Below the pieces are notes generated by a model. It was not told the DNA's origin. It did no database searches and saw only the letters and a program-made list of their open reading frames with translations. Both the position numbers and the translations under genes were made by a program. This document shows, one piece after another, positions 1-64,000 of a stretch of DNA of 64,000 nucleotides. Within the stretch, counting starts at the first letter, position 1. Each line of letters opens with the position of its first letter. Source of the stretch: Phytoactinopolyspora halotolerans (GTDB taxonomy: Bacteria; Actinomycetota; Actinomycetes; Jiangellales; Jiangellaceae). The DNA lies in the NCBI RefSeq assembly GCF_010550675.1, contig NZ_JAAGOA010000029.1, positions 1 to 64,000 on the forward strand, given 5' to 3'.

Positions 1-1079
1 CCACCGACATCCCCGCCGACGACGCCGCCCGGGCGGAGGACGACCTGGCCGCGTTCGCCCGCGAGTACGACCCGGCCACGCTGCAGCGCCTGGCCGATCA
101 CCTGCTGCACGTGCTCACCAGCGACAGTCTGGAAGACCGCGACGAACGCGCCCAGCGCAAACGGTCGCTGCGCATCTGTGACCGGGGAGACGGCACCGTG
201 CGCATCACCGGGCTGCTGGGCACCGAGGCCGCGGCGATCGTGCGCAGCGCACTGGACCCGCTCGCCGTGCCCGAACCGGGCGAGGACGGCGAGAAAGACC
301 AGCGCGCCGCGGAGCAGCGCCTGGCCGATGCGTTGACCGAACTCGCCCGCCGTGCCCTGGCCACCGACACCCTGCCCACCCGCCACGGCCACCCCACCCA
401 ACTCCTCCTGCTCGCCAACCTGAACACCCTGCTCGACCACACCAGCGACACCGACGGCTGCCCCGACAGCGCCCATGTGGACGGCGCCCACGGCGACGGC
501 AGTGACAACGGCGCTGTCGGGGAGGGTGGGGTGTTCACCGCGGGTGGCTGTACGCACCAGGACACACCCCCGCGGTGGCTCCAGGACACCTGGGCCCGAC
601 GCTTCGGTGTCGCCCCGGCCGAGCTCACCCACGGCGGACCGATCTCGTCGGAGGCGCTACGCCGTCTGGCCTGCGACGCCGACATCACCACCGTCCTGGT
701 GGATCAGCACGGCGTCCCCCTGCGCGTCGGACGCGCCGAACGTCTGGTCACTCCCGGCATCTACACCGCCCTCATCGCCCGCGACCGCGGCTGCGCCTTC
801 CCCGGCTGCACCCGACCCCCGGCCTGGACCCAAGCGCATCACATCGTCCATTGGGCCGACGGTGGTCCGACGGACCTGGAGAATCTCGTCCTGGTCTGTA
901 CGTACCACCACCGTGTGGTCCACCACGGCGGCTGGGAGGTCCGCCTCGGCACCGACGGGCACCCGGAATTCATCCCGCCCCCGTGGGTGGACCCGGATCG
1001 CACCCCCAGACGCAACACCCGACCCCGACACGACCACCAACCCCCACCCCACACCGAAGGTGGCCATCGCAGGTCGTGA
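1..1079 (+). CDS. DUF222 / HNH endonuclease-domain protein, 5' partial
   Basis: The frame is open from base 3 at the left edge, so the N-terminus is missing. The visible part is the end of an alpha-helical DUF222 (13E12-repeat) region followed by a C-terminal HNH nuclease fold. The HNH core reads QAHHIVHWADGG and then CTYHHRVVHHGGW, preceded by GCAFPGC, which may bind zinc. A Gly/Asp/His-rich spacer of about 35 residues separates the two halves. The family is common and often multicopy in high-GC actinobacteria, and its biological role is poorly known. The tail after the HNH fold is Pro/Arg/His-rich. The family assignment is firm; whether the protein cuts DNA is inference. Confidence 0.88.
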   Translation, partial: TDIPADDAARAEDDLAAFAREYDPATLQRLADHLLHVLTSDSLEDRDERAQRKRSLRICDRGDGTVRITGLLGTEAAAIVRSALDPLAVPEPGEDGEKDQRAAEQRLADALTELARRALATDTLPTRHGHPTQLLLLANLNTLLDHTSDTDGCPDSAHVDGAHGDGSDNGAVGEGGVFTAGGCTHQDTPPRWLQDTWARRFGVAPAELTHGGPISSEALRRLACDADITTVLVDQHGVPLRVGRAERLVTPGIYTALIARDRGCAFPGCTRPPAWTQAHHIVHWADGGPTDLENLVLVCTYHHRVVHHGGWEVRLGTDGHPEFIPPPWVDPDRTPRRNTRPRHDHQPPPHTEGGHRRS

Positions 1080-1130
1080 GCTCTTCGACAGATGCGCCGT
1101 GCAACACAGTCCAACAACCTCAGACGTCGA

Positions 1131-1174
1131 GCCGGCACCCGGTCCAGGTGAACCCACCTGCACCGGGTACCGGC
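1131..1174. terminator. Long hairpin after the HNH gene
   Basis: Two 19-base arms (1131-1149 and 1156-1174) are complementary at 17 of 19 positions around a 6-base loop. The hairpin lies about 50 bases after the HNH stop codon. There is no T-tract, so it is at best an actinobacterial-style terminator. The rest of 1080-1342 shows no gene. Confidence 0.45.
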
Positions 1175-1342
1175 CGTGCGTCGTTCCCGACCACCGGACT
1201 GCACCGCGACACCCGGCGGGACGTACACCTCGGCCCGCCAGTGCCTGCGGGCTTCTGTGGGCAGATGTCCGCCGCAGGCGGTGGTCGGCGGTGAAGTACG
1301 GGCTGTGGCGACAACTCGCGTCGTTGATGCACGCTGGGCAGT

Positions 1343-1627
1343 ATGAACGCCTCGATGATCCGCAGACGCGTGGTGGTCCACGGCGCCGTTCAGGGCGTGT
1401 TCTTCCGCGATAACTGCCGCCGGGAAGCTCACCGCAACGGAGTCAATGGATGGGTCCGCAACCGGCCGGACGGGGCGGTGGAGGCGGTTTTCGAAGGCAC
1501 GGTGGACAGCGTCGACACGATGATCTCCTGGGCGCGTCACGGTCCACCGGCGGCGCAAGTGCAACGGGTGGAGGCGCACGAAGAGCCAGTAGAAGGCTTG
1601 GCTGAATTCAGCGTCCGGCACGGCTGA
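1343..1627 (+). CDS. acyP: Acylphosphatase
   Basis: A 94-residue protein of normal acylphosphatase length. It should hydrolyse the carboxyl-phosphate bond of acyl phosphates in the cytosol. The signature region is complete: VQGVFFR carries the catalytic Arg and the phosphate loop, and GWVRN carries the catalytic Asn. ATG 1343 starts the conserved fold almost immediately; the ribosome-binding site is weak. It stands alone between the HNH gene and the LLM oxidoreductase. It also serves as the reference for the acylphosphatase-like domains fused to ATP-grasp proteins further right in this window. Confidence 0.93.
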   Translation: MNASMIRRRVVVHGAVQGVFFRDNCRREAHRNGVNGWVRNRPDGAVEAVFEGTVDSVDTMISWARHGPPAAQVQRVEAHEEPVEGLAEFSVRHG

Positions 1628-1651
1628 CACTCTCGTCGCAGGCCCACGGTG

Positions 1652-1664
1652 ACGTGACTCACGT
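1652..1664. promoter_or_regulatory. Perfect 13-base palindrome, possible operator
   Basis: The bases ACGTGACTCACGT form a perfect inverted repeat around a central C. It lies 25 bases after the acylphosphatase stop and 38 bases before the ATG of the oxidoreductase, where a repressor site would be expected. No regulator gene is adjacent, so this is an observation of symmetry only. Confidence 0.35.
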
Positions 1665-1702
1665 TGACCTTGACACCCATGTGAAGCCCTACCGTGCTGA
1701 CC

Positions 1703-2593
1703 ATGGCACAGGACATACGAGATCCGGCGCAGGGACGCAGCAGCACCGATTCCAGGCAACCGGAGGAGAGAGCTGCAGCGCACCCACCCCGTCTGCACGC
1801 CGTGCTGCCGAACGAGTCCGTCGACATCGGCCCGGAACGTATCGTCGAGCTTGCCCGGCACGCGGAGGATCTGGGGTATGAGGCCGTGTGGCTTCCCGAC
1901 CACCTTCTGCCACCCGGACCCTACGGCCGCACCTACGGGGGTGTGTACGAGCCACTGGTGATGCTGGCAGCCGTCGCCGCTTCGACCCGTCGCGTCCGAT
2001 TCGGTACGTCGGTGCTTATCCTGCCGTTGCGGGATCCGTTCCTGTTGGCCAAACAGGTCTCCACGGTCGAGCGGCTGGCTCCAGGACGGATGATCCTCGG
2101 CGTGGGCACCGGCTGGGATGCGGCCGAGTTCGCTGCTCTGGGCGCCGAGTTCCGGGGCCGTGGCGCGCGTGCCGACGAGGCGCTGCGACTGATCCGGCAC
2201 CTGCACGCCGTCGGCAAGGGGCCGTTCGATGGCCCGACGTATGGCTTCGAGATCGGCGTGTTCGCACCTCAGCCGACTGCGCCGGTGCCGATCATGGTGG
2301 GCGGCACGTCAGACGTCGCGCTGCGGCGGGCCGCCGCATACGCGGACGTCTGGCAGGGTGTCGGTCTGGACGTGGCCGGGTTCCGCGCTCGTGTCGCCGC
2401 GCTGCGTACGCGAACGGATCGGCCGATCGACGTGGGTACGCGGATCAGCATGGATGGCCGGACACGTCCGGAAGACGCGGCGTCGGAGATCGCTGAACTC
2501 GGTGAGGCGGGCGCCGGCCATGTGGCGGTGTCGTTCGGTCCGGCCGAAGGGTGCGCCGAACGCATGACCGCGTTGAAACGTCAATGGCGATGA
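1703..2593 (+). CDS. LLM-class (F420-dependent type) oxidoreductase
   Basis: A luciferase-like TIM-barrel protein of about 296 residues. Recognisable family segments are AEDLGYEAVWLPDHLL near the N-terminus, VRFGTSVLILPLRDPFLLAKQ, LAPGRMILGVGTGWDAAEF and PVPIMVGGTSD. Members usually use reduced F420, less often FMN, and substrates are rarely predictable. F420 biosynthesis genes lie at 43.7-46.1 kb, so the cofactor should be present. ATG 1703 is preferred; GTG 1694 is in frame and would add three residues. The gene is convergent with the first LCP gene, 18 bases away. Confidence 0.85.
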   Translation: MAQDIRDPAQGRSSTDSRQPEERAAAHPPRLHAVLPNESVDIGPERIVELARHAEDLGYEAVWLPDHLLPPGPYGRTYGGVYEPLVMLAAVAASTRRVRFGTSVLILPLRDPFLLAKQVSTVERLAPGRMILGVGTGWDAAEFAALGAEFRGRGARADEALRLIRHLHAVGKGPFDGPTYGFEIGVFAPQPTAPVPIMVGGTSDVALRRAAAYADVWQGVGLDVAGFRARVAALRTRTDRPIDVGTRISMDGRTRPEDAASEIAELGEAGAGHVAVSFGPAEGCAERMTALKRQWR

Positions 2594-2611
2594 GTGCGCG
2601 CCCGCCCGTGG

Positions 2612-3844
2612 TCACTCCTCGAGCAGGTGTGAAGGCACCTCGGAACCCTCGCGCAACGCCGTCCACAGCTCGCCGGCAGCGGCCTCGTCCCATGCCACCG
2701 TGTTGCCCGCGCTCCCGATCGGAACCGTCAGAGTATCGCCCGAGTCGCCGGTGACCTTGGTCATCGACCTGATGAAGGTCAACATGTCCAGCGGCCCTGT
2801 GCCCTCGTCCAGCACGAGGGCATTGCCGCCGGACAGCGCGGCGCGGGAGAACTCGATCGGGTTGAGCAGCGTGCCCGGGGACATCGCCTCGTCCGCGATC
2901 GCGGACATCAGCTCCCGTTGACGTTCCACCCGGCCCAGGTCGGCGCGCGGGTCGAAGTACCGGGCGCGTGCATAACCCAGGGCGTCGGTGCCGCCGAGTT
3001 CCTGACAACCGGCCGGAAGGTCGATGTGCGCCTTCTCGTCCTCGATCGCCTCATCCAGGCACATCTCGACGCCGCCGAGTGCGTCGACGATATCGGCGAA
3101 GCCGCCGAAGCCGATCTCGACGTAGTCGTCGACGGCCACGCCCGTGTTGGCTTCCACCGTTTCGACCAGGAGCGCCGGGCCGCCGAACGCATAGGCGGCG
3201 TTGATCCGCTGGGAACCTTCACCCGGAATGTCGACGACCGAGTCTCGCGGGATGCTGATGAGCGCGGGCCGGCCGCCGGACGGCACATGCAGCAGCATGA
3301 TGGTGTCCGCGCGCTGACCCTCTGCGGTGCCGGTACCCAGCTCGCTGCGCTCCTCGTCGCTGAGATCGCTTCGGCTGTCGGACCCGACGACGAGGAAGAC
3401 ACGTCCGTCGGAGACGGCGGAACCGTGGTCATCCGGCACGGCATCCACCTTGTCGATGCGCGACCACGCGTACCAGGCGAGACCGACCAGTGCGATGACG
3501 ATGATCAGGACCACGGCGAGGAACCACCGCAGGAACCGCCCGAATCCGGACCGGCGCTTCTTCGGGCGTCCACCGCCGCCCCGCGGCGGCCGTGGCTGGG
3601 CGGGCGGTGGAGAGCCGCCGGGGCGCTCAGCAGGCATCACGCGAGTTCCGCCGGCCGGCTGCGCGCGCTGGCGGGGGGCAGCGGCCGCGGGTGCCGGTTG
3701 CTCCTCGTCCTCGCGCGGACTGTGTGCGTAGCCACCGCGGTAAGACACGCCTGGGACGTTGCCATGCGAGTACGTGCTGACCTTGACCGGCCCCGACTTC
3801 GGGTTCCCGCCGGCCTGCGGGTCCTGCTGGTACTGGTCGCTCAC
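2612..3844 (-). CDS. LytR-CpsA-Psr (LCP) family wall-polymer ligase
   Basis: About 410 residues. A Pro/Arg/Gly-rich cytosolic tail of about 110 residues is followed by one membrane helix (FLRWFLAVVLIIVIALVGLAW) and an extracellular LCP domain. LCP landmarks are VVGSDSRSD, ADTIMLLHV, ALISIPRDSVVDIPG, RINAAYAFGG and YARARYFDPRADLGRVERQ, including the Arg and Asp residues used to bind the polyprenyl pyrophosphate. LCP enzymes transfer lipid-linked glycopolymers to peptidoglycan. The same-strand frame stays open far upstream but loses family resemblance; GTG 3844 is the best start I see. It is divergent from a second LCP gene. Confidence 0.88.
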   Translation of the reverse strand: MSDQYQQDPQAGGNPKSGPVKVSTYSHGNVPGVSYRGGYAHSPREDEEQPAPAAAAPRQRAQPAGGTRVMPAERPGGSPPPAQPRPPRGGGGRPKKRRSGFGRFLRWFLAVVLIIVIALVGLAWYAWSRIDKVDAVPDDHGSAVSDGRVFLVVGSDSRSDLSDEERSELGTGTAEGQRADTIMLLHVPSGGRPALISIPRDSVVDIPGEGSQRINAAYAFGGPALLVETVEANTGVAVDDYVEIGFGGFADIVDALGGVEMCLDEAIEDEKAHIDLPAGCQELGGTDALGYARARYFDPRADLGRVERQRELMSAIADEAMSPGTLLNPIEFSRAALSGGNALVLDEGTGPLDMLTFIRSMTKVTGDSGDTLTVPIGSAGNTVAWDEAAAGELWTALREGSEVPSHLLEE

Positions 3845-4156
3845 AACAGGAACGGTACCTGCTTCCCGCCCAGATGTGGCCCCTTGTGCGTATGTGTCCG
3901 CCTTCCACGTTGAACCACGACACGCGGTCACGTTAAGCGTCGCCGCGAAACTGTGACGATATAGTTCTCTGCAAGTCACGGCAACGGTAAGGGTCGTGAC
4001 GAGTCCGCCGGCTGGCATAAGGTCGTGTGACTGATGTGACAGCAGGTACGCCAGTGCACTCGGCGAGTCGTCCGCATGTGGGCCGTTCGCTGTGGTGATA
4101 CTGGCCACGTCGGCGCTACGGGGGCGTCGAAGTGACATGGTCATGGGGGACGCGGA
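3845..4156. promoter_or_regulatory. Divergent intergenic region between two LCP genes
   Basis: This 312-base gap must carry promoters for both LCP genes. It includes a relatively AT-rich patch near 3950-3985 with TATAGT at 3960-3965 on the plus strand. I could not pair it with a convincing -35 hexamer. No gene or RNA was recognised. Confidence 0.4.
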
Positions 4157-5782
4157 ATGGCGCCTACGGCACGAGGGAGAGGTCAGTCCCGCCGTCCGCG
4201 CCGTCCATCCGCTTCGTCCCGTCCCGCAAGGCCCCAGCGGCGAGTACAGAGTGCCCGTGCGCGTCGCCAGGAGCGAGCCGAGGCCACGCGTTTCCGGCGC
4301 TCGCTCACCCTGGTTGGCATCTCCGTGCTGGCTCCCGGCAGCGCACAGCTGATCTGCGGTAACCGTCGTCTCGGCAAGATCGCCCTGTCGACCTGGGGCG
4401 TGGTGCTCGTGATCGCCCTGTTGGTGGCGACCACGATGTCGACCAATGACATCGCGAAACTGGCCGTCCAGCCGTGGATCCTCAGCACGGTGCGCATGCT
4501 CGCCTTTGCGTTGGCGCTGGCCTGGGTGGTGATCCTCATCGACGCTTGGCGGCTTGGTCACCCACCCGGGCTGAACCGCAGGCACCGCCTGATCATGGTG
4601 GGTGCCACCGTGGCACTCGGCGCGATGGTCTCGACCCCGTTCGTCGTCGCCGCGCGCTACGCCGAGGCCGCACACGACCTGGTGGTCCGGATGTTCCCGT
4701 CCGGTGAGGTCGCCGCGGCCAGTGACGGCCGGCTCAACATCGCGCTGCTCGGAGCCGATTCCGGTGACGGACGCGACGGCGTACGACCGGACAGCATCCA
4801 CGTCGTCTCTATCGACGTGCTGACCGGCGAGCCGGCGCTGATCAGCCTGCCGCGCAATCTGGAGAACGCGCGTTTTCCGAGCGGTACGCCGGCGGCCGAC
4901 CAGTTCCCGCAGGGGTTCAGCGGTGAAGGCGACCGCTCCGACTACCTGCTCAACGCGACCTGGACCTACGGGGAGGAGAACCCGGAGCTGTTCGAGGGTC
5001 CCTCGGGTCCGGGGCCCACCGCGGTCAAACAGGCGATCGAAGGCACGCTGGGCATCAAGATCCACTACTACGTGGCGGTCGATCTGATGGGCTTCCGCGA
5101 CCTCATCGACGCTCTCGGTGGTATCACGGTCGAGGTCAACGAGGAGTTGCCGATCGGGGAGAAGGGCCGGGTGCTGGAGCCGGGTGTGCAGGAGCTCGAC
5201 GGTTACCATGCGCTCTGGTACGCACGCTCCAGGGAGTCCACATCCGACTATGACCGGATGGAGCGCCAGATGTGTGTCATCGGCGCGCTGTTCAATGAGG
5301 CGGACCCGTCGTCGGTGCTGATGAACTTCCTCGATCTCGCCGAGGCGTCGTCGAACATGGTGCAAACGGACATCCCGCGGCAGGATCTCACCAAGCTGGT
5401 CGATCTGGCATTCGACGCCAAGGGCCAGGAGCTCATGTCGCTGCAGTTGGTGCCGCCCCTGATCGTCCCGGCCGACCCGGACTTCTCCCGGATCGCCGAC
5501 GAGACCGCAGCCCTGCTCTCCGGCGCCGGGCGGGACGAGAGCACGCCGCAGACGATGGGTGACGGTACGACTCAGAGCGCCGAGCAGCCGGCGGAGGCGG
5601 ACGCGGACGCGGATAACGGTGATGGTGGCGCCCCGGCGGACGGTGAAGGGCAGGGCGACGCGGCGGATTCCACCCCCGACGACGGCGGGAACGGCGGAAC
5701 GGACGACGACGCCGGTGATGGCGGAGGCGATGACACGGACGGCGACCCGGTCGGTGTGTCGTCGGCGTGCTCCTACGGATAG
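4157..5782 (+). CDS. LCP family wall-polymer ligase with four-helix membrane region and acidic tail
   Basis: 541 residues. A basic, Arg-rich N-terminus is followed by about four hydrophobic segments (residues 50-180), then an LCP domain (residues 190-430). Landmarks are NIALLGADSGDGRDGVRPDS, ALISLPRNLENARFP, YLLNATWTYG and YARSRESTSDYDRMERQM. The last 85 residues are low-complexity Asp/Gly/Glu. ATG 4157 has GGGGGA a few bases upstream. Its position at the head of a plus-strand run with a glycosyltransferase and an ABC exporter suggests it attaches the polymer made by this locus to the wall. The polymer's identity is inference. Confidence 0.88.
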   Translation: MAPTARGRGQSRRPRRPSASSRPARPQRRVQSARARRQERAEATRFRRSLTLVGISVLAPGSAQLICGNRRLGKIALSTWGVVLVIALLVATTMSTNDIAKLAVQPWILSTVRMLAFALALAWVVILIDAWRLGHPPGLNRRHRLIMVGATVALGAMVSTPFVVAARYAEAAHDLVVRMFPSGEVAAASDGRLNIALLGADSGDGRDGVRPDSIHVVSIDVLTGEPALISLPRNLENARFPSGTPAADQFPQGFSGEGDRSDYLLNATWTYGEENPELFEGPSGPGPTAVKQAIEGTLGIKIHYYVAVDLMGFRDLIDALGGITVEVNEELPIGEKGRVLEPGVQELDGYHALWYARSRESTSDYDRMERQMCVIGALFNEADPSSVLMNFLDLAEASSNMVQTDIPRQDLTKLVDLAFDAKGQELMSLQLVPPLIVPADPDFSRIADETAALLSGAGRDESTPQTMGDGTTQSAEQPAEADADADNGDGGAPADGEGQGDAADSTPDDGGNGGTDDDAGDGGGDDTDGDPVGVSSACSYG

Positions 5783-5841
5783 TCGGCCGCACGGGTCCGG
5801 CTGCGACATGGTGCGGCCGGCGAGGTAGTGTGCTCGCCGAC

Positions 5842-6990
5842 ATGGACACTGCATCTCCGAATCCGTCGACTGAGCCCTCGAGCGCAGCGGGCAGCGCGGA
5901 CCTGCACCGACCGGACCGAGGCGACCGCGATGTCGCGGACCGATCCGCGGAAGCCGGTACCGCGGAACAGGCGTGGCCGGGCGTGTCGGTGATCATGCCG
6001 GTGCGTGACGAGGAGCGGCACCTGGCCGACGCGGTGGCCGGGGTGCTGGCGCAGCGTTACCCGGGTGAGCTGGAAGTGATCCTCGCGGTCGGGCCGTCCG
6101 TGGACCGCACTGCCGAGGTCGCCGCGGAACTGGCCGGCGCGGACCCCAGGATCCGGCTGGTCGACAACCCGGCCGGAAAGACTCCAGCCGGGTTGAACGC
6201 CGGTCTGGATGCGGCACGCCACGGCATCGTCGTGCGGGTCGACGGGCACGGCATCCTCAGTCCGGGGTACATCCACCGGGCGGTGGAAGTCCTGCGCGAG
6301 ACGGGTGCCGCCAACGTCGGCGGCATCATGCATGCCGAGGGCACCACGGACTTCGAGCGGGCGGTGGCGCGCGCCTACTGCTCAAAGCTGGGACTCGGCG
6401 GCGGGCGGTTCCATGTCGGCGGGCCTGCCGGCCCGGCGGACACCGTCTACCTGGGCGTCTTCCGCAAGGAGGTGCTCGACCGGCTCGGCGGCTTCGATGA
6501 GCATTTCGTCCGTGCCCAGGATTGGGAGCTCAATTACCGGATCCGAGGTGCCGGGGAGCGGGTGTGGTTCACTCCAGACCTGAAGGTGACCTATCGGCCG
6601 CGCCCGAATCTCAAAACGCTGGCCCGGCAGTTTCTGCGCACCGGACAGTGGCGCCGCGAGGTGGTCCGTACCTACCCGGAGACGGCTAGCCTGCGGTACC
6701 TCGCCGCTCCGGCTGTGGTCGTGGCGGTGGTCCTGGGCAGCGCGGCCGGTGTCGCCGCTGCGGCGGGCGCACCGGGCTGGTTGGCGCTGGGGTGGCTGGC
6801 GCCCGCTGGATACGGGGCCGGCGTCGTCCTCGGTGGGCTGGCGGTCGGGCGTGGTCTGCCGGCGCGCGCTCAGGCCTGGCTACCGACGGTGCTCGCCACG
6901 ATCCACATGAGCTGGGGCGTGGGGTTCCTCACGGGCGCTCGCCGGCAGGGGCGCTCGACCTCGCGGTCTGGGCCGGGTTCCGGCCGTTGA
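5842..6990 (+). CDS. Family 2 glycosyltransferase with C-terminal membrane helices
   Basis: About 382 residues. A GT-A domain begins VSVIMPVRDEERHLADAV. The usual DxD position reads RVDGHG, and the acceptor-side motif reads QDWELNYRIRG. Two hydrophobic segments follow (about residues 300-350). The first 50 residues are a disordered Ser/Glu/Asp tail. It resembles membrane-linked enzymes that extend lipid-linked glycans. Start choice: ATG 5842, or GTG 5830 with GAGG upstream. It lies 59 bases after the LCP gene and before the exporter genes, so a role in making the exported glycan is likely. Confidence 0.85.
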   Translation: MDTASPNPSTEPSSAAGSADLHRPDRGDRDVADRSAEAGTAEQAWPGVSVIMPVRDEERHLADAVAGVLAQRYPGELEVILAVGPSVDRTAEVAAELAGADPRIRLVDNPAGKTPAGLNAGLDAARHGIVVRVDGHGILSPGYIHRAVEVLRETGAANVGGIMHAEGTTDFERAVARAYCSKLGLGGGRFHVGGPAGPADTVYLGVFRKEVLDRLGGFDEHFVRAQDWELNYRIRGAGERVWFTPDLKVTYRPRPNLKTLARQFLRTGQWRREVVRTYPETASLRYLAAPAVVVAVVLGSAAGVAAAAGAPGWLALGWLAPAGYGAGVVLGGLAVGRGLPARAQAWLPTVLATIHMSWGVGFLTGARRQGRSTSRSGPGSGR

Positions 6991-7112
6991 GAGTCCGGGC
7001 GGCGCGAGGCACGTCGGCGGTGACGGCCGCAGTCGTCTACCCTTGATCCGATGCGCGATTCGGTGGCTCTGCGCTGTGCAGGAGATGGACGTAGTGGAAA
7101 GGCAAGTCTGAG

Positions 7113-8003
7113 ATGAATGCCACTCGGCTCGATGAGGAGTTCACCTCGTCGGTGCACATCTATGAGCCGCACCGCAACGGGCTGCCTCGGCTGAGGCCGT
7201 ACTTCAAGGCGCTCTGGCAGCGCAAGCCGTTCGCCACCGAGATGTCGCGCGCAAGCATCCGAGCCGACAACGTCAACACCTTCTTCGGTCAGATCTGGCA
7301 GGTCCTCAACCCGCTCTTCCTGGCGTGTGTCTACTTCCTGCTGGTGATGATCATCCGAGGACGGGGCAACTCGTTCGACGCGAACGTGGAACGGTTCGTC
7401 CATCTGTGTGCTGGGCTGTTCGTCTACCACATCTTCTTCGCCGGATGTGTGCGGCAAGGGGCGTCCAGCGTGGTAGGCGGCGGCAAACTGCTGCTGAACA
7501 TGTCCTTCCCGCGGTTGTTGCTGCCGTTGGCCGAGGTGCGGACGGCCTTCGTCAAGTTCCTGCCCACGCTGGTCGTCTTCTTCGTCATCCTGTTGGGCTT
7601 CGGACGGCCGCTGCATTGGGAAGTGATCATCGCCCCGGCCTTCTTCCTCATGCTGGGGATGTTCGCCGCCGGCATGGCGATGATCTTCGCGACCATGCAG
7701 GTCTACTTCCGTGATATCGGAAGCTTCCTCCCGTACATGGTGCGGATCTGGCTCTACATGTCGCCGATCCTGTGGTATCCGGATGATCCGATCAATACGC
7801 TGAACGATGCTGGGATCCCGGAGTGGGTGCTGCACGCGAACCCGTTGTATTCCATGGTGGGTGGATGGAGCGAGCTGCTCGTCCAGGGCCACATCCCGGA
7901 GGCATCATGGTGGATCGCCGCCTCCAGCTGGTCCGTCGTTGCGCTCGTCACGGGGGCGTTGTTCTTCATGTCGAGGGAGCGCGAATTTGCCGTCCGTCTC
8001 TGA
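7113..8003 (+). CDS. ABC-2 type polysaccharide/teichoic-acid exporter, permease
   Basis: 296 residues with about six membrane segments. An amphipathic N-terminal stretch is followed by IWQVLNPLFLACVYFLLVMI, a pattern typical of TagG/Wzm permeases. These form a channel with a separate ATPase and move undecaprenyl-linked glycans to the outer face. The next gene is the matching ATPase. A GGAAAGG element lies upstream of ATG 7113. I cannot tell whether the cargo is a teichoic-acid-like, teichuronic-acid-like or other glycan. Confidence 0.88.
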   Translation: MNATRLDEEFTSSVHIYEPHRNGLPRLRPYFKALWQRKPFATEMSRASIRADNVNTFFGQIWQVLNPLFLACVYFLLVMIIRGRGNSFDANVERFVHLCAGLFVYHIFFAGCVRQGASSVVGGGKLLLNMSFPRLLLPLAEVRTAFVKFLPTLVVFFVILLGFGRPLHWEVIIAPAFFLMLGMFAAGMAMIFATMQVYFRDIGSFLPYMVRIWLYMSPILWYPDDPINTLNDAGIPEWVLHANPLYSMVGGWSELLVQGHIPEASWWIAASSWSVVALVTGALFFMSREREFAVRL

Positions 8004-8013
8004 GGCCAAGACT

Positions 8014-8811
8014 GTGACCGACACCGACACCGATACCACCACCTCGGACCCGGCGGTCCGGGTCGAGAACCTTTCGGTGATGTACCGGACCACGTTCGAG
8101 AAGGTTCCGACGTTCAAGTCCGCGCTGCGCCGCGTCGGCCGGGGGAAACGTGAGGTGCACGAGGTCAAGGCGCTGACCGACGTCTCGTTCGAGGTCGATC
8201 ACGGCACCAGCATCGGGATCATCGGCTCGAACGGCGCCGGCAAGTCCAGCCTGATGCGTGCGATCGCGGGTATCCTGCCGCCCAGCGAGGGGCGGATCGA
8301 AGTGCACGGCCGGGTCAGTACTCTGCTGGCACTGGGTGTCGGCTTCAACCGGAAGCTCTCCGGGCGAGAGAACGTCATCCTGGGCGGGCTGGCGGCGGGG
8401 ATGACCCACGCCGAGCTGAACGAACGCTATGACGAGATCGCCGAGTTCGCGGAGCTCGGCGAGTTCATCGATATGCCGATGCGGACCTATTCGTCCGGCA
8501 TGTACAGCCGCCTGGCGTTCTCCGTCGCCGTCCATCTCAACCCCGACATCCTGCTGATCGACGAGGCCCTGTCGACCGGGGACGCGAAGTTCAAGCAGAA
8601 GGCCGCCCGCAAGATGCGCGAGGTCGCCGACAACGCGGGCACGATGTTCCTGGTCAGTCACTCCATGCGGAGCATCAAGCGGTTGTGCTCGCAGTGCCTG
8701 TGGCTGCACAAGGGTCAGGTCATGATGCAGGGTGAGCCGGAAGAGGTCATCGCCGCATACAGCAAGTTCCTCGAGGTGGGCGAGGACGCGTTCACACTGG
8801 ACGACATGTAG
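8014..8811 (+). CDS. ABC exporter ATPase, TagH/Wzt type
   Basis: 265 residues. The Walker A motif is GSNGAGKSS, the signature is YSSGMYSRLAFSVA and Walker B is ILLIDEAL, followed by the switch His in LVSHSMRS. The order and the RTYSSGMYSRL form are typical of polysaccharide-export ATPases. There is no C-terminal carbohydrate-binding extension, so it is TagH-like without a Wzt recognition domain. GTG 8014 is preferred with GAGG eight bases upstream. TTG 7987, preceded by GAGGGAG and overlapping the permease stop, is an equally spaced alternative. It is co-transcribed with the permease. Confidence 0.9.
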   Translation: MTDTDTDTTTSDPAVRVENLSVMYRTTFEKVPTFKSALRRVGRGKREVHEVKALTDVSFEVDHGTSIGIIGSNGAGKSSLMRAIAGILPPSEGRIEVHGRVSTLLALGVGFNRKLSGRENVILGGLAAGMTHAELNERYDEIAEFAELGEFIDMPMRTYSSGMYSRLAFSVAVHLNPDILLIDEALSTGDAKFKQKAARKMREVADNAGTMFLVSHSMRSIKRLCSQCLWLHKGQVMMQGEPEEVIAAYSKFLEVGEDAFTLDDM

Positions 8812-8940
8812 CGCGATGCCGGCTCGGATGCGGCTGCGCATGCGGTTGCCCGCGGCCTCGGGTTGTCAACCCGCGTGTGACCGAGCCAGCGACGATGTCA
8901 ACGCTGTGACCTGGGGCTGTCTCAGAGTGTGACCAAAGTG

Positions 8941-8970
8941 TTCACAATCTGTGATGGTCTTGCGTATTGT
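8941..8970 (+). promoter_or_regulatory. Candidate promoter, TTCACA-18-TATTGT
   Basis: TTCACA at 8941-8946 and TATTGT at 8965-8970 are separated by 18 bases. Transcription would begin near 8977, just before an in-frame GTG at 8978. This would fit a leaderless mRNA for the small coiled-coil protein. Confidence 0.35.
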
Positions 8971-8977
8971 CTCGCCC

Positions 8978-9319
8978 GTGCGCCAAGGTGAGATTGACTA
9001 CGGCATCGAGATGAGCCCGGAGACCACACGCGTGTACCGTCCGAGGCGGGAATCGAGCAGTCGGTTGGACACTCCGCCGCCGGCGCCGTTGCCTCGGCAG
9101 AACGCACGTCGTACGGACGCAAGTGCGAGCGAGGTGAACCGCATGCGCGCTGAGATCGATGAGTTACACACACGTCTGGCGGCGTCGGAGGCCCGGCTGG
9201 CTCACGTGGAGGGCCGGCTGCAACGCATACTCGGCAGCCGCTCGTATCGGTTTGCCCGGCGGCTCGCGTCGGCGCGGCGCCGCGTCGCCCGGGTGGTGGG
9301 GGTCGGCAGCTCTTCGTGA
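8978..9319 (+). CDS. Small coiled-coil protein with an SRSYRFARRL motif
   Basis: About 113 residues, function unknown. A disordered basic N-terminus is followed by a heptad-rich helix (EVNRMRAEIDELHTRLAASE and on), then ILGSRSYRFARRL and a basic tail. The combination of a coiled coil and a short SRS[WY]R motif is seen at the ends of many polysaccharide glycosyltransferases; here it is a separate protein directly after the exporter genes. That suggests an adaptor for the glycan machinery, which is inference. Starts at 8951, 8978 or ATG 9011 are possible; GTG 8978 fits the candidate promoter. It is convergent with the acetoacetyl-CoA synthetase gene. Confidence 0.55.
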   Translation: MRQGEIDYGIEMSPETTRVYRPRRESSSRLDTPPPAPLPRQNARRTDASASEVNRMRAEIDELHTRLAASEARLAHVEGRLQRILGSRSYRFARRLASARRRVARVVGVGSSS

Positions 9320-9373
9320 CGGCCCGGGTCGCGGCACCCGACGCGTCGGCGGCAAGATGCCGCGTGCAGCACC

Positions 9374-11503
9374 TCAAGCGGGTGTGTCGCCGCGACCGGC
9401 CAGGCGGAGGAACGGCCCCAACGAGTCCGGGTTGCGGAGTGCCTCGCGGCTGACCGCCTTCTCCGGTGCAGTGCCGGCGAGGATCCGTTTCACCGGGACT
9501 TCACACTTCTTGCCGTTGAGCGTGCGAGGGATATCGTCGACGACGACGAAGCGGTCCGGCACGTGCCGCGGCGACAGCTCCTCCCGTAGTGTCCGGCGGA
9601 GTTCCGCCGTCACCTCGTCGGCTTCCGCGGACGCGCCCAGCACCAGGAAACACAGCAGTTCGCCGTTGCCGTCGGCGGCATCTCCAGACGTATCGATCAC
9701 GAGCGAGTCGAGCACGGCGGGATGCCCTTCGACCACGCGGTAGAACTCCGCGGTCCCCATCCGGACCCCGCCGCGGTTCAGGGTGGAGTCACTGCGGCCA
9801 TGGATGATCGCGGAGCCGCGGTGCGTGATGGTGATCCAGTCCCCATGCCGCCACACACCCGGGTACTGCTCGAAGTACGCCTCGCGTAGCCGGGAGCCGT
9901 CGTCGTCGTTCCAGAACGAGACCGGCATCGAAGGCATCGGCTCGGTCAGGACGAGTTCGCCGACCTCGTCGACGACGGGCCGGCCGGACTCGTCGTAGGC
10001 GGCGACGGCTGCACCGAGCGACGGACGTGAGAGTTCGCCCAGCCACACCGGGACATCGGGAGCCGGCCCGACGAACCCCGTACACAGGTCGGTGCCGCCG
10101 GAGAAGCTGGCGATCTGGACATCCGTGCCGAGGTTGTCCGACAGCCAGCGGAATCCGTCCACGGAGAGCGGGGCACCGGTGGAACCGACGGTGCGCAGCG
10201 CTGACAACTCGTACCGGCCGAGCGTCAACCCGTCCTTCATGCAGGCCTGGACGAACGGTGCCGACGTCCCGAACACGGTGACCCGTTCCTCGGCGGCGTA
10301 CTCCCACAGGCTGTGCATGCCCGGGTAGGCGGGGCTGCCGTCGTAGAGCATCACAGTGGCACCCACAAGCAGTCCGGAGATGACGAAGTTCCACATCATC
10401 CAGCCGGTGGTGGTGAACCAGAAGAAGCGGTCGTCCGGGCCGGCGTCGAAATGGAGCGCCATCGCCTTGAGGTGCTCCAGCGTGATGCCGCCGTGGCCGT
10501 GCACGATGCCCTTCGGCAGACCCGTCGTCCCGGAGGAGTACAGCACCCAGAGCGGGTGGTCGAACGGCACCGGCTCGTACTCCAGGTGGGCGCCGTCACC
10601 CAGAGCGAGAAATCGAGTCCAGCTGAGCCGCCGCAGGTCGGCTGCACCGGGGTCTCGCCCGGATCGCTCGGCGGGCCCGGTCACATCACGGCCGGTCACG
10701 TCCGGGCTGGGTACATCCGGGCTGGTCACGTCTGAGCCGGTCACGTCAGAGCTGGTCACGTCAGAGCTGGCCGCATGCGGGCCGGCCGTCTCCGGCTCCG
10801 CGTCCGTCAGGTATGACAGGACCACCGTCGCTCGCAGGGTCGGCAGCGCGTCTTCCAGTTGCGCCACCGTGCTGTCGATGCGGTGTTCCCGGCCGTTGTA
10901 GAGGTAGCCGTCGATGGTGACCAGCACGACCGGGTCGAGCTGGCGGAAGCGGTCGGCGATGGCACGGAACCCGAAATCCGGCGAGCAGGACGACCAGATC
11001 GCGCCTAGGCTCGCCGTGGCGAGGAAGGCGACGAGCGTCTCGGGAGAGTTCGGAACCAGGCCGACGACGCGGTCGCCGCGCCGCACACCGAGCCGGTGCA
11101 GTGCCGCCCGCGCGGCGGCCACCTGACGACGGAGCTCACCGTAGGTGAGCGTGCGTCGGCCGTCCTCCCGGCGGAAGACCACGGCCACGTCCGTGTCGGC
11201 CTTTCCGGTGCCTGGGCGGAGCGCATGCTCGGCGTAGTTGAGCGTGGCTTCCGGGAACCACCGGGTGCCCGGCATGGTCCGCCGGGGCAGTGTGTCCGTC
11301 GGCGGAGTGTGGAAGTCGACGTCGAAGTAGCGGGCCAGCGCGGCCCAGAAGGCGGCCGGTTCGGTGACCGACCATCGCCAGAGACTGTCGTAATCGTCCA
11401 CGTCGACGACGTGTTCCGAGCGGAGCCATGCACGGAAGCGAGCGATCCGACTCGCCGCGATCTTCTCAGGGGTTGGCGTCCACACGACCTCGGGTTCGGC
11501 CAT
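9374..11503 (-). CDS. Acetoacetyl-CoA synthetase
   Basis: 709 residues of the ANL (AMP-forming acyl-CoA synthetase) family, activating acetoacetate with ATP and CoA. Family marks are TMPGTRWFPEATLNYAEHAL near the N-terminus, YSSGTTGLPKGIVHGHGG (AMP-binding loop), SGGTDLCTGFVG and the C-terminal RTLNGKKCEVPVK with the catalytic Lys. It is about 50 residues longer than usual because of an inserted Ser/Asp/Val/Thr pentapeptide repeat (bases 10680-10784). It starts at ATG 11503. A primary-metabolism gene inside a surface-glycan region is out of place functionally; it may simply lie at the edge of the inserted cluster. Confidence 0.92.
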   Translation of the reverse strand: MAEPEVVWTPTPEKIAASRIARFRAWLRSEHVVDVDDYDSLWRWSVTEPAAFWAALARYFDVDFHTPPTDTLPRRTMPGTRWFPEATLNYAEHALRPGTGKADTDVAVVFRREDGRRTLTYGELRRQVAAARAALHRLGVRRGDRVVGLVPNSPETLVAFLATASLGAIWSSCSPDFGFRAIADRFRQLDPVVLVTIDGYLYNGREHRIDSTVAQLEDALPTLRATVVLSYLTDAEPETAGPHAASSDVTSSDVTGSDVTSPDVPSPDVTGRDVTGPAERSGRDPGAADLRRLSWTRFLALGDGAHLEYEPVPFDHPLWVLYSSGTTGLPKGIVHGHGGITLEHLKAMALHFDAGPDDRFFWFTTTGWMMWNFVISGLLVGATVMLYDGSPAYPGMHSLWEYAAEERVTVFGTSAPFVQACMKDGLTLGRYELSALRTVGSTGAPLSVDGFRWLSDNLGTDVQIASFSGGTDLCTGFVGPAPDVPVWLGELSRPSLGAAVAAYDESGRPVVDEVGELVLTEPMPSMPVSFWNDDDGSRLREAYFEQYPGVWRHGDWITITHRGSAIIHGRSDSTLNRGGVRMGTAEFYRVVEGHPAVLDSLVIDTSGDAADGNGELLCFLVLGASAEADEVTAELRRTLREELSPRHVPDRFVVVDDIPRTLNGKKCEVPVKRILAGTAPEKAVSREALRNPDSLGPFLRLAGRGDTPA
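10680..10784 (-). repeat. 15-base tandem repeat inside the acetoacetyl-CoA synthetase gene
   Basis: Six 15-base units (10680-10769) plus one decayed unit encode pentapeptides of the form S/G-S/P/R-D-V-T/P. Two neighbouring units (10740-10754 and 10755-10769) are identical, indicating recent expansion. The array is in frame and falls in a surface loop between the N-terminal region and the AMP-binding motif. Confidence 0.85.
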
Positions 11504-11607
11504 GTCCCAAATCTAGCGTCCGAGCAGCCCGGCGTGGACCCGTCCAGCCCCACATATGCCGTACGTGTGATGTGGCACCGGCACACCACACGCGTCTCCA
11601 CCGGTGC

Positions 11608-12687
11608 TCAGCGGCGGGCGGCGGCGCGCTCCAGCGTCTCCACGAACAGACCGGCGTCCGCCTCCCAGCTGTAGTGCTCCGTCACGGCCTTGCGGCCGGC
11701 GGCGGCGAGCCGGTCCCGCTCGGCGCGGTCGCTGCTCAGTCTGAGCACGGCGGCCTCCACCGCGTCGACGTCGCCGAACGGCACCACGACCCCGCAGTCA
11801 TGACCGGACACGAGCTCCGTCGAGGCCGGGTTCGGCGTGGTCACCACCGGCAGACCGTAGGCCATGTACTCCAGGATCTTGGTGGGCCGCGAGTGCGCAT
11901 AGTTGGGTTGGTCGTGCAGCAGGCTCAGGCCGGCCAAGGCGCCCGGCAGCCGGCCCAGTGCCTGGTCGTTCGGGACGAAGCCGTGCCAGTGCACGTGCCC
12001 GGCGTCGTGCGCCTCGCGAACGTGGTCGGCGCAGTCGTCGTCGGCGTTGCCGATCAGGTGAACCTCGATCTCCGGCGCCAGCCGCCGCCCCAGTTCGAGC
12101 ATTTCCCGTGCTCCGCGTGGCAGCGTGATCCGGCCGAGGTAGACGACGCGGTTGTCCACCGGCACGTCGAGTTCCTCCGGCTCGGCGGCGCTGTTCCGGA
12201 TGACGGGATGGTCGCCGCGGAACCGGCGCGCGTATCCCTCCTCGGCGAGCAGCAGCGTCGTCCTGCGCTCCGCCCGGCGCTCCAGGTAGCGGATCAGCCC
12301 GGTGGCCAGCGGACGTGCCGGCCTGGGCAACCACGGCTTCATCCCGATCGCCGCGGCGGTGTCCTCGTGCACGTCCCAGACCAGGCCCGGGTGGTCCAAG
12401 CCGGACGCGGCGAGCAGGAGTTCGGGATCGTGCATGAGCACGACGTCGTAGTCCGCGGCGCGGCGGCGCAGCAGATTCCGCGCGGCGCGGAGCGCTCCGA
12501 GGCGGTTCAGCCCGTGCGCCCGCGGAACGTCGATGGAGCGGAAATCGCTCGGCAACGGCCGCGCGTATCCGCTGAACGGCGCCGCCAGGGTGACCGCGTG
12601 ACCTGCGTCGCGGAGCGCGGCGATCTGCTTGTGCCGGATCCGGGTGTCCTCGGGATCGTGCACCACCGTCAGTACAAGGACGTCCAC
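11608..12687 (-). CDS. Family 4 (GT-B) glycosyltransferase
   Basis: About 359 residues. The N-terminus reads VDVLVLTVVHDPEDTRIRHKQ, typical of GT4 enzymes. The C-terminal donor-binding part includes VVYLGRITLPRGAREMLEL and PTKILEYMAYGLPVVTTPNP, where the family uses the Glu to hold the nucleotide sugar. GTG 12687 is chosen because the conserved first strand begins there; the frame stays open upstream to 12735. It probably adds a sugar on the cytosolic face during assembly of the locus glycan. It follows the UDP-sugar dehydrogenase on the same strand, separated by a long palindrome. Confidence 0.85.
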   Translation of the reverse strand: MDVLVLTVVHDPEDTRIRHKQIAALRDAGHAVTLAAPFSGYARPLPSDFRSIDVPRAHGLNRLGALRAARNLLRRRAADYDVVLMHDPELLLAASGLDHPGLVWDVHEDTAAAIGMKPWLPRPARPLATGLIRYLERRAERRTTLLLAEEGYARRFRGDHPVIRNSAAEPEELDVPVDNRVVYLGRITLPRGAREMLELGRRLAPEIEVHLIGNADDDCADHVREAHDAGHVHWHGFVPNDQALGRLPGALAGLSLLHDQPNYAHSRPTKILEYMAYGLPVVTTPNPASTELVSGHDCGVVVPFGDVDAVEAAVLRLSSDRAERDRLAAAGRKAVTEHYSWEADAGLFVETLERAAARR

Positions 12688-12734
12688 CCGGCAGACTCTA
12701 TCTCGCTCCCGCCCCTCACCCCCGCACGCACCCA

Positions 12735-12828
12735 CCTAAATGATCATGTGAAGTGGGTTTCCTCGTGCCGTACCAGGTCTGCAGACATGGTAGTGCTGGA
12801 GAAAACCCACTTCACATGATCATTTAGG
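12735..12828. repeat. 94-base palindromic element (MITE/REP-like)
   Basis: Arms 12735-12760 and 12803-12828 are perfect 26-base inverted repeats. The 42 bases between them are also an imperfect palindrome centred on GTCTGCAGAC at 12777-12786. The whole element can fold into a single hairpin of about 47 base pairs. The arms are AT-richer than the surroundings. It lies between the stop of the dehydrogenase gene and the start of the glycosyltransferase gene. It is longer and more symmetric than a normal terminator. Only one copy is in this window. Confidence 0.8.
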
Positions 12829-12859
12829 CCGTGGCGGCGGTTGGGGTTGGGGTTGTGGG

Positions 12860-14122
12860 TCAGAGGTGTTCGACGGTGTCGGATGCCGGGGTGAAGCCGC
12901 GGGTGTCCAGGACGCGCAGCGCGTTCTTGGCGATCATCTCGCCGTCGTACTCCCGGTGGTTCTGCAGTACGACGACGACGTCGGCCGTGGCGAGCGCGGA
13001 CTCGAGATCCGGCACCCGGTCCAACTCGGCGTCGTCGACCCGCCACCGCGGCACGTAGGGGTCGTGGAACGTGACCTCGGCACCCAGGGCGACGAGCCGT
13101 CGCGCGACCGGGACAGCCGGCGACTCTCGCTGGTCGGCGATGTCGCGCTTGTACGTGACGCCCAGCAGCAGCACCGTCGAGCCGTTGACCGCCTTGCGGT
13201 CCCGGTTCAGGATGTTCTGCACGCGCTGAGCGACGTACGTGGGCATCGTCGCGTTGATCTCCTGGGCCAGCTCCACGAAGCGGAATGGATAACCCAGGCG
13301 GGCCCGGACGTTGTGGCTGAGGTAATTCGGGTCGATCGGGATGCAGTGCCCGCCGACGCCGGGCCCCGGATAGAAGGGCTGGAATCCGAATGGTTTGCTC
13401 GACGCCAGCCGGATCACGTCCCACAGGTCGATGTCGAGCTCGTGACAGAACATCGCCATCTCGTTGACCAGCGCGATGTTGACATGGCGGTAGGTGTTCT
13501 CCAGCAGCTTCGCCGTCTCCGCCTCGCGCGTGCTCTTCGCCTCTACCACGGTGTCGACGAAACGACGGTAGAACGCGGCTGCCGCGGCGGTGCAGGCCTC
13601 CGTGTGCCCGCCGACCACCTTCGGCGTGTTCCGCATGCCGAACGTGGTGTTGCCCGGGTCGATGCGCTCCGGCGAGAAGGCCAGGTGGAAGTCGGTGCCG
13701 GCGGTGAGGCCGGTCTGCTCCAGCAGCGGCCGGACGACCTCGTCCGTGGTACCCGGATATGTGGTGGACTCCAGGATCACCAGCATGCCGGGGCGGAGCC
13801 GACCGGCGACGGCCTCGCTGGCGGAGATCACCGCGCGCAGGTCCGGGCCGCCTTCGTCGGAGAGCGGCGTGGGCACGCATACGACGATGGCCGCGGCGGA
13901 GGTGAGCTCGTCCGGGTCGGTCGTGGCGCGGAACCCGGCGGCGAGCATCTCGGCGATGTCGGCGTCGTCGAGATCGTCCACGTGCGATCGGCCGCTGTTC
14001 AACGCATCGACGACGGCGCCGTCGATGTCGAGGCCGAGCACGGTCAACCCCGACCGGGCCGCCTCCTGGGCGAGGGGTAGGCCGACGTAGCCGAGCCCGA
14101 TCACCGCGAGATCCGCCACCAT
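12860..14122 (-). CDS. UDP-sugar 6-dehydrogenase (UDP-GlcNAc/ManNAc or UDP-Glc type)
   Basis: 420 residues. An N-terminal Rossmann motif (AVIGLGYVGLPLA) binds NAD. FSPERIDPGN lies in the sugar-binding region, and the catalytic Cys sits in GPGVGGHCIPIDP. The C-terminal domain (VLLLGVTYKRDIADQRESPA) completes the three-domain fold. The enzyme oxidises a UDP-hexose(amine) to a uronic acid by two NAD-dependent steps. FSPERIDPGN and GGHCIPIDP are closest to WbpA/TviB/WecC-type HexNAc dehydrogenases. A strong AAGGAGG precedes ATG 14122. The resulting carboxyl-bearing sugar would give the cluster's ligases a site for amide bonds, which is inference. Confidence 0.9.
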   Translation of the reverse strand: MVADLAVIGLGYVGLPLAQEAARSGLTVLGLDIDGAVVDALNSGRSHVDDLDDADIAEMLAAGFRATTDPDELTSAAAIVVCVPTPLSDEGGPDLRAVISASEAVAGRLRPGMLVILESTTYPGTTDEVVRPLLEQTGLTAGTDFHLAFSPERIDPGNTTFGMRNTPKVVGGHTEACTAAAAAFYRRFVDTVVEAKSTREAETAKLLENTYRHVNIALVNEMAMFCHELDIDLWDVIRLASSKPFGFQPFYPGPGVGGHCIPIDPNYLSHNVRARLGYPFRFVELAQEINATMPTYVAQRVQNILNRDRKAVNGSTVLLLGVTYKRDIADQRESPAVPVARRLVALGAEVTFHDPYVPRWRVDDAELDRVPDLESALATADVVVVLQNHREYDGEMIAKNALRVLDTRGFTPASDTVEHL

Positions 14123-14314
14123 GTTGCTGCCTCCTTGGAGTCTGTGAGCGCGCGCAGCGCTCGCTCGGTGCCGCCACTATGCACGACGGTTCTGCGCCGG
14201 AGGCGACCAGTCTGCCGCACGGCGGTGCCGGCACCACCCTACGTCGGCTGTGCTGTACCGGCGTCAGCCTGGCGGCGGGCAGCGTATCGCGGCCACCCCT
14301 TTCAACGACGACGC

Positions 14315-16690
14315 TCAGCGTGGCAGCGTGTAGTGCTGGCCTGCGAGGAGCTCATCGGCGACCGTCGAATAGATCGGGCCCGTCTCACCCGCCCAGGGGA
14401 ACGCGAACAGGGCCAGGACGGGGTCGGGGTCGACCCGGTGCACCACCCATGCTGCATCGTCGCCGTTACCGTCTCGGACGCAGGTGACGCTGGCCACCGA
14501 ACGGTGTCCGATCAACCGGAGCGCTTGGTCGGCCAGCTCGGCCGGCTCGGGATAGGGACAGCCGGAGAAGCCGAAGGTGTCCGGACCCACCTCGGTGAGC
14601 GGTGAGCGCGCCAGCCAGACGGCCCTTCCCGCTGCCGGGATGTGGTCGCGATGCAGCTTCTTGCGCTCCAGGTTCTTGTCGGTGAGGACCGATGGCTTGA
14701 CCGGGAGGTGGCGCAGGTACGGATGCTCCGCCCGGGCGGCCAGCTTCTCCTCGATCAGTGCGCCCAGGGTCTGCCGGCCATCCCCGGTGACACCGAACGG
14801 TGTGAGCAGTACGGACGCGCGCACTTGCCCGCCCACCACCAAGACGGTGCAGGCCAGGCCCCGTGGAACCTGCTCCAGGAACACCTCGCGCGTGGTGGAC
14901 TGTAGCCGTCCCCACACCTCGGCGAGCCGCTCGGCGTCCCGCACGCGGAACCGCCGCCGGATGTGGGATTCGCGAAGCGCGGGTTGCACCTTCCACGGGC
15001 CCTGTCCGGTTGCGACGAAGGTCTGCGCGTCGGTGAGATTCTCCCGCGGGAACCGGGCCCACGGGAGAACCGGGAGTCCAGCCGCCGACGCCAGCGCGTA
15101 CATCGCCGGCACGTTCTCGCCGAGCGCCGCGGCGAACATGGTCATCCCGCTCCGCTCCAGAACGATGTCGTGGCCGTCCCGGACGCCGTGGATCAGCCGT
15201 CCCTGAAAGCGGACCTCGTCCAGCCCGGCATCCTGCAGCGCCGGACCGAGATGATGCTGGTCGAGTCGGCGTGGCGTGCGTTCCCCGCCGTCCGTTCTGG
15301 GGGTGCCATCGGTTCCAGCGTGGTGGTCGGTTCCGGGCGTCCCGTGGGTTCCGGGCGTCCCGTCGGCGCCGGGGGTGCTGTCGGTTCCGGGCGTGCCTAC
15401 CGTGGAAGCCGCGGCCGCGGGCGCGGCCAGCGGCATGCCGGCAAGCACCGGGGCGACGCCGCTGAGCGTGCTGCTGAGTGCGGTTCCGTCGGAACGTGTG
15501 TCGTCGGAGCGTGTGCCGCCCGGTCCACCGGCGGTAGGAGCGGTGAGATCCAGCCGGTGGGCACCCGCCGCGATGCTCTCCCTGGCCCGGAGGAAGTAGC
15601 CCTCGATGGTCTCGTCGCCGGTGTCGACCGGTTCTCCGTACAGCGGGAAGATGTGGATCGGCATCTCATTGTTGAGATTGATCTCGCACAGGATGCAACG
15701 CTGCTGGTCAGGCGGCGCGTCGAACCGCTCCAGCAGCACGTCGATCCCGGCGTGGTACGCGCTGGGGATACACGCCGCCGCGCGCTCGGCCAGCCGGAGG
15801 ATCTCCGGATGCACCACGTCGATCAGCTCGTAACTGTCCCCTCCGGACGAGAGATTCGCCTTGTAATGCAGGAAGACGCGCCGGCCGTCCGCAGGCACGC
15901 TGTCCGGCGTCATGCCTCGCAGCGAAAGGTGATGCTCGGTGAACGAGTTGATGAGGATGGGACAGTGGCGCAGGTAGGCGTTGCTGGAGCGCAGCTCGTT
16001 CTTCTGATCGATCAGCTCGCGGATGGTGGAGGTGCCGTCGCCGATCACGTTGGCCGGGACTCGCAGCATGGCGGCCACCGCCTTGCCGGCTACGGTCATC
16101 ACACGCAGGTCGATACCGGCGACCATCTCCTCCACCAGGATCCGGCGGGCGCGGGACAACGCGTCCTCGGCCGCCGCGCGCAACTCGTCGGCGTCCCGGA
16201 TGTCGACCGTCACCCCCTTGCCGCCGCTGCCGACGATCGGCTTGACCACCACCGGGGGACCGATCTGCTCCATGGCCGCCAGCGCGTCCGCGTACGTGCC
16301 GACCACTGCGCCGCGGGCTACCGGCAGCCCGCGGTGGGCAAGGGCACGTTTGGTGAGCAGCTTGTCATTGGTCAGCTGTCGGTCGAGCGCCGTGAGAGGG
16401 GAACTCATGTTCTGGTAGAAACCTACGGCGAACCCGCCGTCGCTGATGATCTCGGTCTGCCGGTTGAGTCGCAACACGTCGAGCCCGCGACGTTCGGCCG
16501 CCTCGGCGATCATGGCGGCGTCCAGCGCCCGCTTCGCCACCTTGTGCTGGAGTTCATACGAGCGTGGCGGGAGGTGTTTCAGTTGGTTCAGCGCGGCATC
16601 GATCAGCGACTCGACGGGCGAGGAGAACGAAGCGGTGTCTGATGCCGGGTGCGCGTCCGGCGTCGCGGACGGGTCGGGCGTGTGCAGCAT
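14315..16690 (-). CDS. Two-module cyanophycin-synthetase-like ATP-grasp protein
   Basis: 791 residues. Module 1 (about 45-370) is a complete ATP-grasp fold: PVVVKPIVGSGGKGVTV, ILVEEMVAGIDLRVM, NVIGDGTSTIRELIDQKNE, LSSGGDSYELIDVVHP and CEINLNNEMP. These match the ATP-grasp half of cyanophycin synthetase, with no Mur-ligase half. A 100-residue Gly/Thr/Pro/Asp linker follows. Module 2 (about 480-791) keeps GVTGDGRQTLGALIEEK and IPAAGRAVWL but lacks the glycine-rich nucleotide loop and the C-terminal Glu/Asn metal pair, so it looks non-catalytic. ATP-grasp ligases join a carboxylate to an amine via acyl phosphate. It heads the minus-strand run with the dehydrogenase and is divergent from the AsnB-like gene. 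Confidence 0.82.
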   Translation of the reverse strand: MLHTPDPSATPDAHPASDTASFSSPVESLIDAALNQLKHLPPRSYELQHKVAKRALDAAMIAEAAERRGLDVLRLNRQTEIISDGGFAVGFYQNMSSPLTALDRQLTNDKLLTKRALAHRGLPVARGAVVGTYADALAAMEQIGPPVVVKPIVGSGGKGVTVDIRDADELRAAAEDALSRARRILVEEMVAGIDLRVMTVAGKAVAAMLRVPANVIGDGTSTIRELIDQKNELRSSNAYLRHCPILINSFTEHHLSLRGMTPDSVPADGRRVFLHYKANLSSGGDSYELIDVVHPEILRLAERAAACIPSAYHAGIDVLLERFDAPPDQQRCILCEINLNNEMPIHIFPLYGEPVDTGDETIEGYFLRARESIAAGAHRLDLTAPTAGGPGGTRSDDTRSDGTALSSTLSGVAPVLAGMPLAAPAAAASTVGTPGTDSTPGADGTPGTHGTPGTDHHAGTDGTPRTDGGERTPRRLDQHHLGPALQDAGLDEVRFQGRLIHGVRDGHDIVLERSGMTMFAAALGENVPAMYALASAAGLPVLPWARFPRENLTDAQTFVATGQGPWKVQPALRESHIRRRFRVRDAERLAEVWGRLQSTTREVFLEQVPRGLACTVLVVGGQVRASVLLTPFGVTGDGRQTLGALIEEKLAARAEHPYLRHLPVKPSVLTDKNLERKKLHRDHIPAAGRAVWLARSPLTEVGPDTFGFSGCPYPEPAELADQALRLIGHRSVASVTCVRDGNGDDAAWVVHRVDPDPVLALFAFPWAGETGPIYSTVADELLAGQHYTLPR
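15311..15400 (-). repeat. 18-base tandem repeat encoding the inter-module linker
   Basis: Five 18-base units of the type GGTTCCGGGCGTCCCGTG, variably diverged, encode Gly-Thr-Pro-Gly-Thr-Asp/His hexapeptides. They form the flexible linker between the two ATP-grasp modules. Confidence 0.75.
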
Positions 16691-16793
16691 GTGTACCTGG
16701 TGGACTCGGAGGGAACGGCGTCGGCCTGTTTCTTGAATGTGACATTACATTGCCGGAATTGAGATCTGCATGCGGTAGGGGAGGATGGGAGGC

Positions 16794-18491
16794 ATGCAGG
16801 CGGAGCGATCGAGACGCACGTTTGGAATGTGCGGACGAGTGGGGCCGGGTGACCGGTCCCGGGTGGATGCCATGTCAGATCAGCTGGGCGGCGTGCGTTC
16901 ATTGCTGGACACACCCGACGGCGCATTACGCGCGGACGCGGGCGCGGTGCGGTGGTCCCGGCAGCAGGGCGCGGCGATCTCCTGGTCGCCGGTGCCGTTG
17001 CCGGAGACGGTCGGCGAGACCGCCGACGAAGCGGCGCTCCGGCACGACGCGTTTACCCTGGTCATCGACGACGGCTCCGGCCACCTGCACAGCGGTGTCT
17101 CAGGCGCGGTGCCGATCTACGTGGACGGGGCCGGACCGGCCACCGGCGCCGGCTCCGGCGCGGATACCGCGGTCCATTTCTGCTCCCGCGTGGAACCGCT
17201 TGCCCGGACCCGCGCCGGTGGGCTCCGGCCGGACTGGGACGCGTGGGCCCATATCCTCGCCGCCGGCGCCCCGCTGGAAGGACGGACGACGTTCGAAGGC
17301 ATCCGCCGGCTGCAGCCGTGGAGCCGGGTGACGGCCGACCGTTCGGGTCGTGCCGAGCTCACCGCAGCAGGCTGGCCGTGGCTGGAGGGGCACGAGGTCG
17401 GTGCCGCCGGAGCGGGCGGTTCCGGGCTGGAAGCCGTCCGTGCGGCGCTGCTGGCGTCGGTGACCGAGCTCGGTGGCCGGGTCGCCTTGAACCCCCTGCT
17501 CAGCGGCGGTTGGGACTCACGCATACTGGCCACGCTCGCGGCGCGGGCGTCGGCGCGGCCGGTCACCGCGTGGACCACGTCCTCGGACACCGGAACCGTC
17601 ATGGAGGAGTTGGTCGCCGCCAAGGTGGCCGCACAGCTCGGGGCGCGACACGAGCTGGTGCCGCCGCGATGGGACGGATTCGCCGATGACCTGGCGATGT
17701 TCGCCCGATCCGTGGACTACCAGACGTCCTTCCACGTCTGGCTGGTCCCGTTGGCCCGCGCGCTGGTGGGCACGTCCGGCGCGGTTCTGGACGGCCTCGG
17801 TGGGGGTCTCTTCGTCGGCGGGGCGTTTCCCGACGACGACACGGACCGCCCCGTCCTGGACAAGCGGTTCGACCTGCTGGCGCGGTACCTGAACGGGGCC
17901 GAGGCGGTGCTGGATCCGCGGGTGGTCGCGCAGCTCACCGAACGTACCCGAGCCAGTTTCGAGAGCGTGGCGAAGCCGTTGGTGGATCACCCGTTCGGCA
18001 GCACCTTCACGGCCTATCTCACCCGCACCCTGCCGGGGATCAGCCTCGCGCCGTACGGGTTGATGGCGTCCTCCGCGCCCGTGGCCACGCCGTTCCTGGA
18101 CAACGACGTGGTACGGGCGGCCTTGGCGATCCCGCCGGCCGAGCATGCCGACGGACGGCTCTATCCGGAGCTGCTACGCGGTATCGACGCCGAACTGGCA
18201 CAGTCGCCGACGGCGCTGGACCTCACGCCCCGCCCACGCCGTCACCCCCGGCGGGTGGCGTCGGTGGAGGCCGCCTCGCACGTCCGCGGCCTGCTCACCC
18301 GGGAGCCGGTCCGCCGGCTGCTGGCTCCGGGCCTGGCCGAGGCGGATCTCGACGTCTGGCAGGGCCTGTTGAACCAGACCCGGGCCCAGCACCTGATCCG
18401 CGGTCTGGCCACGCTCGCGCTCTGGCTGGAGGAGTACGACGACGTCTTGGGTGGCGTCGGCGTGGACGAGCTGCTGGAAGGGACGCGGTGA
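16794..18491 (+). CDS. Asparagine-synthetase-like protein
   Basis: About 565 residues. The C-terminal half is an AsnB-type PP-loop ATP pyrophosphatase (LNPLLSGGWDSRILATLAAR), which normally activates a carboxylate as an adenylate for amide formation. The N-terminal half resembles a worn class II glutaminase: MCGRVG at the start and SGAVPIYVDG plus HFCSRVEPLAR, where active relatives have the donor-sugar-like loops. ATG 16794 has GGGGAGG nine bases upstream. ATG 16827 would put Cys second, as an active glutaminase needs, but has no good ribosome site. It opens the plus-strand run and overlaps the next gene by four bases (GTGA). Substrate unknown; likely amide or lactam formation. Confidence 0.75.
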   Translation: MQAERSRRTFGMCGRVGPGDRSRVDAMSDQLGGVRSLLDTPDGALRADAGAVRWSRQQGAAISWSPVPLPETVGETADEAALRHDAFTLVIDDGSGHLHSGVSGAVPIYVDGAGPATGAGSGADTAVHFCSRVEPLARTRAGGLRPDWDAWAHILAAGAPLEGRTTFEGIRRLQPWSRVTADRSGRAELTAAGWPWLEGHEVGAAGAGGSGLEAVRAALLASVTELGGRVALNPLLSGGWDSRILATLAARASARPVTAWTTSSDTGTVMEELVAAKVAAQLGARHELVPPRWDGFADDLAMFARSVDYQTSFHVWLVPLARALVGTSGAVLDGLGGGLFVGGAFPDDDTDRPVLDKRFDLLARYLNGAEAVLDPRVVAQLTERTRASFESVAKPLVDHPFGSTFTAYLTRTLPGISLAPYGLMASSAPVATPFLDNDVVRAALAIPPAEHADGRLYPELLRGIDAELAQSPTALDLTPRPRRHPRRVASVEAASHVRGLLTREPVRRLLAPGLAEADLDVWQGLLNQTRAQHLIRGLATLALWLEEYDDVLGGVGVDELLEGTR

Positions 18492-18907
18492 ACATGCGGT
18501 ACGAGCGAATCGGTGCGCTGCGACCGGGGCACGCGCTGCGGCCCGACCGGCCGGTCGTCGTGCCGGGCAAGAGCGCCGGCGGGCCGGAGCACCTGCAGGG
18601 CGACGTCGTCGACGTGCTGATCGAATGCGAGCGCGCCGGCGCCGCCACCGTGCTGCTGGCGAGTGACGTGGACGATCTTCAGACGCCGGTGGCGGCGGTA
18701 TGCCGGTACGCCGCGGCCGCCCGGCCCGAGGTGGTCGAGGAGGCGGTGCGCCGCTTCGGTGCCGAGCGGGTCTACCCGGTCGAGTCCGTGGAGGCGGCCG
18801 ATGCAGGTGACTGGCTCGGCCGATTGCCGCAGCCGGATCCGGGCACGTCCCGCTGGCGACGCGGTGTCCGGACCATTCTCGGCCGGATAGCGCCGAACCG
18901 GACATGA
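18488..18907 (+). CDS. Unknown small protein coupled to the AsnB-like gene
   Basis: 139 residues, no family recognised. It begins with GTG overlapping the preceding stop as GTGA, or with ATG 18494. A short beta-rich N-terminus is followed by a possible alpha/beta region (VDVLIECERAGAATVLLASDVDD) and helix AVRRFGAERV. No membrane segment or signal peptide is visible. Composition and codon use match the neighbours, so it is probably real. Tight coupling suggests it works with the AsnB-like enzyme. Confidence 0.6.
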   Translation: MNMRYERIGALRPGHALRPDRPVVVPGKSAGGPEHLQGDVVDVLIECERAGAATVLLASDVDDLQTPVAAVCRYAAAARPEVVEEAVRRFGAERVYPVESVEAADAGDWLGRLPQPDPGTSRWRRGVRTILGRIAPNRT

Positions 18908-18963
18908 TGTGGAAAGATTCGCTGTCGGACTTGAGGAAGCCCTGAATACCGACAGAAGGTTCG

Positions 18964-21324
18964 ATGACGAGTAGAACGACGACGTTCGACGTTCTGATGG
19001 CCACCGACGGGCGTTTCCCCGGTGGGACCACGGCCAGCGTGGTGGAGGAGATCGAGGCGCAGTACCGCGCCGGTTACCGGACGGGCCTGTTGCACCTGCC
19101 GTCGCCCGTACTGGGGAGACCACGCCGGTTCGCGCCCAAGCTGCAGCGCATCCTGGAAGAGGGCAAAGCGGAGCTGGTACTGGGCGTGGACCGGGTAGAG
19201 GCCGGGTTGCTGCTCGCCCGGCATCCGACCGTCTTCATCGACCTGCCGCATGATCTGCCGCGGCTGGAGGTGGAGCACGTCGTCCTCGCGGTCAACCAGG
19301 TCGCCGCCGACGAACGCGGCGTGCTGCCGTATTACGACGTGGCGCACGTCCACCGCCAGATCGAACGGCTGGTGGGGCAGGAGGCGACCTGGGCGCCGAT
19401 CGGTCCGCGGGTACGCCAGTCGCTGGAGCAACATGCGGGTTCGGTCCCGTTGCTCCCGTGGGACTGGGAGAACGTCATCGATGTGACCAGCTGGGAGGTG
19501 CGGCGCGACGGCTTCGTGGCCGACCGGCCGGTGATCGGCCGGCACAGCCGCGGGCATTGGAGCAAGTGGCCGGACACCAAGCGCGACCTGCTGGCCGCGT
19601 ATCCGGCCGATCCGCGATACCGGGTGCGCATTCTCGGTGGGACGGACGCTCCGCGGGACATCCTGGACGAGATCCCGCCCAACTGGGTGGATCTACCGTT
19701 CAACTCGGTGCCGGCGCGAGAGTTCCTCGCCACCATCGACTTCTTCGTCTATTTCCACCACCCGGGCCTGATCGAGGCGTTCGGCCGGGTGGTGCTTGAG
19801 GCGTTGTCCGCCGGCGCGGTGGCCATCGGGCCGGACTACCTGAAGCCGCTGTTCGGCGAGGCATGCCTGTACGGAACCCCGGCGGACGTGCGGCGCTACG
19901 TGGACCAGCTGTACGGCGACTGGGACGCGTACGCGGAGCGTTCCCGGGCCGGGGTGGAGCTGGCGCGCAAGAGGTTCAGCTACGAGACGCACATCGAACG
20001 GATCGCCAAGCTCATCGGCGACCCGTCAGCCAGTGCCGATAGTGGTTCGGTCGGCCGGCGGCCGACCGCGGGCGCGGTGGGAGCGGACGGTCGGGCGGGA
20101 CAGTCGCGACGGGCCTCGGACGGCGCCTCGGAAGCCGCCCCGATCCGAGCGACCGGTGCGCGCACCCTCGTGGTCGACCTGCGCCGGGACACCGGTGGCG
20201 CCGACCTGTTGCCCAGCGTGGTCCAGTCGGCCGGCGCGGCGGCGGCACCGTGCGTGGCCGTGGTCCCGGCCTGGCGCACCTCGGAGGTTCCGGAGCGGGT
20301 CACCACGGAGGATCGGCGTCGGGGCCGGAGCAGGAGCTCCCGGACGGCGGACACCGGTGCCGAGGTTCTGGTCGAGACGTTGCCGTGGGTGCTGGCGGAG
20401 ACCTCCGCGGCGGAACGCCACCGGTACATCCGGTACCGGCTGGATGGTCTGCTCGCCGCGCACCGGCCGGAGCGGATCATCGTGCTCGATAGCGGTGGGC
20501 GCGATGCCCGCGTGGTGCCGGACGCGCTGGGCGACGCCGCGGCACGGGTGCTGTTGGTGCACCGGAGCACCCTGTCGCCGCCGGATCCTTCCGGCGGCCG
20601 TCCGTCGCGCGTGGTGCAGCCGGCACGCGCGGACGACCCGGAGGCGGAGCATCTGCTGCAGGCGCTGCAGGCGGGCGTGCCGGACGAATGGACGGTCTCC
20701 GAATTCGGTGCGCGTCCCCGCGGGAGAGGTCCGCGTCGAGGGCGGGCCGCACGGCTGCGGCGGAAGGCGCCGACCTGGGCCCGGATGTGGGCCCGGCGCA
20801 CGATGAGTACCGTGCGCCGCGGCCGGGTGCGGCTGCTGGAGAAGGTCGCGCCGACGTCCGGACTGATGCTGTTCGAAGTGGACGAGGCCGAGCTGGGATT
20901 GCCGGTGCGTGCCCCGGTCACCCACCCCGCGCCGGACCGGTTGCCGATCGCGCTGCTGGTGGTGGTCGGAGCGGACGTGGACGCCAAGCAGACGCTGCGA
21001 GCGCTGACCGAGCGGGCGCAGATGACCACGGCGTTCCGGCCGGTGGTGCTGGCCCCGCCGTCGTGGGTCGACGAGGCGGCGGGCTACGGCGTCACGCTGG
21101 AGACGGTGATACCGGCGCCGAGCTGGCGATCGGCTTATGGTGGGGAGTGGAACGAGTACCTGCGTCGGCGGGTAGCCGAGACGTGCCGGGTCATTCAGCC
21201 GGACACCGTGGTCTTCACCGAGCACACCGTCCACCCGACGGGCGTGGCTGACCGGGCGGAGGCGGCCCCGGTCCAGGCAGTACTGGACGTCATGGAGACG
21301 GCTCAGACCCGACGCCGCGCGTGA
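18964..21324 (+). CDS. Multidomain glycosyltransferase (GT-B plus C-terminal accessory domains)
   Basis: 786 residues. Residues 1-350 are a GT-B glycosyltransferase: FPGGTTASVVEEIEAQ, WAPIGPRVRQSL, RPVIGRHSRGHWSKWP, FFVYFHHPGLIEAFGRVVLE and KPLFGEACLYG. A Ser/Arg/Gly linker leads to a middle alpha/beta region (about 400-545). The C-terminal region (about 610-765) has LPIALLVVVGADVDAKQTL. The GT part is clearly paralogous to that of the protein at 40556-42862. The C-terminal part is paralogous to the stand-alone protein at 39979-40530. No membrane segment is visible, so it probably acts at the inner face on a lipid-linked acceptor. Confidence 0.8.
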   Translation: MTSRTTTFDVLMATDGRFPGGTTASVVEEIEAQYRAGYRTGLLHLPSPVLGRPRRFAPKLQRILEEGKAELVLGVDRVEAGLLLARHPTVFIDLPHDLPRLEVEHVVLAVNQVAADERGVLPYYDVAHVHRQIERLVGQEATWAPIGPRVRQSLEQHAGSVPLLPWDWENVIDVTSWEVRRDGFVADRPVIGRHSRGHWSKWPDTKRDLLAAYPADPRYRVRILGGTDAPRDILDEIPPNWVDLPFNSVPAREFLATIDFFVYFHHPGLIEAFGRVVLEALSAGAVAIGPDYLKPLFGEACLYGTPADVRRYVDQLYGDWDAYAERSRAGVELARKRFSYETHIERIAKLIGDPSASADSGSVGRRPTAGAVGADGRAGQSRRASDGASEAAPIRATGARTLVVDLRRDTGGADLLPSVVQSAGAAAAPCVAVVPAWRTSEVPERVTTEDRRRGRSRSSRTADTGAEVLVETLPWVLAETSAAERHRYIRYRLDGLLAAHRPERIIVLDSGGRDARVVPDALGDAAARVLLVHRSTLSPPDPSGGRPSRVVQPARADDPEAEHLLQALQAGVPDEWTVSEFGARPRGRGPRRGRAARLRRKAPTWARMWARRTMSTVRRGRVRLLEKVAPTSGLMLFEVDEAELGLPVRAPVTHPAPDRLPIALLVVVGADVDAKQTLRALTERAQMTTAFRPVVLAPPSWVDEAAGYGVTLETVIPAPSWRSAYGGEWNEYLRRRVAETCRVIQPDTVVFTEHTVHPTGVADRAEAAPVQAVLDVMETAQTRRRA

Positions 21325-21388
21325 GGCTGCCGCGCCGGTCCGACCGGCGTAGCACGGTACTCGCGGCAGAGATGAAAAGGAACACCGA

Positions 21389-22585
21389 ATGGGTAGAGTT
21401 TCGACGACGGCGACCTGGGCCCGTGGCCGCGCACGTGTCGCCGCCCGGCGGGTGCAGAAGCTTCCGAAGCGGACCCGTCAGCGGTACCGGGCGGGCCGGC
21501 TGCGGATCACCGCCATCCGCAAGCTCATCAAGAAGGAGCGGGAGTGGGACGCGCCGCTGCGGATGCGGCGTCCTCGCTGGTGGCTGAAGGGCTTCTTGTC
21601 TCGCAGCGCGATCCTCTACGACCTGGACCACAACGAGCCGGCGCAGTACGTCTCCGATCTGCAGCGCGTCTACCGCACCAAGCGCATGGTGCACGAGCGG
21701 CTGCAGGACGTGATCAACAACAAGCTCACCACCCACCTGCTGCTCGGCACGATGGACATCCGCTCGGCCAAGCTGCTCGGGGTGTACTGGCGGCAGGCGG
21801 TGCACCGCTTCCCGGAGGAGGAGCGGGTACCGCTGCCGGAGTACCTCGAACGGATCGAGCCGGGCCGGCAGGTCTTCTTCAAGGTGCTCTCCGGCGCCGA
21901 GGGAAAGAACATCTTCGCGGTCAAGCGGCTCGACTCCGCCACCTGGGCGGTCAACGGCGAGCCGATGGACGCCGAGCGCACCGCCGATGTGTTCCTGGTC
22001 CAGAAACGTCCGCTCATCGTGGAGGAGGGCCTCGAACAGCACCCGAAGCAGAGCGCGCTCTACCCGGACACGGTCAACACCATCCGGGCGTTGACGATGA
22101 TCGATGTCAACAACGGTCATCGGCCGTTCATCGCGATGGCCGTGCAGCGGATCGGGACGCGTCGCTCGGAGCCGGCCGACAACTGGAGCCGCGGCGGCCT
22201 CAGCGCCCGGGTCGACCTGGACACCGGACAGCTGGGCCGGGCCACCCGGTTGCCGGTACGGGACGAGGTGGAATGGTTCGACGCTCATCCGGACACCGGA
22301 GCCCCGATCGCCGGTGTCGAGGTGCCGTACTGGCCGCAGATCCGGGACCTGGTCCTGCACTCGGCCCGGGTGCTGTCGTTCATGGAGTACATCGGCTGGG
22401 ACATCGTCGTGACCCCGGACGGACCGGTGGTGCTGGAGGCCAACATCAACACCGGTATGAATGTGCTGCAGGCCCATCAGCCGTTGTTCACCGATCCGCG
22501 GGCGCGTGCCTACTACGCCGAGCGCGGCGTCACCACAGAGCTGCCGTTCGACGAGCCGGCGGTCGCTATCGACGAGCCGATCTAA
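21389..22585 (+). CDS. Sugar-transfer-associated ATP-grasp protein
   Basis: 398 residues. It resembles the 'sugar-transfer associated ATP-grasp' family (Pfam ATPgrasp_ST), found beside glycosyltransferases in exopolysaccharide loci. Segments include QVFFKVLSGAEGKNIFAVK (nucleotide-binding Lys), LYPDTVNTIRALTMIDVNNG, WSRGGLSARVDLDTGQLG, YIGWDIVVTPDGPVVLEAN and the metal-binding Glu/Asn in EANINTGMNVLQ. The N-terminus is strongly basic. ATG 21389 has AAAGG eight bases upstream. Family members are predicted to attach an amino acid or similar amine or carboxylate to a sugar. Position between a glycosyltransferase and a racemase supports that. Confidence 0.8.
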   Translation: MGRVSTTATWARGRARVAARRVQKLPKRTRQRYRAGRLRITAIRKLIKKEREWDAPLRMRRPRWWLKGFLSRSAILYDLDHNEPAQYVSDLQRVYRTKRMVHERLQDVINNKLTTHLLLGTMDIRSAKLLGVYWRQAVHRFPEEERVPLPEYLERIEPGRQVFFKVLSGAEGKNIFAVKRLDSATWAVNGEPMDAERTADVFLVQKRPLIVEEGLEQHPKQSALYPDTVNTIRALTMIDVNNGHRPFIAMAVQRIGTRRSEPADNWSRGGLSARVDLDTGQLGRATRLPVRDEVEWFDAHPDTGAPIAGVEVPYWPQIRDLVLHSARVLSFMEYIGWDIVVTPDGPVVLEANINTGMNVLQAHQPLFTDPRARAYYAERGVTTELPFDEPAVAIDEPI

Positions 22586-22719
22586 CGCCCGGTCTCCCGG
22601 TCGTCCGCGCCAGGAGCCGGGATGACCGGACACTGGTGCCCCGGAAATCACTGCAAACGGTGCAAGCACGACATCACGTCCATGATCAGCGGGTCGATCG
22701 TGCGGTAACGTTGACGACC

Positions 22720-23421
22720 ATGATGTCGCCGTTGCTCGGGGTGCTCGGAGGGATGGGCCCCGCCGCCACCGCGGACTTCCTCGCGAAGCTTGCCGCGCAT
22801 ACTCCTGCCGACCGTGATCAGGAGCACATCGCGACCATCGTGTACTCGGATCCGACCACACCGGACCGCTCGGACGCGATCCTGGCCGGCGGTGAAAGTC
22901 CGCTACCGGCGATGTTCCGCGGCGTCGCGTTTCTGGACGAGGCCGGTGCCGACCTGATCGCGATCCCGTGCAATACGGCACACGCCTGGTACGACGACCT
23001 GGCCGCGGCCACCATGGTGCCCGTCGTGCATATCGTGGATGCCGTCGGGGCGCAGGTGGAGCGGGACGCGCCAGGCGTCACCACGCTGGGGCTGATGGCG
23101 ACCGACGGCACGGTGCGCTCCGGCATCTACGAGAAGGTGCTGTCCCAATCGGGGCGTCAGGTGATCGACCTGACCGACCTGGGGCCGGACAATCCGGTGA
23201 TGGCCGGCATCCGGGCGGTCAAGGCCGGGGCCCTGGACGGCGCGCGGGACATCCTGACCAACGCGCTGCGCGAGTTGGTGGGACGCGGAGCGCAAGGCAT
23301 CATCTACGGGTGCACCGACGTGTCGGCCGTGCTGGACATCCCGCCGGAAGGGAGCGATGTGCCGGCATGGGATGCCAACGACGCACTGGCGATCGCCTGT
23401 GTCAACCGGCTACGCGGGTGA
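22720..23421 (+). CDS. Aspartate/glutamate-type amino-acid racemase
   Basis: 233 residues, the normal length for PLP-independent Asp/Glu racemases. The N-terminus LGVLGGMGPAATADFL is diagnostic. The two catalytic cysteines are in IPCNTAHAWYDDL and IYGCTDVSAVL. The enzyme interconverts L and D forms of an acidic or related amino acid in the cytosol. ATG 22720 is chosen (ATG 22723 and TTG 22711 are close). It sits between two ATP-grasp genes, so its likely job is to supply a D-amino acid for ligation; exact substrate unknown. Confidence 0.9.
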   Translation: MMSPLLGVLGGMGPAATADFLAKLAAHTPADRDQEHIATIVYSDPTTPDRSDAILAGGESPLPAMFRGVAFLDEAGADLIAIPCNTAHAWYDDLAAATMVPVVHIVDAVGAQVERDAPGVTTLGLMATDGTVRSGIYEKVLSQSGRQVIDLTDLGPDNPVMAGIRAVKAGALDGARDILTNALRELVGRGAQGIIYGCTDVSAVLDIPPEGSDVPAWDANDALAIACVNRLRG

Positions 23422-23483
23422 GTGCGGGATCGTCCGTCCGGGCACAGACGCCCTGCTCGGTAGCGCACATATAGGGCGGCGCT

Positions 23484-23512
23484 GTGAACTAGTGGCGGCT
23501 TCGCTCTACAAT
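23484..23512 (+). promoter_or_regulatory. Candidate promoter, GTGAAC-17-TACAAT
   Basis: GTGAAC (23484-23489) and TACAAT (23507-23512) have a 17-base spacer in the 165-base gap before the epimerase-like/ATP-grasp gene. The -10 is good, the -35 only moderate. It could separate transcription of the last two genes of the plus-strand run from those before. Confidence 0.4.
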
Positions 23513-23586
23513 CGCCGCTGGCGCCACGTGTGCGGCCGATGGCTCGCGTCGGCGGCGTCGCGGAGGAACACCACGAGAGGCAGGGC

Positions 23587-26169
23587 ATGGACCACTCAGC
23601 GGGAGCGCTCACCGTCACGCGCGCGCACGGGATCGCTTACCGGACGCCCGGCGGCGGCAACGGCAAGTCGAAGCACTCGCCCCGAGGTAATTACCTGGTC
23701 AAGCTGGAGGCGACCACGCCGGACGGACGGCCGCTGACCGGAATCGGCGAGTGTCAGCCGCGTGGCGGCGAGACCGGAGACCGGGGCGCAGCATCGTGGG
23801 AGTTTCTCCTGGAGTGCCTCTCCGCTCTGGAACGCCGAGAGCTGTCCGCGGCCAACCGGGATGAGGCGCTGGCCGCTGTGCGCGCGCTGATGGACGAGCT
23901 CCACGACGCGGCGCTGGCCACGGTCCCGGAGCGCAGCGGGGCGTCGTCGTTGCGGAACACCATGCGCGGATGGGCGCGCCAGCTGGCCGGGAAATCCGGC
24001 CGGCGAGACCATCCACGGCCCTTCCGGGGCACCCTGTATGGGATCGAGACGGCTCTGCTCGACCTGGTCGCCAGCGGCTTGGACATCTCCGTGGCCGAAC
24101 TGCTCGGCGTCCACACCGAGAAGGTCGCGGTGGCCGCTCCGCTGTCCGGCCGGTCGGGGACGGAGAACAACCTGGCGATCTTGCACGAGGCGGCGGAGGG
24201 TGACACCGGCAGCATCGACGAACCGCTCTGGATCGACGTGCGTGGCTCGCTCAGTCCGCCGGACGCCGCCGAGCTGGTCAGGACCGTCGTCCGCGACGTT
24301 TCGCTGCGAAAGCTTCCCCGTCAGGTGATCATCGAAGAGCCGGTGCGTCCGCGGCATCGGCACCACCTCACCGCTCTGCAGCGCAAGGCCGCTGCCGCCG
24401 CGGCCGAGTCGGGGCGTCCGGGGGTGGATGTCCGCATCATGGCCGGCGAATCGGTGTGGAGCCGGCAGGGCCTGGAACGGCTGATCGCCAAGGGCGGAGT
24501 GGGAGCGCTCAACATCCGTCCGGCTGCCGTCGGCGGTTTGCTGGCCAGCATCGAGCTGGCCCAGGCGGCGCTCACGGCGGACCCGGATGTCCGCATCCAC
24601 CTCAGCCAGACCGAGGGTGCCAGTGATGTCGCCGCTGCGGCACTGAACAACCTCGCCGTGGCCTTGCCGCAGGTGCACACGGTGTTCACCGGCGATGACG
24701 AGCATCAGGTGACGGTGCCGGCGGGGCCGGGTCTGGGCGTCGGAATGCCGTACGCGTGGATGATCGATCGGATCAACGAGTACGTCACGGTGCCGGCGCA
24801 GCCGGAGGTCGCGGAGGCGGGACCGACCCCGAACGTGTACGACGAGGTGCCGTATCTGCAACCACTGGGTCCGAACGGGACCAAGGGACACCTGCTGGAA
24901 CGTGAGGCACTGGCACTGGGGCTGAGCACGACGCGGTTCTCCAAGGGTGCGTTCGTCGCCACCGACAACGTGCATCCCCCCTTGATGTTCAAGTGGAGCC
25001 GGTCGCCGCTGTCCACGGCGGTGTCGCTGGCGCTGTGCACGCACAAGGAGGCCACCCGGATGCGGCTGCGCCGCTCCGGCGTCCCGGTGCCACGCGGACG
25101 GACCTTCGCCAACGGCGACTACGGGTCCGCGCGCGCGTTCGCCGAGCGCGTGGGTTATCCGGTTGTGGTGAAGCCCGCGATGGGCGTGCGCGGTATCGGT
25201 GTCGTCGCGAACATCCAGAACGAGCAGGAGCTCGACCTGGCGTTCCGGCAGCTGGAGGACAGCAAACTCGGCAACCAGGACTTCATCGTCGAGCAACACG
25301 TCACCGGGCGGGACTACCGGATCGTCGTCGTCGGCGACGAGGTGATCGCAGCCATCCTGCGCGAGCCCGCGTCGGTCGTCGGCGACGGTCAGCATTCCAT
25401 CGCCGAGCTCATGGTCCGCAAGAACCTGGTCCGGCGGTTGAATCCGCACCTATGGGGGCGGCCGATCAAGTACGACGATGCCGCCAAGTACCAGCTGCAG
25501 CGGGTCGAGATGACCCTCGAGTCCGTGCCGGAGGCGGGGCAGCGTGTGCTGCTGTCGAACTCGTGCAGCCTCTCCCAGGGCGGCGACTCGATCGACGTGC
25601 TGGACGAGATGCATCCGTCCATCAAGGACGCCTGCGTGCGCGCGGTGAAGGCGGTTCCGGGCCTGGCGTTCTGCGGCGTCGACTTCTTGCTGGAAGACCA
25701 CACCAAGCCGATCGACGAACAGCAGGCGGGCATCTGCGAGCTGAACGCGCACGCGGCGATCGGCAACTGTGAGTATCCGCTGTACGGCACGCCCCGCGAG
25801 GTGGCACGGACGTTCATCGACGAGTGCGTCGAACGGTTCCAGCTGGTGACGAACGCCGAGCGGGCGGAGACGCTGGCGCTCAAGCTGACCATCCGGGGCA
25901 AGGTGACCCGGGTCGGCTACCGGTTGTGGATGAAGCGCCGGGCGCGGTCGTTCGGTGTCAACGGCTGGGTCCGCAATGTCAACGACCGCACCGTCGAGGC
26001 GGTCCTGGTCGGGCCGACGGCACCGACCAGCGCGCTCGCCGCCGCCGCGGTGCTGGGTTCCAAGGATGCCCTGCCGACCTCGGTGACCACGGTGCATGTG
26101 GTCCCACCGCAGGTGGAGGATTTCTCGATTGTCGATCGCGCGCCGCAGGAGCTGGTCCATGTCGGTTGA
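23587..26169 (+). CDS. Fusion: decayed dipeptide epimerase + ATP-grasp ligase + acylphosphatase domain
   Basis: 860 residues in three parts. Residues 1-395 follow the enolase superfamily (dipeptide-epimerase) fold, with GIGECQPRGGE in the cap, FRGTLYGIETALLDLVASG, WIDVRG and IIEEPV. The second-strand KxK segment is absent, the ADES metal site reads AGES, and NIKxxKxGG reads NIRPAAVGG, so catalysis is very unlikely. Residues 420-760 are an ATP-grasp ligase (GTKGHLLEREALALG, PVVVKPAMGVRGIGVVANI, VVGDGQHSIAEL, CELNAHAAIG). Residues 763-840 are acylphosphatase-like, keeping the Arg (RVGYR) and Asn (GWVRN). ATG 23587 has AGAGG upstream. The next gene overlaps its end by 11 bases. Confidence 0.82.
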   Translation: MDHSAGALTVTRAHGIAYRTPGGGNGKSKHSPRGNYLVKLEATTPDGRPLTGIGECQPRGGETGDRGAASWEFLLECLSALERRELSAANRDEALAAVRALMDELHDAALATVPERSGASSLRNTMRGWARQLAGKSGRRDHPRPFRGTLYGIETALLDLVASGLDISVAELLGVHTEKVAVAAPLSGRSGTENNLAILHEAAEGDTGSIDEPLWIDVRGSLSPPDAAELVRTVVRDVSLRKLPRQVIIEEPVRPRHRHHLTALQRKAAAAAAESGRPGVDVRIMAGESVWSRQGLERLIAKGGVGALNIRPAAVGGLLASIELAQAALTADPDVRIHLSQTEGASDVAAAALNNLAVALPQVHTVFTGDDEHQVTVPAGPGLGVGMPYAWMIDRINEYVTVPAQPEVAEAGPTPNVYDEVPYLQPLGPNGTKGHLLEREALALGLSTTRFSKGAFVATDNVHPPLMFKWSRSPLSTAVSLALCTHKEATRMRLRRSGVPVPRGRTFANGDYGSARAFAERVGYPVVVKPAMGVRGIGVVANIQNEQELDLAFRQLEDSKLGNQDFIVEQHVTGRDYRIVVVGDEVIAAILREPASVVGDGQHSIAELMVRKNLVRRLNPHLWGRPIKYDDAAKYQLQRVEMTLESVPEAGQRVLLSNSCSLSQGGDSIDVLDEMHPSIKDACVRAVKAVPGLAFCGVDFLLEDHTKPIDEQQAGICELNAHAAIGNCEYPLYGTPREVARTFIDECVERFQLVTNAERAETLALKLTIRGKVTRVGYRLWMKRRARSFGVNGWVRNVNDRTVEAVLVGPTAPTSALAAAAVLGSKDALPTSVTTVHVVPPQVEDFSIVDRAPQELVHVG

Positions 26170-27385
26170 ATCTGCCCAGACGTCCGCCGGCTCCGGCACG
26201 GCCGCTCTCCCGCCCGAGGTCCGCGACGGGTACGAGGTGCACGCGGCGGCGCTCCGCCGCGGCCTCGACGTCGCGCTCTACCCGCGACAGGTGATGATGG
26301 CCGGAGGCGGGGAGAACGACGAGATGGCGTTCATCCATGGCGTGCCCGAGTCCTCCAGCCTCGGGTCCGTCACCTACGCCCAGGACAAGCGGATGCGCCG
26401 GGCGCTGCTCGAGCGGGCTGAGCTGCCGCTGCCGAAGGGCGCGACATTCTCGGTCGGCCGGGGCATCAAGGATGCGAAGAACTTCGTGGAACGGCTCGGG
26501 TACCCGGTGGTGGTCAAGCCGGCCATGGGTGACAACGCCATCGAGACCTTCCCGGGCATCCGGAACGAGGAGCAACTCGACGCGGCGATCGATTATCTGA
26601 TGACGCCGCCGACGGAACGGGACACGTTCGTCCGAGCGGCGTACGCCCTGACTGAGCTGCGCGAGCCCGGTGAGGAGGACGGCCGCGTCGTCGTGCCTCC
26701 GGGCTATCGATTCCTGATCGAGGAACATGTGCACGGCGAGTACGTGCGTCTCCTCGTCGTCGACGGGTTGGTCCGTTCCGTCGTGCACTGCCCCGGACCA
26801 CCGTCGGTGGCGGCCGCCGAACACGGCCGGGACATCCTCGGCGAGGTCCATCCGACGCTGCAGCAGCTGGCGATCGACGCTGTCCAGGCGATGCCCGGCC
26901 TCGGGGTGGCCGCCGTCGACATCGTGGTCGGCGACTATCAGCGTCCCGCGGCGGGGCAGGGCGTCTGGATCGTAGAGCTGTCCGAGCGGCCGGGGCTGGC
27001 CGTGCAGGCCGATGTCGCGGAGGAACTCAGCCAGTTCCTCGGTGACGTGATCCTGACCCACGGTGCGGCGGTCGGCGACCTGTCGCTCGAGGAGGCACGG
27101 GATGACGTGGCCGTCGAGTTCCACGCCGAAGCCATCCCGGATCTGGACGGTGCGGTCGCCGCGCTGGCCGACGCGGCCCGTGACTTCGGCATCACCGGCC
27201 ATGTCGGCGTCACGGACCGGGTCGAGGGCGTCGCGGACGGGCTGCTGCAGGGCTCCGCGCGCCACATCGCCTGGCTGTCGGAGATGCTGCTGGACGGGCG
27301 GCTGAACGGCCACCGCGCCATGCTGGTCGAGGAGCGCCAGGTCGAGCCCGGCTCCTTCGACGGCCTCAGCGTGCGACCTGCCTGA
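26159..27385 (+). CDS. Short ATP-grasp ligase with decayed acylphosphatase-like tail
   Basis: 408 residues. Residues 20-310 form an ATP-grasp domain: HGVPESSSLGSVTYAQDKR, LPLPKGATFSVG, YPVVVKPAMGDNAIETFPG, RFLIEEHVHGEYVRLLVVD and IVELSERPG near the metal site, where Ser-Glu replaces the usual Asn. Residues 318-400 (VEFHAEAIPDLDGAVAALAD and FGITGHVGVTDRVEGVADG) align in pattern with acylphosphatase but lack its Arg and Asn. AGGAG sits seven bases before ATG 26159, which overlaps the previous stop, so the two are translationally coupled. The clear paralogue is the protein at 36276-37448. Probably the partner subunit of the longer protein. Confidence 0.8.
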   Translation: MSVESAQTSAGSGTAALPPEVRDGYEVHAAALRRGLDVALYPRQVMMAGGGENDEMAFIHGVPESSSLGSVTYAQDKRMRRALLERAELPLPKGATFSVGRGIKDAKNFVERLGYPVVVKPAMGDNAIETFPGIRNEEQLDAAIDYLMTPPTERDTFVRAAYALTELREPGEEDGRVVVPPGYRFLIEEHVHGEYVRLLVVDGLVRSVVHCPGPPSVAAAEHGRDILGEVHPTLQQLAIDAVQAMPGLGVAAVDIVVGDYQRPAAGQGVWIVELSERPGLAVQADVAEELSQFLGDVILTHGAAVGDLSLEEARDDVAVEFHAEAIPDLDGAVAALADAARDFGITGHVGVTDRVEGVADGLLQGSARHIAWLSEMLLDGRLNGHRAMLVEERQVEPGSFDGLSVRPA

Positions 27386-27399
27386 AACCGGGGTGGGAC

Positions 27400-27427
27400 A
27401 CCGGTGCGGGCCGCCGCCCGCACCGGT
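27400..27427. terminator. Bidirectional terminator hairpin between convergent operons
   Basis: A perfect 12-base-pair GC-rich stem (27400-27411 with 27416-27427) has a 4-base loop. It lies exactly between the plus-strand stop at 27385 and the minus-strand stop at 27434. There is no T-tract. Confidence 0.7.
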
Positions 27428-27433
27428 CAGGTG

Positions 27434-30400
27434 TCACGGGAGGGCGGCGGCGACGTAATCGATGGTCATGCCGGCGACGTCGCGGGGTGTGCCTTCGTTC
27501 GGCGCGTGATGTCCGCGCATGCCCGGCGTCGTGTTGAGCTCGATGAAGTAGTGATTGCCCGGCGCGGCGGGGGCGGTGTAGTCGCCGATCATCAGGTCGG
27601 CGCCGCAGACGGCGATGTCCGGTATGCAGCGGGTGGCATTCTCCACGATCGTCCGGTAGCTGGGGTCCACGTCGTCGGTGCAATCGATGATCTCGGCCGC
27701 AGCGTGCCGGTTCGACAGCGAGCTGAGGAAGACCCGCTCGCCTCGGCCCGGTACGGAGTCGGCGGCCATGCTCCGGCGCCGGAGGAAGTCGAGTTCGTCG
27801 GTGCCCAGCCGCAGCCGAGTGTGCCGGTCGGCGCCGCGGCTGCGCAGGTCGGCGTTCTTCGCTTCGACCAGTTGCTCGATCGTGCTACGGCCGTCGCCGA
27901 TGACGTTGGCCGGGATCGCGCGTCGCACCGCGACGACGTCGCCACCGATGTAGAGGAACCGGAGCACCTCGCCCGAGACGGCTTCCTCCACCAGCACGGT
28001 GTCGTACTCCTCGGCGACAGAGCCGAACGCGGCGTCGAAGTCTTTCCGGTTGTCGATGCCGAGGAAGATCTTCTTGCCCTTGTTTCCGTTCGCCGGCTTC
28101 ACGCACATTCCGGCGTGGGCGTCGTTCACCATCGCCTCGAAGTAGAGCTGGGCACCACGCAGGTCCGAGGACGCGAACGACATGCCCCGCGGGACGCTGT
28201 AGCCGTGCTGCCGCAGTACGGCACCGGCGATGTCTTTCCGCTTGCAGATCCGGATGGCTCGCCCGTCGATACCGGTACCGGGCGTGCCGTCCGGCCGTGC
28301 CCCGACGATCGTCCCGTTGCGGACGAAGTAGGTCCGGTCCTTGACCGTGAACCGCAGCACCAGCCGTGGCCGTTCGGTTCCGCGCACGCTCTCGTGTACG
28401 CGCTGTACCTCATGCGGGAAGTCCCGGTCGACGACGGCCTGAGCCAGGAGCTTGGTGGTGCTTCCGGCTGAGAACACGCTGATGTCGCGCGGCAACGTCT
28501 CGACGCGCACGACGCGCGGGCTCGCGGACGTGCCGCTGCGCGCCGGTGCGTCGCGCCGAGTCGACCGGGGCACCGAGGAATCGAAGGCGGCGTCGGTCTC
28601 GTCCCACTTGGGGTCCGTGGTGAAGGAGTAGGCGATGTGGTAACCGCGCTCGTCGCGCGCGGCCTGAGCGCGCTGCTCGAACGAACCGTCCAGGTCGTGC
28701 TCGCACAGGCTCGTCCAGAGCGAGAGGAACTCGTCCTCGGTGACCGGTCGTGGCTGGAAGTCGGTCTTCGTGTTGTCGCTGGCGATGGGGTACAGACGCA
28801 ACGCCACGTTCCACCCGTCGCCGGCCGCGTCGAGTCCGAGCCGCGCGACGAGCCCGTAGGGTGGCATCTCGTACGCGTCGAACCGTCCCGCCCAGTTGAA
28901 GACGAAGTTGCCCAGCGAGTAGACGGTGGCATGTCCGTCGGCGAACGAGCACTGCTGCAACGCGTGCGCGCCGTGCCCCAGCACCAGGTCGACACCGGCC
29001 TTGATGAGTTCGGCGTTGGCCTTCTGGCTGCGTTCCTTGACCCACTGGTAATTCCCGCCCCAGTGCGGGAAGGCGATGATCAGCGAATCGGGCTCGGCCT
29101 GGCGTAGAGCGCGGATATCGGCGCCCAGCGCGGAAACGGACAGCGGGTTGACGCCCGCCTTCCGTTCGTCGGCGTAGAACTGATACTCGTCGCGCAGTTT
29201 CCGCTGGATCTCGCAGGCGACGAAGATGTGTACCCGGCGTTCCGATCCGCCCATGTCGAGCCGGAGGGTCAATGGCGTGGCGGCGTCCGCCGCGGTTCGG
29301 CCGGCGCCGGCGACGGCGATACCGGCGGCTTCGAGGTGTTCCCGGGTCTCGATGAGCCGGCGCTCGCCGAAGTCCATCGTGTGATTGTTCGCCAGCCCGA
29401 CGGCGCTCACCCCGAGCTCGGACAGACACCGCACCGCTCGCTCGGGGGCGTCCCATCCGAGAAACCTCTTGTTGCCTTCGAACGGACTGGTGGGGGAGGT
29501 CGCCAAGACGGTCTCGAGATTGAGGACGAGGCCGTCGTGGTCGGTGATGAGCGGTTGCAGCCCGCGGAAGAACGACATCGGGTCGCCCTCCAGGCGTTCG
29601 AGCAGCGGGCCGCCTTTGCCGTTGATGTGGACGTCACCGAGGCTGGTGTCGCCGCCGAAGACGAGGGTCTTGGTAGCGGAGGACGGTTCCGCGGTCGTGA
29701 TCTGATCGGGGACCAGCACGCTCCGGCTTCCGGCCTCGCCACCCGCGGTGTCGAAGCTCGCTTCGATGTACGGCCTGACCTTCTCCAGGACCAGACCGGT
29801 ACCGAGGCCCGGAGCGGTCTGATCCGCGATGACGTTGCCATCCGGGTCGGCGTACCGGGCGAGCGGGTCCGCGATGCGCTGTTCGACGTTGGTGGGCGGC
29901 ACGGCGGTGAGATAATCGAGCCGCGGCAGCGCGCGAGCCAGGTTGTGCAGCGTCCACGCGGTGATGTCGCTGGTCCCCAACATGCCGCCGATGCAGACGT
30001 GAATGTCCGGGTCGGCCGCGACCGCGGCCTCCGCCAGATCCAGGCTCGGCAGGAGGCCACCGGCCTTGGGAGCCTTGATGTTCAGAGCCCGGCAGCCACC
30101 GCGATCGTTGACCGTGGCGAGGTCGGTGACGTCCCACATGCCCTCGTCCGGCATGATCCGCAGGTCGAGGCTGCCGTCCTGCGCGGCGGCCCGGCATGCC
30201 TCATCCGCATGGCGCTGCAGTGCCGGCAGCTCGGTGACGTCCGCCTTCGGCAGCATTCCCTCGACCACGATCGCGCGGGGCAGCCGCTGATCGGCCATCC
30301 GCTCCACCACACCGTCGAGAAACGTCCGGGACACGGGGACGTCGTACGCCTCGTTGATGTCGATCCAGATCGGCTTGTCGCGTCCCACCGACGTGTTGGC

Positions 30401-31027
30401 GTTGTACACGTTCTCCAGCAGCTGCCAGTTGTACTCGACGTCTCCGACGCCCTTCACCCGGGTCATCGGGAACCGCTGCTGCTTGACCACCTTGCGGTGC
30501 ACGTCGTTGATGTCCGTGCTGGAGGAGATGGTCGAGACACTGATCGAGATCGTGTCCCGCTTCTTGCCCAGCAGCTCGGAGATCTGCAGGTCGAGGCCTT
30601 TCGCCGCCACGTCGAGAAGCGCGACCTCGATGCCGAGCAGTGTTCCGCGGAAGGCGCGATCGCGGTTGCTCTCGTCGGCGTATTCCCGGCTGAGCGTGTT
30701 CAGCTCCGCCATCAGCGCGCGGACGTCGGACGTGGCCGCATCGGGGTCCGCCAGCGAGATCGTGCGTCCGTGCACGTGCTGCACCGCGGCGATGAGAAAT
30801 CCCCACGCGGCGCGTCCGTCCCGGCGGCCGTCGCCGGTGAGGACATGCCGGGGCTGGCACTCGCCGATGCCGGTATGGCGGCGCCCGGCCTGCTCAGCGG
30901 TGACGGCGACGAGGAAGTTCGTCGCCGAGCGAGTGAGTCCTCGCGCCGTGCCGTAGGGCCGTTTGAGTGGCATCCGATAGCGGTACGTCTGGATGCGGTC
31001 GAGGCGCAGCTCCGTCGCGACGCTCAT
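27434..31027 (-). CDS. Fusion: dipeptide epimerase + CapA domain + ATP-grasp ligase
   Basis: 1197 residues. Residues 1-430 are an enolase-superfamily dipeptide epimerase that looks intact: MTRVKGVGD (second-strand R/K-x-K), WIDINEAY, IVVEGM and IMPDEGMW for the metal, and LNIKAPKAGG for the opposite base. Residues 448-800 are a CapA/PgsA metallophosphoesterase-like domain: LVFGGDTSLGD, LNLETVLA, GLANNHTMDFG, FPHWGGNYQW, LGHGAHALQ and SLGNFVFNWAG. Residues 850-1197 are ATP-grasp: MCVKPANGNKGKKIF, VIGDGRSTIEQLV and IELNTTPGMRGHHAP. No signal peptide or membrane helix is visible. ATG 31027 is chosen. The fusion implies epimerisation coupled to peptide ligation; substrate unknown. Confidence 0.84.
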   Translation of the reverse strand: MSVATELRLDRIQTYRYRMPLKRPYGTARGLTRSATNFLVAVTAEQAGRRHTGIGECQPRHVLTGDGRRDGRAAWGFLIAAVQHVHGRTISLADPDAATSDVRALMAELNTLSREYADESNRDRAFRGTLLGIEVALLDVAAKGLDLQISELLGKKRDTISISVSTISSSTDINDVHRKVVKQQRFPMTRVKGVGDVEYNWQLLENVYNANTSVGRDKPIWIDINEAYDVPVSRTFLDGVVERMADQRLPRAIVVEGMLPKADVTELPALQRHADEACRAAAQDGSLDLRIMPDEGMWDVTDLATVNDRGGCRALNIKAPKAGGLLPSLDLAEAAVAADPDIHVCIGGMLGTSDITAWTLHNLARALPRLDYLTAVPPTNVEQRIADPLARYADPDGNVIADQTAPGLGTGLVLEKVRPYIEASFDTAGGEAGSRSVLVPDQITTAEPSSATKTLVFGGDTSLGDVHINGKGGPLLERLEGDPMSFFRGLQPLITDHDGLVLNLETVLATSPTSPFEGNKRFLGWDAPERAVRCLSELGVSAVGLANNHTMDFGERRLIETREHLEAAGIAVAGAGRTAADAATPLTLRLDMGGSERRVHIFVACEIQRKLRDEYQFYADERKAGVNPLSVSALGADIRALRQAEPDSLIIAFPHWGGNYQWVKERSQKANAELIKAGVDLVLGHGAHALQQCSFADGHATVYSLGNFVFNWAGRFDAYEMPPYGLVARLGLDAAGDGWNVALRLYPIASDNTKTDFQPRPVTEDEFLSLWTSLCEHDLDGSFEQRAQAARDERGYHIAYSFTTDPKWDETDAAFDSSVPRSTRRDAPARSGTSASPRVVRVETLPRDISVFSAGSTTKLLAQAVVDRDFPHEVQRVHESVRGTERPRLVLRFTVKDRTYFVRNGTIVGARPDGTPGTGIDGRAIRICKRKDIAGAVLRQHGYSVPRGMSFASSDLRGAQLYFEAMVNDAHAGMCVKPANGNKGKKIFLGIDNRKDFDAAFGSVAEEYDTVLVEEAVSGEVLRFLYIGGDVVAVRRAIPANVIGDGRSTIEQLVEAKNADLRSRGADRHTRLRLGTDELDFLRRRSMAADSVPGRGERVFLSSLSNRHAAAEIIDCTDDVDPSYRTIVENATRCIPDIAVCGADLMIGDYTAPAAPGNHYFIELNTTPGMRGHHAPNEGTPRDVAGMTIDYVAAALP

Positions 31028-31184
31028 GGGGTCGTCGATCCTCCCAGCCGGGGTGATGTTGCCGTCGCGGCGATGGCCGCGCACTCCGGTCAACGATACT
31101 GGCACAGACCGTCGGCAGGCATGCCCCGGCCACGGGCAGGTGCTGGCCCGATCGGACGACGCCCGCGGCGGCCGGTCGGTGATG

Positions 31185-34100
31185 TCAGCGGTGCACGTGT
31201 AGATCGACGATCGCGGCCGCCACGTCGCGCGCGCGGCCCTGTGCGGGCCTGTGGTACCGCACCAGATCCGGCCGGGTGTCGACCGTCACGACCGCGTGGT
31301 TGCCGGGCGCTGCGGGCGCGCTGATGTCGTGGGCGGCGATGACCACCTCGGCCACGTCCAGCCCGGGGAACGCCGCGACCGCACGGACCGCGGTCCGGGC
31401 GAAGCCGGCGTCGGCCCGGTCGGTCAGGTCGACGGCGCCGCGTGCCTCGTCGTCCCCGCTCACCGCGACACACTCGTCGCCCACCACCAGGAAACGGGTC
31501 CCGTCGCCGTCGGCTTCCTCCGGTGCTGTCTCGAGCCCAGCCTCGGCGAGCAGCCGTCGGGACAGGTGCGGCCTGGAGGCGGCCTTGAGGGCGGCCCGGC
31601 CGGTCCGATGGGAGAGCGTGCCGGAGAACGCGACACGTTCCCCGTCCCGGTCGGCGACGAGCAGGTCGGGGGTCAGCCGGGTGACGGCGAAGCCGCGGCG
31701 GACCAGCTCCGTCTCGAGCAGGTGGCTGACCGGACGTGCGGGCACGGCTGAACCGGCACCGGCTGTGGGGCCGGTGCCGTCGACGGGCGGCGCGGCCGGC
31801 TGAGGCCGCGGTGGGCGGTCGGCCGTCTGCGCCGTGGCCGGCTGAGCCGTGGCCGGCTGAGCCGTGACCGTCTGTACTGTGGCCGGCGCCGTGTGATCCC
31901 GCCGGGCGGTGTTGATATGCAGGTCGACGATGGCGGCGGCGACATCGCGCGGTTCTCCGTGCACCGGGAAGTGGTGGGAGCCGATGCCGGGCCGGTTGTT
32001 CATCTCGCAGACGATGTAGTTACCGTCGGTCGCAGGCTGGCTGAAGTCGTGCGCGATCAGGTCCACGCCGGCCACGTCGAGCCCTGGGAACGCCGCCGCT
32101 GCCCGGCCGGCGACGTCCAGGAACGACGGGTGAACGTCGTCGGTGATGTCGACGCTCTCCGCTCCAGTGGAGATGTTGCCCTTCAGGTCGAGCGCGACCC
32201 GAACCCCGGCGGCCGGGATCGCGGCGAGGTCGTAGCCCTGCTCGCGCAGGACGCCCATCCGGTGGTCGTCGACCTGGATCAGCCGCTTGTGCAGGTTCGG
32301 GTTCTGGGCGCGTTCGGCGTTCTTCTGCCGGATCAGCTCCTCGATGCTGTCTTGGCCGTTGCCGACCACGTACGGGGCGACGCGCTTGATGGCGGCGATG
32401 CAGCGCCCGCCGACCACAAGGAACCGTCCCTCCGTGCCGTCGACATGTTCCTCCACCAGAACCCCGCGCCGCGTGATGGCAGCGGCTTCGCGCCAGGCTT
32501 GCCCGAACTCCGAGGCGGCACTGCCGTGCACACCGACCGTCACCCCGCGGCCCATGTTGCCGTCGACCGGCTTGACGACCACTCTGCCGAGTTCTCGTGC
32601 GAGCCGGGCCGCGTCGGCCTGCCCGTGCTCCGGGTCGAACACCGCGCCACGGGCGATGGCGAGGCCGGCGTCGGCGACCAGCCGGCGGGTGACGTCCTTT
32701 CGCCGGGCGGCGCGGACCCCGGCGGCCCCGGTCAGGTGGGAATCGGTGGCGATGTAGCCGAATCGGGTGCCGTTGCCGTCGTCGGACACGATGTAGTTGC
32801 GGGTGAGCCAGGTGACCGCATGGCCGCGTCGCTGGAGTTCCCGGGCGATCAGCTGGGTGCTGACGTCGCGCCGCCGGTCGAGCCCGGCGCCGTCGCCGAA
32901 AGCCGCGCCGGCGTCGTCCCGGTCGGTGGCACCTGGCCGGTGCCGGCCCTCGGTGCGTCGCCGATTGATCGGGACGGTACCGGAGCGGTGACCGTCTTCG
33001 CGTCCGTCCGCGGGCTCGATGCGGACCTCCAGGTACCGGCCACGGTCGTCCTCGGCTGCCCGGAATTCGCGGCGGAAGTCGTCCGGTGCGTTCGTGCGGT
33101 CCGCCAGCAGCGTGTGTACCTCGGTGAACTCCGCTGCCGTGACGGGACGCGACTGGTATCCGGTGCGCCGGTTGTCGGTGACGATGGGGTACAGCCGTAG
33201 CGTGCGCTCGCCGTGGCTGAGCGTGAGCCGGGCCACCAGGCTGTACGGCGGCGCGCCGAGTTTGCCGTACCGGCCCCGGCTGTTGAAGACGAAGTTGCCG
33301 ATGCCGTGTACCACCCACGTCCCGGACACCTTCTCGATCTCCTGCAGCATGTGACTGCCGTGGCCGAGCACGAGGTCCGCTCCGGCCTCCACCAGCTGAG
33401 CGGCGGTGCGCGCCTGGCGGTCGGAGCGCCATTGGTAGTCGCGCCGCCAGTGCGGGCAGACGACGACGAACTCGTCCGGGCGGCGTTGCTTGACCCGTTG
33501 GATCCGGGCGGCCAGCGACGACACCACGAGTTGCGCCGAGCCTGGTTGTTCTGGGGTTGCGTACGCCTTCAGCTCGTCTCGGAACTGCCGTCCACCGTGG
33601 AAGACGCTGTAGACACGTAACCGTTGTCGTTCGACCGGCGAGCCGTCCGCGCCGGTGAGCCGGACCCGGGCGCGGAACGGCGCGCCGGCTTCCTGCGCGT
33701 CCCGGCCGGCGCCGATGGCCACGATGCCGTGGTCGTCCAGCGCCCGCAGCGTGTCGAGGAGGCCCTGCTCGCCGTAGTCGGCCGTGTGGTTGTTGGCGAG
33801 CGACACCACCCCGATGTTCTGACTGAGCAGTGTCTGCGGGCCTCGGATCGGATCCGAGCGGTGCAACCAGGGACGGATACCTTCGAAGGGCGAATGCGTC
33901 AACCGTGTCAGCGGGGTCTCGAGGTTGGCCACGACGACGTCGGCCCCGGCGAGCAGCGGCGCCACCCGCTCGAAGCTGTAGGCGTACCCGTGTTCCTTCA
34001 ACACGTTCCCGCGACCGCGGCGTTCCTCCTCTTCCTGGTAGTTCTCGCCGAATCCGGTGTCGCCGGCGAACACGACGTCGAATCGGGACCGGGGCTGCTC

Positions 34101-36272
34101 GACCCGCCAGTCTTTGGTCGGCTTCGATGTGATCGGGGCGGCGTCGACGTTCGGCCGCGCCTGAGGTGCGGTGCCCTTCCCGGTGATGGCGAGCCGGCGG
34201 CGCAGCCGGGCCAGCGTCCGGCGCGCCAGACGGTTCTGGAGCAGCTTCCGGGAGAATCCGGTGCGCGAACGTCGCACGATGCGGAAGCCGGTGCCCTCGA
34301 AGGCAGGGACGTGTGTGGTCGTCACCGACGTGGGTCCGGACTTGCGGGGCCCCAGGATGGCGAGGTACACGAGAGCGGCTACCGCATCCGCCGGCCCGTC
34401 GAGGTGAACGGTGACCTCCTTGCGGGCGGTGTTCTGGATCTGCCCGGCCACGCCGAACCGGACGGCCCGGCGCCGGAACCAGCGCCGGAAGCTGACCTTG
34501 GTGACCTTTCCCTTGACGACGACCTGCACCGACAGCCGGTCGGACCGCACTGCCGGGAGGGTGATGCCATGCTCGCGGGCACATTCTTCGAAGAACAGTT
34601 TGGCCACCGGGGTGGGCGTTCCCCACATCGGATACTGAGCGCTTCCGATGGCCGCGTGCGCGTTGAGTTCGATCACCGTGGCGGATTGCTGGTCGATGGG
34701 CTTGCGGTGGTCTTCGAGAAGCATGTCCAGGCCGCAGAACCCCAGCCCGGGGATGGCGCGGACGGCGCGGAGCGCGACCTCGCGGATCGACGGATGCAGT
34801 TCGTGGACGACCTCGAAGCTGTCACCGCCCTGAGAGAGATTCGCCGAGTTCGCCAGGACGACCTTCTGGCCTGCGGCCGGGACCGAACCCAGGCTGAGGT
34901 TCGCTTGGGCGAGCTGATAGCGCATGGCATCGGAGAACTGGATGCGCCGGGAGCGCAGATGTGGGTTGAGCGCACGGACCCGGTTCTTGTATTCGACCAG
35001 GTCGGCGATGGTGTGCGCGCCATCGCCGACCACGGCCGCGGGCTCCCGCAGAACGGCGGCGACCACGTCGTCGCCGATCACCACGATGCGGTAGTCGGAG
35101 CCGCGCACATACTGCTCGATGACGAAGTCGTCGTTGCCGAGCTGGCTCCGGGTGTAGAGCTCGAGTGCGGCCTGGAGCTCGTCACGGCTGCGGATGTTGG
35201 TGACGACACCGATGCCGCGCAGTCCGGCCACCGGCTTACACACCACCGGGTAGCCGATCCGGTCGGCGTAGTCGAGTGCCTTCTCGACGTCGTCGATGGA
35301 GAAGACGCCTCCGCGTGGCACCGGAACGTCGAGCTTGGCGAGTAGCCGACGCGTGGCTTCCTTGTAGCTGCAGATGGAGAGCGAGACGCCGCTCGCGATC
35401 GGCGAACGGCCCCATTTGAAGTTGAGCTGATGGCCCTGGTCGTCGCTGACCAGGAAGGTGCCATTGGGGAACCGGAGACTGTCCAGCCCATACCGCAGTG
35501 CCTCACGCTCCAGCAGATGTCCCTTGGTGCCGTCCTTGGGAAGCAATCCGATGACGTCGACATCCTCGAAGGTGTTCGCCGCCTTTCCGTCCATCGACGG
35601 CGGTGCCGGGGCGGGCACACAGATGTACCGGTTCACGCGCGCGATGTGCTGCTCGTAGAAGTCTGCGAGGTCACCGGTGAACCAGCCGCCTGCGCCGGAG
35701 CGGCCATGCGTCTCGCCGGATGCCGCGCGCAGCATCCCGGTGAGGGCGGTCTGGACGGCCTCGGCGCCGAGCAGGCGAGCCACGCGTCGTTCGGGTTGAA
35801 TCGCTCCCGGGCGGCGCCGGGCCAGATTGAGGAGGTAGCGGGCGGACCTACGCGCCCGCGTACGCAGCGCACGCCGGGGAAGCCTGGCGGCGACCCGCTC
35901 CGCTTCCGCCTCCGCCTTCACCACGGCGTTCAGATCGGCCAGCACCGGCCGCATGAGGTGCCCCACGGTGTCGGCGTCGTCGAGCGACAGCATGCCACCG
36001 ACGAGCCGTTCCGCGAGTGATTCCGTCACCGCCCAGGCGTTGGCGGTGAAGTGGCCGTCGTCGCGTGGCGATTGCCATTCGACCCGGCCGAAGACGGAGA
36101 CCGGTGCACCGTCACCGATCGTGCCCTGCACGTGGGCGACCACCTCGGCGGGTGCGGTCGTCTCGTCGTCCGCCCGCAGACGCATGATTCGTATGCCGGT
36201 GACGAGAAGCGCGGCTGCTGACGCGGACCGTGTCGGTTGATCACTGCCGGCGGCGAGTTTTCCGGTTTCCAT
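31185..36272 (-). CDS. Giant fusion: decayed epimerase cap + ATP-grasp + acylphosphatase-like + CapA + two further ATP-grasp modules
   Basis: 1695 residues. Order: 1-165, a remnant resembling only the enolase capping domain; 244-555, ATP-grasp 1 (GTKGHLLEREALRYG, PVVCKPVAGLRGIGVVTNI, VVGDGAHTIADL, IELNAHAAIG); 575-660, acylphosphatase-like with VSFRRW but GQIQN; 728-1075, CapA (VFAGDTGFGENYQ, VANLETPLTR, LANNHTADYG, PHWRRDYQW, HGIGNFVFNSRG); 1134-1449, ATP-grasp 2 (VVVKPVDGNMGRGVTVGV, VVGNGQDSIEELI, CEMNNRPGIGSHH); about 1512-1695, ATP-grasp 3, shortened, with the nucleotide-binding centre deleted and the metal Glu/Asn lost. Modules 2 and 3 end almost identically (RDVAAAIVDLH), so module 3 is a decayed tandem copy. 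It starts three bases after the upstream gene's stop. No membrane segment seen. Confidence 0.83.
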   Translation of the reverse strand: METGKLAAGSDQPTRSASAAALLVTGIRIMRLRADDETTAPAEVVAHVQGTIGDGAPVSVFGRVEWQSPRDDGHFTANAWAVTESLAERLVGGMLSLDDADTVGHLMRPVLADLNAVVKAEAEAERVAARLPRRALRTRARRSARYLLNLARRRPGAIQPERRVARLLGAEAVQTALTGMLRAASGETHGRSGAGGWFTGDLADFYEQHIARVNRYICVPAPAPPSMDGKAANTFEDVDVIGLLPKDGTKGHLLEREALRYGLDSLRFPNGTFLVSDDQGHQLNFKWGRSPIASGVSLSICSYKEATRRLLAKLDVPVPRGGVFSIDDVEKALDYADRIGYPVVCKPVAGLRGIGVVTNIRSRDELQAALELYTRSQLGNDDFVIEQYVRGSDYRIVVIGDDVVAAVLREPAAVVGDGAHTIADLVEYKNRVRALNPHLRSRRIQFSDAMRYQLAQANLSLGSVPAAGQKVVLANSANLSQGGDSFEVVHELHPSIREVALRAVRAIPGLGFCGLDMLLEDHRKPIDQQSATVIELNAHAAIGSAQYPMWGTPTPVAKLFFEECAREHGITLPAVRSDRLSVQVVVKGKVTKVSFRRWFRRRAVRFGVAGQIQNTARKEVTVHLDGPADAVAALVYLAILGPRKSGPTSVTTTHVPAFEGTGFRIVRRSRTGFSRKLLQNRLARRTLARLRRRLAITGKGTAPQARPNVDAAPITSKPTKDWRVEQPRSRFDVVFAGDTGFGENYQEEEERRGRGNVLKEHGYAYSFERVAPLLAGADVVVANLETPLTRLTHSPFEGIRPWLHRSDPIRGPQTLLSQNIGVVSLANNHTADYGEQGLLDTLRALDDHGIVAIGAGRDAQEAGAPFRARVRLTGADGSPVERQRLRVYSVFHGGRQFRDELKAYATPEQPGSAQLVVSSLAARIQRVKQRRPDEFVVVCPHWRRDYQWRSDRQARTAAQLVEAGADLVLGHGSHMLQEIEKVSGTWVVHGIGNFVFNSRGRYGKLGAPPYSLVARLTLSHGERTLRLYPIVTDNRRTGYQSRPVTAAEFTEVHTLLADRTNAPDDFRREFRAAEDDRGRYLEVRIEPADGREDGHRSGTVPINRRRTEGRHRPGATDRDDAGAAFGDGAGLDRRRDVSTQLIARELQRRGHAVTWLTRNYIVSDDGNGTRFGYIATDSHLTGAAGVRAARRKDVTRRLVADAGLAIARGAVFDPEHGQADAARLARELGRVVVKPVDGNMGRGVTVGVHGSAASEFGQAWREAAAITRRGVLVEEHVDGTEGRFLVVGGRCIAAIKRVAPYVVGNGQDSIEELIRQKNAERAQNPNLHKRLIQVDDHRMGVLREQGYDLAAIPAAGVRVALDLKGNISTGAESVDITDDVHPSFLDVAGRAAAAFPGLDVAGVDLIAHDFSQPATDGNYIVCEMNNRPGIGSHHFPVHGEPRDVAAAIVDLHINTARRDHTAPATVQTVTAQPATAQPATAQTADRPPRPQPAAPPVDGTGPTAGAGSAVPARPVSHLLETELVRRGFAVTRLTPDLLVADRDGERVAFSGTLSHRTGRAALKAASRPHLSRRLLAEAGLETAPEEADGDGTRFLVVGDECVAVSGDDEARGAVDLTDRADAGFARTAVRAVAAFPGLDVAEVVIAAHDISAPAAPGNHAVVTVDTRPDLVRYHRPAQGRARDVAAAIVDLHVHR

Positions 36273-36275
36273 GTG

Positions 36276-37448
36276 TCATGCACCCACTCGACATTCGATG
36301 CACGAGGCGCGGTCGTCGGACGCGGCGCCGCTCATCATCGCCTCATGAAGTGCCGCGATTGCGGCCGGGGTTCCCGAGCATTCGCCATCGAGAATTCCCT
36401 CCAAACGATTCACGACGGCCGCATCGCCGTCGACGCCATAGGCATGTGCGACCGCGCGGTATCCGTGTGCTGACGCCTCGGGATTCTGAAGCCCTTCGAT
36501 ACGAAAGGTCGCGGAGATCGACTCGTTCGGATCTGCGAGGGTCACATTCGCACAGGCGGCTTGATATTCGAGCAAGTAGTCGCCGATCCGGTCACCGTGG
36601 GCGGGAGAGACCGTCGCGAAGCTGTCGGCCCGCGGCCGTTCCGCCACCTCGACGATGTGGGCCGATTGTTCGTCAGCGGGTTTGCGGTGATCGTCGACGA
36701 TGAGATCGACCGTTCCCGCGGCGAGACCGGGAATGCACCTGACCGCGCGGACCGCGAGCCGGCGCAGCGACGGATCGATGGATCCGGTCACGTCGTCCAC
36801 ACCGGTCGCGGTGGACCGCACCAGCGTGATAGAGATCGGGGCGGCGTCGCCGCAGGTGAAAACCCGGAGATACTCGCCCGTCAGTTGTTTTTCGACCAGG
36901 AAACGCGTTCGTGGCGGCGCGACCTGGTTGCCGTCCTCGTCGATGTCGAAGCCGAGCCGGGTAGCGGCGTACCCGGCGAGCTCCGGATTCCGGCCGGGGG
37001 CGCGGTCCTCCGGCCTGCGGATCCGCAAGGTACGGAACGCCTCCCGCAGTGCTTCGCCGGTGGAGATCCCGGCGATCATGGTGGCCGGGTTCTCTCCCAT
37101 CGCGTCCTTCGCCACGACCGGCCAGCCCAGCGCCGCCGCCCACCGGATGGCGCTGTCGACGCTGCCGTAGGTGAAGGTGGCGCCTTTGGGCACGGGTAAC
37201 CCGTTGCGTTCCAGCAGAGCCCGCCGGAGCCTGCGGTCTTGGGCGTGCGTGACCGCGGACACCGTGGACGCCTCGGGCACACCGTGGGTGAAGGAGACCG
37301 CCGCGGGTACGGCGGCGCCGGGTCCGGCCAGCAGGACCTGCCGCGGCAGCGCCAGCACGGTCAGTCCGCGCGCGAGTGCCGCGCGATGTACCTGGTAGCT
37401 GTCGTAGCTGAATCGCGGCACCGATGGTGGAACTTCCCCCCACGCCAT
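36276..37448 (-). CDS. Short ATP-grasp ligase with acylphosphatase-like tail (paralogue of 26159-27385)
   Basis: 390 residues. Residues 10-305 are ATP-grasp: HGVPEASTVSAVTHAQDRR, GLPVPKGATFTYG, WPVVAKDAMGENPATMIAG, RFLVEKQLTGEYLRVF and IVEVAERPR near the metal site. Residues 310-385 (ATFRIEGLQNPEASAHGYRA) are a decayed acylphosphatase-like domain. The paired motifs HGVPE...T.AQD and PKGATF are shared with the short protein at 26159 and with no other protein here. It is the first gene of the minus-strand run and lies three bases before the 1695-residue gene, repeating the short-plus-long pairing. The 3' end is lower in GC than its neighbours. ATG 37448 is chosen. Confidence 0.8.
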   Translation of the reverse strand: MAWGEVPPSVPRFSYDSYQVHRAALARGLTVLALPRQVLLAGPGAAVPAAVSFTHGVPEASTVSAVTHAQDRRLRRALLERNGLPVPKGATFTYGSVDSAIRWAAALGWPVVAKDAMGENPATMIAGISTGEALREAFRTLRIRRPEDRAPGRNPELAGYAATRLGFDIDEDGNQVAPPRTRFLVEKQLTGEYLRVFTCGDAAPISITLVRSTATGVDDVTGSIDPSLRRLAVRAVRCIPGLAAGTVDLIVDDHRKPADEQSAHIVEVAERPRADSFATVSPAHGDRIGDYLLEYQAACANVTLADPNESISATFRIEGLQNPEASAHGYRAVAHAYGVDGDAAVVNRLEGILDGECSGTPAAIAALHEAMMSGAASDDRASCIECRVGA

Positions 37449-37956
37449 TCGCTACCGCCCGGTTGCCGAAGGCCTGCGGAAAGGACTCCCCCGGCCCAGT
37501 GAGCGTGATGCCATTGTCATCATGTTTCCCCTCTACGTCCCCATCGACGTTGGTCGCGCACTATACCGGTGACAGCGCGGTCTGGCCATGGAACTACGCA
37601 ATTGCGCACAACCGCGGTGGCGCATTCTCATTCAGCTAGACGCGTGGACCGCGGAAGAGGTTGCATATCGACTCGATTGCGGCGGGTTTATCGACGCTGA
37701 CTCGGCGACGCGCGGTTCGCGGACTCATCCGCGAAATCCGTGTGAGTGCAATTACTGTGCCAACGACAATCTGAGAGGATTCGCGTTCTGCCCTGACAAA
37801 TCCGGTCCGGCCCGATCCGGAAGGGCCGTCCGCACCGTCTGGTGCATGATGGTCACGGCGGTGCAGACGCCGCATGTGAGGCGAGTCGATCCACTAGGCT
37901 GGCCTGGCGCGTCATGAGCTGGGGCGCGATGCGACCGTGGACGGGATGGGACGGGG
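37449..37956. promoter_or_regulatory. 508-base divergent control region, lower in GC
   Basis: The gap between the minus-strand ATP-grasp operon and the plus-strand ATP-grasp gene is clearly AT-richer than the surroundings, mainly 37500-37800. It must hold both promoters. TATAGT on the minus strand (37561-37566) and TAGGCT on the plus strand (37895-37900) are candidate -10 boxes without good -35 partners. A 109-codon frame at 37588-37917 is open but has poor GC3 and no ribosome site, so I do not call it a gene. The composition would suit a target of an AT-binding silencer such as Lsr2, but that is only a guess. Confidence 0.5.
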
Positions 37957-39924
37957 ATGTGGCTCACTGAAGTCCTGGTCACTGAGGTCCCGGGCGTGGG
38001 TGACCCGGGTCCTCGTTCGACCAAGCCGCGCCGGCTCGGCATCGTCGCGCGCCTCAGCGGAACGGACGCCGGACGACCGTACGTGGGGGGAGCCGTGGCG
38101 GCGCTGCCGCCCGGGGTGCAGTCGCCCTGGAACGTGCCGGCCATGGGGGAGTCTCTGGACGGCGCCGTCCAGAGACTGGTGGGGGCCAGGTTCCCGGACG
38201 AGTCCGATGGCGCGCGCGATGTGGTGGAGCAGGTCGCGGCGCGGTTCGCGGAGGCGGTCCGCGCTCACACCGGGCCGGAATCATGCCATGCCGCGCTGGA
38301 GCGCATGGACCGCGTCCTGAGGGCCGCGACACTCGATCTGCTGGCGCGGGCGGGGCGCATCGGCGTCACCGCGGCGATGGATGCGCGGGCGGGCCTCAAC
38401 CCGGACGGCGCCGACGCCGCGGCGAGCCCGTCGGCTCCGCCGTACGTGTTCGATCCCCCCGACGGAGCCCGGATCGAACTGGCCCGGGACGAGACGGATG
38501 ACATCGACCGTGGGTGGGAGCCCGAACCGGTGTCCGCACCGTTGGGCCCGCCGCTGAGCCTTCCGCGACTGGTCTGCTGGATGGGGCGGACCGCGTGGGC
38601 GCGGTCGGCTCCTCACCCGGACCCGTGGAACTCGACGACGGACGCGGATCGGCAGGAGTACGGTGCGCTGGGCCTGGAGCCTCTGGGGAAGAACTCACTC
38701 GACAGCTATCTGCTGGAGCGCGAGGCACACCGGCTGGGGCTGCGGACCGTGCGTTTCCATGGCGTCGACGTCCATGCCGAAGACGCCGCGGGTCGTGCCA
38801 TCGGCTTTCACTGCACGACCGGCCCGTCGACCAGCCGGCACGCCACCAAGATCTGCGGTGACAAGCAGGTCACCCGCCGGCTGCTGGCACGGGCCGGGGT
38901 TGCGGTGCCGGAGGGGCGGCTGCTGGCGGTGGACGACATCCGCGGGGCGCACGCGTTCGCGGGTTCGGTGGGATGGCCGGTGGTGGTCAAGCCGGCCGAC
39001 GGCAAGGGCGGGCAAGGCGTCACCGCCGGCATCAGCGGCGAGCCGGCGCTGGAGCGTGCACTCGGCCGGCTCGCCGACGCAGGCCACGCACGGGCCATCG
39101 TCGAGCGGCATATTCCGGGCGCAGACTACCGGTTCCTGGTGGTCGGCGACCGCGTCGTCTCGGTGGTGCACCGCAGGCCGGCCCGCGTGACCGGCGACGG
39201 CCGGTCGACCGTGGCGGAACTGGTGCTGGCGAAGAATCTGTTCCGGCTGCGTAACCCGCATCTGCGCAGCAGGTTGATCCGGCTGGACCGGCATGCCCTG
39301 GCACTCCTGGACGAGCAGGGTTTGTCTCCCGACTCGGTGCCGCCGGCCGGGCGGGAGGTCCCGCTGACCACCGCGGCCAACCTGACCAGGGGCGGCGACA
39401 GCGCCGAGGTGCTCGCGGAGACGGACCCGTCGCTGCTGGACCTGGCGGTCAGGGCGGTGCGCGCGGTCCCCGGGCTGGACCATGCCGGCGTGGACGTGCT
39501 GGTGGGAGACCACCGGTTGTCCCTGCAGCGGCAGCCGGCCGCGGTCTGTGAACTCAACTCGCTACCGGGGACGACGTCGCACCATTTTCCCGTGTTCGGC
39601 CCGTCCCGGAACGTCTCCGCGGCTCTGGTGGAGCACTATGCCGAGCGGTACGGACTGCGTACCGAGCGGCAGCCGTCGACCGTCTCGGCGGAGATCACCG
39701 TCACCGGGGAGCTCGCACGAGATGACTACCGGCGGTGGTGGCTCGAGCTGATGACCGAGCTCGGCCTGACCGGACGAGTCTCCGACGGTTCCGGCGATGA
39801 TCGCGATCGTCCGATGCAGGCGCGGGTGCATGGCCCCCTCGAACTGGTGTCCGCGCTGTCGATGCGGGCGATCTTCGGGCCGCCGTCATCCCGGCCGGAG
39901 CTGGTGGAGACGCGACCCCGGTGA
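37957..39924 (+). CDS. ATP-grasp ligase with decayed epimerase cap and acylphosphatase-like tail
   Basis: 655 residues. Residues 1-165 keep a weak outline of the enolase capping domain (LGIVARLSGTDAGRPYVGGA and ALERMDRVLRAATLDLLARA) with no barrel. Residues 235-560 are ATP-grasp: NSLDSYLLEREAHRLGL, WPVVVKPADGKGGQGVTAGI, VTGDGRSTVAELVLAKN, LTRGGDSAEVL and CELNSLPGTTSHHFP. Residues 575-645 are a worn acylphosphatase-like domain (ITVTGELARDDYRRWWLE) lacking GWVRN. This is the same architecture as the protein at 23587 after near-complete loss of the epimerase. ATG 37957 follows GGGACGGGG. It is a single plus-strand gene, convergent with 39979-40530. Confidence 0.8.
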   Translation: MWLTEVLVTEVPGVGDPGPRSTKPRRLGIVARLSGTDAGRPYVGGAVAALPPGVQSPWNVPAMGESLDGAVQRLVGARFPDESDGARDVVEQVAARFAEAVRAHTGPESCHAALERMDRVLRAATLDLLARAGRIGVTAAMDARAGLNPDGADAAASPSAPPYVFDPPDGARIELARDETDDIDRGWEPEPVSAPLGPPLSLPRLVCWMGRTAWARSAPHPDPWNSTTDADRQEYGALGLEPLGKNSLDSYLLEREAHRLGLRTVRFHGVDVHAEDAAGRAIGFHCTTGPSTSRHATKICGDKQVTRRLLARAGVAVPEGRLLAVDDIRGAHAFAGSVGWPVVVKPADGKGGQGVTAGISGEPALERALGRLADAGHARAIVERHIPGADYRFLVVGDRVVSVVHRRPARVTGDGRSTVAELVLAKNLFRLRNPHLRSRLIRLDRHALALLDEQGLSPDSVPPAGREVPLTTAANLTRGGDSAEVLAETDPSLLDLAVRAVRAVPGLDHAGVDVLVGDHRLSLQRQPAAVCELNSLPGTTSHHFPVFGPSRNVSAALVEHYAERYGLRTERQPSTVSAEITVTGELARDDYRRWWLELMTELGLTGRVSDGSGDDRDRPMQARVHGPLELVSALSMRAIFGPPSSRPELVETRPR

Positions 39925-39978
39925 CGCCTGACGCCGTGCGAACCTGCGTCGAGCCGGATGCGCGTCCTCGAACGGCGC

Positions 39979-40530
39979 TCAGGCTGCCGGAGCACAGCTG
40001 GAGAGGATCATCCGGTTGGCCTCGTCCAGGCCTTCCGGGCCGACGACCACGGTCGCGGAACTCCGGTACGTGGTGATGATCCGGCCCAGCCGCTGCTGCG
40101 CGTACTCGGTCCAGCTCTGATACTCGTCCGCCCAGTGGTCCCGGGAGATGAGCAGCTCGCTCGGATAGGCATATCGCCGCACCGCCGACAGCTGCGGCCG
40201 GTCCAGCACCAGCACCGGCCGGAAACCGGCGGTGAGCAGCTGTAGCCGTGCGATCTCATCCACGATCGGACCGATCCGCTCCGCCGGCACATCGAGCATC
40301 AGCACGACGACGACGGGTAACCGCTCGGTCCCGACACCCCCCAGGACGTTGCCCGGCGCCACGTCGAGCGGGGCGGTCTGCGCCGCGTCCACATCGAAGA
40401 CCCGTTTGACCAGAGACCGGGCGCTCGAACTCTGCCGGATGCGGGGCAGCAGTGCTCGACGCGCGTAACGGTATCCGGGGAGCCGCCGCACGTACCGGCC
40501 GGCTTTGCGGACTCTGGGGTTGCTCGCCAC
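39979..40530 (-). CDS. Stand-alone accessory domain shared with the 18964 glycosyltransferase
   Basis: 183 residues. A basic Arg/Tyr-rich N-terminus is followed by an alpha/beta domain (LPVVVVLMLDVPAERIGPIV, GFRPVLVLDRPQL, WTEYAQQRLGRIITTYRS). The same succession, with the same spacing, forms the C-terminal end of the glycosyltransferase at 18964-21324 (LPIALLVVVGADVDAKQTL, FRPVVLAPPSWV, WNEYLRRRVAETCRVIQ). Function unknown. GTG 40530 is chosen because AAGGTGG lies five bases upstream; GTG 40539 is an alternative. It lies upstream of and on the opposite flank from the main ATP-grasp block. Confidence 0.7.
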   Translation of the reverse strand: MASNPRVRKAGRYVRRLPGYRYARRALLPRIRQSSSARSLVKRVFDVDAAQTAPLDVAPGNVLGGVGTERLPVVVVLMLDVPAERIGPIVDEIARLQLLTAGFRPVLVLDRPQLSAVRRYAYPSELLISRDHWADEYQSWTEYAQQRLGRIITTYRSSATVVVGPEGLDEANRMILSSCAPAA

Positions 40531-40555
40531 GTGGACCACCTTAGTGACAGCCTGC

Positions 40556-42862
40556 TCAGCGGATCAGGTCAGTGATGCGCATCGCCGCATCGGCGGCGCC
40601 GTTGCCCGGATCGAACTGCGCCACCTGGGACACCATCTCGGTGCCACGGGCGAGAAGGTCGGCCAGCAATGGCTCGGCCGACTCCACGGTGACCGTCGTG
40701 ACCTGATGGGCCAGGCCCTTCTCGGCGGCGAATCCGGCGCGGGCCCGCTGGTCGTCGAGGGCGGTCTGAAGATTGGGTACGAACAGCGTCGGCACGCCGA
40801 ACCGCAACAACTCGTGGAAGGAGTTGTACCCGGACGCACTCACCGCGACGTCGAAGGCCCGGTAGTAGCGGGACAGCGGGTAGGCGCGCACCACATGGAC
40901 GCCGGAGTGCACGCCGCCGCCCGCGGCGATCTCGGGTTTGGTGATGCAGACCTGGACGCCGAGGTTGCGCAGCGCGGCGATCGAGGCGCCCACGTCGTCG
41001 CTGGTGTCGTTGATGTTGCCGGCACCGAGTGAGACCAGGGCGAGCGGTGCGTCCGGCTCGACGCCGAGCGCGGCGCGGGCCTTGTCCCGAACATCGAGCT
41101 CGTCGGTGTCCAGCAGCGTGATCGGGCCGACACGCTCCGCCGCCGCCTTGCCGGTGACGCCCCGGTCCGCCGGAGAGGCCAGATCCCCGGGCTCGAGCAC
41201 CAGGTCGAACCAGGCTGCCTTCTCCAACCGGTCCGCGCCCTGGCCTGGCTTCCACATTCCACGCCGCGACCACACCCAGCGCACCTCGGGGAAGGTCTCC
41301 TGTACTGCGGGGATTCCTTCGTACGGCCAGGTTCCGTCGAAGACGACGACGGCAGGCCGGATCCGATCCATCACCTGTGCCATGCATTCGGCGAAATACG
41401 CGTGCCAACGGCCCGGAGCCAGCCCGGTGGCCGTCATCGACGGCAGGTACTCGCACGGGTAGCCGAAGGTGCTCACCACCGGTGCCGCCTGGGACAGCGA
41501 GACGAAGTACGGGGCGACGTCCGCTCCGGTGCGCAGCGCGTAGGCCAGCAGCCGGGTCAGGTGGCCCATGCCGGAGCCGTTGCTGGAGACGAACAGGACG
41601 GACGCCTGCGCCGTCTCGGCGGGCGGCACGGGCGGGCGGGCCGCCGGGTGGTCGCCGCGGTCCTGGCCTGTGCCGTCCTGGCCTGCGCCGCTCGACGTCT
41701 CCGGTACCGGCGATGACGACGTCTGCACCGGGGATGATGCCGGAGCCGGAGCCGGAGCCGGCGACGCTGCCGGAGGGCCGGAGGGTGCACCGATCAGGTC
41801 CGTCAGCCGCGCGACGTGTGCCTCGTATCCGAACCGGCCCCGCACCACCTCGGTGGCGCGGGCGACCTGTGCGTCGTAGGCCGCCTGATCCGCGTACAGC
41901 CGGTCGATGACGCGCCGGACGTCTTTCGGCTCCGCATAGACCGCCGCCTCGCCGAAGAGGGGCTTGAACACCGTGGGTAGCACGGCCGGGACCCCGCTGG
42001 CGATCGCCTCCAGGATGGTCCGTCCGAACGCCTCCACCCAGCGTGGGTCATGGAAGTACACGAAGAAGTCGAGGCCGCCGAGGAACTCCTTGGGTGACAT
42101 GGCGCCGAACTCGTACACCTCCCACGAATCCGGCAGCGTGCCCAGCAACGCCTCGGCCGGCTCCGCACCGCCGAGGACGCGGATCGTCCACGAGCCGTCG
42201 ACCGGGTAGACCGCTCGGAGCGTCTCGGCGTCCCGCGGCCACTTCTGCGCCGACGACCGGCTGTGCCGGCCCACAATCGGGCGGGCTCCGCGAGGACCGC
42301 GCCGTTCGTGACGCCAGGCGTCCACGTCGATGATGTTGACCCAATCGGAGTCCAGCAACGACGCCGGCGGGACCCGGCCGGTGATCGACTCCCGCACCTG
42401 CGGACCGATCGGCGCCCATAACGGCTCGTGGCCGAAACGCTCCCGTGCAATTCGGTGCACGTGCTCCGGGCGGTAGTGCTCGTGCCCGTCGATGTCGTGC
42501 GGCGCGGCATTGGCGACGATGACGACGTGGTCCGCCTGGACCGGGGGCAGCTGACCGGCGGCCTTCTCCAGCACGGCTGGGTGCCGGACTACGGCCACCC
42601 GGGCGCGGACGTGCTCGGGGCGTAACAGGAGCTCCGCATGGCCCTGTTCGACCTCCGCCCTGATCTGGGCGTTGACCGGTGAGACCTTGGCCACGAGCGG
42701 TCCGTTGAGGTGCAGGAGAGCGGTGCTGAAACCGGCCGCGTGCTGTGCTTTGACCTCTTCGGCGATGCTGTGCGCGGTTCCGCCCGCGAAGCGCAGGTCG
42801 GACACGTCGAGCACATCCACGGCTCGGGCATCGGTTTCAGACACGGGAGACGATAATGCCAT
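40556..42862 (-). CDS. Two-enzyme glycosyltransferase fusion (GT-B plus GT28/MurG-like)
   Basis: 768 residues. Residues 1-355 are the GT-B domain shared with the 18964 protein: FAGGTAHSIAEEVKAQHAAG, WAPIGPQVRESI, RPIVGRHSRSSAQKWP, FFVYFHDPRWVEAFGRTILE and KPLFGEAAVYAE. A Pro/Ala/Ser linker of about 55 residues follows. Residues 415-768 are a second GT-B enzyme of GT28/MurG type: VSSNGSGMGHLTRLLAYAL, LVSLGAGNINDTSDD, AVSASGYNSFHELLRFGVPT and LFVPNLQTALDDQRAR. ATG 42862 has TGGAG nine bases upstream. Probably adds two sugars, or initiates and extends, on a lipid or sugar acceptor. Confidence 0.82.
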   Translation of the reverse strand: MALSSPVSETDARAVDVLDVSDLRFAGGTAHSIAEEVKAQHAAGFSTALLHLNGPLVAKVSPVNAQIRAEVEQGHAELLLRPEHVRARVAVVRHPAVLEKAAGQLPPVQADHVVIVANAAPHDIDGHEHYRPEHVHRIARERFGHEPLWAPIGPQVRESITGRVPPASLLDSDWVNIIDVDAWRHERRGPRGARPIVGRHSRSSAQKWPRDAETLRAVYPVDGSWTIRVLGGAEPAEALLGTLPDSWEVYEFGAMSPKEFLGGLDFFVYFHDPRWVEAFGRTILEAIASGVPAVLPTVFKPLFGEAAVYAEPKDVRRVIDRLYADQAAYDAQVARATEVVRGRFGYEAHVARLTDLIGAPSGPPAASPAPAPAPASSPVQTSSSPVPETSSGAGQDGTGQDRGDHPAARPPVPPAETAQASVLFVSSNGSGMGHLTRLLAYALRTGADVAPYFVSLSQAAPVVSTFGYPCEYLPSMTATGLAPGRWHAYFAECMAQVMDRIRPAVVVFDGTWPYEGIPAVQETFPEVRWVWSRRGMWKPGQGADRLEKAAWFDLVLEPGDLASPADRGVTGKAAAERVGPITLLDTDELDVRDKARAALGVEPDAPLALVSLGAGNINDTSDDVGASIAALRNLGVQVCITKPEIAAGGGVHSGVHVVRAYPLSRYYRAFDVAVSASGYNSFHELLRFGVPTLFVPNLQTALDDQRARAGFAAEKGLAHQVTTVTVESAEPLLADLLARGTEMVSQVAQFDPGNGAADAAMRITDLIR

Positions 42863-42883
42863 GTCATAAACTCCAGCGCCCCA

Positions 42884-42907
42884 TCCGGACCGCACACTGC
42901 GGCCGGA
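42884..42907. terminator. Hairpin after the TIGR03089 gene
   Basis: A 9-base-pair GC-rich stem with one bulged A and a 5-base loop lies in the 64-base gap after the TIGR03089 stop on the minus strand. It may separate this conserved block from the glycosyltransferase gene. Confidence 0.45.
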
Positions 42908-42926
42908 CGACGCTGGGCGGACGATC

Positions 42927-43715
42927 TCAGTCAGGGCCGGCGTCCTCACTCTTGGCGCCGGCGTCCTCGCTCTCGGCGCCGGCCGGTGCGACAACCGTCA
43001 CACGCTCGGCGGCGATGCGCGAGTCGCGGGTTCCGTCGGCCTCGTTGCGGACGAGTACCGCCGAGCCCCCGACGACCATCGGTACCAGCAACGCATCGAG
43101 CAACGCGGTGCGCAGATCTGCCGTGCTGACCAGCAACCGCGCCCCGGGGTCGGCGCCGAGCCGGTCTCCGCGTTCGCGCGCCTGATCCACCAGGCCGCTG
43201 AGGGTGTGACTGATTCCGCGGTGTTCCAGGGCTGGTTCGGTGGCTGCGGGCGGTACGTAGCCGGCCAGCCGGTCCGGATGCCCGGGAACCTCGACCGCGT
43301 AGTCGAGCACGCCGATCGGCAGCGGATCGGCGAACCGGCCGCCGAGCGGACGCAACGAGAGCGCGACCACCTCCTCCGCCTCGGTGGTCGCCGCCTGGTC
43401 CAGCGTGTCGGGGCCCACCACGAGCACGTCGGCTCCATCCGCGCTGTCCACGACGCAGGCGCCGAGCGCCCAGCAGGCGGCCGCCCACACCAACGCCTGC
43501 CAATGCGGTGGCAGCAGGACGGCGATCCGGGCGCCGGAGTCGGTGGCCAGGTCGTCGCGGAGCAGGCCCGCCGTCTTGGCGACCCAGTTGTCGAAGGTCG
43601 CCACGGACAGCTCGACCCGCTCGCCGGTCGCGTCGTCGTAGAAGGTCACCAGCGGGCGCGCGCTGTCGCGCTGCAGTTCGGCGCGGAGCAGATCGTACGG
43701 TGTCGTCGTGGCCAT
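42927..43715 (-). CDS. TIGR03089 family protein (AMP-binding-like N-terminal fragment)
   Basis: 262 residues. It resembles only the N-terminal part of acyl-adenylating enzymes (FYDDATGERVELSVATFDNW and VLLPPHWQALVWAAACWALG), with no SGTTG loop. This is the known TIGR03089 actinobacterial family of unknown function, represented in mycobacteria next to an LCP gene (Rv3268 beside Rv3267). The last residues carry a 21-base tandem duplication giving two SEDAG units. It sits downstream of fbiB on the same strand. In relatives an LCP gene is close by; here the nearest one is 39 kb away, across the glycan cluster. Confidence 0.8.
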   Translation of the reverse strand: MATTTPYDLLRAELQRDSARPLVTFYDDATGERVELSVATFDNWVAKTAGLLRDDLATDSGARIAVLLPPHWQALVWAAACWALGACVVDSADGADVLVVGPDTLDQAATTEAEEVVALSLRPLGGRFADPLPIGVLDYAVEVPGHPDRLAGYVPPAATEPALEHRGISHTLSGLVDQARERGDRLGADPGARLLVSTADLRTALLDALLVPMVVGGSAVLVRNEADGTRDSRIAAERVTVVAPAGAESEDAGAKSEDAGPD

Positions 43716-43735
43716 GACCCGAGGTTACGTCGCGC

Positions 43736-45046
43736 TCACCGGGTGCTGAGGAAGCCGTCCAGCGGGCGCGGCGGGTGGACCTGAGGTGGTGCGGCCGGAT
43801 GCCCGATCACGATGGCGCCGTGGGGTGCCCATTCCGCGGGCAGGTCGAGGTCCGCGGCGAGTTTCGCGGGCGACGTGCCCGCCGCCGGGAACAGCCAGGA
43901 CGCGCCGAGCCCGTCCGCGGCGAGGGTGACGAGCAGGTTCTCCACCGCGGCGCCGACGGCGAGCGTGACGCTGTGGTCGCCGGCATCGGCGCCGTTGCCG
44001 GCGGCCGTGGAGCCGCCGTTGCCGGCGACGGCACACGGCACGAGCACGGCGCCGGCCGCGAGCAGGACCTCCGCCGGATCCCGGCCCGGTGCGCGCACGG
44101 CGTCCGCCAGGACCGATCTGGCCCGGGCCGACTCGGCGGCGACGAACCGCACCGGCGGGTCGGATTCGGTGCCGGGCCTGGCCGGGTACGGTGCGGTCAG
44201 CGCGGCGGCGACGGCGCGGCGGATCGTCGCGTGGTCGACCGTCTCCGGGGTGAACGCGGTGACGTCGTGCCGCATCAGCACCGCCTCGCGCATCGCTTCC
44301 GGGGTGCCGAGCCGGAACCGGTCCTCGGCCGAGGGACGGATCAGCACGGACGCTCCCGGATCGGGGGTGCCGTCGTCGACTCTCACCAGGTGTGCCAGCC
44401 CGCGCACCACGGCGATCGGCACGCCGGAGAGCTTGCCACGGACCAGTTCGGTGGCGGCGGCGAGCTCATCCGCGACGGCGACGATCGTGACGCCCAGATC
44501 GTTCCCGTACGGGTCGCTGCGCCCTCGCAGGTCATCGACGGCGTGGATGCCCGCCGCGCCGATCGCCACGTCCACCACGCCGTTGCGCCACACCCGGCCG
44601 GCGGTGTCCGTGACGACCACGCCGACGCGCGCGCCGAGCCGGTCGCGGATCCCGTCCCGGATGCGGCGTGCGGAGGCATCCGGATCCTCGGGCAGGAGCA
44701 CGACGTCGCCGGCGGTGACGTTCGACGCGTCCACGCCCGCGGCCGCCATGACGAAGCCGTGCCGGGTCTCCACGATCCGGGTCCGGCCCCGCGGCGTGGT
44801 CCATTCGGAGACCGTCCGCACCGCCTCGGCGTCGATCGCTTCGTCGCGGTCGACACCGCGGAGCAACCGCCCCTCGGACTTGCTGACGATCTTGCTGGTC
44901 ACGACGACGATGTCGCCGTCGCTCAGGGGTCCGGCCGCGTCGCCGGCGTGGAGGGCGTCGATCAGGAGCCCTACGAGGTCATCGTGCGGGTGCACCTCCG
45001 GAATGCCGGGTACGCCCCACACCTCGAATCTCGGGTACGTGCTCAT
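43736..45046 (-). CDS. fbiB: Coenzyme F420:L-glutamate ligase / dehydro-F420 reductase
   Basis: 436 residues, two domains as in mycobacterial FbiB. Residues 1-245 are the CofE-type ligase that adds gamma-linked glutamates to F420-0 using GTP: VWGVPGIPEVHPHDDL, DIVVVTSKIVSKSEGRLL, ETRHGFVMAAAGVDASN and VVVTDTAGRVWRNGVVDVAIG. Residues 250-436 are the nitroreductase-like FMN domain that reduces dehydro-F420-0: RRAVAAALTAPYPARPG, NLLVTLAADGLGASWLF. ATG 45046 is chosen; GTG 45052 is two codons upstream. It follows fbiA on the same strand after 124 bases. Confidence 0.93.
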   Translation of the reverse strand: MSTYPRFEVWGVPGIPEVHPHDDLVGLLIDALHAGDAAGPLSDGDIVVVTSKIVSKSEGRLLRGVDRDEAIDAEAVRTVSEWTTPRGRTRIVETRHGFVMAAAGVDASNVTAGDVVLLPEDPDASARRIRDGIRDRLGARVGVVVTDTAGRVWRNGVVDVAIGAAGIHAVDDLRGRSDPYGNDLGVTIVAVADELAAATELVRGKLSGVPIAVVRGLAHLVRVDDGTPDPGASVLIRPSAEDRFRLGTPEAMREAVLMRHDVTAFTPETVDHATIRRAVAAALTAPYPARPGTESDPPVRFVAAESARARSVLADAVRAPGRDPAEVLLAAGAVLVPCAVAGNGGSTAAGNGADAGDHSVTLAVGAAVENLLVTLAADGLGASWLFPAAGTSPAKLAADLDLPAEWAPHGAIVIGHPAAPPQVHPPRPLDGFLSTR

Positions 45047-45133
45047 GATCACGCCCCGTACCCGTGCGGATGGGATACGACTTTGGTGGGCGATAGCGCC
45101 CTGAACTCGCATCCGATCGCGATTCTCGGCCCG

Positions 45134-45163
45134 CGCAACGGCCCCTCGGCCCGGCCCGTTGCG
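45134..45163. terminator. Hairpin between fbiA and fbiB
   Basis: CGCAACGG at 45134-45141 pairs perfectly with 45156-45163 across a 14-base loop that can itself pair partly. It lies just after the fbiA stop. It may attenuate rather than stop transcription into fbiB. Confidence 0.4.
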
Positions 45164-45170
45164 TCGTGCG

Positions 45171-46139
45171 TCACGTTCTGGCTCCGCGGACAGCCGCGGC
45201 GAGGTCCAGGGCGGCGGCGGCCATCGCGGCCGCGGCCTCGACATCCCGCATCCACAGCGGCACCGCGCGACAACGCACGCCCGCCTCCTCGACGGCAGCG
45301 ACGTAGGCCTCGTCCGTGCTGTCGACCAGCCATCCGTCGAGCAGATCCGCGAAGAGCCCGGCGACGCCGGCCGGGCTGACCTCCACACCGATCGTTCGCA
45401 GCACCGCATCGGCCATCCCGCGCACCGGCGCGTCGCCGATGATCGGGGACAGGCCCACCACCGGTGCCCGGGCAGCGGCCACGGCATCTCGCACACCGGC
45501 GACGGCGAGGATCGGGCCGATGCTGACGACCGGGTTGGAGGGCGGCAGCAGCACGACGTCCGCGTCTGCCACGGCGTCGAGCACGCCCGGCGCCGGTGTC
45601 GCGGCGTCGATGCCCGCCAGGACGATCCGCTCCGCCGGCACCGCCGCGCGCATCCGTACCCACCACTCCTGGAAGTGCACCGCCCGGGTCTGCCCGTCGT
45701 CGTCGGGTATGACCACATGCGTCTCCACCCGGTCGTCGGACATCGGCAGCAGCCGGACGCCGGGCTGCCAGCGGTCGCAGAGCGCTTCCGTCACCGCGGA
45801 GAGCGGGTAGCCGGCGGCCAGCATCTGAGTGCGCACCAGATGGGTGGCGATGTCCCGGTCACCGAGCGTGAACCAGAGCGGATGGGCGCCGTAGGCGGCG
45901 AGCTCTTCCGCGACCGAATGGGTCTCGTCGGCGCGTCCCCAGCCCTGCTGCTCGTCGATGCCGCCGCCCAACGTGTACATCACGGTATCCAGGTCAGGGC
46001 TGACATGCAGGCCGTGCAGGGTGATGTCGTCGGCGGTGTTGCCGATCACGGTGATGTCGGCGTCGGGCGCGGCCCGGCGCAGCCCGCGCAGGAAACGCGC
46101 TGCGCCGACGCCACCGGCCAGCGCGGTGATTCTCAGCAC
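45171..46139 (-). CDS. fbiA: 2-phospho-L-lactate / enolpyruvyl transferase of F420 biosynthesis
   Basis: 322 residues, the normal length for CofD/FbiA. It joins the activated phospho-lactyl or phosphoenolpyruvyl group to the deazaflavin Fo. Family motifs are TALAGGVGAARFLRGL, IGNTADDITLHGLHVSPDLD, HPLWFTLGDRDIATH, LLPPSNPVVSIGPILAV and GLSPIIGDAPVRGMAD. GTG 46139 is the start; a GAGGG element is very close to it. It is divergent from whiB across 284 bases, an arrangement long known in actinobacteria (whiB2-fbiA-fbiB in mycobacteria). Confidence 0.94.
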   Translation of the reverse strand: MLRITALAGGVGAARFLRGLRRAAPDADITVIGNTADDITLHGLHVSPDLDTVMYTLGGGIDEQQGWGRADETHSVAEELAAYGAHPLWFTLGDRDIATHLVRTQMLAAGYPLSAVTEALCDRWQPGVRLLPMSDDRVETHVVIPDDDGQTRAVHFQEWWVRMRAAVPAERIVLAGIDAATPAPGVLDAVADADVVLLPPSNPVVSIGPILAVAGVRDAVAAARAPVVGLSPIIGDAPVRGMADAVLRTIGVEVSPAGVAGLFADLLDGWLVDSTDEAYVAAVEEAGVRCRAVPLWMRDVEAAAAMAAAALDLAAAVRGART

Positions 46140-46291
46140 CCCTCGACGCTACGCTGAGGCACGTCGAAGATCATCAACGGGTGGCGGCATCATGGTGTCG
46201 TCGACCCGATGGTGATCGGCGATAGATGGGAACGGGCGATCAACCGAACGGTCAGACGATCTTGAACTTAGAACATTTACCATGGTTCCGC

Positions 46292-46320
46292 TTGACGGGC
46301 ACGTATTGCAGGCATGTAAT
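46292..46320 (+). promoter_or_regulatory. whiB promoter, TTGACG-17-TGTAAT
   Basis: TTGACG (46292-46297) and TGTAAT (46315-46320) have the ideal 17-base spacing. The 5' leader to the GTG would be about 97 bases. The surrounding 46250-46330 is AT-rich for this genome. The rest of 46140-46423 must also hold the fbiA promoter, which I could not place. Confidence 0.6.
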
Positions 46321-46423
46321 TTCGTACGTGTCGTTCGGTGTTCCGCGGCCTCGACCACCGCGGAACGCCACGGGGGCCGGTTCTCCTCGGAGGACACGGA
46401 TATGGTCGAAGGAGGCGAGCCAT

Positions 46424-46690
46424 GTGAGTGAGTGGGAAGAGTTAGAGATCCTGCTCGGAGGCGACGCCGAGGAGGCGAGTTGGCAAGAGCGTGCGCTCTG
46501 TGCCCAGACTGACCCGGAGGCGTTCTTCCCAGAGAAGGGCGGCTCAACCCGTGAGGCCAAGCGGGTCTGCCTGTCATGTGACGTCCGTGCGGAGTGTCTC
46601 GAGTACGCGCTGGCCAACGATGAGAGATTCGGGATCTGGGGCGGACTGTCCGAGCGTGAGCGGCGCAAGCTGAAGAAACGCGCGGGCTAG
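46424..46690 (+). CDS. WhiB-family iron-sulfur transcription regulator (WhiB2/WhmD type)
   Basis: 88 residues. The four cysteines that hold a [4Fe-4S] cluster are in ALCAQTDPEAFF and RVCLSCDVRAECLEYAL. The beta-turn GIWGG and the basic C-terminal ERRKLKK follow. The N-terminus is MSEWEELEILLGG in translation from GTG. GTG 46424 is fixed by AAGGAGG eight bases upstream; an overlapping ATG at 46422 is out of frame. WhiB2/WhmD proteins control septation and growth in mycobacteria and Streptomyces; the location beside fbiA supports this subtype. Confidence 0.93.
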   Translation: MSEWEELEILLGGDAEEASWQERALCAQTDPEAFFPEKGGSTREAKRVCLSCDVRAECLEYALANDERFGIWGGLSERERRKLKKRAG

Positions 46691-46852
46691 CGGCTGCGGT
46701 CGCCTCGTCGCCGCACGCGGTAGCCGGGCGTCGAGCGAGCCGCTGGTACGGCTGCATGCTGCTCGAGGCCGGAAGTCGGCGTATGGTTGGCGGTCGGCGT
46801 ATCCAGTGCGCACCACTGGAGGAAACGGACCGACCAACACCGACGACGAGGC

Positions 46853-49800
46853 ATGGCAACCGACCAGAACTACTCCGCCGCCGGCGGAAGTCCCCTGAGT
46901 GCCGGGGGTCCTCCGGGTGCTCCGAACCCGCTGGACCTCCCTGGCGGATCAAGCATCTACGAAGACCAGGGCTACGGCAGTGACGCCGCTCTCGACGCCT
47001 TCACCGGGCAGTTCACCGAGATCGCACCGGTCAACCCGGGCGCGCTGCACGCGCACGATGTCACCGCCGTCCTGGTCGCGCACAACGGCAGCCGATGGCT
47101 CCCGCGAGTCCTCGAAGGATTGGCAGGGCTGACGCATACGCCGGACCGGCTCATCGCCGTCGACACGGGCAGCCGGGACGACACCGGGCAGCTGCTCACC
47201 GCGGCGCTCGGTGCGCCGGCCGTGGTCTCCGCGCCTCGATCGCTGGGCTACGGCGCGGCGGTGGCGCAGGGCGTGCAGGCCGCCGACGAGATGGGTGTGG
47301 CCTCCCGGCGAGGACGAGTGCTGGCCGCCGAACGGACCGAATGGATCTGGCTGTTGCACGATGACAGCACTCCGGCTCCGGACGCACTGCAGCGTCTGCT
47401 GGAGACGGCGGTGCGCCGTCCGGACGCGGGCGTCATCGGTCCGAAGGTGCTCAGCTGGCGCGGCGACCGCCAGCTGCTGGAGGTCGGGGTCACGGTCTCC
47501 GGGAGCGGTCGCCGGCACACCGGGCTCGACCGACGGGAATACGACCAGGGTCAGCACGACGAAACCAAAGAGGTCCTGGCGGTCGGCAGCGCCGGCATGC
47601 TGATCCGTCGCGACGTCTGGGAAGAGCTGGGCGGGTTCGACCCGGTGCTGTCGGTCTTCCGGGACGACATCGACTTCTGCTGGCGTGCCAACCGGGCGGG
47701 TCACCCGGTGGTCGTCTCGCCGGAAGCAGTGGTCTATCACGCGGAGGCCGCCGCACACGGACGTCGCCGGCTGGGAGCGACCCGCCTGCGGCCGCACCTG
47801 GCGGACCGGCGCAACGCGCTCTACGTCGTGCTGGTCAACTCTCGCCTGGCCTGGTTGCCGTTCCTGCTGTTGCGAGTGATCATCGGTGGGCTCGGCCGAT
47901 CGGTCGGCTTCCTGTTCGGCAAGCAGCCGGCGCTGGCGGTCGAGGAGCTCGGGGCGGTCTTCGCCGTGCTCGGCCGGCCGGACCGGCTGGTCCGCGGTCG
48001 ATCCCGCCGTCGTCGGCTGAGCCGTCCGCACACCCAGCTCCGTCCGCTGTTCCCTCCACGCGGGCAACAGCTGCGCAACGCCGGCGAGAACCTGCTGTCC
48101 TTCCTGAGCGGATCGGGTTCCGGGCACGACGTGTCCGGAGCATCGCGGCGGGCCTCAGCGAGCAGCGAGGACGAGGTGCCGACCACCGACGACGCCTTCC
48201 TGCTGCGGTTTCTGCTGCACCCACTGATGCTCGCGGGTGTGGGCCTGGTGCTGTTGACGCTGCTCGCGGCGCGGGACCTGATCGGCGGCGGGCACCTGAT
48301 GGGTGGCGCGCTGCTGCCCACCGTGTCCGATCCGGCGGACCTGTGGCGCAGCTACACCGAGTCGTGGCATGGCGTCGGGCTCGGCAGCGGCACGGCCGCG
48401 CCCCCCTACCTCGCCGTGGTGGCCGTGGTCGCCACCCTGGTGCGCAGCGCCGCGTTCGCGGTCGACCTGCTGCTGCTCGGATCGGTGCTGCTCGCCGGGG
48501 TCAGCGCCTACTTCCTGTTGCGCCGGCTGGTCTCCGGGCGCTGGCTGAGAGTATGGGGTTCGGTCACCTACGGCCTGCTTCCCGCGGTCACCGGGGCGGT
48601 CGCGGCCGGCCGGCTGGGCACGGTGGTGGCCACGATCCTGACTCCGCCGCTGGTGCTGGCGCTGTACCGGACCGTCGGCCGCCCGGGCTCTCCGGGGCCG
48701 TTCCGCGCCGCCTGGAGCGCGGGGCTGATCCTCGCCGTGATGGCGGCGTTCGTCCCGCTCGCCTGGATCTTGATGATCATCATCGGCGGAGTCGGTGTGG
48801 CGACGGTCTACCGTGACCGGGCGACGGCGCTGCGGTTCGCGGTGATCGTGGCGATCGTTCCGGTGGTGCTGATCCCGTGGAGCGGAAATGTCCTGAGTGA
48901 CCCGGTGTTGCTGGTCACCGAGGCGGGCATGCCGGGACCGGGGCTCTCCGATGACGAGCTGGCGCCTTGGTCGGTGCTGCTGCAGCAGCCGGGCGGCCCC
49001 GGCGGTGCGCCGATCTGGCTCGGCGCCGGGCTGGTGCTGGCCGGCTGGGCCGCCCTGTTGCGGTCCGAGCGGCGGCTGCTGGTCTCTACGGCCTGGGCCG
49101 TCGTGGGCGCCGGGCTGGTCGTCGGGATCGTGGTCTCCCGCCTGGCCGTTACCGGGCCCACCTTGGAGACCCCGGTCGCGGGGTGGCCGGGATACCCGGC
49201 GGTGCTGATCGGCGGTGCGCTGATCGTCGCGGCGGTGGTGGCCGGCGAGGGCGCCCGGAGCTGGCTGGCACGGACCAGTTTCGGCTGGTTGCAGCCGCTG
49301 GTGGCGCTCGCGGCCGCGGCGGCGCTGCTGGTGCCGCTGGTGTCCGCCGTCTGGTGGGTGGTGGACGGTGCTGACGACCCGCTGGAGCGGCGCGATCCCG
49401 CCGTCCTGCCCGCGTACATCTCGGCCGAGGCCGAACAGCCGGAACGCATCCGTACCCTGGTGATCAGCCGGGCCGACGACGGACGGGTGACGTACTCGCT
49501 GCTGCGCTCGTCCGGGCCCCGGATGGGCGACGCCGAATCCGGGCCCGAACCGGACAAGTACACCGCCCTCGACGAGACCGTTGCGGACATCGTCTCCGGC
49601 CGCGGCGCGGCCGACGGCGCGAGCCTCGCGGTCTTCGCGGTGAAGTACGTCTACCTCGAGGCGCCGTTCGACCCGGACCTGGCCGACATCCTCGACACGA
49701 TCCCCGGGCTGGCCCGGGCGAGCGCGCCCGAGGGCGCCGCGATGTGGCGCGTCGACCAGCCGGTGGGCCGGGCCACGCTGATCCAGCCGCCGCCGGAGGG

Positions 49801-50677
49801 GGAGGAGTCCGCGGACGCGCCGTCCGAGCCGGTGATCGTGCCGACCGACGAGATCGAAGCGAGCACCGACGTGCCCGCCGGCGATGAGGGGCGGCTGCTG
49901 GTCTTGGCCGAGTTGGCGGACAGCGGATGGTCGGCGACGTTGAACGGATCCGACCTGACACCCGTGGTCTACGACGGATGGGCACAGGCGTTCGAGATCG
50001 GCGCCGAAGGCGGTGAGCTGGAACTGTCGCACCGAGGCACTCAGCGCGCTGGGGTGCTCCTGATCCAGCTAGGCCTGGTGATCATCGTGACCGTGCTGGC
50101 TCTGCCCGGAATGCGCCGGCAGAAGGGCGCCGTCGACGACGCCTCGGACATCGATCCGGACGAGCCGACGTCGCCGGATCTGCCGGTGGTGGCCGGTGCG
50201 GCGAGCACGACGTCACCCACGGTGCCGGCCGGGGCCGCGCGTGTGCTGGCGGCGGCGACCAGGCCGGCGGGAACCGCCGGCGCAGTTCCGCCCGAGCCGG
50301 CGCAGACGCCGCCGGAGACAGCCGACCGGATGGCCTACCCGCCGGCTCAGATGCCGCCTGGTCAGATGCCGCCCGATCGGGCGCCGGCCGGGTCGGCGCA
50401 GATGCCCACGCCGCCGGTGGCTTCCAGCTGGCCGGAAGCTCCCGCTCAGCCGCCCGCCCCGCCGCAGGCGTCGACGGGGGAGCCGGCATCCGGTGGTGCT
50501 GCGGCCGAGCCGGGGCGTACCTCGGAATCGACGTCTCCGGGGTATCGCGGCCGGCGTGCCCGCCGGAGCGACGAACCGTCGACGGAGGACAGCGGCGGTT
50601 ATCGGGGTCGCCGAGCGGCCGGCCGCAGATCCGGCGGTCACCGCGGTCGGCGCGACGGTGAGAAAGGTGAGTCCTGA
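46853..50677 (+). CDS. Giant membrane glycosyltransferase (GT2 domain plus multiple membrane helices)
   Basis: About 1274 residues. Residues 45-340 are a GT2 GT-A domain (VTAVLVAHNGSRWLPRVLEG, WIWLLHDDSTPAPDALQRLL, FRDDIDFCWRANRAGHPVVV). About a dozen membrane helices follow (residues 440-860), then an extracellular domain and one more helix near 1070. A long Pro/Ala/Gly cytosolic tail ends with repeated YRGRRA. It is the conserved partner of DUF5719 after whiB in many actinobacteria and probably adds sugar to a wall or lipid acceptor; the acceptor is unknown. ATG 46853 is preferred. It overlaps the next gene in TGATG. Confidence 0.87.
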   Translation: MATDQNYSAAGGSPLSAGGPPGAPNPLDLPGGSSIYEDQGYGSDAALDAFTGQFTEIAPVNPGALHAHDVTAVLVAHNGSRWLPRVLEGLAGLTHTPDRLIAVDTGSRDDTGQLLTAALGAPAVVSAPRSLGYGAAVAQGVQAADEMGVASRRGRVLAAERTEWIWLLHDDSTPAPDALQRLLETAVRRPDAGVIGPKVLSWRGDRQLLEVGVTVSGSGRRHTGLDRREYDQGQHDETKEVLAVGSAGMLIRRDVWEELGGFDPVLSVFRDDIDFCWRANRAGHPVVVSPEAVVYHAEAAAHGRRRLGATRLRPHLADRRNALYVVLVNSRLAWLPFLLLRVIIGGLGRSVGFLFGKQPALAVEELGAVFAVLGRPDRLVRGRSRRRRLSRPHTQLRPLFPPRGQQLRNAGENLLSFLSGSGSGHDVSGASRRASASSEDEVPTTDDAFLLRFLLHPLMLAGVGLVLLTLLAARDLIGGGHLMGGALLPTVSDPADLWRSYTESWHGVGLGSGTAAPPYLAVVAVVATLVRSAAFAVDLLLLGSVLLAGVSAYFLLRRLVSGRWLRVWGSVTYGLLPAVTGAVAAGRLGTVVATILTPPLVLALYRTVGRPGSPGPFRAAWSAGLILAVMAAFVPLAWILMIIIGGVGVATVYRDRATALRFAVIVAIVPVVLIPWSGNVLSDPVLLVTEAGMPGPGLSDDELAPWSVLLQQPGGPGGAPIWLGAGLVLAGWAALLRSERRLLVSTAWAVVGAGLVVGIVVSRLAVTGPTLETPVAGWPGYPAVLIGGALIVAAVVAGEGARSWLARTSFGWLQPLVALAAAAALLVPLVSAVWWVVDGADDPLERRDPAVLPAYISAEAEQPERIRTLVISRADDGRVTYSLLRSSGPRMGDAESGPEPDKYTALDETVADIVSGRGAADGASLAVFAVKYVYLEAPFDPDLADILDTIPGLARASAPEGAAMWRVDQPVGRATLIQPPPEGEESADAPSEPVIVPTDEIEASTDVPAGDEGRLLVLAELADSGWSATLNGSDLTPVVYDGWAQAFEIGAEGGELELSHRGTQRAGVLLIQLGLVIIVTVLALPGMRRQKGAVDDASDIDPDEPTSPDLPVVAGAASTTSPTVPAGAARVLAAATRPAGTAGAVPPEPAQTPPETADRMAYPPAQMPPGQMPPDRAPAGSAQMPTPPVASSWPEAPAQPPAPPQASTGEPASGGAAAEPGRTSESTSPGYRGRRARRSDEPSTEDSGGYRGRRAAGRRSGGHRGRRDGEKGES

Positions 50678-52245
50678 TGCGCGGCGGAATGAGTGCACTC
50701 GCGGTTGCGGCCGGCGTCGCCGGAGTGTTGACGCTGGCGTCGTTCACCGGGCCGCCGGAGTCGGTCGTCGAGGAGTACCCGACGGTCCAGGAACCGGTGG
50801 TGCGGACGTCGGTGGTCTGCCCGTATGCCGGTGGTGAGGAGTCGGGCCGGTCGCACGTGGGCGTGTTCGCCCTGCCGGACGTGCCCACGGTCTCCGATGA
50901 CGCCGGGCCGATCACGGCGCGGTTGCTCGACATCGTCGAGGAACCTGGGGAGGAGGCCGACGACGCCGATGACGACGACGCTGATTCGCCCGATGAGACG
51001 GACTCCCCCGATGAGACGGACTCCTCCGATGAGCAGCAGGAACCGCTGGCGACGGTGGAGGACCGCGGCGTTCTCGATATCACTCGGGTGGAGACCGCGG
51101 AGCCGAGGTCGGTGGTGGTCCAGGGCGACGGCACGCTGGCTCCCGGCATGGCCGTGGAACAGTCGTTGCGCATCGACGAGACCGATCTGCGCGGGCTGAG
51201 CACGACCACGTGCGGGCCGGCCAGCCGCGAGCACTGGTTCGTCGGGGGCTCCGGCGAAGTGGGCCGGCGTGGCCGGCTCGTGCTGTCCAACCCGACGTCG
51301 GTGGGCGCCGTCGTCGACGTCGAGCTCTGGGACGGCGCCGGCTCGATCGACGCTCCGGCCAGCCAGGGGATCGCGGTACCGGCGAACAGTCAGCGGGTGC
51401 TGCTCCTGGACGCGTACGCTCCGGACTCGCAACGGGTGGGCGTGCACGTCTCCACCACGCAGGGGCGGGTGTCCGCGGCGCTGGAGGTGCGGGAAGCGGA
51501 CGGGACGACACCGCTCGGCATGAGTTTCATCCCGGCCGCCGTTCAGCCGCGCGAAGAAGTGGTGATCCCCGGCATCTCGGACCGGCGCGGCGGCACGCTG
51601 CGGATCTTGAACCCGGGAGATATCGACGCGATCGTGTCACTGCGGCTACTCGGTGCCAACGGACCGTACGCGCCGGTCGACAACGAGGTGGTGACCGTCC
51701 CGTCGGGCAGCGTGTTCGAGCTGTCCCTGGACGACATCAGCAGGGATCCCTCGTCGATCGAGCTGAGCAGCGACCAACCGATCACCGCGTCGGTGCGAAC
51801 CGTCGCCGACCCGGACGACGGCGGACCGGATCTCGCTTTCACGTCGGCGACCCTCCCGTTGGACGGGGCGGCCCCGGCGCTGTTCGGCCGAGGTGGCGAC
51901 GCGTTCACGACCCGGCTGTATCTGAGTTCCGTCGCGGAAGGACCGACCCGCGTCACGGTACGGACGTTGACCGAGAACGGTGAGGTGGCCGACGAGCAGG
52001 AGCACGACATCCCGGCCCGGGCGACGGTGCCGGTCGAGGTGGAGCGCCCGGAGGACGCCACGTTCGCCACGGTGGTGGTCGAACCCAGCCAGCCCGGAAC
52101 CATCGTGGCCGCGCGGGAGATCGTCGGGTCCGACGACGGCGGGGCGTACCTGGATCTGATGCCACTGGTGGCACCCGTGGTGGAGGTCGGGGTGCCGCGC
52201 GTCGTCAACGAGCTCCCCGGGGTTTTCGACTCGTCCGAGGAGTAA
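50677..52245 (+). CDS. DUF5719 family secreted or membrane-anchored protein
   Basis: 522 residues. An N-terminal hydrophobic segment (LAVAAGVAGVLTLASFTG) would be a signal or anchor. An acidic linker (about residues 90-125) contains 18-base tandem repeats encoding SPDETD. The remaining extracellular part is beta-rich with immunoglobulin-like repeats. This family regularly follows the whiB-linked giant glycosyltransferase, suggesting a functional pair at the cell surface. ATG 50677 overlaps the upstream stop by one base, so translation is coupled. Exact role unknown. Confidence 0.8.
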   Translation: MRGGMSALAVAAGVAGVLTLASFTGPPESVVEEYPTVQEPVVRTSVVCPYAGGEESGRSHVGVFALPDVPTVSDDAGPITARLLDIVEEPGEEADDADDDDADSPDETDSPDETDSSDEQQEPLATVEDRGVLDITRVETAEPRSVVVQGDGTLAPGMAVEQSLRIDETDLRGLSTTTCGPASREHWFVGGSGEVGRRGRLVLSNPTSVGAVVDVELWDGAGSIDAPASQGIAVPANSQRVLLLDAYAPDSQRVGVHVSTTQGRVSAALEVREADGTTPLGMSFIPAAVQPREEVVIPGISDRRGGTLRILNPGDIDAIVSLRLLGANGPYAPVDNEVVTVPSGSVFELSLDDISRDPSSIELSSDQPITASVRTVADPDDGGPDLAFTSATLPLDGAAPALFGRGGDAFTTRLYLSSVAEGPTRVTVRTLTENGEVADEQEHDIPARATVPVEVERPEDATFATVVVEPSQPGTIVAAREIVGSDDGGAYLDLMPLVAPVVEVGVPRVVNELPGVFDSSEE

Positions 52246-52271
52246 GCGACGAGCCGGCATTCCGTGCGTCT

Positions 52272-52724
52272 TCAGCCGTGGCTGCCGTAGCTGGGGTCCA
52301 CGTCCTGCGGGTCTACCCCGAACATCTCCGCGACCTGCTCGGCGACGACGTCGCTGACCAGATCCGGTAGCCGGAACCCGCCCTTGGCGCGGGTCTCGAT
52401 GGGCCGCCGGAAGATCACGATGCGGGCGGGGAGCACGCCGGTGCTCGCGAACGCGCGCGCCAACGGAACCCAGTCATGCGGCCAGTCGTCCAGCGTGGGC
52501 ACGTCCTCGACGGCGAACTCGACCTTGGCCAGCTGCTCCTTCCAGCGCCGGTCCAGACGTTCGACGCAGTCGAGCACGATGTCGTCGAACCGCTGGGCGG
52601 GCGAGCGGCGGAGCGGAGAGTCCTCCGGCGCCAACGGCGCCCGCAGACCGTGGCCACGCCTGTCCCGGCGCAACGGTGGCAGCGTGACCTGACGTGTGCC
52701 CTTCGGGACCCGTGCTCGCCTCAC
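52272..52724 (-). CDS. Metallopeptidase-like family protein (DUF1025/Zincin type), HExxH absent
   Basis: 150 residues. It resembles the small 'metallopeptidase family' protein that lies near whiB and fbiA in actinobacteria (cf. Rv3259). Segments FDDIVLDCVERLDRRW, VEFAVEDVP and IVIFRRPIETRA fit that family. The site where zincin relatives carry HExxH reads VVAEQVAEMFGVD here, with no histidine, so metal-dependent proteolysis is doubtful. GTG 52724 is the start. It is convergent with DUF5719 and divergent from DUF3499. Confidence 0.6.
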   Translation of the reverse strand: MRRARVPKGTRQVTLPPLRRDRRGHGLRAPLAPEDSPLRRSPAQRFDDIVLDCVERLDRRWKEQLAKVEFAVEDVPTLDDWPHDWVPLARAFASTGVLPARIVIFRRPIETRAKGGFRLPDLVSDVVAEQVAEMFGVDPQDVDPSYGSHG

Positions 52725-52805
52725 GTCGGCAGATTAGCAGTGCGTCCGCTGCCTCGCGCGTGCCGAGCGGCCAACACACCTGCCTGGGCGTTAACCTTGG
52801 CCATT

Positions 52806-53156
52806 GTGAGCCCTACACGTCGCTGCTCCCGGTCGGCCTGTTCCCGCACGGCCGTGGCGACGCTCACGTATGACTATGCCAACTCGACGGCGGTGCTGGG
52901 GCCGTTGGCGACGTACGCGGAGCCGCACGCCTACGACCTCTGCTCGGAGCATTCGGAGCGGCTCGTCGCGCCGCGCGGCTGGGAAGTGATCAGACTCGCG
53001 CCGGATCCGGCCGCGCTCGGCCCGTCCAGCGACGACCTGTTGGCACTCGCCGATGCCGTGCGCGAGGCGGCGAAGCCGCCGGAAGAGCCGGAAGAACCGA
53101 TGGGTGAGGGTACGCGCCGCGGACACCTGCGCATCCTCCGCAACCCCGACATGTGA
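52806..53156 (+). CDS. DUF3499 family protein
   Basis: 116 residues. It starts at GTG with RRCSRSACSRTAVATLTYDY, and a later Cys/His pair in YDLCSEHSERL completes a probable zinc-binding knuckle. This is the short DUF3499 family found next to the metallopeptidase-like gene in actinobacteria (cf. Rv3258c). The C-terminus is acidic and proline-rich. Function unknown. Confidence 0.8.
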   Translation: MSPTRRCSRSACSRTAVATLTYDYANSTAVLGPLATYAEPHAYDLCSEHSERLVAPRGWEVIRLAPDPAALGPSSDDLLALADAVREAAKPPEEPEEPMGEGTRRGHLRILRNPDM

Positions 53157-53210
53157 CGTTCTGCGCGACCCGCATCTCGCGCGTCGGCTCGGTCTCGACG
53201 AAAGCGACGC

Positions 53211-54011
53211 TCACAGCACGGCGCTCCACTGGCCGGTGGCGACGGCCAGTACGACCGCGGTCGCGGTCAGCACGCCGGATCCGAGCAGCAGGGTGGTGTC
53301 CGCGCGGGTGAAGTGGGTGCTCCGGGCGCAGGTGCGCGGTCCACGGCTGTCGAATCCCCGGGCGTCCATCGCCGCCGCCAGCTGGCTGCCGCGCCGCACC
53401 GCGCCGACCAGCAGCGCGAACAGCCGCCCGCCGAACAGCCGGACGGCCGCCACCGGGTTGCCGCCGGCCTGCAGCCCGCGTGCTCGCCGGGCCCTTCCCA
53501 GGATCTCCCACTCTGTGGCCAGCAGCGGCGCGAGCCGCAAGGCGGCGAGCGAACCATAGGCGAACCGCGGTGACACGCGCAGGTGCGCGGCCAGCGAGTC
53601 GGCGAGATCGACCGGATCGATGGTGAGTACCGCGAGCACGCCCGGCACGGCGATGGCTGCCAGCCGCATGCCCGCGGTGCCGCCGGCGACGACGCTCTCC
53701 GACGTCAGCAGCAGCGGTCCGGCGTCGACCAGCACGGTGCCGCCCTTGCGTCCGGTGAACACCGCATTGCCGATGGCGATGGTGCCGACCGCCAGCGCGA
53801 GCGGCCATCCACGCCGCGCTACGTCGCGCCAGCGCAGCCCCCAGGCCGGGACACTGAGGACGGCGGTCGCCAGGATGAGGCCGGATGACACCGGGTCGAC
53901 GCTGGCCAGCAGGACGACGGCGGGAAGGAAGGCGGCGCCCAGCTTGGCCACCGGGTTCCGTCCTGCCAACGGGCCGCGGGTGCGCACCCCTACGGCGTTC
54001 GCAGCCAGCAT
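53211..54011 (-). CDS. ykoC: ECF transporter transmembrane (T) component
   Basis: 266 residues with about five to six membrane helices, CbiQ/EcfT-like. The coupling-helix motifs are ARRARGLQAGG and AAAMDARGFDS, the two Ala-Arg-Gly signatures that dock on the ATPases. It couples ATP hydrolysis to the substrate-binding S subunit. ATG 54011 overlaps the upstream stop (TGATG). With the next two genes it forms a YkoEDC-type transporter. Confidence 0.88.
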   Translation of the reverse strand: MLAANAVGVRTRGPLAGRNPVAKLGAAFLPAVVLLASVDPVSSGLILATAVLSVPAWGLRWRDVARRGWPLALAVGTIAIGNAVFTGRKGGTVLVDAGPLLLTSESVVAGGTAGMRLAAIAVPGVLAVLTIDPVDLADSLAAHLRVSPRFAYGSLAALRLAPLLATEWEILGRARRARGLQAGGNPVAAVRLFGGRLFALLVGAVRRGSQLAAAMDARGFDSRGPRTCARSTHFTRADTTLLLGSGVLTATAVVLAVATGQWSAVL

Positions 54012-55603
54012 CACGTCGTTCTCCCGGGGATTTCGGCATGTGCTGCGGTGGGCGCCGTGATCGTCCCGTCGTGCATGGCCACCCGACGGTCGGCCAGCGC
54101 AGCGGCGAACTCGAGGTCGTGGGTGACGGCGAACAGTGCGGTGCCGTCGTCGCGGAGCCGAGCGCATAGCCGTAGCAGCTCCGCCCAGGTCTGGGCGTCC
54201 TGACCGAACGTCGGTTCGTCCAGAATCAGCACGTCCGGTGCGGTGGCCAGCGCGGTGGCGACCGACAGCCGCCGTTTCTCGCCCCCGGAGAGGGTGTACG
54301 GATTGGCACCCGCCAGGTGCTGCAACCGGAGCCGCTCCAGGAGCTCGGTGCGTCGTCGTTCGGCTTGCGCCGGGTCCATTCCGGCGCGGCGCGGGCCGAT
54401 CATCAGCTCGTCGGCGACGCTCGCGGCGACGAACTGGTGCTCGGGGTCCTGAAAGACGGTGCCGATCCGGCGGCACAGCCGGCGTGCGCGCCAGCGGTGC
54501 AGCGGCCGCCGCGCGTCGTCGGTGAGGAATGCGCCGCCGGTGTCCGGTCGCGTCAAGCCGGCCAAGATCATGGCCAGCGTCGATTTGCCGCTTCCGTTGG
54601 CGCCGGTGACGCAGACGGCTTCACCGGCGTGCAGGGTGAGGTCCGCCGGCTGCAGGGCCGCCGCCGGCGCCCCGGGGTACGTCCGGCTGACACCCGAGGC
54701 GCGCAGCCGGGGCTGGTTCGGCGTCGGCTCCGCGACGGAACCGGTGGGCGGGGCGTCGGCGCTGTGGTGGTGCAGCGTCGTGATCGGGCGAGCCGACCCG
54801 TCGGCGGTGTTCCCAGTCCACCGGGACGGCACCCACACGCCGGCGGCTGTCAGTGCGTCCGCCTGGCGGCCGAACACCTTCGACGGCGGTCCGTCCTCGA
54901 CGACGCCGCCACCCGGTTCCACCACGACCACCCGATCCACCAGGTCGATCGCTCGGTCCACCCGGTGCTCGACCATGACCAGGGTGGTGCCGGAGGTCTC
55001 GACGCCCCGACGGACGGCGTCCAACACCAGCGTCGTCCCGTCAGGATCGAGATTCGCGGTGGGCTCATCGAGCAGCAGCACGGACGGCCGCCGTGCGAGC
55101 GCCCCGGCCAGCGCCAGCCGTTGCTGCTCCCCGCCGGACAGCGCGGACGTCGGCCGGTCCAGACCATGCCGGAAGCCGACGGCGCGCAGCGCGGCGTCCA
55201 CCCGTGGCCAGATCTGCTCACGCGGTACACCCGCGTTCTCCAGCCCGAACGCCACGTCGTCGCCGGTCCGGGACATCACCAGCGACGCTTCCGGGTCCTG
55301 GAAGAGCATGCCGATCCGGTCCCGGGCGATCGCGGCCGGACGGCCGTCGACGAGGACGTCCCCCTCATGCTCCGCCGCCGCCTCGGGATCGAGCAGGCCG
55401 GCTATCGCGTGCAGCACGGTGGACTTCCCGGCCCCGGACGCCCCGACCAGCAACACTCGCTCTCCCGGAGCGACGTCGAGATCGAGTCCCCGGCAGGCCC
55501 ATCGCCTCCGGCCGGCGTACCGCCAGCCCCATCCACGTATCCGTACATGTCCACCGGGCGGACGGGCGTCGGCGGCGGGCAGTTGCGTGCTCGGCACTGT
55601 CAC
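54011..55603 (-). CDS. ykoD: ECF transporter double ATPase
   Basis: 530 residues, two ABC ATPase domains in one chain. Domain 1 (about 20-240) has GASGAGKST, LSGGEQQRLALAGAL and VLLLDEPTANLD. Domain 2 (about 300-520) has GANGSGKST, LSGGEKRRLSVATAL and VLILDEPTFGQD. Both sets are complete, so both sites should bind ATP. A 60-residue linker joins them. This corresponds to fused EcfA1-EcfA2, as in YkoD. It follows the S-component gene after a few bases. Confidence 0.92.
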   Translation of the reverse strand: MTVPSTQLPAADARPPGGHVRIRGWGWRYAGRRRWACRGLDLDVAPGERVLLVGASGAGKSTVLHAIAGLLDPEAAAEHEGDVLVDGRPAAIARDRIGMLFQDPEASLVMSRTGDDVAFGLENAGVPREQIWPRVDAALRAVGFRHGLDRPTSALSGGEQQRLALAGALARRPSVLLLDEPTANLDPDGTTLVLDAVRRGVETSGTTLVMVEHRVDRAIDLVDRVVVVEPGGGVVEDGPPSKVFGRQADALTAAGVWVPSRWTGNTADGSARPITTLHHHSADAPPTGSVAEPTPNQPRLRASGVSRTYPGAPAAALQPADLTLHAGEAVCVTGANGSGKSTLAMILAGLTRPDTGGAFLTDDARRPLHRWRARRLCRRIGTVFQDPEHQFVAASVADELMIGPRRAGMDPAQAERRRTELLERLRLQHLAGANPYTLSGGEKRRLSVATALATAPDVLILDEPTFGQDAQTWAELLRLCARLRDDGTALFAVTHDLEFAAALADRRVAMHDGTITAPTAAHAEIPGRTT

Positions 55604-55609
55604 GGCCGC

Positions 55610-56392
55610 TCAGATCTCGCGTTGGACGCGGCCCGAAGGGAACGGCGCCAGCACGCCCGTCCGTGCCAAGGCGCGCACCAGCAGCCAGCTCAGGACGCCC
55701 GCGGCGACTCCGGCTGCCACGGCCGAGAGGATGTACGCGATCTTCCAGCCCGTGTCGTACCAGGGCACGCTCACGATGCTCTGGTTGACGCCCATGGCGA
55801 GGCCTGCCCCGGCCCCGGCCAGCAACGCGCCGGGGATCCCCCAGCGACGGTAGGCGAACGCGGCGAAGACGAGTTCGGCGCCCAACCCTTGCCAGAGGCC
55901 GGACATGAACACCGAGAGCCCCCATACCGAGCCGAAGAGCATCGAGGTGGTTGCCGCGACCACCTCGGTGTACAGCGCCGCACCGGCCCGGCGGATCACG
56001 AGTCCGCCGATGACGGCGGGCATCAGCCAGATCGAGCCGAGGATCGGGCTGAACGGCGTCGTATCCGAGGGCAGGCTGATGGCGGGGTAGATGAAGTTGT
56101 TCCAGGCGGCGAAGAGCAGACCGAACGCCACGCCGAGGACGGAGGCGACCACGATGTCGACCGTGCGCCACCGAGGCCGGAGGGGCCGGCGGCGCGGATC
56201 CCGGACGGCGGTGCCCGTGGCAGGTCCGGTCGTGCCGGTGGAAGGTCCCGTGGTGTCCGTGGCTCGTACCGCGTCGGCGCGGGCCTCACCGCCCGCCCGA
56301 CCGTCGGCGGGCGCGGTGGCGGATTGGCCGGCGGGTTCGGCGGCGGATTCATCGGCGGGTTGCGGAGTCGGTGCGTTGTCCGCGTGGCTCAT
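55610..56392 (-). CDS. ykoE: ECF transporter substrate-specific (S) component, YkoE type
   Basis: 260 residues. A disordered Ala/Pro/Glu N-terminus of about 75 residues is followed by about five membrane helices: VASVLGVAFGLLFAAWNNF, PILGSIWLMPAVIGGLVIRR, WQGLGAELVFAAFAYRRWG. The W-N-x-x-Y-P motif and length fit YkoE, the binder of the thiamine precursor hydroxymethylpyrimidine. AGGAG lies five bases before ATG 56392. A TPP riboswitch directly upstream confirms the link to thiamine metabolism. Confidence 0.9.
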   Translation of the reverse strand: MSHADNAPTPQPADESAAEPAGQSATAPADGRAGGEARADAVRATDTTGPSTGTTGPATGTAVRDPRRRPLRPRWRTVDIVVASVLGVAFGLLFAAWNNFIYPAISLPSDTTPFSPILGSIWLMPAVIGGLVIRRAGAALYTEVVAATTSMLFGSVWGLSVFMSGLWQGLGAELVFAAFAYRRWGIPGALLAGAGAGLAMGVNQSIVSVPWYDTGWKIAYILSAVAAGVAAGVLSWLLVRALARTGVLAPFPSGRVQREI

Positions 56393-56523
56393 CGGCTCTC
56401 CTGACATCGTCGGACCGCAAGACAGAGCGCGCCGCTCGCCGATGTCTGAGCCCTGCACGTGAAACGGCGCTCCGGTGGGACGGTCGGTCTGTCCCACTGG
56501 TGCGCCGCTGGCGTGTCGAGAAT

Positions 56524-56612
56524 TGACTCCCTGCGCCGGCATGACCCGGATCAGGTTCTGAGGGTCTGCGGGTGTGCCCGCACTCTCAGCGCTCTGCTGC
56601 GCTCCCCTGTCT
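56524..56612 (-). ncRNA. TPP riboswitch (THI box)
   Basis: On the minus strand the sequence reads CAGGGGAGC, then GCTGAGAGTGCG, then ACCCTCAGAACCTGATC, CGGGTCATGCCGGCG and AGGGAG. This is the order and sequence of the conserved TPP aptamer, including CUGAGA and the ACCCU...GAACCUGAUC core. It lies about 130 bases before the ykoE ATG and should shut the operon down when TPP is abundant, most likely by blocking translation. Confidence 0.95.
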
Positions 56613-56865
56613 TGCGTGTTCAGTTGTGGTCCGGACGCTAGCGCTTTTCGGGCGTTTCGGTCAAACGTCGCCCGGCTCGGCGCGGCTTCTCCCGCGCGTG
56701 GGCCACCCTTTTTCCCGGGTGGTATCGGGTGAGCGGCTGATTGCGTTCGTGTGAACGTAGGGCGGACGATGCCTCCAGCGCGAGGTAGACTCCCTGACGG
56801 TACTCTGCGGGCGAGTCTCCGCGGAGGCGATGTTCCCTATGTGAGAAGAGCGAGGTTCTGCGCTG
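56613..56865. promoter_or_regulatory. Divergent region before the riboswitch and the lipoprotein gene
   Basis: About 250 bases that must contain the ykoE promoter (minus) and the lipoprotein promoter (plus). A small hairpin, CCACCC at 56703-56708 with GGGTGG at 56717-56722, has a T-rich loop. No gene is visible and I could not assign promoter boxes. Confidence 0.4.
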
Positions 56866-57645
56866 ATGCAGCTGGCAACCCGGCGTCTGCTCGGTGTCAA
56901 GCTGGCCGTCGCGGTGACCGTCGCGTTGACCGCCTGTTCGCAGGCGGAGCAAACGACCGAGTCGGCGCCGTTGGCCCAGATAGCCTCGGGCGATGAGACG
57001 GCGCCCGCCGAGAACGGCATCGATCAGCTACCGGCTGAAGAGGTTCTGGAGAAGGTCGTCGCCAACCTAGAACGGGCCGGATCGTTCCGAGTCAGCGGCA
57101 CCACGCTGAAGGACAGCACCATCGACATCACGTTCAAGGTCGGTGAGGGCTCGGTCGGCACCGTCACCACCGGAAGCGAAGTCGAGCTCATCGCTTCCGA
57201 CGATGTGGTGTATATCACCAGCGATCGGGAGACCCTGGCCGAGGTGATCGACGCCGATATCGACGACACGATCGCCGGCAAGTGGATCCGCCTGTCGCCC
57301 GACGAGTCGGAGGATTCCGACTACCGCATCTTCGCGGACGCGTCCAGCTTCGTCGACGCGGTGCTCGGGCTACCGGTCGAGGCCGGTCCGACGTCCGTGA
57401 AGGAGGTCGACGGCGTCCCCGCGGTCGGGCTGACGTTAGCGGACAGCGGCGGCATGCTCTGGGTGGCGGCAGAGGGCAAGCCGCTGCCGGTACGGTTCGA
57501 AGAGAAGGGCGCCTCCGGCAACGCGGGCGTGCTGACCTTCAATGACTTCGGTGCCGATGTCGAGATCAAGGCTCCGAAGGACAGCAACGTGATCGATCCG
57601 GCCGAGCTGCCGAAAGACGACGAGGACAGCGACGGCGGCGAGTGA
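56866..57645 (+). CDS. LppX/LprG-like lipoprotein
   Basis: 259 residues. A type II signal peptide (LAVAVTVALTACS, lipobox L-T-A-C) directs lipid attachment at the Cys. A domain of the LppX/LprAFG type follows (EEVLEKVVANLERAGSFRVS and DDVVYITSDRETLA), ending in an acidic tail. Family members bind lipids or glycolipids in a hydrophobic pocket on the outer face of the membrane. ATG 56866 is chosen, with GAGG about ten bases upstream. Confidence 0.82.
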   Translation: MQLATRRLLGVKLAVAVTVALTACSQAEQTTESAPLAQIASGDETAPAENGIDQLPAEEVLEKVVANLERAGSFRVSGTTLKDSTIDITFKVGEGSVGTVTTGSEVELIASDDVVYITSDRETLAEVIDADIDDTIAGKWIRLSPDESEDSDYRIFADASSFVDAVLGLPVEAGPTSVKEVDGVPAVGLTLADSGGMLWVAAEGKPLPVRFEEKGASGNAGVLTFNDFGADVEIKAPKDSNVIDPAELPKDDEDSDGGE

Positions 57646-57652
57646 GCGCTCG

Positions 57653-57671
57653 GCGGGCGGCTCCCGCCCGC
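57653..57671 (+). terminator. Hairpin after the lipoprotein gene
   Basis: GCGGGCGG (57653-57660) and CCGCCCGC (57664-57671) form a perfect 8-base-pair stem with a 3-base loop, starting eight bases after the stop codon. No T-tract. Confidence 0.5.
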
Positions 57672-57827
57672 AGACTCCGCGGCGGACCCGTCCAGCGGCC
57701 CTGGCCGGCGGCGTGACGCTCGGCCGGCGATTCACGCTCGCTAGGACTCTCGTTCGGAGGAGCTGACTCGCATCGTCTCCCAGCCTGCCGACGAGCGGTG
57801 CGGGCTGATCGGAGATAATGGGCAATT

Positions 57828-58541
57828 GTGGAGCTTGTGGGAGCGATCGCGGTCGGCTTGACACGCCTGTTCGGCAAGGTGGAGGCCGACGGGCTGGAGA
57901 ACCTGCCGATGACGGGTCCTGCCATCATCGCGGTGAACCACACCACCATCGCCGACGTTCCGCCCGTGCTGTCCACCCTGTATGAAGCCGGGCTGCGTCC
58001 CAGCGTGCCGTGCCGGGAGCGCGGTTGCGGAAGCGACCATGGCCACGTGCGGTTCATGGCCGCGTCCCAGGTGTTCAACCATTCCTTGATCGGGCCGTTG
58101 GCCAGGCATGCCGGCATGGTGGAGGTGGGCCTTCGACAGGCCGGCACCGTCGCGCTCCGGGCGGCGCGCGAGGCGCTGGGTCGCGGGGAGATCGTGGGCA
58201 TCTATCCCGAGGGTGATGTCTCGGCGAACGCCGACGGCTCACCTCGCCGGTTCCGATTCGGGGTCGGGCGGCTGGCCCTGGACACCCAAGCACCGGTGAT
58301 CCCGATCGCGCACCACGATGCTCGCCAGATCGGCACCGGATCCGTCGCGCGCAGCCTTGGCGGCGCGCTGACCTCGATCGTCCGGCGGCCGACCGTGCGC
58401 TTGCGGGTCGGCAGACCGATCGCGGCGGACGAATTCGCCGGAATGGCCATCAGGGACGCCGTCGACCTCATCCAAACACGGGTCACCGACGTCTGGCGAT
58501 CTTTGGTTCAGGTCGAAGCGCTCGGCAAGGGGCGCCGGTGA
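57828..58541 (+). CDS. PlsC-like 1-acylglycerol-3-phosphate acyltransferase
   Basis: 237 residues. The catalytic NHTTIAD (HX4D) is followed by a FMAASQVF region and the substrate-binding GIYPEGDVS. This fits the lysophosphatidate acyltransferase superfamily, acting at the inner face of the membrane. GTG 57828 is the start. The paralogue is not certain; other members transfer acyl groups to mannosides or other lipids. Confidence 0.85.
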   Translation: MELVGAIAVGLTRLFGKVEADGLENLPMTGPAIIAVNHTTIADVPPVLSTLYEAGLRPSVPCRERGCGSDHGHVRFMAASQVFNHSLIGPLARHAGMVEVGLRQAGTVALRAAREALGRGEIVGIYPEGDVSANADGSPRRFRFGVGRLALDTQAPVIPIAHHDARQIGTGSVARSLGGALTSIVRRPTVRLRVGRPIAADEFAGMAIRDAVDLIQTRVTDVWRSLVQVEALGKGRR

Positions 58542-58550
58542 TAATGAGCT

Positions 58551-58574
58551 TGCCGCGACCGACGTTGCGCGGCA
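58551..58574 (+). terminator. Hairpin after the acyltransferase gene
   Basis: TGCCGCG (58551-58557) pairs with CGCGGCA (58568-58574) across a 10-base loop, ten bases after the stop codon. Confidence 0.4.
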
Positions 58575-58765
58575 GGCTGTTGTCCGATCCCGGTATGGAC
58601 TCACCAGGTGGCGGCGGTTGACAGGATTTTCACTAGAATTCGCACATAGTAGAGAGGCGCGGCTACCCGCGCGAGGCACGATACCGGACACTGGAGACAC
58701 GAGGACCACGAAACGAGCCAGCTGAGGCAAGGAGGACCGGCCATGTCACGGAAGGAGCCGGACAG

Positions 58766-59311
58766 GTGCAGACGCTAGTGCTGAACGCCACATATGAGCC
58801 GTTGGCTGTCGTCTCTGTCCGCCGTGCCATTGTCCTCGTGTTGACCGAGAAGGCGGTCATGGAGCACGCCGACGCGGACCGGATCATCCGCTCCGCGACG
58901 CAGGAGATCCCGGCTCCGCTCGTCGTCCGCCTGTTGCGGTTCGTGCGCGTCCCGTACCGCCGACGGCTTCCGTGGTCCCGCAACGGAGTCCTGGAGCGCG
59001 ACGGCCGGCGCTGCGGCTACTGCGGAGGCCGCGCCGAATCGATCGACCACGTGCTGCCGACCTCTCGTGGCGGGCCGGCTCGGAGTTGGCTGAACACCGT
59101 GGCCGCCTGTCTGCCGTGCAATCAGGCCAAGGCCGATCGCACGCCCGAAGAGGCGGGTATGAAGCTGCGGATCGCACTCTACGAGCCCAAGGTACAGCGG
59201 GCTCTGGTGCTGGCATTGGGGATTCAACAGACACAGAGCCTACCGGATTGGCTCACCGGCACTCTCGCCGGCCATGGTGGTGCCGCGCCCGCGGCGGTAT
59301 CGGCGAACTGA
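58766..59311 (+). CDS. HNH endonuclease-domain protein
   Basis: 181 residues. N-terminal segment LNATYEPLAVVSVRRAIVLV is typical of a widespread actinobacterial HNH family. The nuclease core has two zinc pairs (CGYCGG and CLPCNQAKADRTP) and IDHVLPTSRGG with the catalytic His. The family is single-copy and conserved, unlike mobile HNH genes. AAGGAG lies seven bases before GTG 58766. A TTGACA at 58618-58623 in the AT-rich leader may be part of its promoter, but I see no well-spaced -10. Cellular role unclear. Confidence 0.85.
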   Translation: MQTLVLNATYEPLAVVSVRRAIVLVLTEKAVMEHADADRIIRSATQEIPAPLVVRLLRFVRVPYRRRLPWSRNGVLERDGRRCGYCGGRAESIDHVLPTSRGGPARSWLNTVAACLPCNQAKADRTPEEAGMKLRIALYEPKVQRALVLALGIQQTQSLPDWLTGTLAGHGGAAPAAVSAN

Positions 59312-59405
59312 CCGGGGGTTGTGCGCCGCGACATCGGACCAATGCGTGAATTTCGCTGTCCAGGAGTGGGATCATGGGAGACGTCGGACAAGCGAGGAGG
59401 ACGTG

Positions 59406-59879
59406 ATGGTCAGCCCGGTGCCGGGACTTCCCACTGGCCTAGTGGTGGGGACGTATGACGAATACCCAGACGCACAGCGCGCCGTCGACTACCTGGCGGA
59501 CAACAAGTTCCCGGTGGAACACCTCGCGATCGTCGGCACCGACCTGCGCCAGATCGAACGCGTCACGGGGCGGATGACGTGGGGCAAGGCCCTGCTCGGC
59601 GGGTTGGCCACGGGTGCGTGGCTGGGGCTGTTCGTGGGCCTGCTGCTGAGTCTGTTCACCGATGAGGGATGGGTGCAGATCATCGTCATGAGCGTCGCAT
59701 GGGGTGCGGTCTTCATGATGGTCTTCGGGGCCGTCGGCTATGCGTTCACCGGAGGCAGCCGCGACTTCACGTCGAAGAGCGTGACGGTGGCCGGCCGGTA
59801 CGAGATCTACTGCCAGCACCAGCATGCGGAGGAAGCTCGCAACCATCTCGCCCGGTTGTCCCTTCAGTCGGGCCGCTAG
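59406..59879 (+). CDS. General stress protein 17M-like membrane protein
   Basis: 157 residues. The N-terminal domain LVVGTYDEYPDAQRAVDYLA is followed by a glycine-rich hydrophobic hairpin with two membrane segments (LLGGLATGAWLGLFVGLLLS and IVMSVAWGAVFMMVFGAVGY), then a short C-terminal part. This matches the actinobacterial 'general stress protein' family. ATG 59406 has GAGGAGG six bases upstream. Biochemical function unknown. Confidence 0.82.
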   Translation: MVSPVPGLPTGLVVGTYDEYPDAQRAVDYLADNKFPVEHLAIVGTDLRQIERVTGRMTWGKALLGGLATGAWLGLFVGLLLSLFTDEGWVQIIVMSVAWGAVFMMVFGAVGYAFTGGSRDFTSKSVTVAGRYEIYCQHQHAEEARNHLARLSLQSGR

Positions 59880-59991
59880 AGCCTGATGCCGGCTGTGTCA
59901 CCCGCTCGGGCGCGCCGGGGCGCCCAGCCGCTCTCCGAGACTGCGGCGGAAGCGCTTGACGGCGGTGGACAAAGCGAGGAGCGTCGACGTC

Positions 59992-60639
59992 GTGAAGGGT
60001 GAAATGAGCTGTCCGCGCTGCGGGCGATCCCCGCAGCCGCCCGGAGCATGGTCGAACCGTTGGACGTGCGGCGAGCACGGAGAGATCTTCCCGCTGTCGC
60101 CGGTGGCGGCCCCCAGCGCACGGCTCGCCCGTCAGCTCGGTGAGCGTTCCGACGTCCCATTGTGGCTGGTCTGGCCGCTGATGCGAGGCTGGGTCGTCGG
60201 CGCACTGCTGTCCGCCGGCGACGACGTCCACGGAGTGCAGGGCACGGCGGTGGCGATCAGTGGGCCGAACCCGTTCGGTGGGGCGGCGGATCTGGTCCTG
60301 GTCGCTGAGGAACAGGACGTCGGTCTGGGGGCCGGACTCGCCGGGGTCGAAGGGCGCGATCCCGGTGACGCCGTCAAGGCCGAGCCTCAGGCGCGAGTCG
60401 AGGTCGATGGCCGTACGGTGCCGCTGTGGTGCGTCACCGGGCATCCGGACCGTGCGGTCTACGCCGGACATTGGGATGGCCGATGGTTGTGGATGATCCT
60501 GCGCCCGCACATGGCCGGTGCGCTGCTGCTGGAGGATCTGGTGCTGGCGGACCTGCGCATGCTCGGTTCGGAAGCGGAGATGCTGCCGTACGGGGCACCG
60601 CCGCCGTGGCTGGCGGCCCGGTACGGATACGATCAATGA
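59992..60639 (+). CDS. Actinobacterial zinc-ribbon protein of unknown function (DUF6758-like)
   Basis: 215 residues. It starts VKGEMSCPRCGRSPQPPG with a CxxC pair; one more Cys in RWTCGEHGE probably completes a zinc site. The remaining alpha/beta part (VPLWLVWPLMRGWVVGALLS and WCVTGHPDRAVYAGH) resembles a family conserved in actinobacteria and sometimes labelled phosphotransacetylase without proof. GTG 59992 with an upstream GAGGAGC is preferred; ATG 60004 is an alternative. Followed closely by the RecB-like gene. Confidence 0.65.
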   Translation: MKGEMSCPRCGRSPQPPGAWSNRWTCGEHGEIFPLSPVAAPSARLARQLGERSDVPLWLVWPLMRGWVVGALLSAGDDVHGVQGTAVAISGPNPFGGAADLVLVAEEQDVGLGAGLAGVEGRDPGDAVKAEPQARVEVDGRTVPLWCVTGHPDRAVYAGHWDGRWLWMILRPHMAGALLLEDLVLADLRMLGSEAEMLPYGAPPPWLAARYGYDQ

Positions 60640-60642
60640 GTC

Positions 60643-61476
60643 ATGACTGACCAGCAGACGCTCGACGGTATGCCGCGGCGGCTGTATCGGGCCACCCCCA
60701 CGCGCCTGACCACCTGGCTGGACTGCCCGCGCCGGTACCGGTTCAGCTACCTGGACCGTCCGCCGCCGGACAAGGGGCCGCCGTGGGCGCACAACACGCT
60801 GGGGGCCGCGGTGCATAATGCGCTGGCTCAGTGGTGGCGGCTGCCGGTGGAGGCACGGACCGTTCCGCGCGCGGGTGTGCTCGTGGCCGAGTACTGGTCC
60901 ATGGACGGCTTCCGCGATGAGGATCAGGCCAGGCTGTGGCTCAAGCGCGCCCGAGAGATGGTGGAGCGCTACGTCTCCGGTGTAGACCCGGACGACGAGC
61001 CGAGGGGTATCGAGCGGACCGTGAGCACCGTGCACGACGGCGCCGCGCTGTCCGGCCGGATCGACCGGCTCGACGAGCGGGAGGGGGAGCTCGTCGTCGT
61101 CGATTACAAGACCGGACGGCACCTGCTGACCACCGACGACGTGAGATCGTCGCTGGCGCTCGCCGTCTATGCCGCGGCCGCGGAACGCACCCTGCGCCGG
61201 CCGTGTCGCCGTGTCGAGTTGCATCACCTACCGTCCGGCGAGGTGGCGACGTACGAACACGACGAACGGTCCCTGGGGCGGCACCTGAATCGGGCCGCGG
61301 AGATCGCGGCGGAATGCGCCGACGCCGACGCGTCGTTCCGGTCCGGGCAGACATCGGAGGCTGACTTCCCGCCCACGCCGTCGCCGTTGTGCGGCTGGTG
61401 CGACTTCCGCCGGCACTGCCCCGAAGGGCAGGCCACCAGTCCGGAGCGACCGACGTGGGCGGGGCTGGCCGATTAG
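60643..61476 (+). CDS. RecB-family PD-(D/E)XK exonuclease-like protein
   Basis: 277 residues. The nuclease core is GRIDRLDE followed by LVVVDYKTGR. An N-terminal Cys (TWLDCPRRYRF) and a C-terminal cluster (CGWCDFRRHC) give the four cysteines that hold a 4Fe-4S cluster in Cas4/AddB/RecB-like nucleases. The protein is a stand-alone nuclease domain without a helicase. ATG 60643 lies directly after the upstream stop. A DNA-repair role is likely but not proven. Confidence 0.87.
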   Translation: MTDQQTLDGMPRRLYRATPTRLTTWLDCPRRYRFSYLDRPPPDKGPPWAHNTLGAAVHNALAQWWRLPVEARTVPRAGVLVAEYWSMDGFRDEDQARLWLKRAREMVERYVSGVDPDDEPRGIERTVSTVHDGAALSGRIDRLDEREGELVVVDYKTGRHLLTTDDVRSSLALAVYAAAAERTLRRPCRRVELHHLPSGEVATYEHDERSLGRHLNRAAEIAAECADADASFRSGQTSEADFPPTPSPLCGWCDFRRHCPEGQATSPERPTWAGLAD

Positions 61477-61697
61477 GCCGTGCCGGCATGGCTTAGGGCT
61501 CCTCCGTATGGCCGCGGCTCTCGGCGTGGAGATCATGGGGAACGCACAGACTGGTCCCGGACGTTTGACGGGGTGGATTCGAGGGGTATGTCCTACCCAA
61601 GATCGATCTTGCCCGCGGCGGGACGGTGGCGACGTGGGCGATGAGGCTGGAGACGGAGCCGGCGTCGTGCCGGTTCCGATGGTGTGAAGGAGTGTGG

Positions 61698-62561
61698 ATG
61701 TCCGGACGCTACGGAGCGAGTCGGCACGCGCCGAAGCGGTATCCCGGTCGAGAGCGAGCGAGAGCACCCCGCCTTCTCCGGTTCGTCGGCGTCCTCCTCG
61801 GCGCATCCCTGTTCACCGGCGGCGTCTTCGCGCTCGTGAGCGCGGGGGACGCACCCGGCTCACGCGACGTGATGTCCGATGACCATGCCGCGCCGGACGC
61901 CGACGCCGCAGCGCTCATCCGCGATCCCGATCACATCTCGCGCTCGGGTGGGCGTGATCCCGGCCGTCGGGTCCATTCGCTTCCGCGAGTTGTGCCGGAA
62001 CGTCGCGATGACGTTGAGGAACCGCGGACGCCGGCCCCGTCATCGTCGCCGACGGCGGACGACGACCGCCCCGCGGCGACGGTGCGACCGGAACGCCCCA
62101 CGGCCGACCCGACCTCGGACCCGAACGTGAAACCTGAGGTCGACCCTGCCCTACCGGCCGACAGTGGTGAGGGGCGGCGGATCGTGTACGACATCACCCG
62201 GCAGCAGGTGTGGTTGGTGGAAGACGGCGACGAGGTGGTGCGGACCTACCCGGTCTCCGGAAGCCGGGACGACGAGTTGGTCCCGGAAGGCACCTATGAG
62301 GTCTTCTCCACGTCAGAAGACGCGATCAGCTGGGACTACGAATCCACGATGCGGTACATGGTCCGGTTCCACCGGGGCGAGAACTCGAACATCGGTTTCC
62401 ATGACATCCCGGTCTACGACGACAGCGGTAAAGCGGCGCAGACCCTCGCTGAACTGGGAACGCCGCTCTCCGACGGTTGTGTGCGCCAGGCACCGGAAGA
62501 CGCCGAGGCGCTGTGGGACTTCGCGCCCGTCGGAACCGAGGTCGTCGTCGTGCGTACATAG
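61698..62561 (+). CDS. L,D-transpeptidase (YkuD domain), membrane-anchored
   Basis: 287 residues. A membrane helix near the N-terminus (FVGVLLGASLFTGGVFALVS) is followed by a disordered linker of about 100 Pro/Thr/Asp-rich residues and a C-terminal YkuD domain (IVYDITRQQVWLVEDG, PVSGS, NIGFHDIP). The catalytic Cys is in PLSDGCVRQ; Asp replaces the His seen in most SHGCVR motifs. The enzyme cross-links peptidoglycan stems or attaches proteins. ATG 61698 has AAGGAG five bases upstream. Confidence 0.87.
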   Translation: MSGRYGASRHAPKRYPGRERARAPRLLRFVGVLLGASLFTGGVFALVSAGDAPGSRDVMSDDHAAPDADAAALIRDPDHISRSGGRDPGRRVHSLPRVVPERRDDVEEPRTPAPSSSPTADDDRPAATVRPERPTADPTSDPNVKPEVDPALPADSGEGRRIVYDITRQQVWLVEDGDEVVRTYPVSGSRDDELVPEGTYEVFSTSEDAISWDYESTMRYMVRFHRGENSNIGFHDIPVYDDSGKAAQTLAELGTPLSDGCVRQAPEDAEALWDFAPVGTEVVVVRT

Positions 62562-62598
62562 GCCCGACGACGACGTCCTCGTCTCGACTCGTCATCGA

Positions 62599-62631
62599 CG
62601 GTTCGGCCCAGAATCTCTGTGGGCCGAACCG
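62599..62631. terminator. Bidirectional terminator
   Basis: A perfect 12-base-pair stem (62599-62610 with 62620-62631) and a 9-base loop lie between convergent genes. The stem ends three bases before the helicase stop codon on the minus strand. Confidence 0.75.
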
Positions 62632-62633
62632 GC

Positions 62634-64000
62634 CTATTCACCGGGGGTGTTGTGCTCGACGGGCTTTCCTGCGCGGGTCCGACGCCGTGCTCGCTTGCGC
62701 GGCCGCGGCTGATCCGAACGGCTCTCCGCGTTGCCGGCACCGGGGTCGTCCGCCGACGATGACGCAGCGCGCGACTGCGTGCGCTGGCCGCCGCGCCCGG
62801 ACTGACCGCCCTGTGCAGGGCGTCCGCCACCACGCGTACGTCGTCGCGTGCGCTTCGCCGCCGGGCCGCCGAGATCCTCTTCCTGTTCCGCGTCGAGGCC
62901 GGCGCGGGTCCGCTCGCTCCGCGGCAACTTCCCCTTGGTGCCAGGCGGTATACCCAGATCGTGGAAGAAGTTCTCGCTGCTCGAGTAGGTCTCCGGCGGG
63001 TCGGGGAACGGGAGCCCGAGAGCCTCGTTGATCATCTTCCAGCGGGCCAGGTCGTCCCAGTCGACCAGCGTGACGGCGATGCCGGTGGCACCTGCCCGGC
63101 CGGTCCTGCCGATCCGGTGCAGGTACGTCTTCTCATCGTCGGGACAGCTGAGGTTGACGACGTGGGTCACCGCCTCGACGTCGATGCCACGCGCCGCCAC
63201 GTCGGTGGCGACCAGGACGTCGACCTTGCCGTTGCGGAACGCACGCAGCGCGCGCTCCCGCGCACCCTGACCGAGGTCGCCGTGGACCGCCGCGACGGCG
63301 AAGCCACGCTCGCTCAGCGCATCGGCCAGGCGCTGTGCCGCCCGCTTGGTCTGGCTGAAGATCATCGTCAAGCCGCGGCCTTCGGCCTGCAGCAGACGGG
63401 CGACCATCTCTTCCTTGTCGAGGTTGTGTGCCCGGTAGACGAACTGCGCCGTGGCCGGGACGGTCTGGGTGTCCTCGGCCGACTCGGCACGGATGTTGAG
63501 CGGATGCCGCATGTAGCGTCTGGCCAGGCTCACCACCGCCGCGGGCATCGTGGCCGAGAACAGCATGGTCTGCCGTAGCTCCGGGGTGAGCGCGACGATC
63601 TTCTCGACGTCCGGAAGGAAACCGAGGTCGAGCATCTCGTCCGCCTCGTCGAGCACCAGCACCTTGATGTGGCCGAGGTCCAGGTGTCCCTGCGCGGCCA
63701 GGTCGAGCAGGCGCCCAGGAGTTCCGACGATCACGTCGACCCCTGACTTCAGGGCGCTGGTCTGTGGCTCGTAGGCCCGCCCGCCGTAGACGCTCAGTAT
63801 CCGGACGCGCCGGTCGGCGGACGCCGTCTCCAGATCGCCGGTGACCTGGTGGGCCAGCTCACGGGTGGGCGTGACGACGAGTGCCTGCGGCTTGCCGGGC
63901 TCGGTGGCCTCGGCGTAGTCGCGATCATCCGGTGCGACGATGCGCTGCAGCAACGGAATGCTGAACGCGTAGGTCTTTCCCGTCCCGGTGCGGGCCTGTC
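62634..64000 (-). CDS. DEAD-box RNA helicase, 5' partial
   Basis: The gene runs off the right edge; about 455 C-terminal residues are present. Motifs in order: ARTGTGKT (Walker A, at the very edge), VVTPTRELAHQV (Ia), DVIVGTPGRLLDLA (Ib), LVLDEADEMLDLGF (II, DEAD), LFSATMP (III, SAT), then MIFSQTKRAAQRLADAL, LVATDVAARGIDV and YLHRIGRTGRAG (V, VI). A basic Arg/Gly/Ser tail for RNA binding ends the protein. It probably acts in ribosome assembly or RNA decay. Confidence 0.95.
   Translation of the reverse strand, partial: QARTGTGKTYAFSIPLLQRIVAPDDRDYAEATEPGKPQALVVTPTRELAHQVTGDLETASADRRVRILSVYGGRAYEPQTSALKSGVDVIVGTPGRLLDLAAQGHLDLGHIKVLVLDEADEMLDLGFLPDVEKIVALTPELRQTMLFSATMPAAVVSLARRYMRHPLNIRAESAEDTQTVPATAQFVYRAHNLDKEEMVARLLQAEGRGLTMIFSQTKRAAQRLADALSERGFAVAAVHGDLGQGARERALRAFRNGKVDVLVATDVAARGIDVEAVTHVVNLSCPDDEKTYLHRIGRTGRAGATGIAVTLVDWDDLARWKMINEALGLPFPDPPETYSSSENFFHDLGIPPGTKGKLPRSERTRAGLDAEQEEDLGGPAAKRTRRRTRGGGRPAQGGQSGRGGQRTQSRAASSSADDPGAGNAESRSDQPRPRKRARRRTRAGKPVEHNTPGE

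Follow-up and report, generated by a model that had tools for sequence, protein, structure and literature searches.

A candidate actinobacterial gene cluster for building peptides onto a cell wall polymer, and its links to teichuronopeptide synthesis

Organization of the locus

We analyzed a stretch of 64,000 nucleotides of Phytoactinopolyspora halotolerans (assembly GCF_010550675.1, contig NZ_JAAGOA010000029.1, positions 1 to 64,000, hereafter the window), in which a first-pass annotation had pointed to eight genes with eleven ATP-grasp modules. This observation is confirmed, and the genes and domains lie where that annotation had put them. The first genes of the region relate to glycan synthesis, export and anchoring. 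We recognized an LCP glycopolymer transferase at 4157..5782 (+) (PF03816, E 3e-24), whose orthologue lies beyond the cluster in one relative (G002), and which is the only LCP gene among the window proteins scanned, rather than one of several as the first-pass annotation had it. It is followed by a GT2 glycosyltransferase at 5767..6990 (+) (PF00535, E 5e-20) and by a predicted ABC exporter, composed of a Wzm-type permease at 7113..8003 (+), which has no Pfam family and matches a galactan Wzm model with E 5e-16, and of a Wzt-type ATPase at 7807..8811 (+), which matches a teichoic-acid export ATPase model with E 2e-66, both being below the cut-off of their model. A GT1 family glycosyltransferase is encoded at 11608..12735 (-) (PF00534, E 2e-15), and a UDP-sugar dehydrogenase, which could supply a UDP-uronic acid, at 12860..14122 (-) (PF03721/PF00984/PF03720).

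The ligase genes come next. P1, at 14315..16690 (-), carries one intact cyanophycin-type ATP-grasp module and a degenerate second one. P2, at 16785..18491 (+) with a likely start at 16827, is an AsnB-like ATP-pyrophosphatase amide synthetase (PF00733, E 3e-15). No glutaminase family was matched in P2 and no solved relative was found at E 0.01. The SGGxDSR motif was seen in 11 of 11 aligned rows, and a Cys-Gly near the start in 7 of 11, so that the glutaminase status is open. P3, at 18488..18907 (+), is a small protein without family match. P4, at 18964..21324 (+), is a predicted GT-B glycosyltransferase with a C-terminal part of unknown role. Its AlphaFold model is of moderate confidence (mean pLDDT 64), so that only its match to GT-B enzymes is used here, the best being MshA (E 6e-10). 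P5, at 21389..22585 (+), is a sugar-transfer associated ATP-grasp enzyme (ATPgrasp_ST; PF14397, E 4e-37). It is followed by an aspartate/glutamate racemase at 22720..23421 (+) (PF01177, E 5e-36), a separate gene that codon-based gene calling missed. The best solved relative of this racemase is the aspartate racemase 1jfl (E 5e-46), and the CNT and GCT stretches are kept.

P6 lies in the frame 23530-26169 (+), with a start set at 23587 from orthologues, and joins a pseudo-epimerase, an intact ATP-grasp module and an acylphosphatase domain. P7 lies in the frame 26096-27385 (+), with a start set at 26159 in the same way, and is a pseudo ATP-grasp whose end looks acylphosphatase-like by eye. Its structural model (pLDDT 85) has TeCphA1 as best fold match (E 6e-16, TM-score 0.46 by query). 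P8 lies in the frame 27434-31105 (-), with a start set by eye at an internal ATG (27434..31027), and joins a dipeptide-epimerase-like domain, a CapA domain and an ATP-grasp module. P9, at 31185..36272 (-), is the largest, with a worn N-terminal region followed by ATP-grasp, acylphosphatase, CapA, ATP-grasp and a degenerate third ATP-grasp. It is split into two genes in the relative G001, and a search of viral contigs gave nothing for it. P10, at 36276..37448 (-), is a second pseudo ATP-grasp, and P11, at 37957..39924 (+), joins an epimerase remnant, an intact ATP-grasp module and a worn acylphosphatase-like end. P12, at 39979..40539 (-), is a small protein related to the C-terminal part of P4, the G001 orthologue of P12 being 30% identical to P4 over about 100 residues. 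Finally, P13, at 40556..42862 (-), carries a GT-B domain and a MurG-like GT-B domain (PF04101 over and PF13692 under the cut-off), and its orthologues are 41-45% identical to P4 in the first half. Position 42862, where the first-pass annotation ended the cluster, is an internal ATG of the frame 40556-42994.

Conservation of the catalytic residues

Of the eleven modules, one is the ATPgrasp_ST enzyme and ten are of the cyanophycin type. We aligned these ten to TeCphA1 and found that five of them keep K220, K261, R309, R323, D431, E450 and N452, while that of P8 keeps all but R323. The four others look dead, since P7 and P10 lack the lid stretch and N452, and the second module of P1 and the third of P9 are degenerate. 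The two CapA domains, in P8 and P9, were found with E 2e-48 and 5e-51, and that of P8 also matched a lasso-peptide epimerase model (MslH) with 42.9 bits against a cut-off of 700. The acylphosphatase domains of P6 and P9 were found with Pfam.

The epimerase domain of P8 keeps the residues that would be expected in the L-Ala-D/L-Glu epimerase group, namely the second Lys of KxK, the D/E/D metal ligands and the last Lys, on strand 6, the first Lys being an Arg. These residues are kept in 5 of 6 orthologues, but the solved relatives are weak (best E 1e-8, dipeptide epimerase 1e-7). P6 has lost several of them. The remnant in P11 was detected with E 2e-13 in a four-sequence search, and that in P9 is marginal (best domain E 0.01), while its G001 orthologue gives 1e-7.

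Recurrence of the gene set in other actinobacteria

The genes of this cluster do recur together. The core is syntenic in five relatives (G001-G005), with P1, P8, P9 and P10 each missing from some and the racemase present in all five. It also recurs in the same order in Haloechinothrix and Ruania, and in a rearranged form in Nesterenkonia and a soda-lake MAG. We examined 12 loci (L036-L047), three of them from the same genomes as G002, G004 and G005. In these loci, the P6-type protein was found in 12 (L046 being cut short and L047 being without most of the epimerase part), P7 in 11, AsnB in 10, ATPgrasp_ST in 10, P4 in 10 and the racemase in 9. Copies of the UDP-sugar dehydrogenase, 65-87% identical, were found in 7 of the 12, the loci without it including some that are cut by contig ends. 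Homologues of P3 lie next to AsnB in 5, and CapA is in 4 by the searches made. Six of the 12 loci carry a salt, alkali or soda-lake label that we could see, but this rests only on names and one paper.

Exporter genes lie beside the ligases in five of the 12 loci (supported by Pfam for four) and in the extended flank of Haloechinothrix. Relatives of the Wzt-type ATPase in particular are found beside the ligases in two Ruania, a Propionibacteriaceae MAG, a Nitriliruptoraceae MAG and Haloechinothrix, and genes 51% and 55% identical to the GT1 enzyme lie beside Wzt/Wzm in Ruania albidiflava and Haloechinothrix.

Association with TupA

Interestingly, parts of the system are replaced or joined in some relatives by Mur ligase or by TupA, the protein of teichuronopeptide synthesis. 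The P8-type epimerase, which is fused to CapA in the window, is fused to TupA in the Haloechinothrix locus L039 (E 3e-28) and to Mur ligase in the Ruania loci L040 and L042, although the TupA-fused epimerase of L039 has lost catalytic residues. TupA is also found as a gene inside the P. endophytica block and next to P7 in N. haasae. It is however absent from the genome of the window, in which PF14305 finds none while 5 of 13 genomes in the same search gave a hit, and it was found in only 1 of 6 family genomes searched.

We then examined 299 genomes of the order of Amphibacillus. A long TupA occurs in 15 of them and full-length ATP-grasp-acylphosphatase proteins in 16, including all 15 with a long TupA, the two being adjacent in 14 of 15. 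The Fisher values computed in this analysis ignore the relatedness of the genomes. UDP-sugar dehydrogenase, on the other hand, lies near only 1 of the 15 long TupA genes but in 16 of 25 short-TupA stretches, which have no ATP-grasp-acylphosphatase gene, so that the short class could be the true teichuronopeptide gene. In a tree built from a chosen part of the loci (9 stretches for the Amphibacillus-type set, 12 cyanophycin-like loci, 7 actinobacterial loci and the window, degenerate modules having been dropped), the actinobacterial and Amphibacillus-order ATP-grasp-acylphosphatase proteins do not form one clade.

A teichuronopeptide-like pathway as the favored interpretation

The first-pass annotation had inferred that amino acids or peptides, perhaps with D-residues, are added to a uronic-acid surface polymer that is exported and fixed to the wall. 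Our results support this reading, by sequence only. It had also called the system undescribed, which fits our searches of open-licence literature, but the polymer class has a precedent that it did not name, teichuronopeptide, which is composed of poly-gamma-L-glutamate plus polyglucuronate (PMC8153356). We favor, with moderate confidence, a teichuronopeptide-like pathway in which acidic, partly D, amino acids are ligated to a uronic-acid wall polymer, the product, the identity of the residues, their linkage, the attachment to the wall, the order of the steps and any role in tolerating alkali or salt being inferred. In this scheme, the UDP-sugar dehydrogenase would supply a UDP-uronic acid, and the GT-B, GT1 and GT2 enzymes would build the glycan inside the cell. 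Each intact cyanophycin-type module would phosphorylate the end carboxylate of a uronate or growing peptide and couple the next amino acid. The racemase would supply a D-acidic residue, aspartate most likely, and the epimerase domain of P8 would invert a residue in a dipeptide. The dead epimerase, dead ATP-grasp and acylphosphatase domains would act as scaffolds or clear stray acyl phosphates, the AsnB-like and ATPgrasp_ST enzymes would add further amides, and the polymer would be exported by Wzm/Wzt and attached to the wall by LCP.

For the peptide of teichuronopeptide, a 2013 review suggested an unidentified system, for example an ATP-grasp synthetase (PMC3815933). The tie between long TupA and ATP-grasp-acylphosphatase genes makes these proteins candidates for this role, and the actinobacterial cluster would extend the polymer class to another phylum with more chemistry, probably including D-residues. 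As would be expected for the teichuronopeptide system of alkaliphilic Bacillus, it has a uronic acid supply next to the ligases, but it adds racemase, epimerase, CapA, AsnB-like and pseudo-enzyme parts. A further precedent is found in the capsule of Campylobacter jejuni, where a TupA-like domain (Cj1438) makes amides on the C6 carboxylate of glucuronate (PMC11800379). This ligase also acts on a uronic acid of a surface glycan, but it belongs to a different ATP-grasp subfamily and adds serinol or ethanolamine groups, amino acids not being reported as far as we could see. One can go further and imagine, although we consider it unlikely, that ATP-grasp-acylphosphatase proteins are the missing amino-acid polymer synthetases of teichuronopeptide-type walls, and that the actinobacterial version is a template-free assembly line in which up to six separately kept ligases, helped by pseudo-enzymes, a racemase and an epimerase, add residues in fixed order to give a defined D/L acidic peptide on a uronic-acid polymer.

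Alternative interpretations

The alternative that survives best, although it remains doubtful, is that single amino acids and not peptides are attached to each uronic acid, each ATP-grasp enzyme serving one position or sugar. Indeed, several intact paralogues persist as separate lineages, and a TupA-like enzyme adds one amine to glucuronate (PMC11800379). However, the closest enzyme family elongates a peptide from its C-terminal carboxylate (PMC9427784), and a dipeptide-epimerase-like domain is present.

A poly-gamma-glutamate-like or cyanophycin-like homopolymer, polymerized by the ATP-grasp modules and exported or trimmed by CapA, with unrelated sugar genes as neighbors, seems improbable. 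The CapA domains match poly-gamma-glutamate proteins, a racemase for an acidic amino acid is present as in PgsBCA, and the modules are most like cyanophycin synthetase, with which they share the ATP-grasp family and the core catalytic residues. But the ligases are of the ATP-grasp type, and PgsB (TIGR04012) was not found in the genome, while the control gave hits in 6 of 14 genomes, Bacillus subtilis among them, one over the cut-off. No PgsC-like Pfam hit was seen among the window proteins scanned. As for CphA1/CphA2, no Mur domain was found in any cluster protein, the scores lie far below the cyanophycin synthetase cut-offs, and the cyanophycin-specific H267 is changed in ten of ten modules and R458 in nine of ten. 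The intact modules also fall outside the CphA clade (support 1.0), and five of these six have a counterpart in another family, two of these splits having a support under 0.7. Moreover, the sugar genes recur with them.

Equally improbable is a soluble or exported peptide natural product or osmolyte, since, even though halophilic hosts need osmolytes and N-acetylglutaminylglutamine amide synthesis also pairs an ATP-grasp enzyme with an AsnB-like enzyme, glycosyltransferases, UDP-sugar dehydrogenase and a polysaccharide-type ABC exporter are among the recurring genes, and both models of that pathway stay far below cut-off (TIGR03103 with 169.8 bits for P1 and 283.8 for P9 against 569, and TIGR03104 with 19.3 for P2 against 570.1).

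Organization of the cluster

The cluster lies on one contig of a 7.3-Mb genome, and its eight genes with eleven ATP-grasp modules are found between 14.3 and 42.9 kb. Ten of these modules are of the cyanophycin synthetase kind, while the eleventh is a sugar-transfer ATP-grasp (PF14397). We will refer to the encoded proteins as P1 to P13, according to their order in the window. The ten modules were aligned to TeCphA1, whose active-site residues are given in PMC9427784. The first module of P1, P6, the first and second modules of P9, and P11 keep both ATP-binding lysines, both substrate arginines and the metal ligands, while P8 differs at one arginine. In contrast, P7 and P10 have lost the lid stretch and N452, and the last modules of P1 and P9 are degenerate. 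The residues tied to cyanophycin (H267, R458) are not kept, except R458 in P8.

Other enzymes are found among these ligases. A separate racemase gene at 22720-23421 has aspartate racemase as its best solved relative. P8 has an epimerase domain with its catalytic set, which is kept in 5 of 6 orthologues and whose solved relatives include dipeptide epimerases, although at weak E-values. The same domain in P6 has lost several of these residues, and most of its relatives in the alignment differ likewise. P11 (37957-39924) is shorter than its relatives in three of the nearest genomes, G001, G005 and the second contig of G003 (842-856 residues), and only a remnant of the epimerase-like part is left here, while the G001 relative has it in full length. 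Finally, the AsnB-like protein has the SGGxDSR loop in 11 of 11 rows of its alignment and a Cys-Gly near the start in 7 of 11. An acetoacetate-CoA ligase gene (9374-11503) also lies inside the polymer region, at the same place in G002, G003 and G005.

Recurrence in the actinobacteria

The core of the cluster is syntenic in the five nearest genomes (G001-G005), though with parts missing. Of these, G002 and G004, of the same genus, and G005, of another genus of the family, have contigs of the same length as named records of Phytoactinopolyspora endophytica, P. alkaliphila and P. halophila. There is no P1 in G003, P8 was seen in G003 and G004, and counterparts of P9 and P10 were seen in G001 and, partly, in G002, while the stretch of G001 stops before the UDP-sugar dehydrogenase. 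The racemase is present in 5 of 5. An F420 FbiB-like gene and a GT2 with a DUF5719 partner (43736-45718 and 46787-52245) flank the block, and the same neighbours appear in G004 and G005, so that the island sits at a fixed chromosomal site there. A second cluster of the same genome (contig C65, 188.8-199.8 kb; L028:8820-19757 and L029) carries five ATP-grasp proteins related to P6 and P7, near a PLP decarboxylase-like gene, a 702-residue protein without Pfam match and GT-B genes resembling that of P13. P6-like genes are found in similar settings in G001, G002, G004 and G005.

We then searched 393 genomes of the class, with two candidates scored per genome. The epimerase-ATP-grasp-acylphosphatase protein was found at E below 1e-100 in the genome under study, in G001-G005 and in 1 of the 371 genomes outside the family, but in none of the 16 other genomes of the family. 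In a sample of the phylum, it was found in 2 of 395 others at E 1e-75. Its distribution is thus sporadic.

Twelve actinobacterial loci (L036-L047) match best, three of which are the genomes G005, G002 and G004. A further one (L048) is the second cluster of P. endophytica, and the rest match mostly the ATP-grasp part. Among the twelve, P6-type proteins are found in 12 (L046 is cut by its contig, and L047 is without most of the epimerase part), P7 in 11, the AsnB-like protein in 10, ATPgrasp_ST in 10, P4-type proteins in 10, the racemase in 9 and the UDP-sugar dehydrogenase in 7. The order of the genes is the same or nearly so in L036-L043, and it is rearranged in Nesterenkonia (L044, L045) and in the Nitriliruptoraceae MAG (L047). 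Exporter genes lie beside the ligases in five loci, one of them at a contig edge and four of them with Pfam matches, as well as in the extended flank of Haloechinothrix, and CapA is found in 4 of 12. Names or a paper associate six of the 12 loci with salt, alkali or soda lakes, namely P. halophila, P. alkaliphila, Haloechinothrix, N. alkaliphila and two MAGs with the CSSed code of Cock Soda Lake (PMC6704655). We have no habitat for the other six, and this is suggestive only.

Domain fusions and the connection to TupA

The fusion partners of the P8-type epimerase vary among the carriers. It is fused to CapA and ATP-grasp here and in Nesterenkonia alkaliphila, to a Mur ligase in two Ruania species, and to a TupA-type ATP-grasp in Haloechinothrix aidingensis, where, however, its catalytic residues are lost. 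TupA genes can also be found in the vicinity of the ligases: one sits inside the P. endophytica block, another lies next to P7 in N. haasae, and Ruania albidiflava has three on the contig of its block, at roughly 1, 8 and 23 kb from it. In the latter species, the block (L153:1329-9653, L154) lies in a wider wall-polymer island, with TupA-like genes, a separate Mur ligase, a GT1 and a CDP-glycerol glycerophosphotransferase. Of 11 carrier genomes among the twelve loci that were searched, 6 have TupA anywhere. A TupA-like domain of Campylobacter makes an amide on the C6 carboxylate of glucuronate (PMC11800379). Concerning teichuronopeptide itself, it was stated that B. halodurans lacks pgs and cap operons, and a novel ATP-grasp synthetase was suggested (PMC3815933). 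Searches of an open-licence library for the domain combination and for TupA-like or ATPgrasp_ST systems listed no paper that, by title and abstract, describes the present cluster.

Long and short TupA in the order of Amphibacillus

Amphibacillus sediminis has, in one stretch, Wzm, Wzt, a GT-B fusion, TupA, two ATP-grasp-acylphosphatase proteins, UDP-sugar dehydrogenase and LCP. Lacicoccus alkaliphilus (L193:8606-20000 and L194:1-8898) has TupA followed by seven ATP-grasp-acylphosphatase frames and three ATPgrasp_ST-like enzymes, with Pfam matches obtained for one of each. We examined 299 genomes of the order of Amphibacillus. TupA was found in 36 of them at E 1e-20, and 15 have a frame of 400 or more residues. 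Full-length ATP-grasp-acylphosphatase proteins were found in 16, namely the same 15 and one further genome (G852), while the other 15 hits cover only the ATP-grasp part of frames of 780-894 residues (four candidates were scored per genome). The association of long TupA with this protein gives a Fisher p of 2e-24, which is not corrected for the relatedness of the genomes.

The neighbourhoods were compared in 40 stretches around the 45 TupA places, some of which are cut by contig ends. The ATP-grasp-acylphosphatase protein lies next to TupA in 14 of 15 stretches with long TupA (the 15th is at a contig end) and in 0 of 25 with short TupA, and Wzm or Wzt is found in 15 of 15 and in 0 of 25, respectively. 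However, a UDP-sugar dehydrogenase is found in 1 of the 15 long stretches but in 16 of the 25 short ones. This argues against the uronic-acid reading in this order, so that the short class may be the true teichuronopeptide gene. The short TupA genes (about 300 residues; L211-L237) may also be a separate glycan-amidating class. Outside these groups, a proteobacterial protein of Vreelandella hamiltonii (L076:1079-3535) has two ATP-grasp regions and an acylphosphatase domain and is encoded near a UDP-sugar dehydrogenase-like gene, and it is perhaps a third branch of the same idea.

Phylogeny of the ATP-grasp modules

In a FastTree of chosen ATP-grasp modules, CphA1/CphA2 form one clade (support 1.0) and the Amphibacillus-type proteins form another (0.99, with one Nesterenkonia salmonea protein). 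The actinobacterial modules fall into several lineages: all epimerase-ATP-grasp-acylphosphatase proteins (0.995), and within them the P6-type (0.66) and P11 with one MAG protein (0.88); P1 (0.99); P8 with one Haloechinothrix protein (1.0); and the second module of P9 (0.55). Thus, five of the six intact modules of the window have a counterpart in another family, two of them on weak support, while the first module of P9 has none in the sample. This fits old paralogues with distinct tasks but does not prove it.

Mechanistic aspects

CphA1 couples amino acids to the C-terminal carboxylate of a peptide (PMC9427784), and we infer the same here, although this does not show whether the first acceptor is a uronate, whether the residues are Asp or Glu, or in which order they are added. 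As for the acylphosphatase domains, the Arg and Asn that presumably support catalysis are kept in P6 and P9, in 6 and 5 of 10 actinobacterial relatives and in 13 and 19 of 45 Amphibacillus-type frames, so that a catalytic role is not general.
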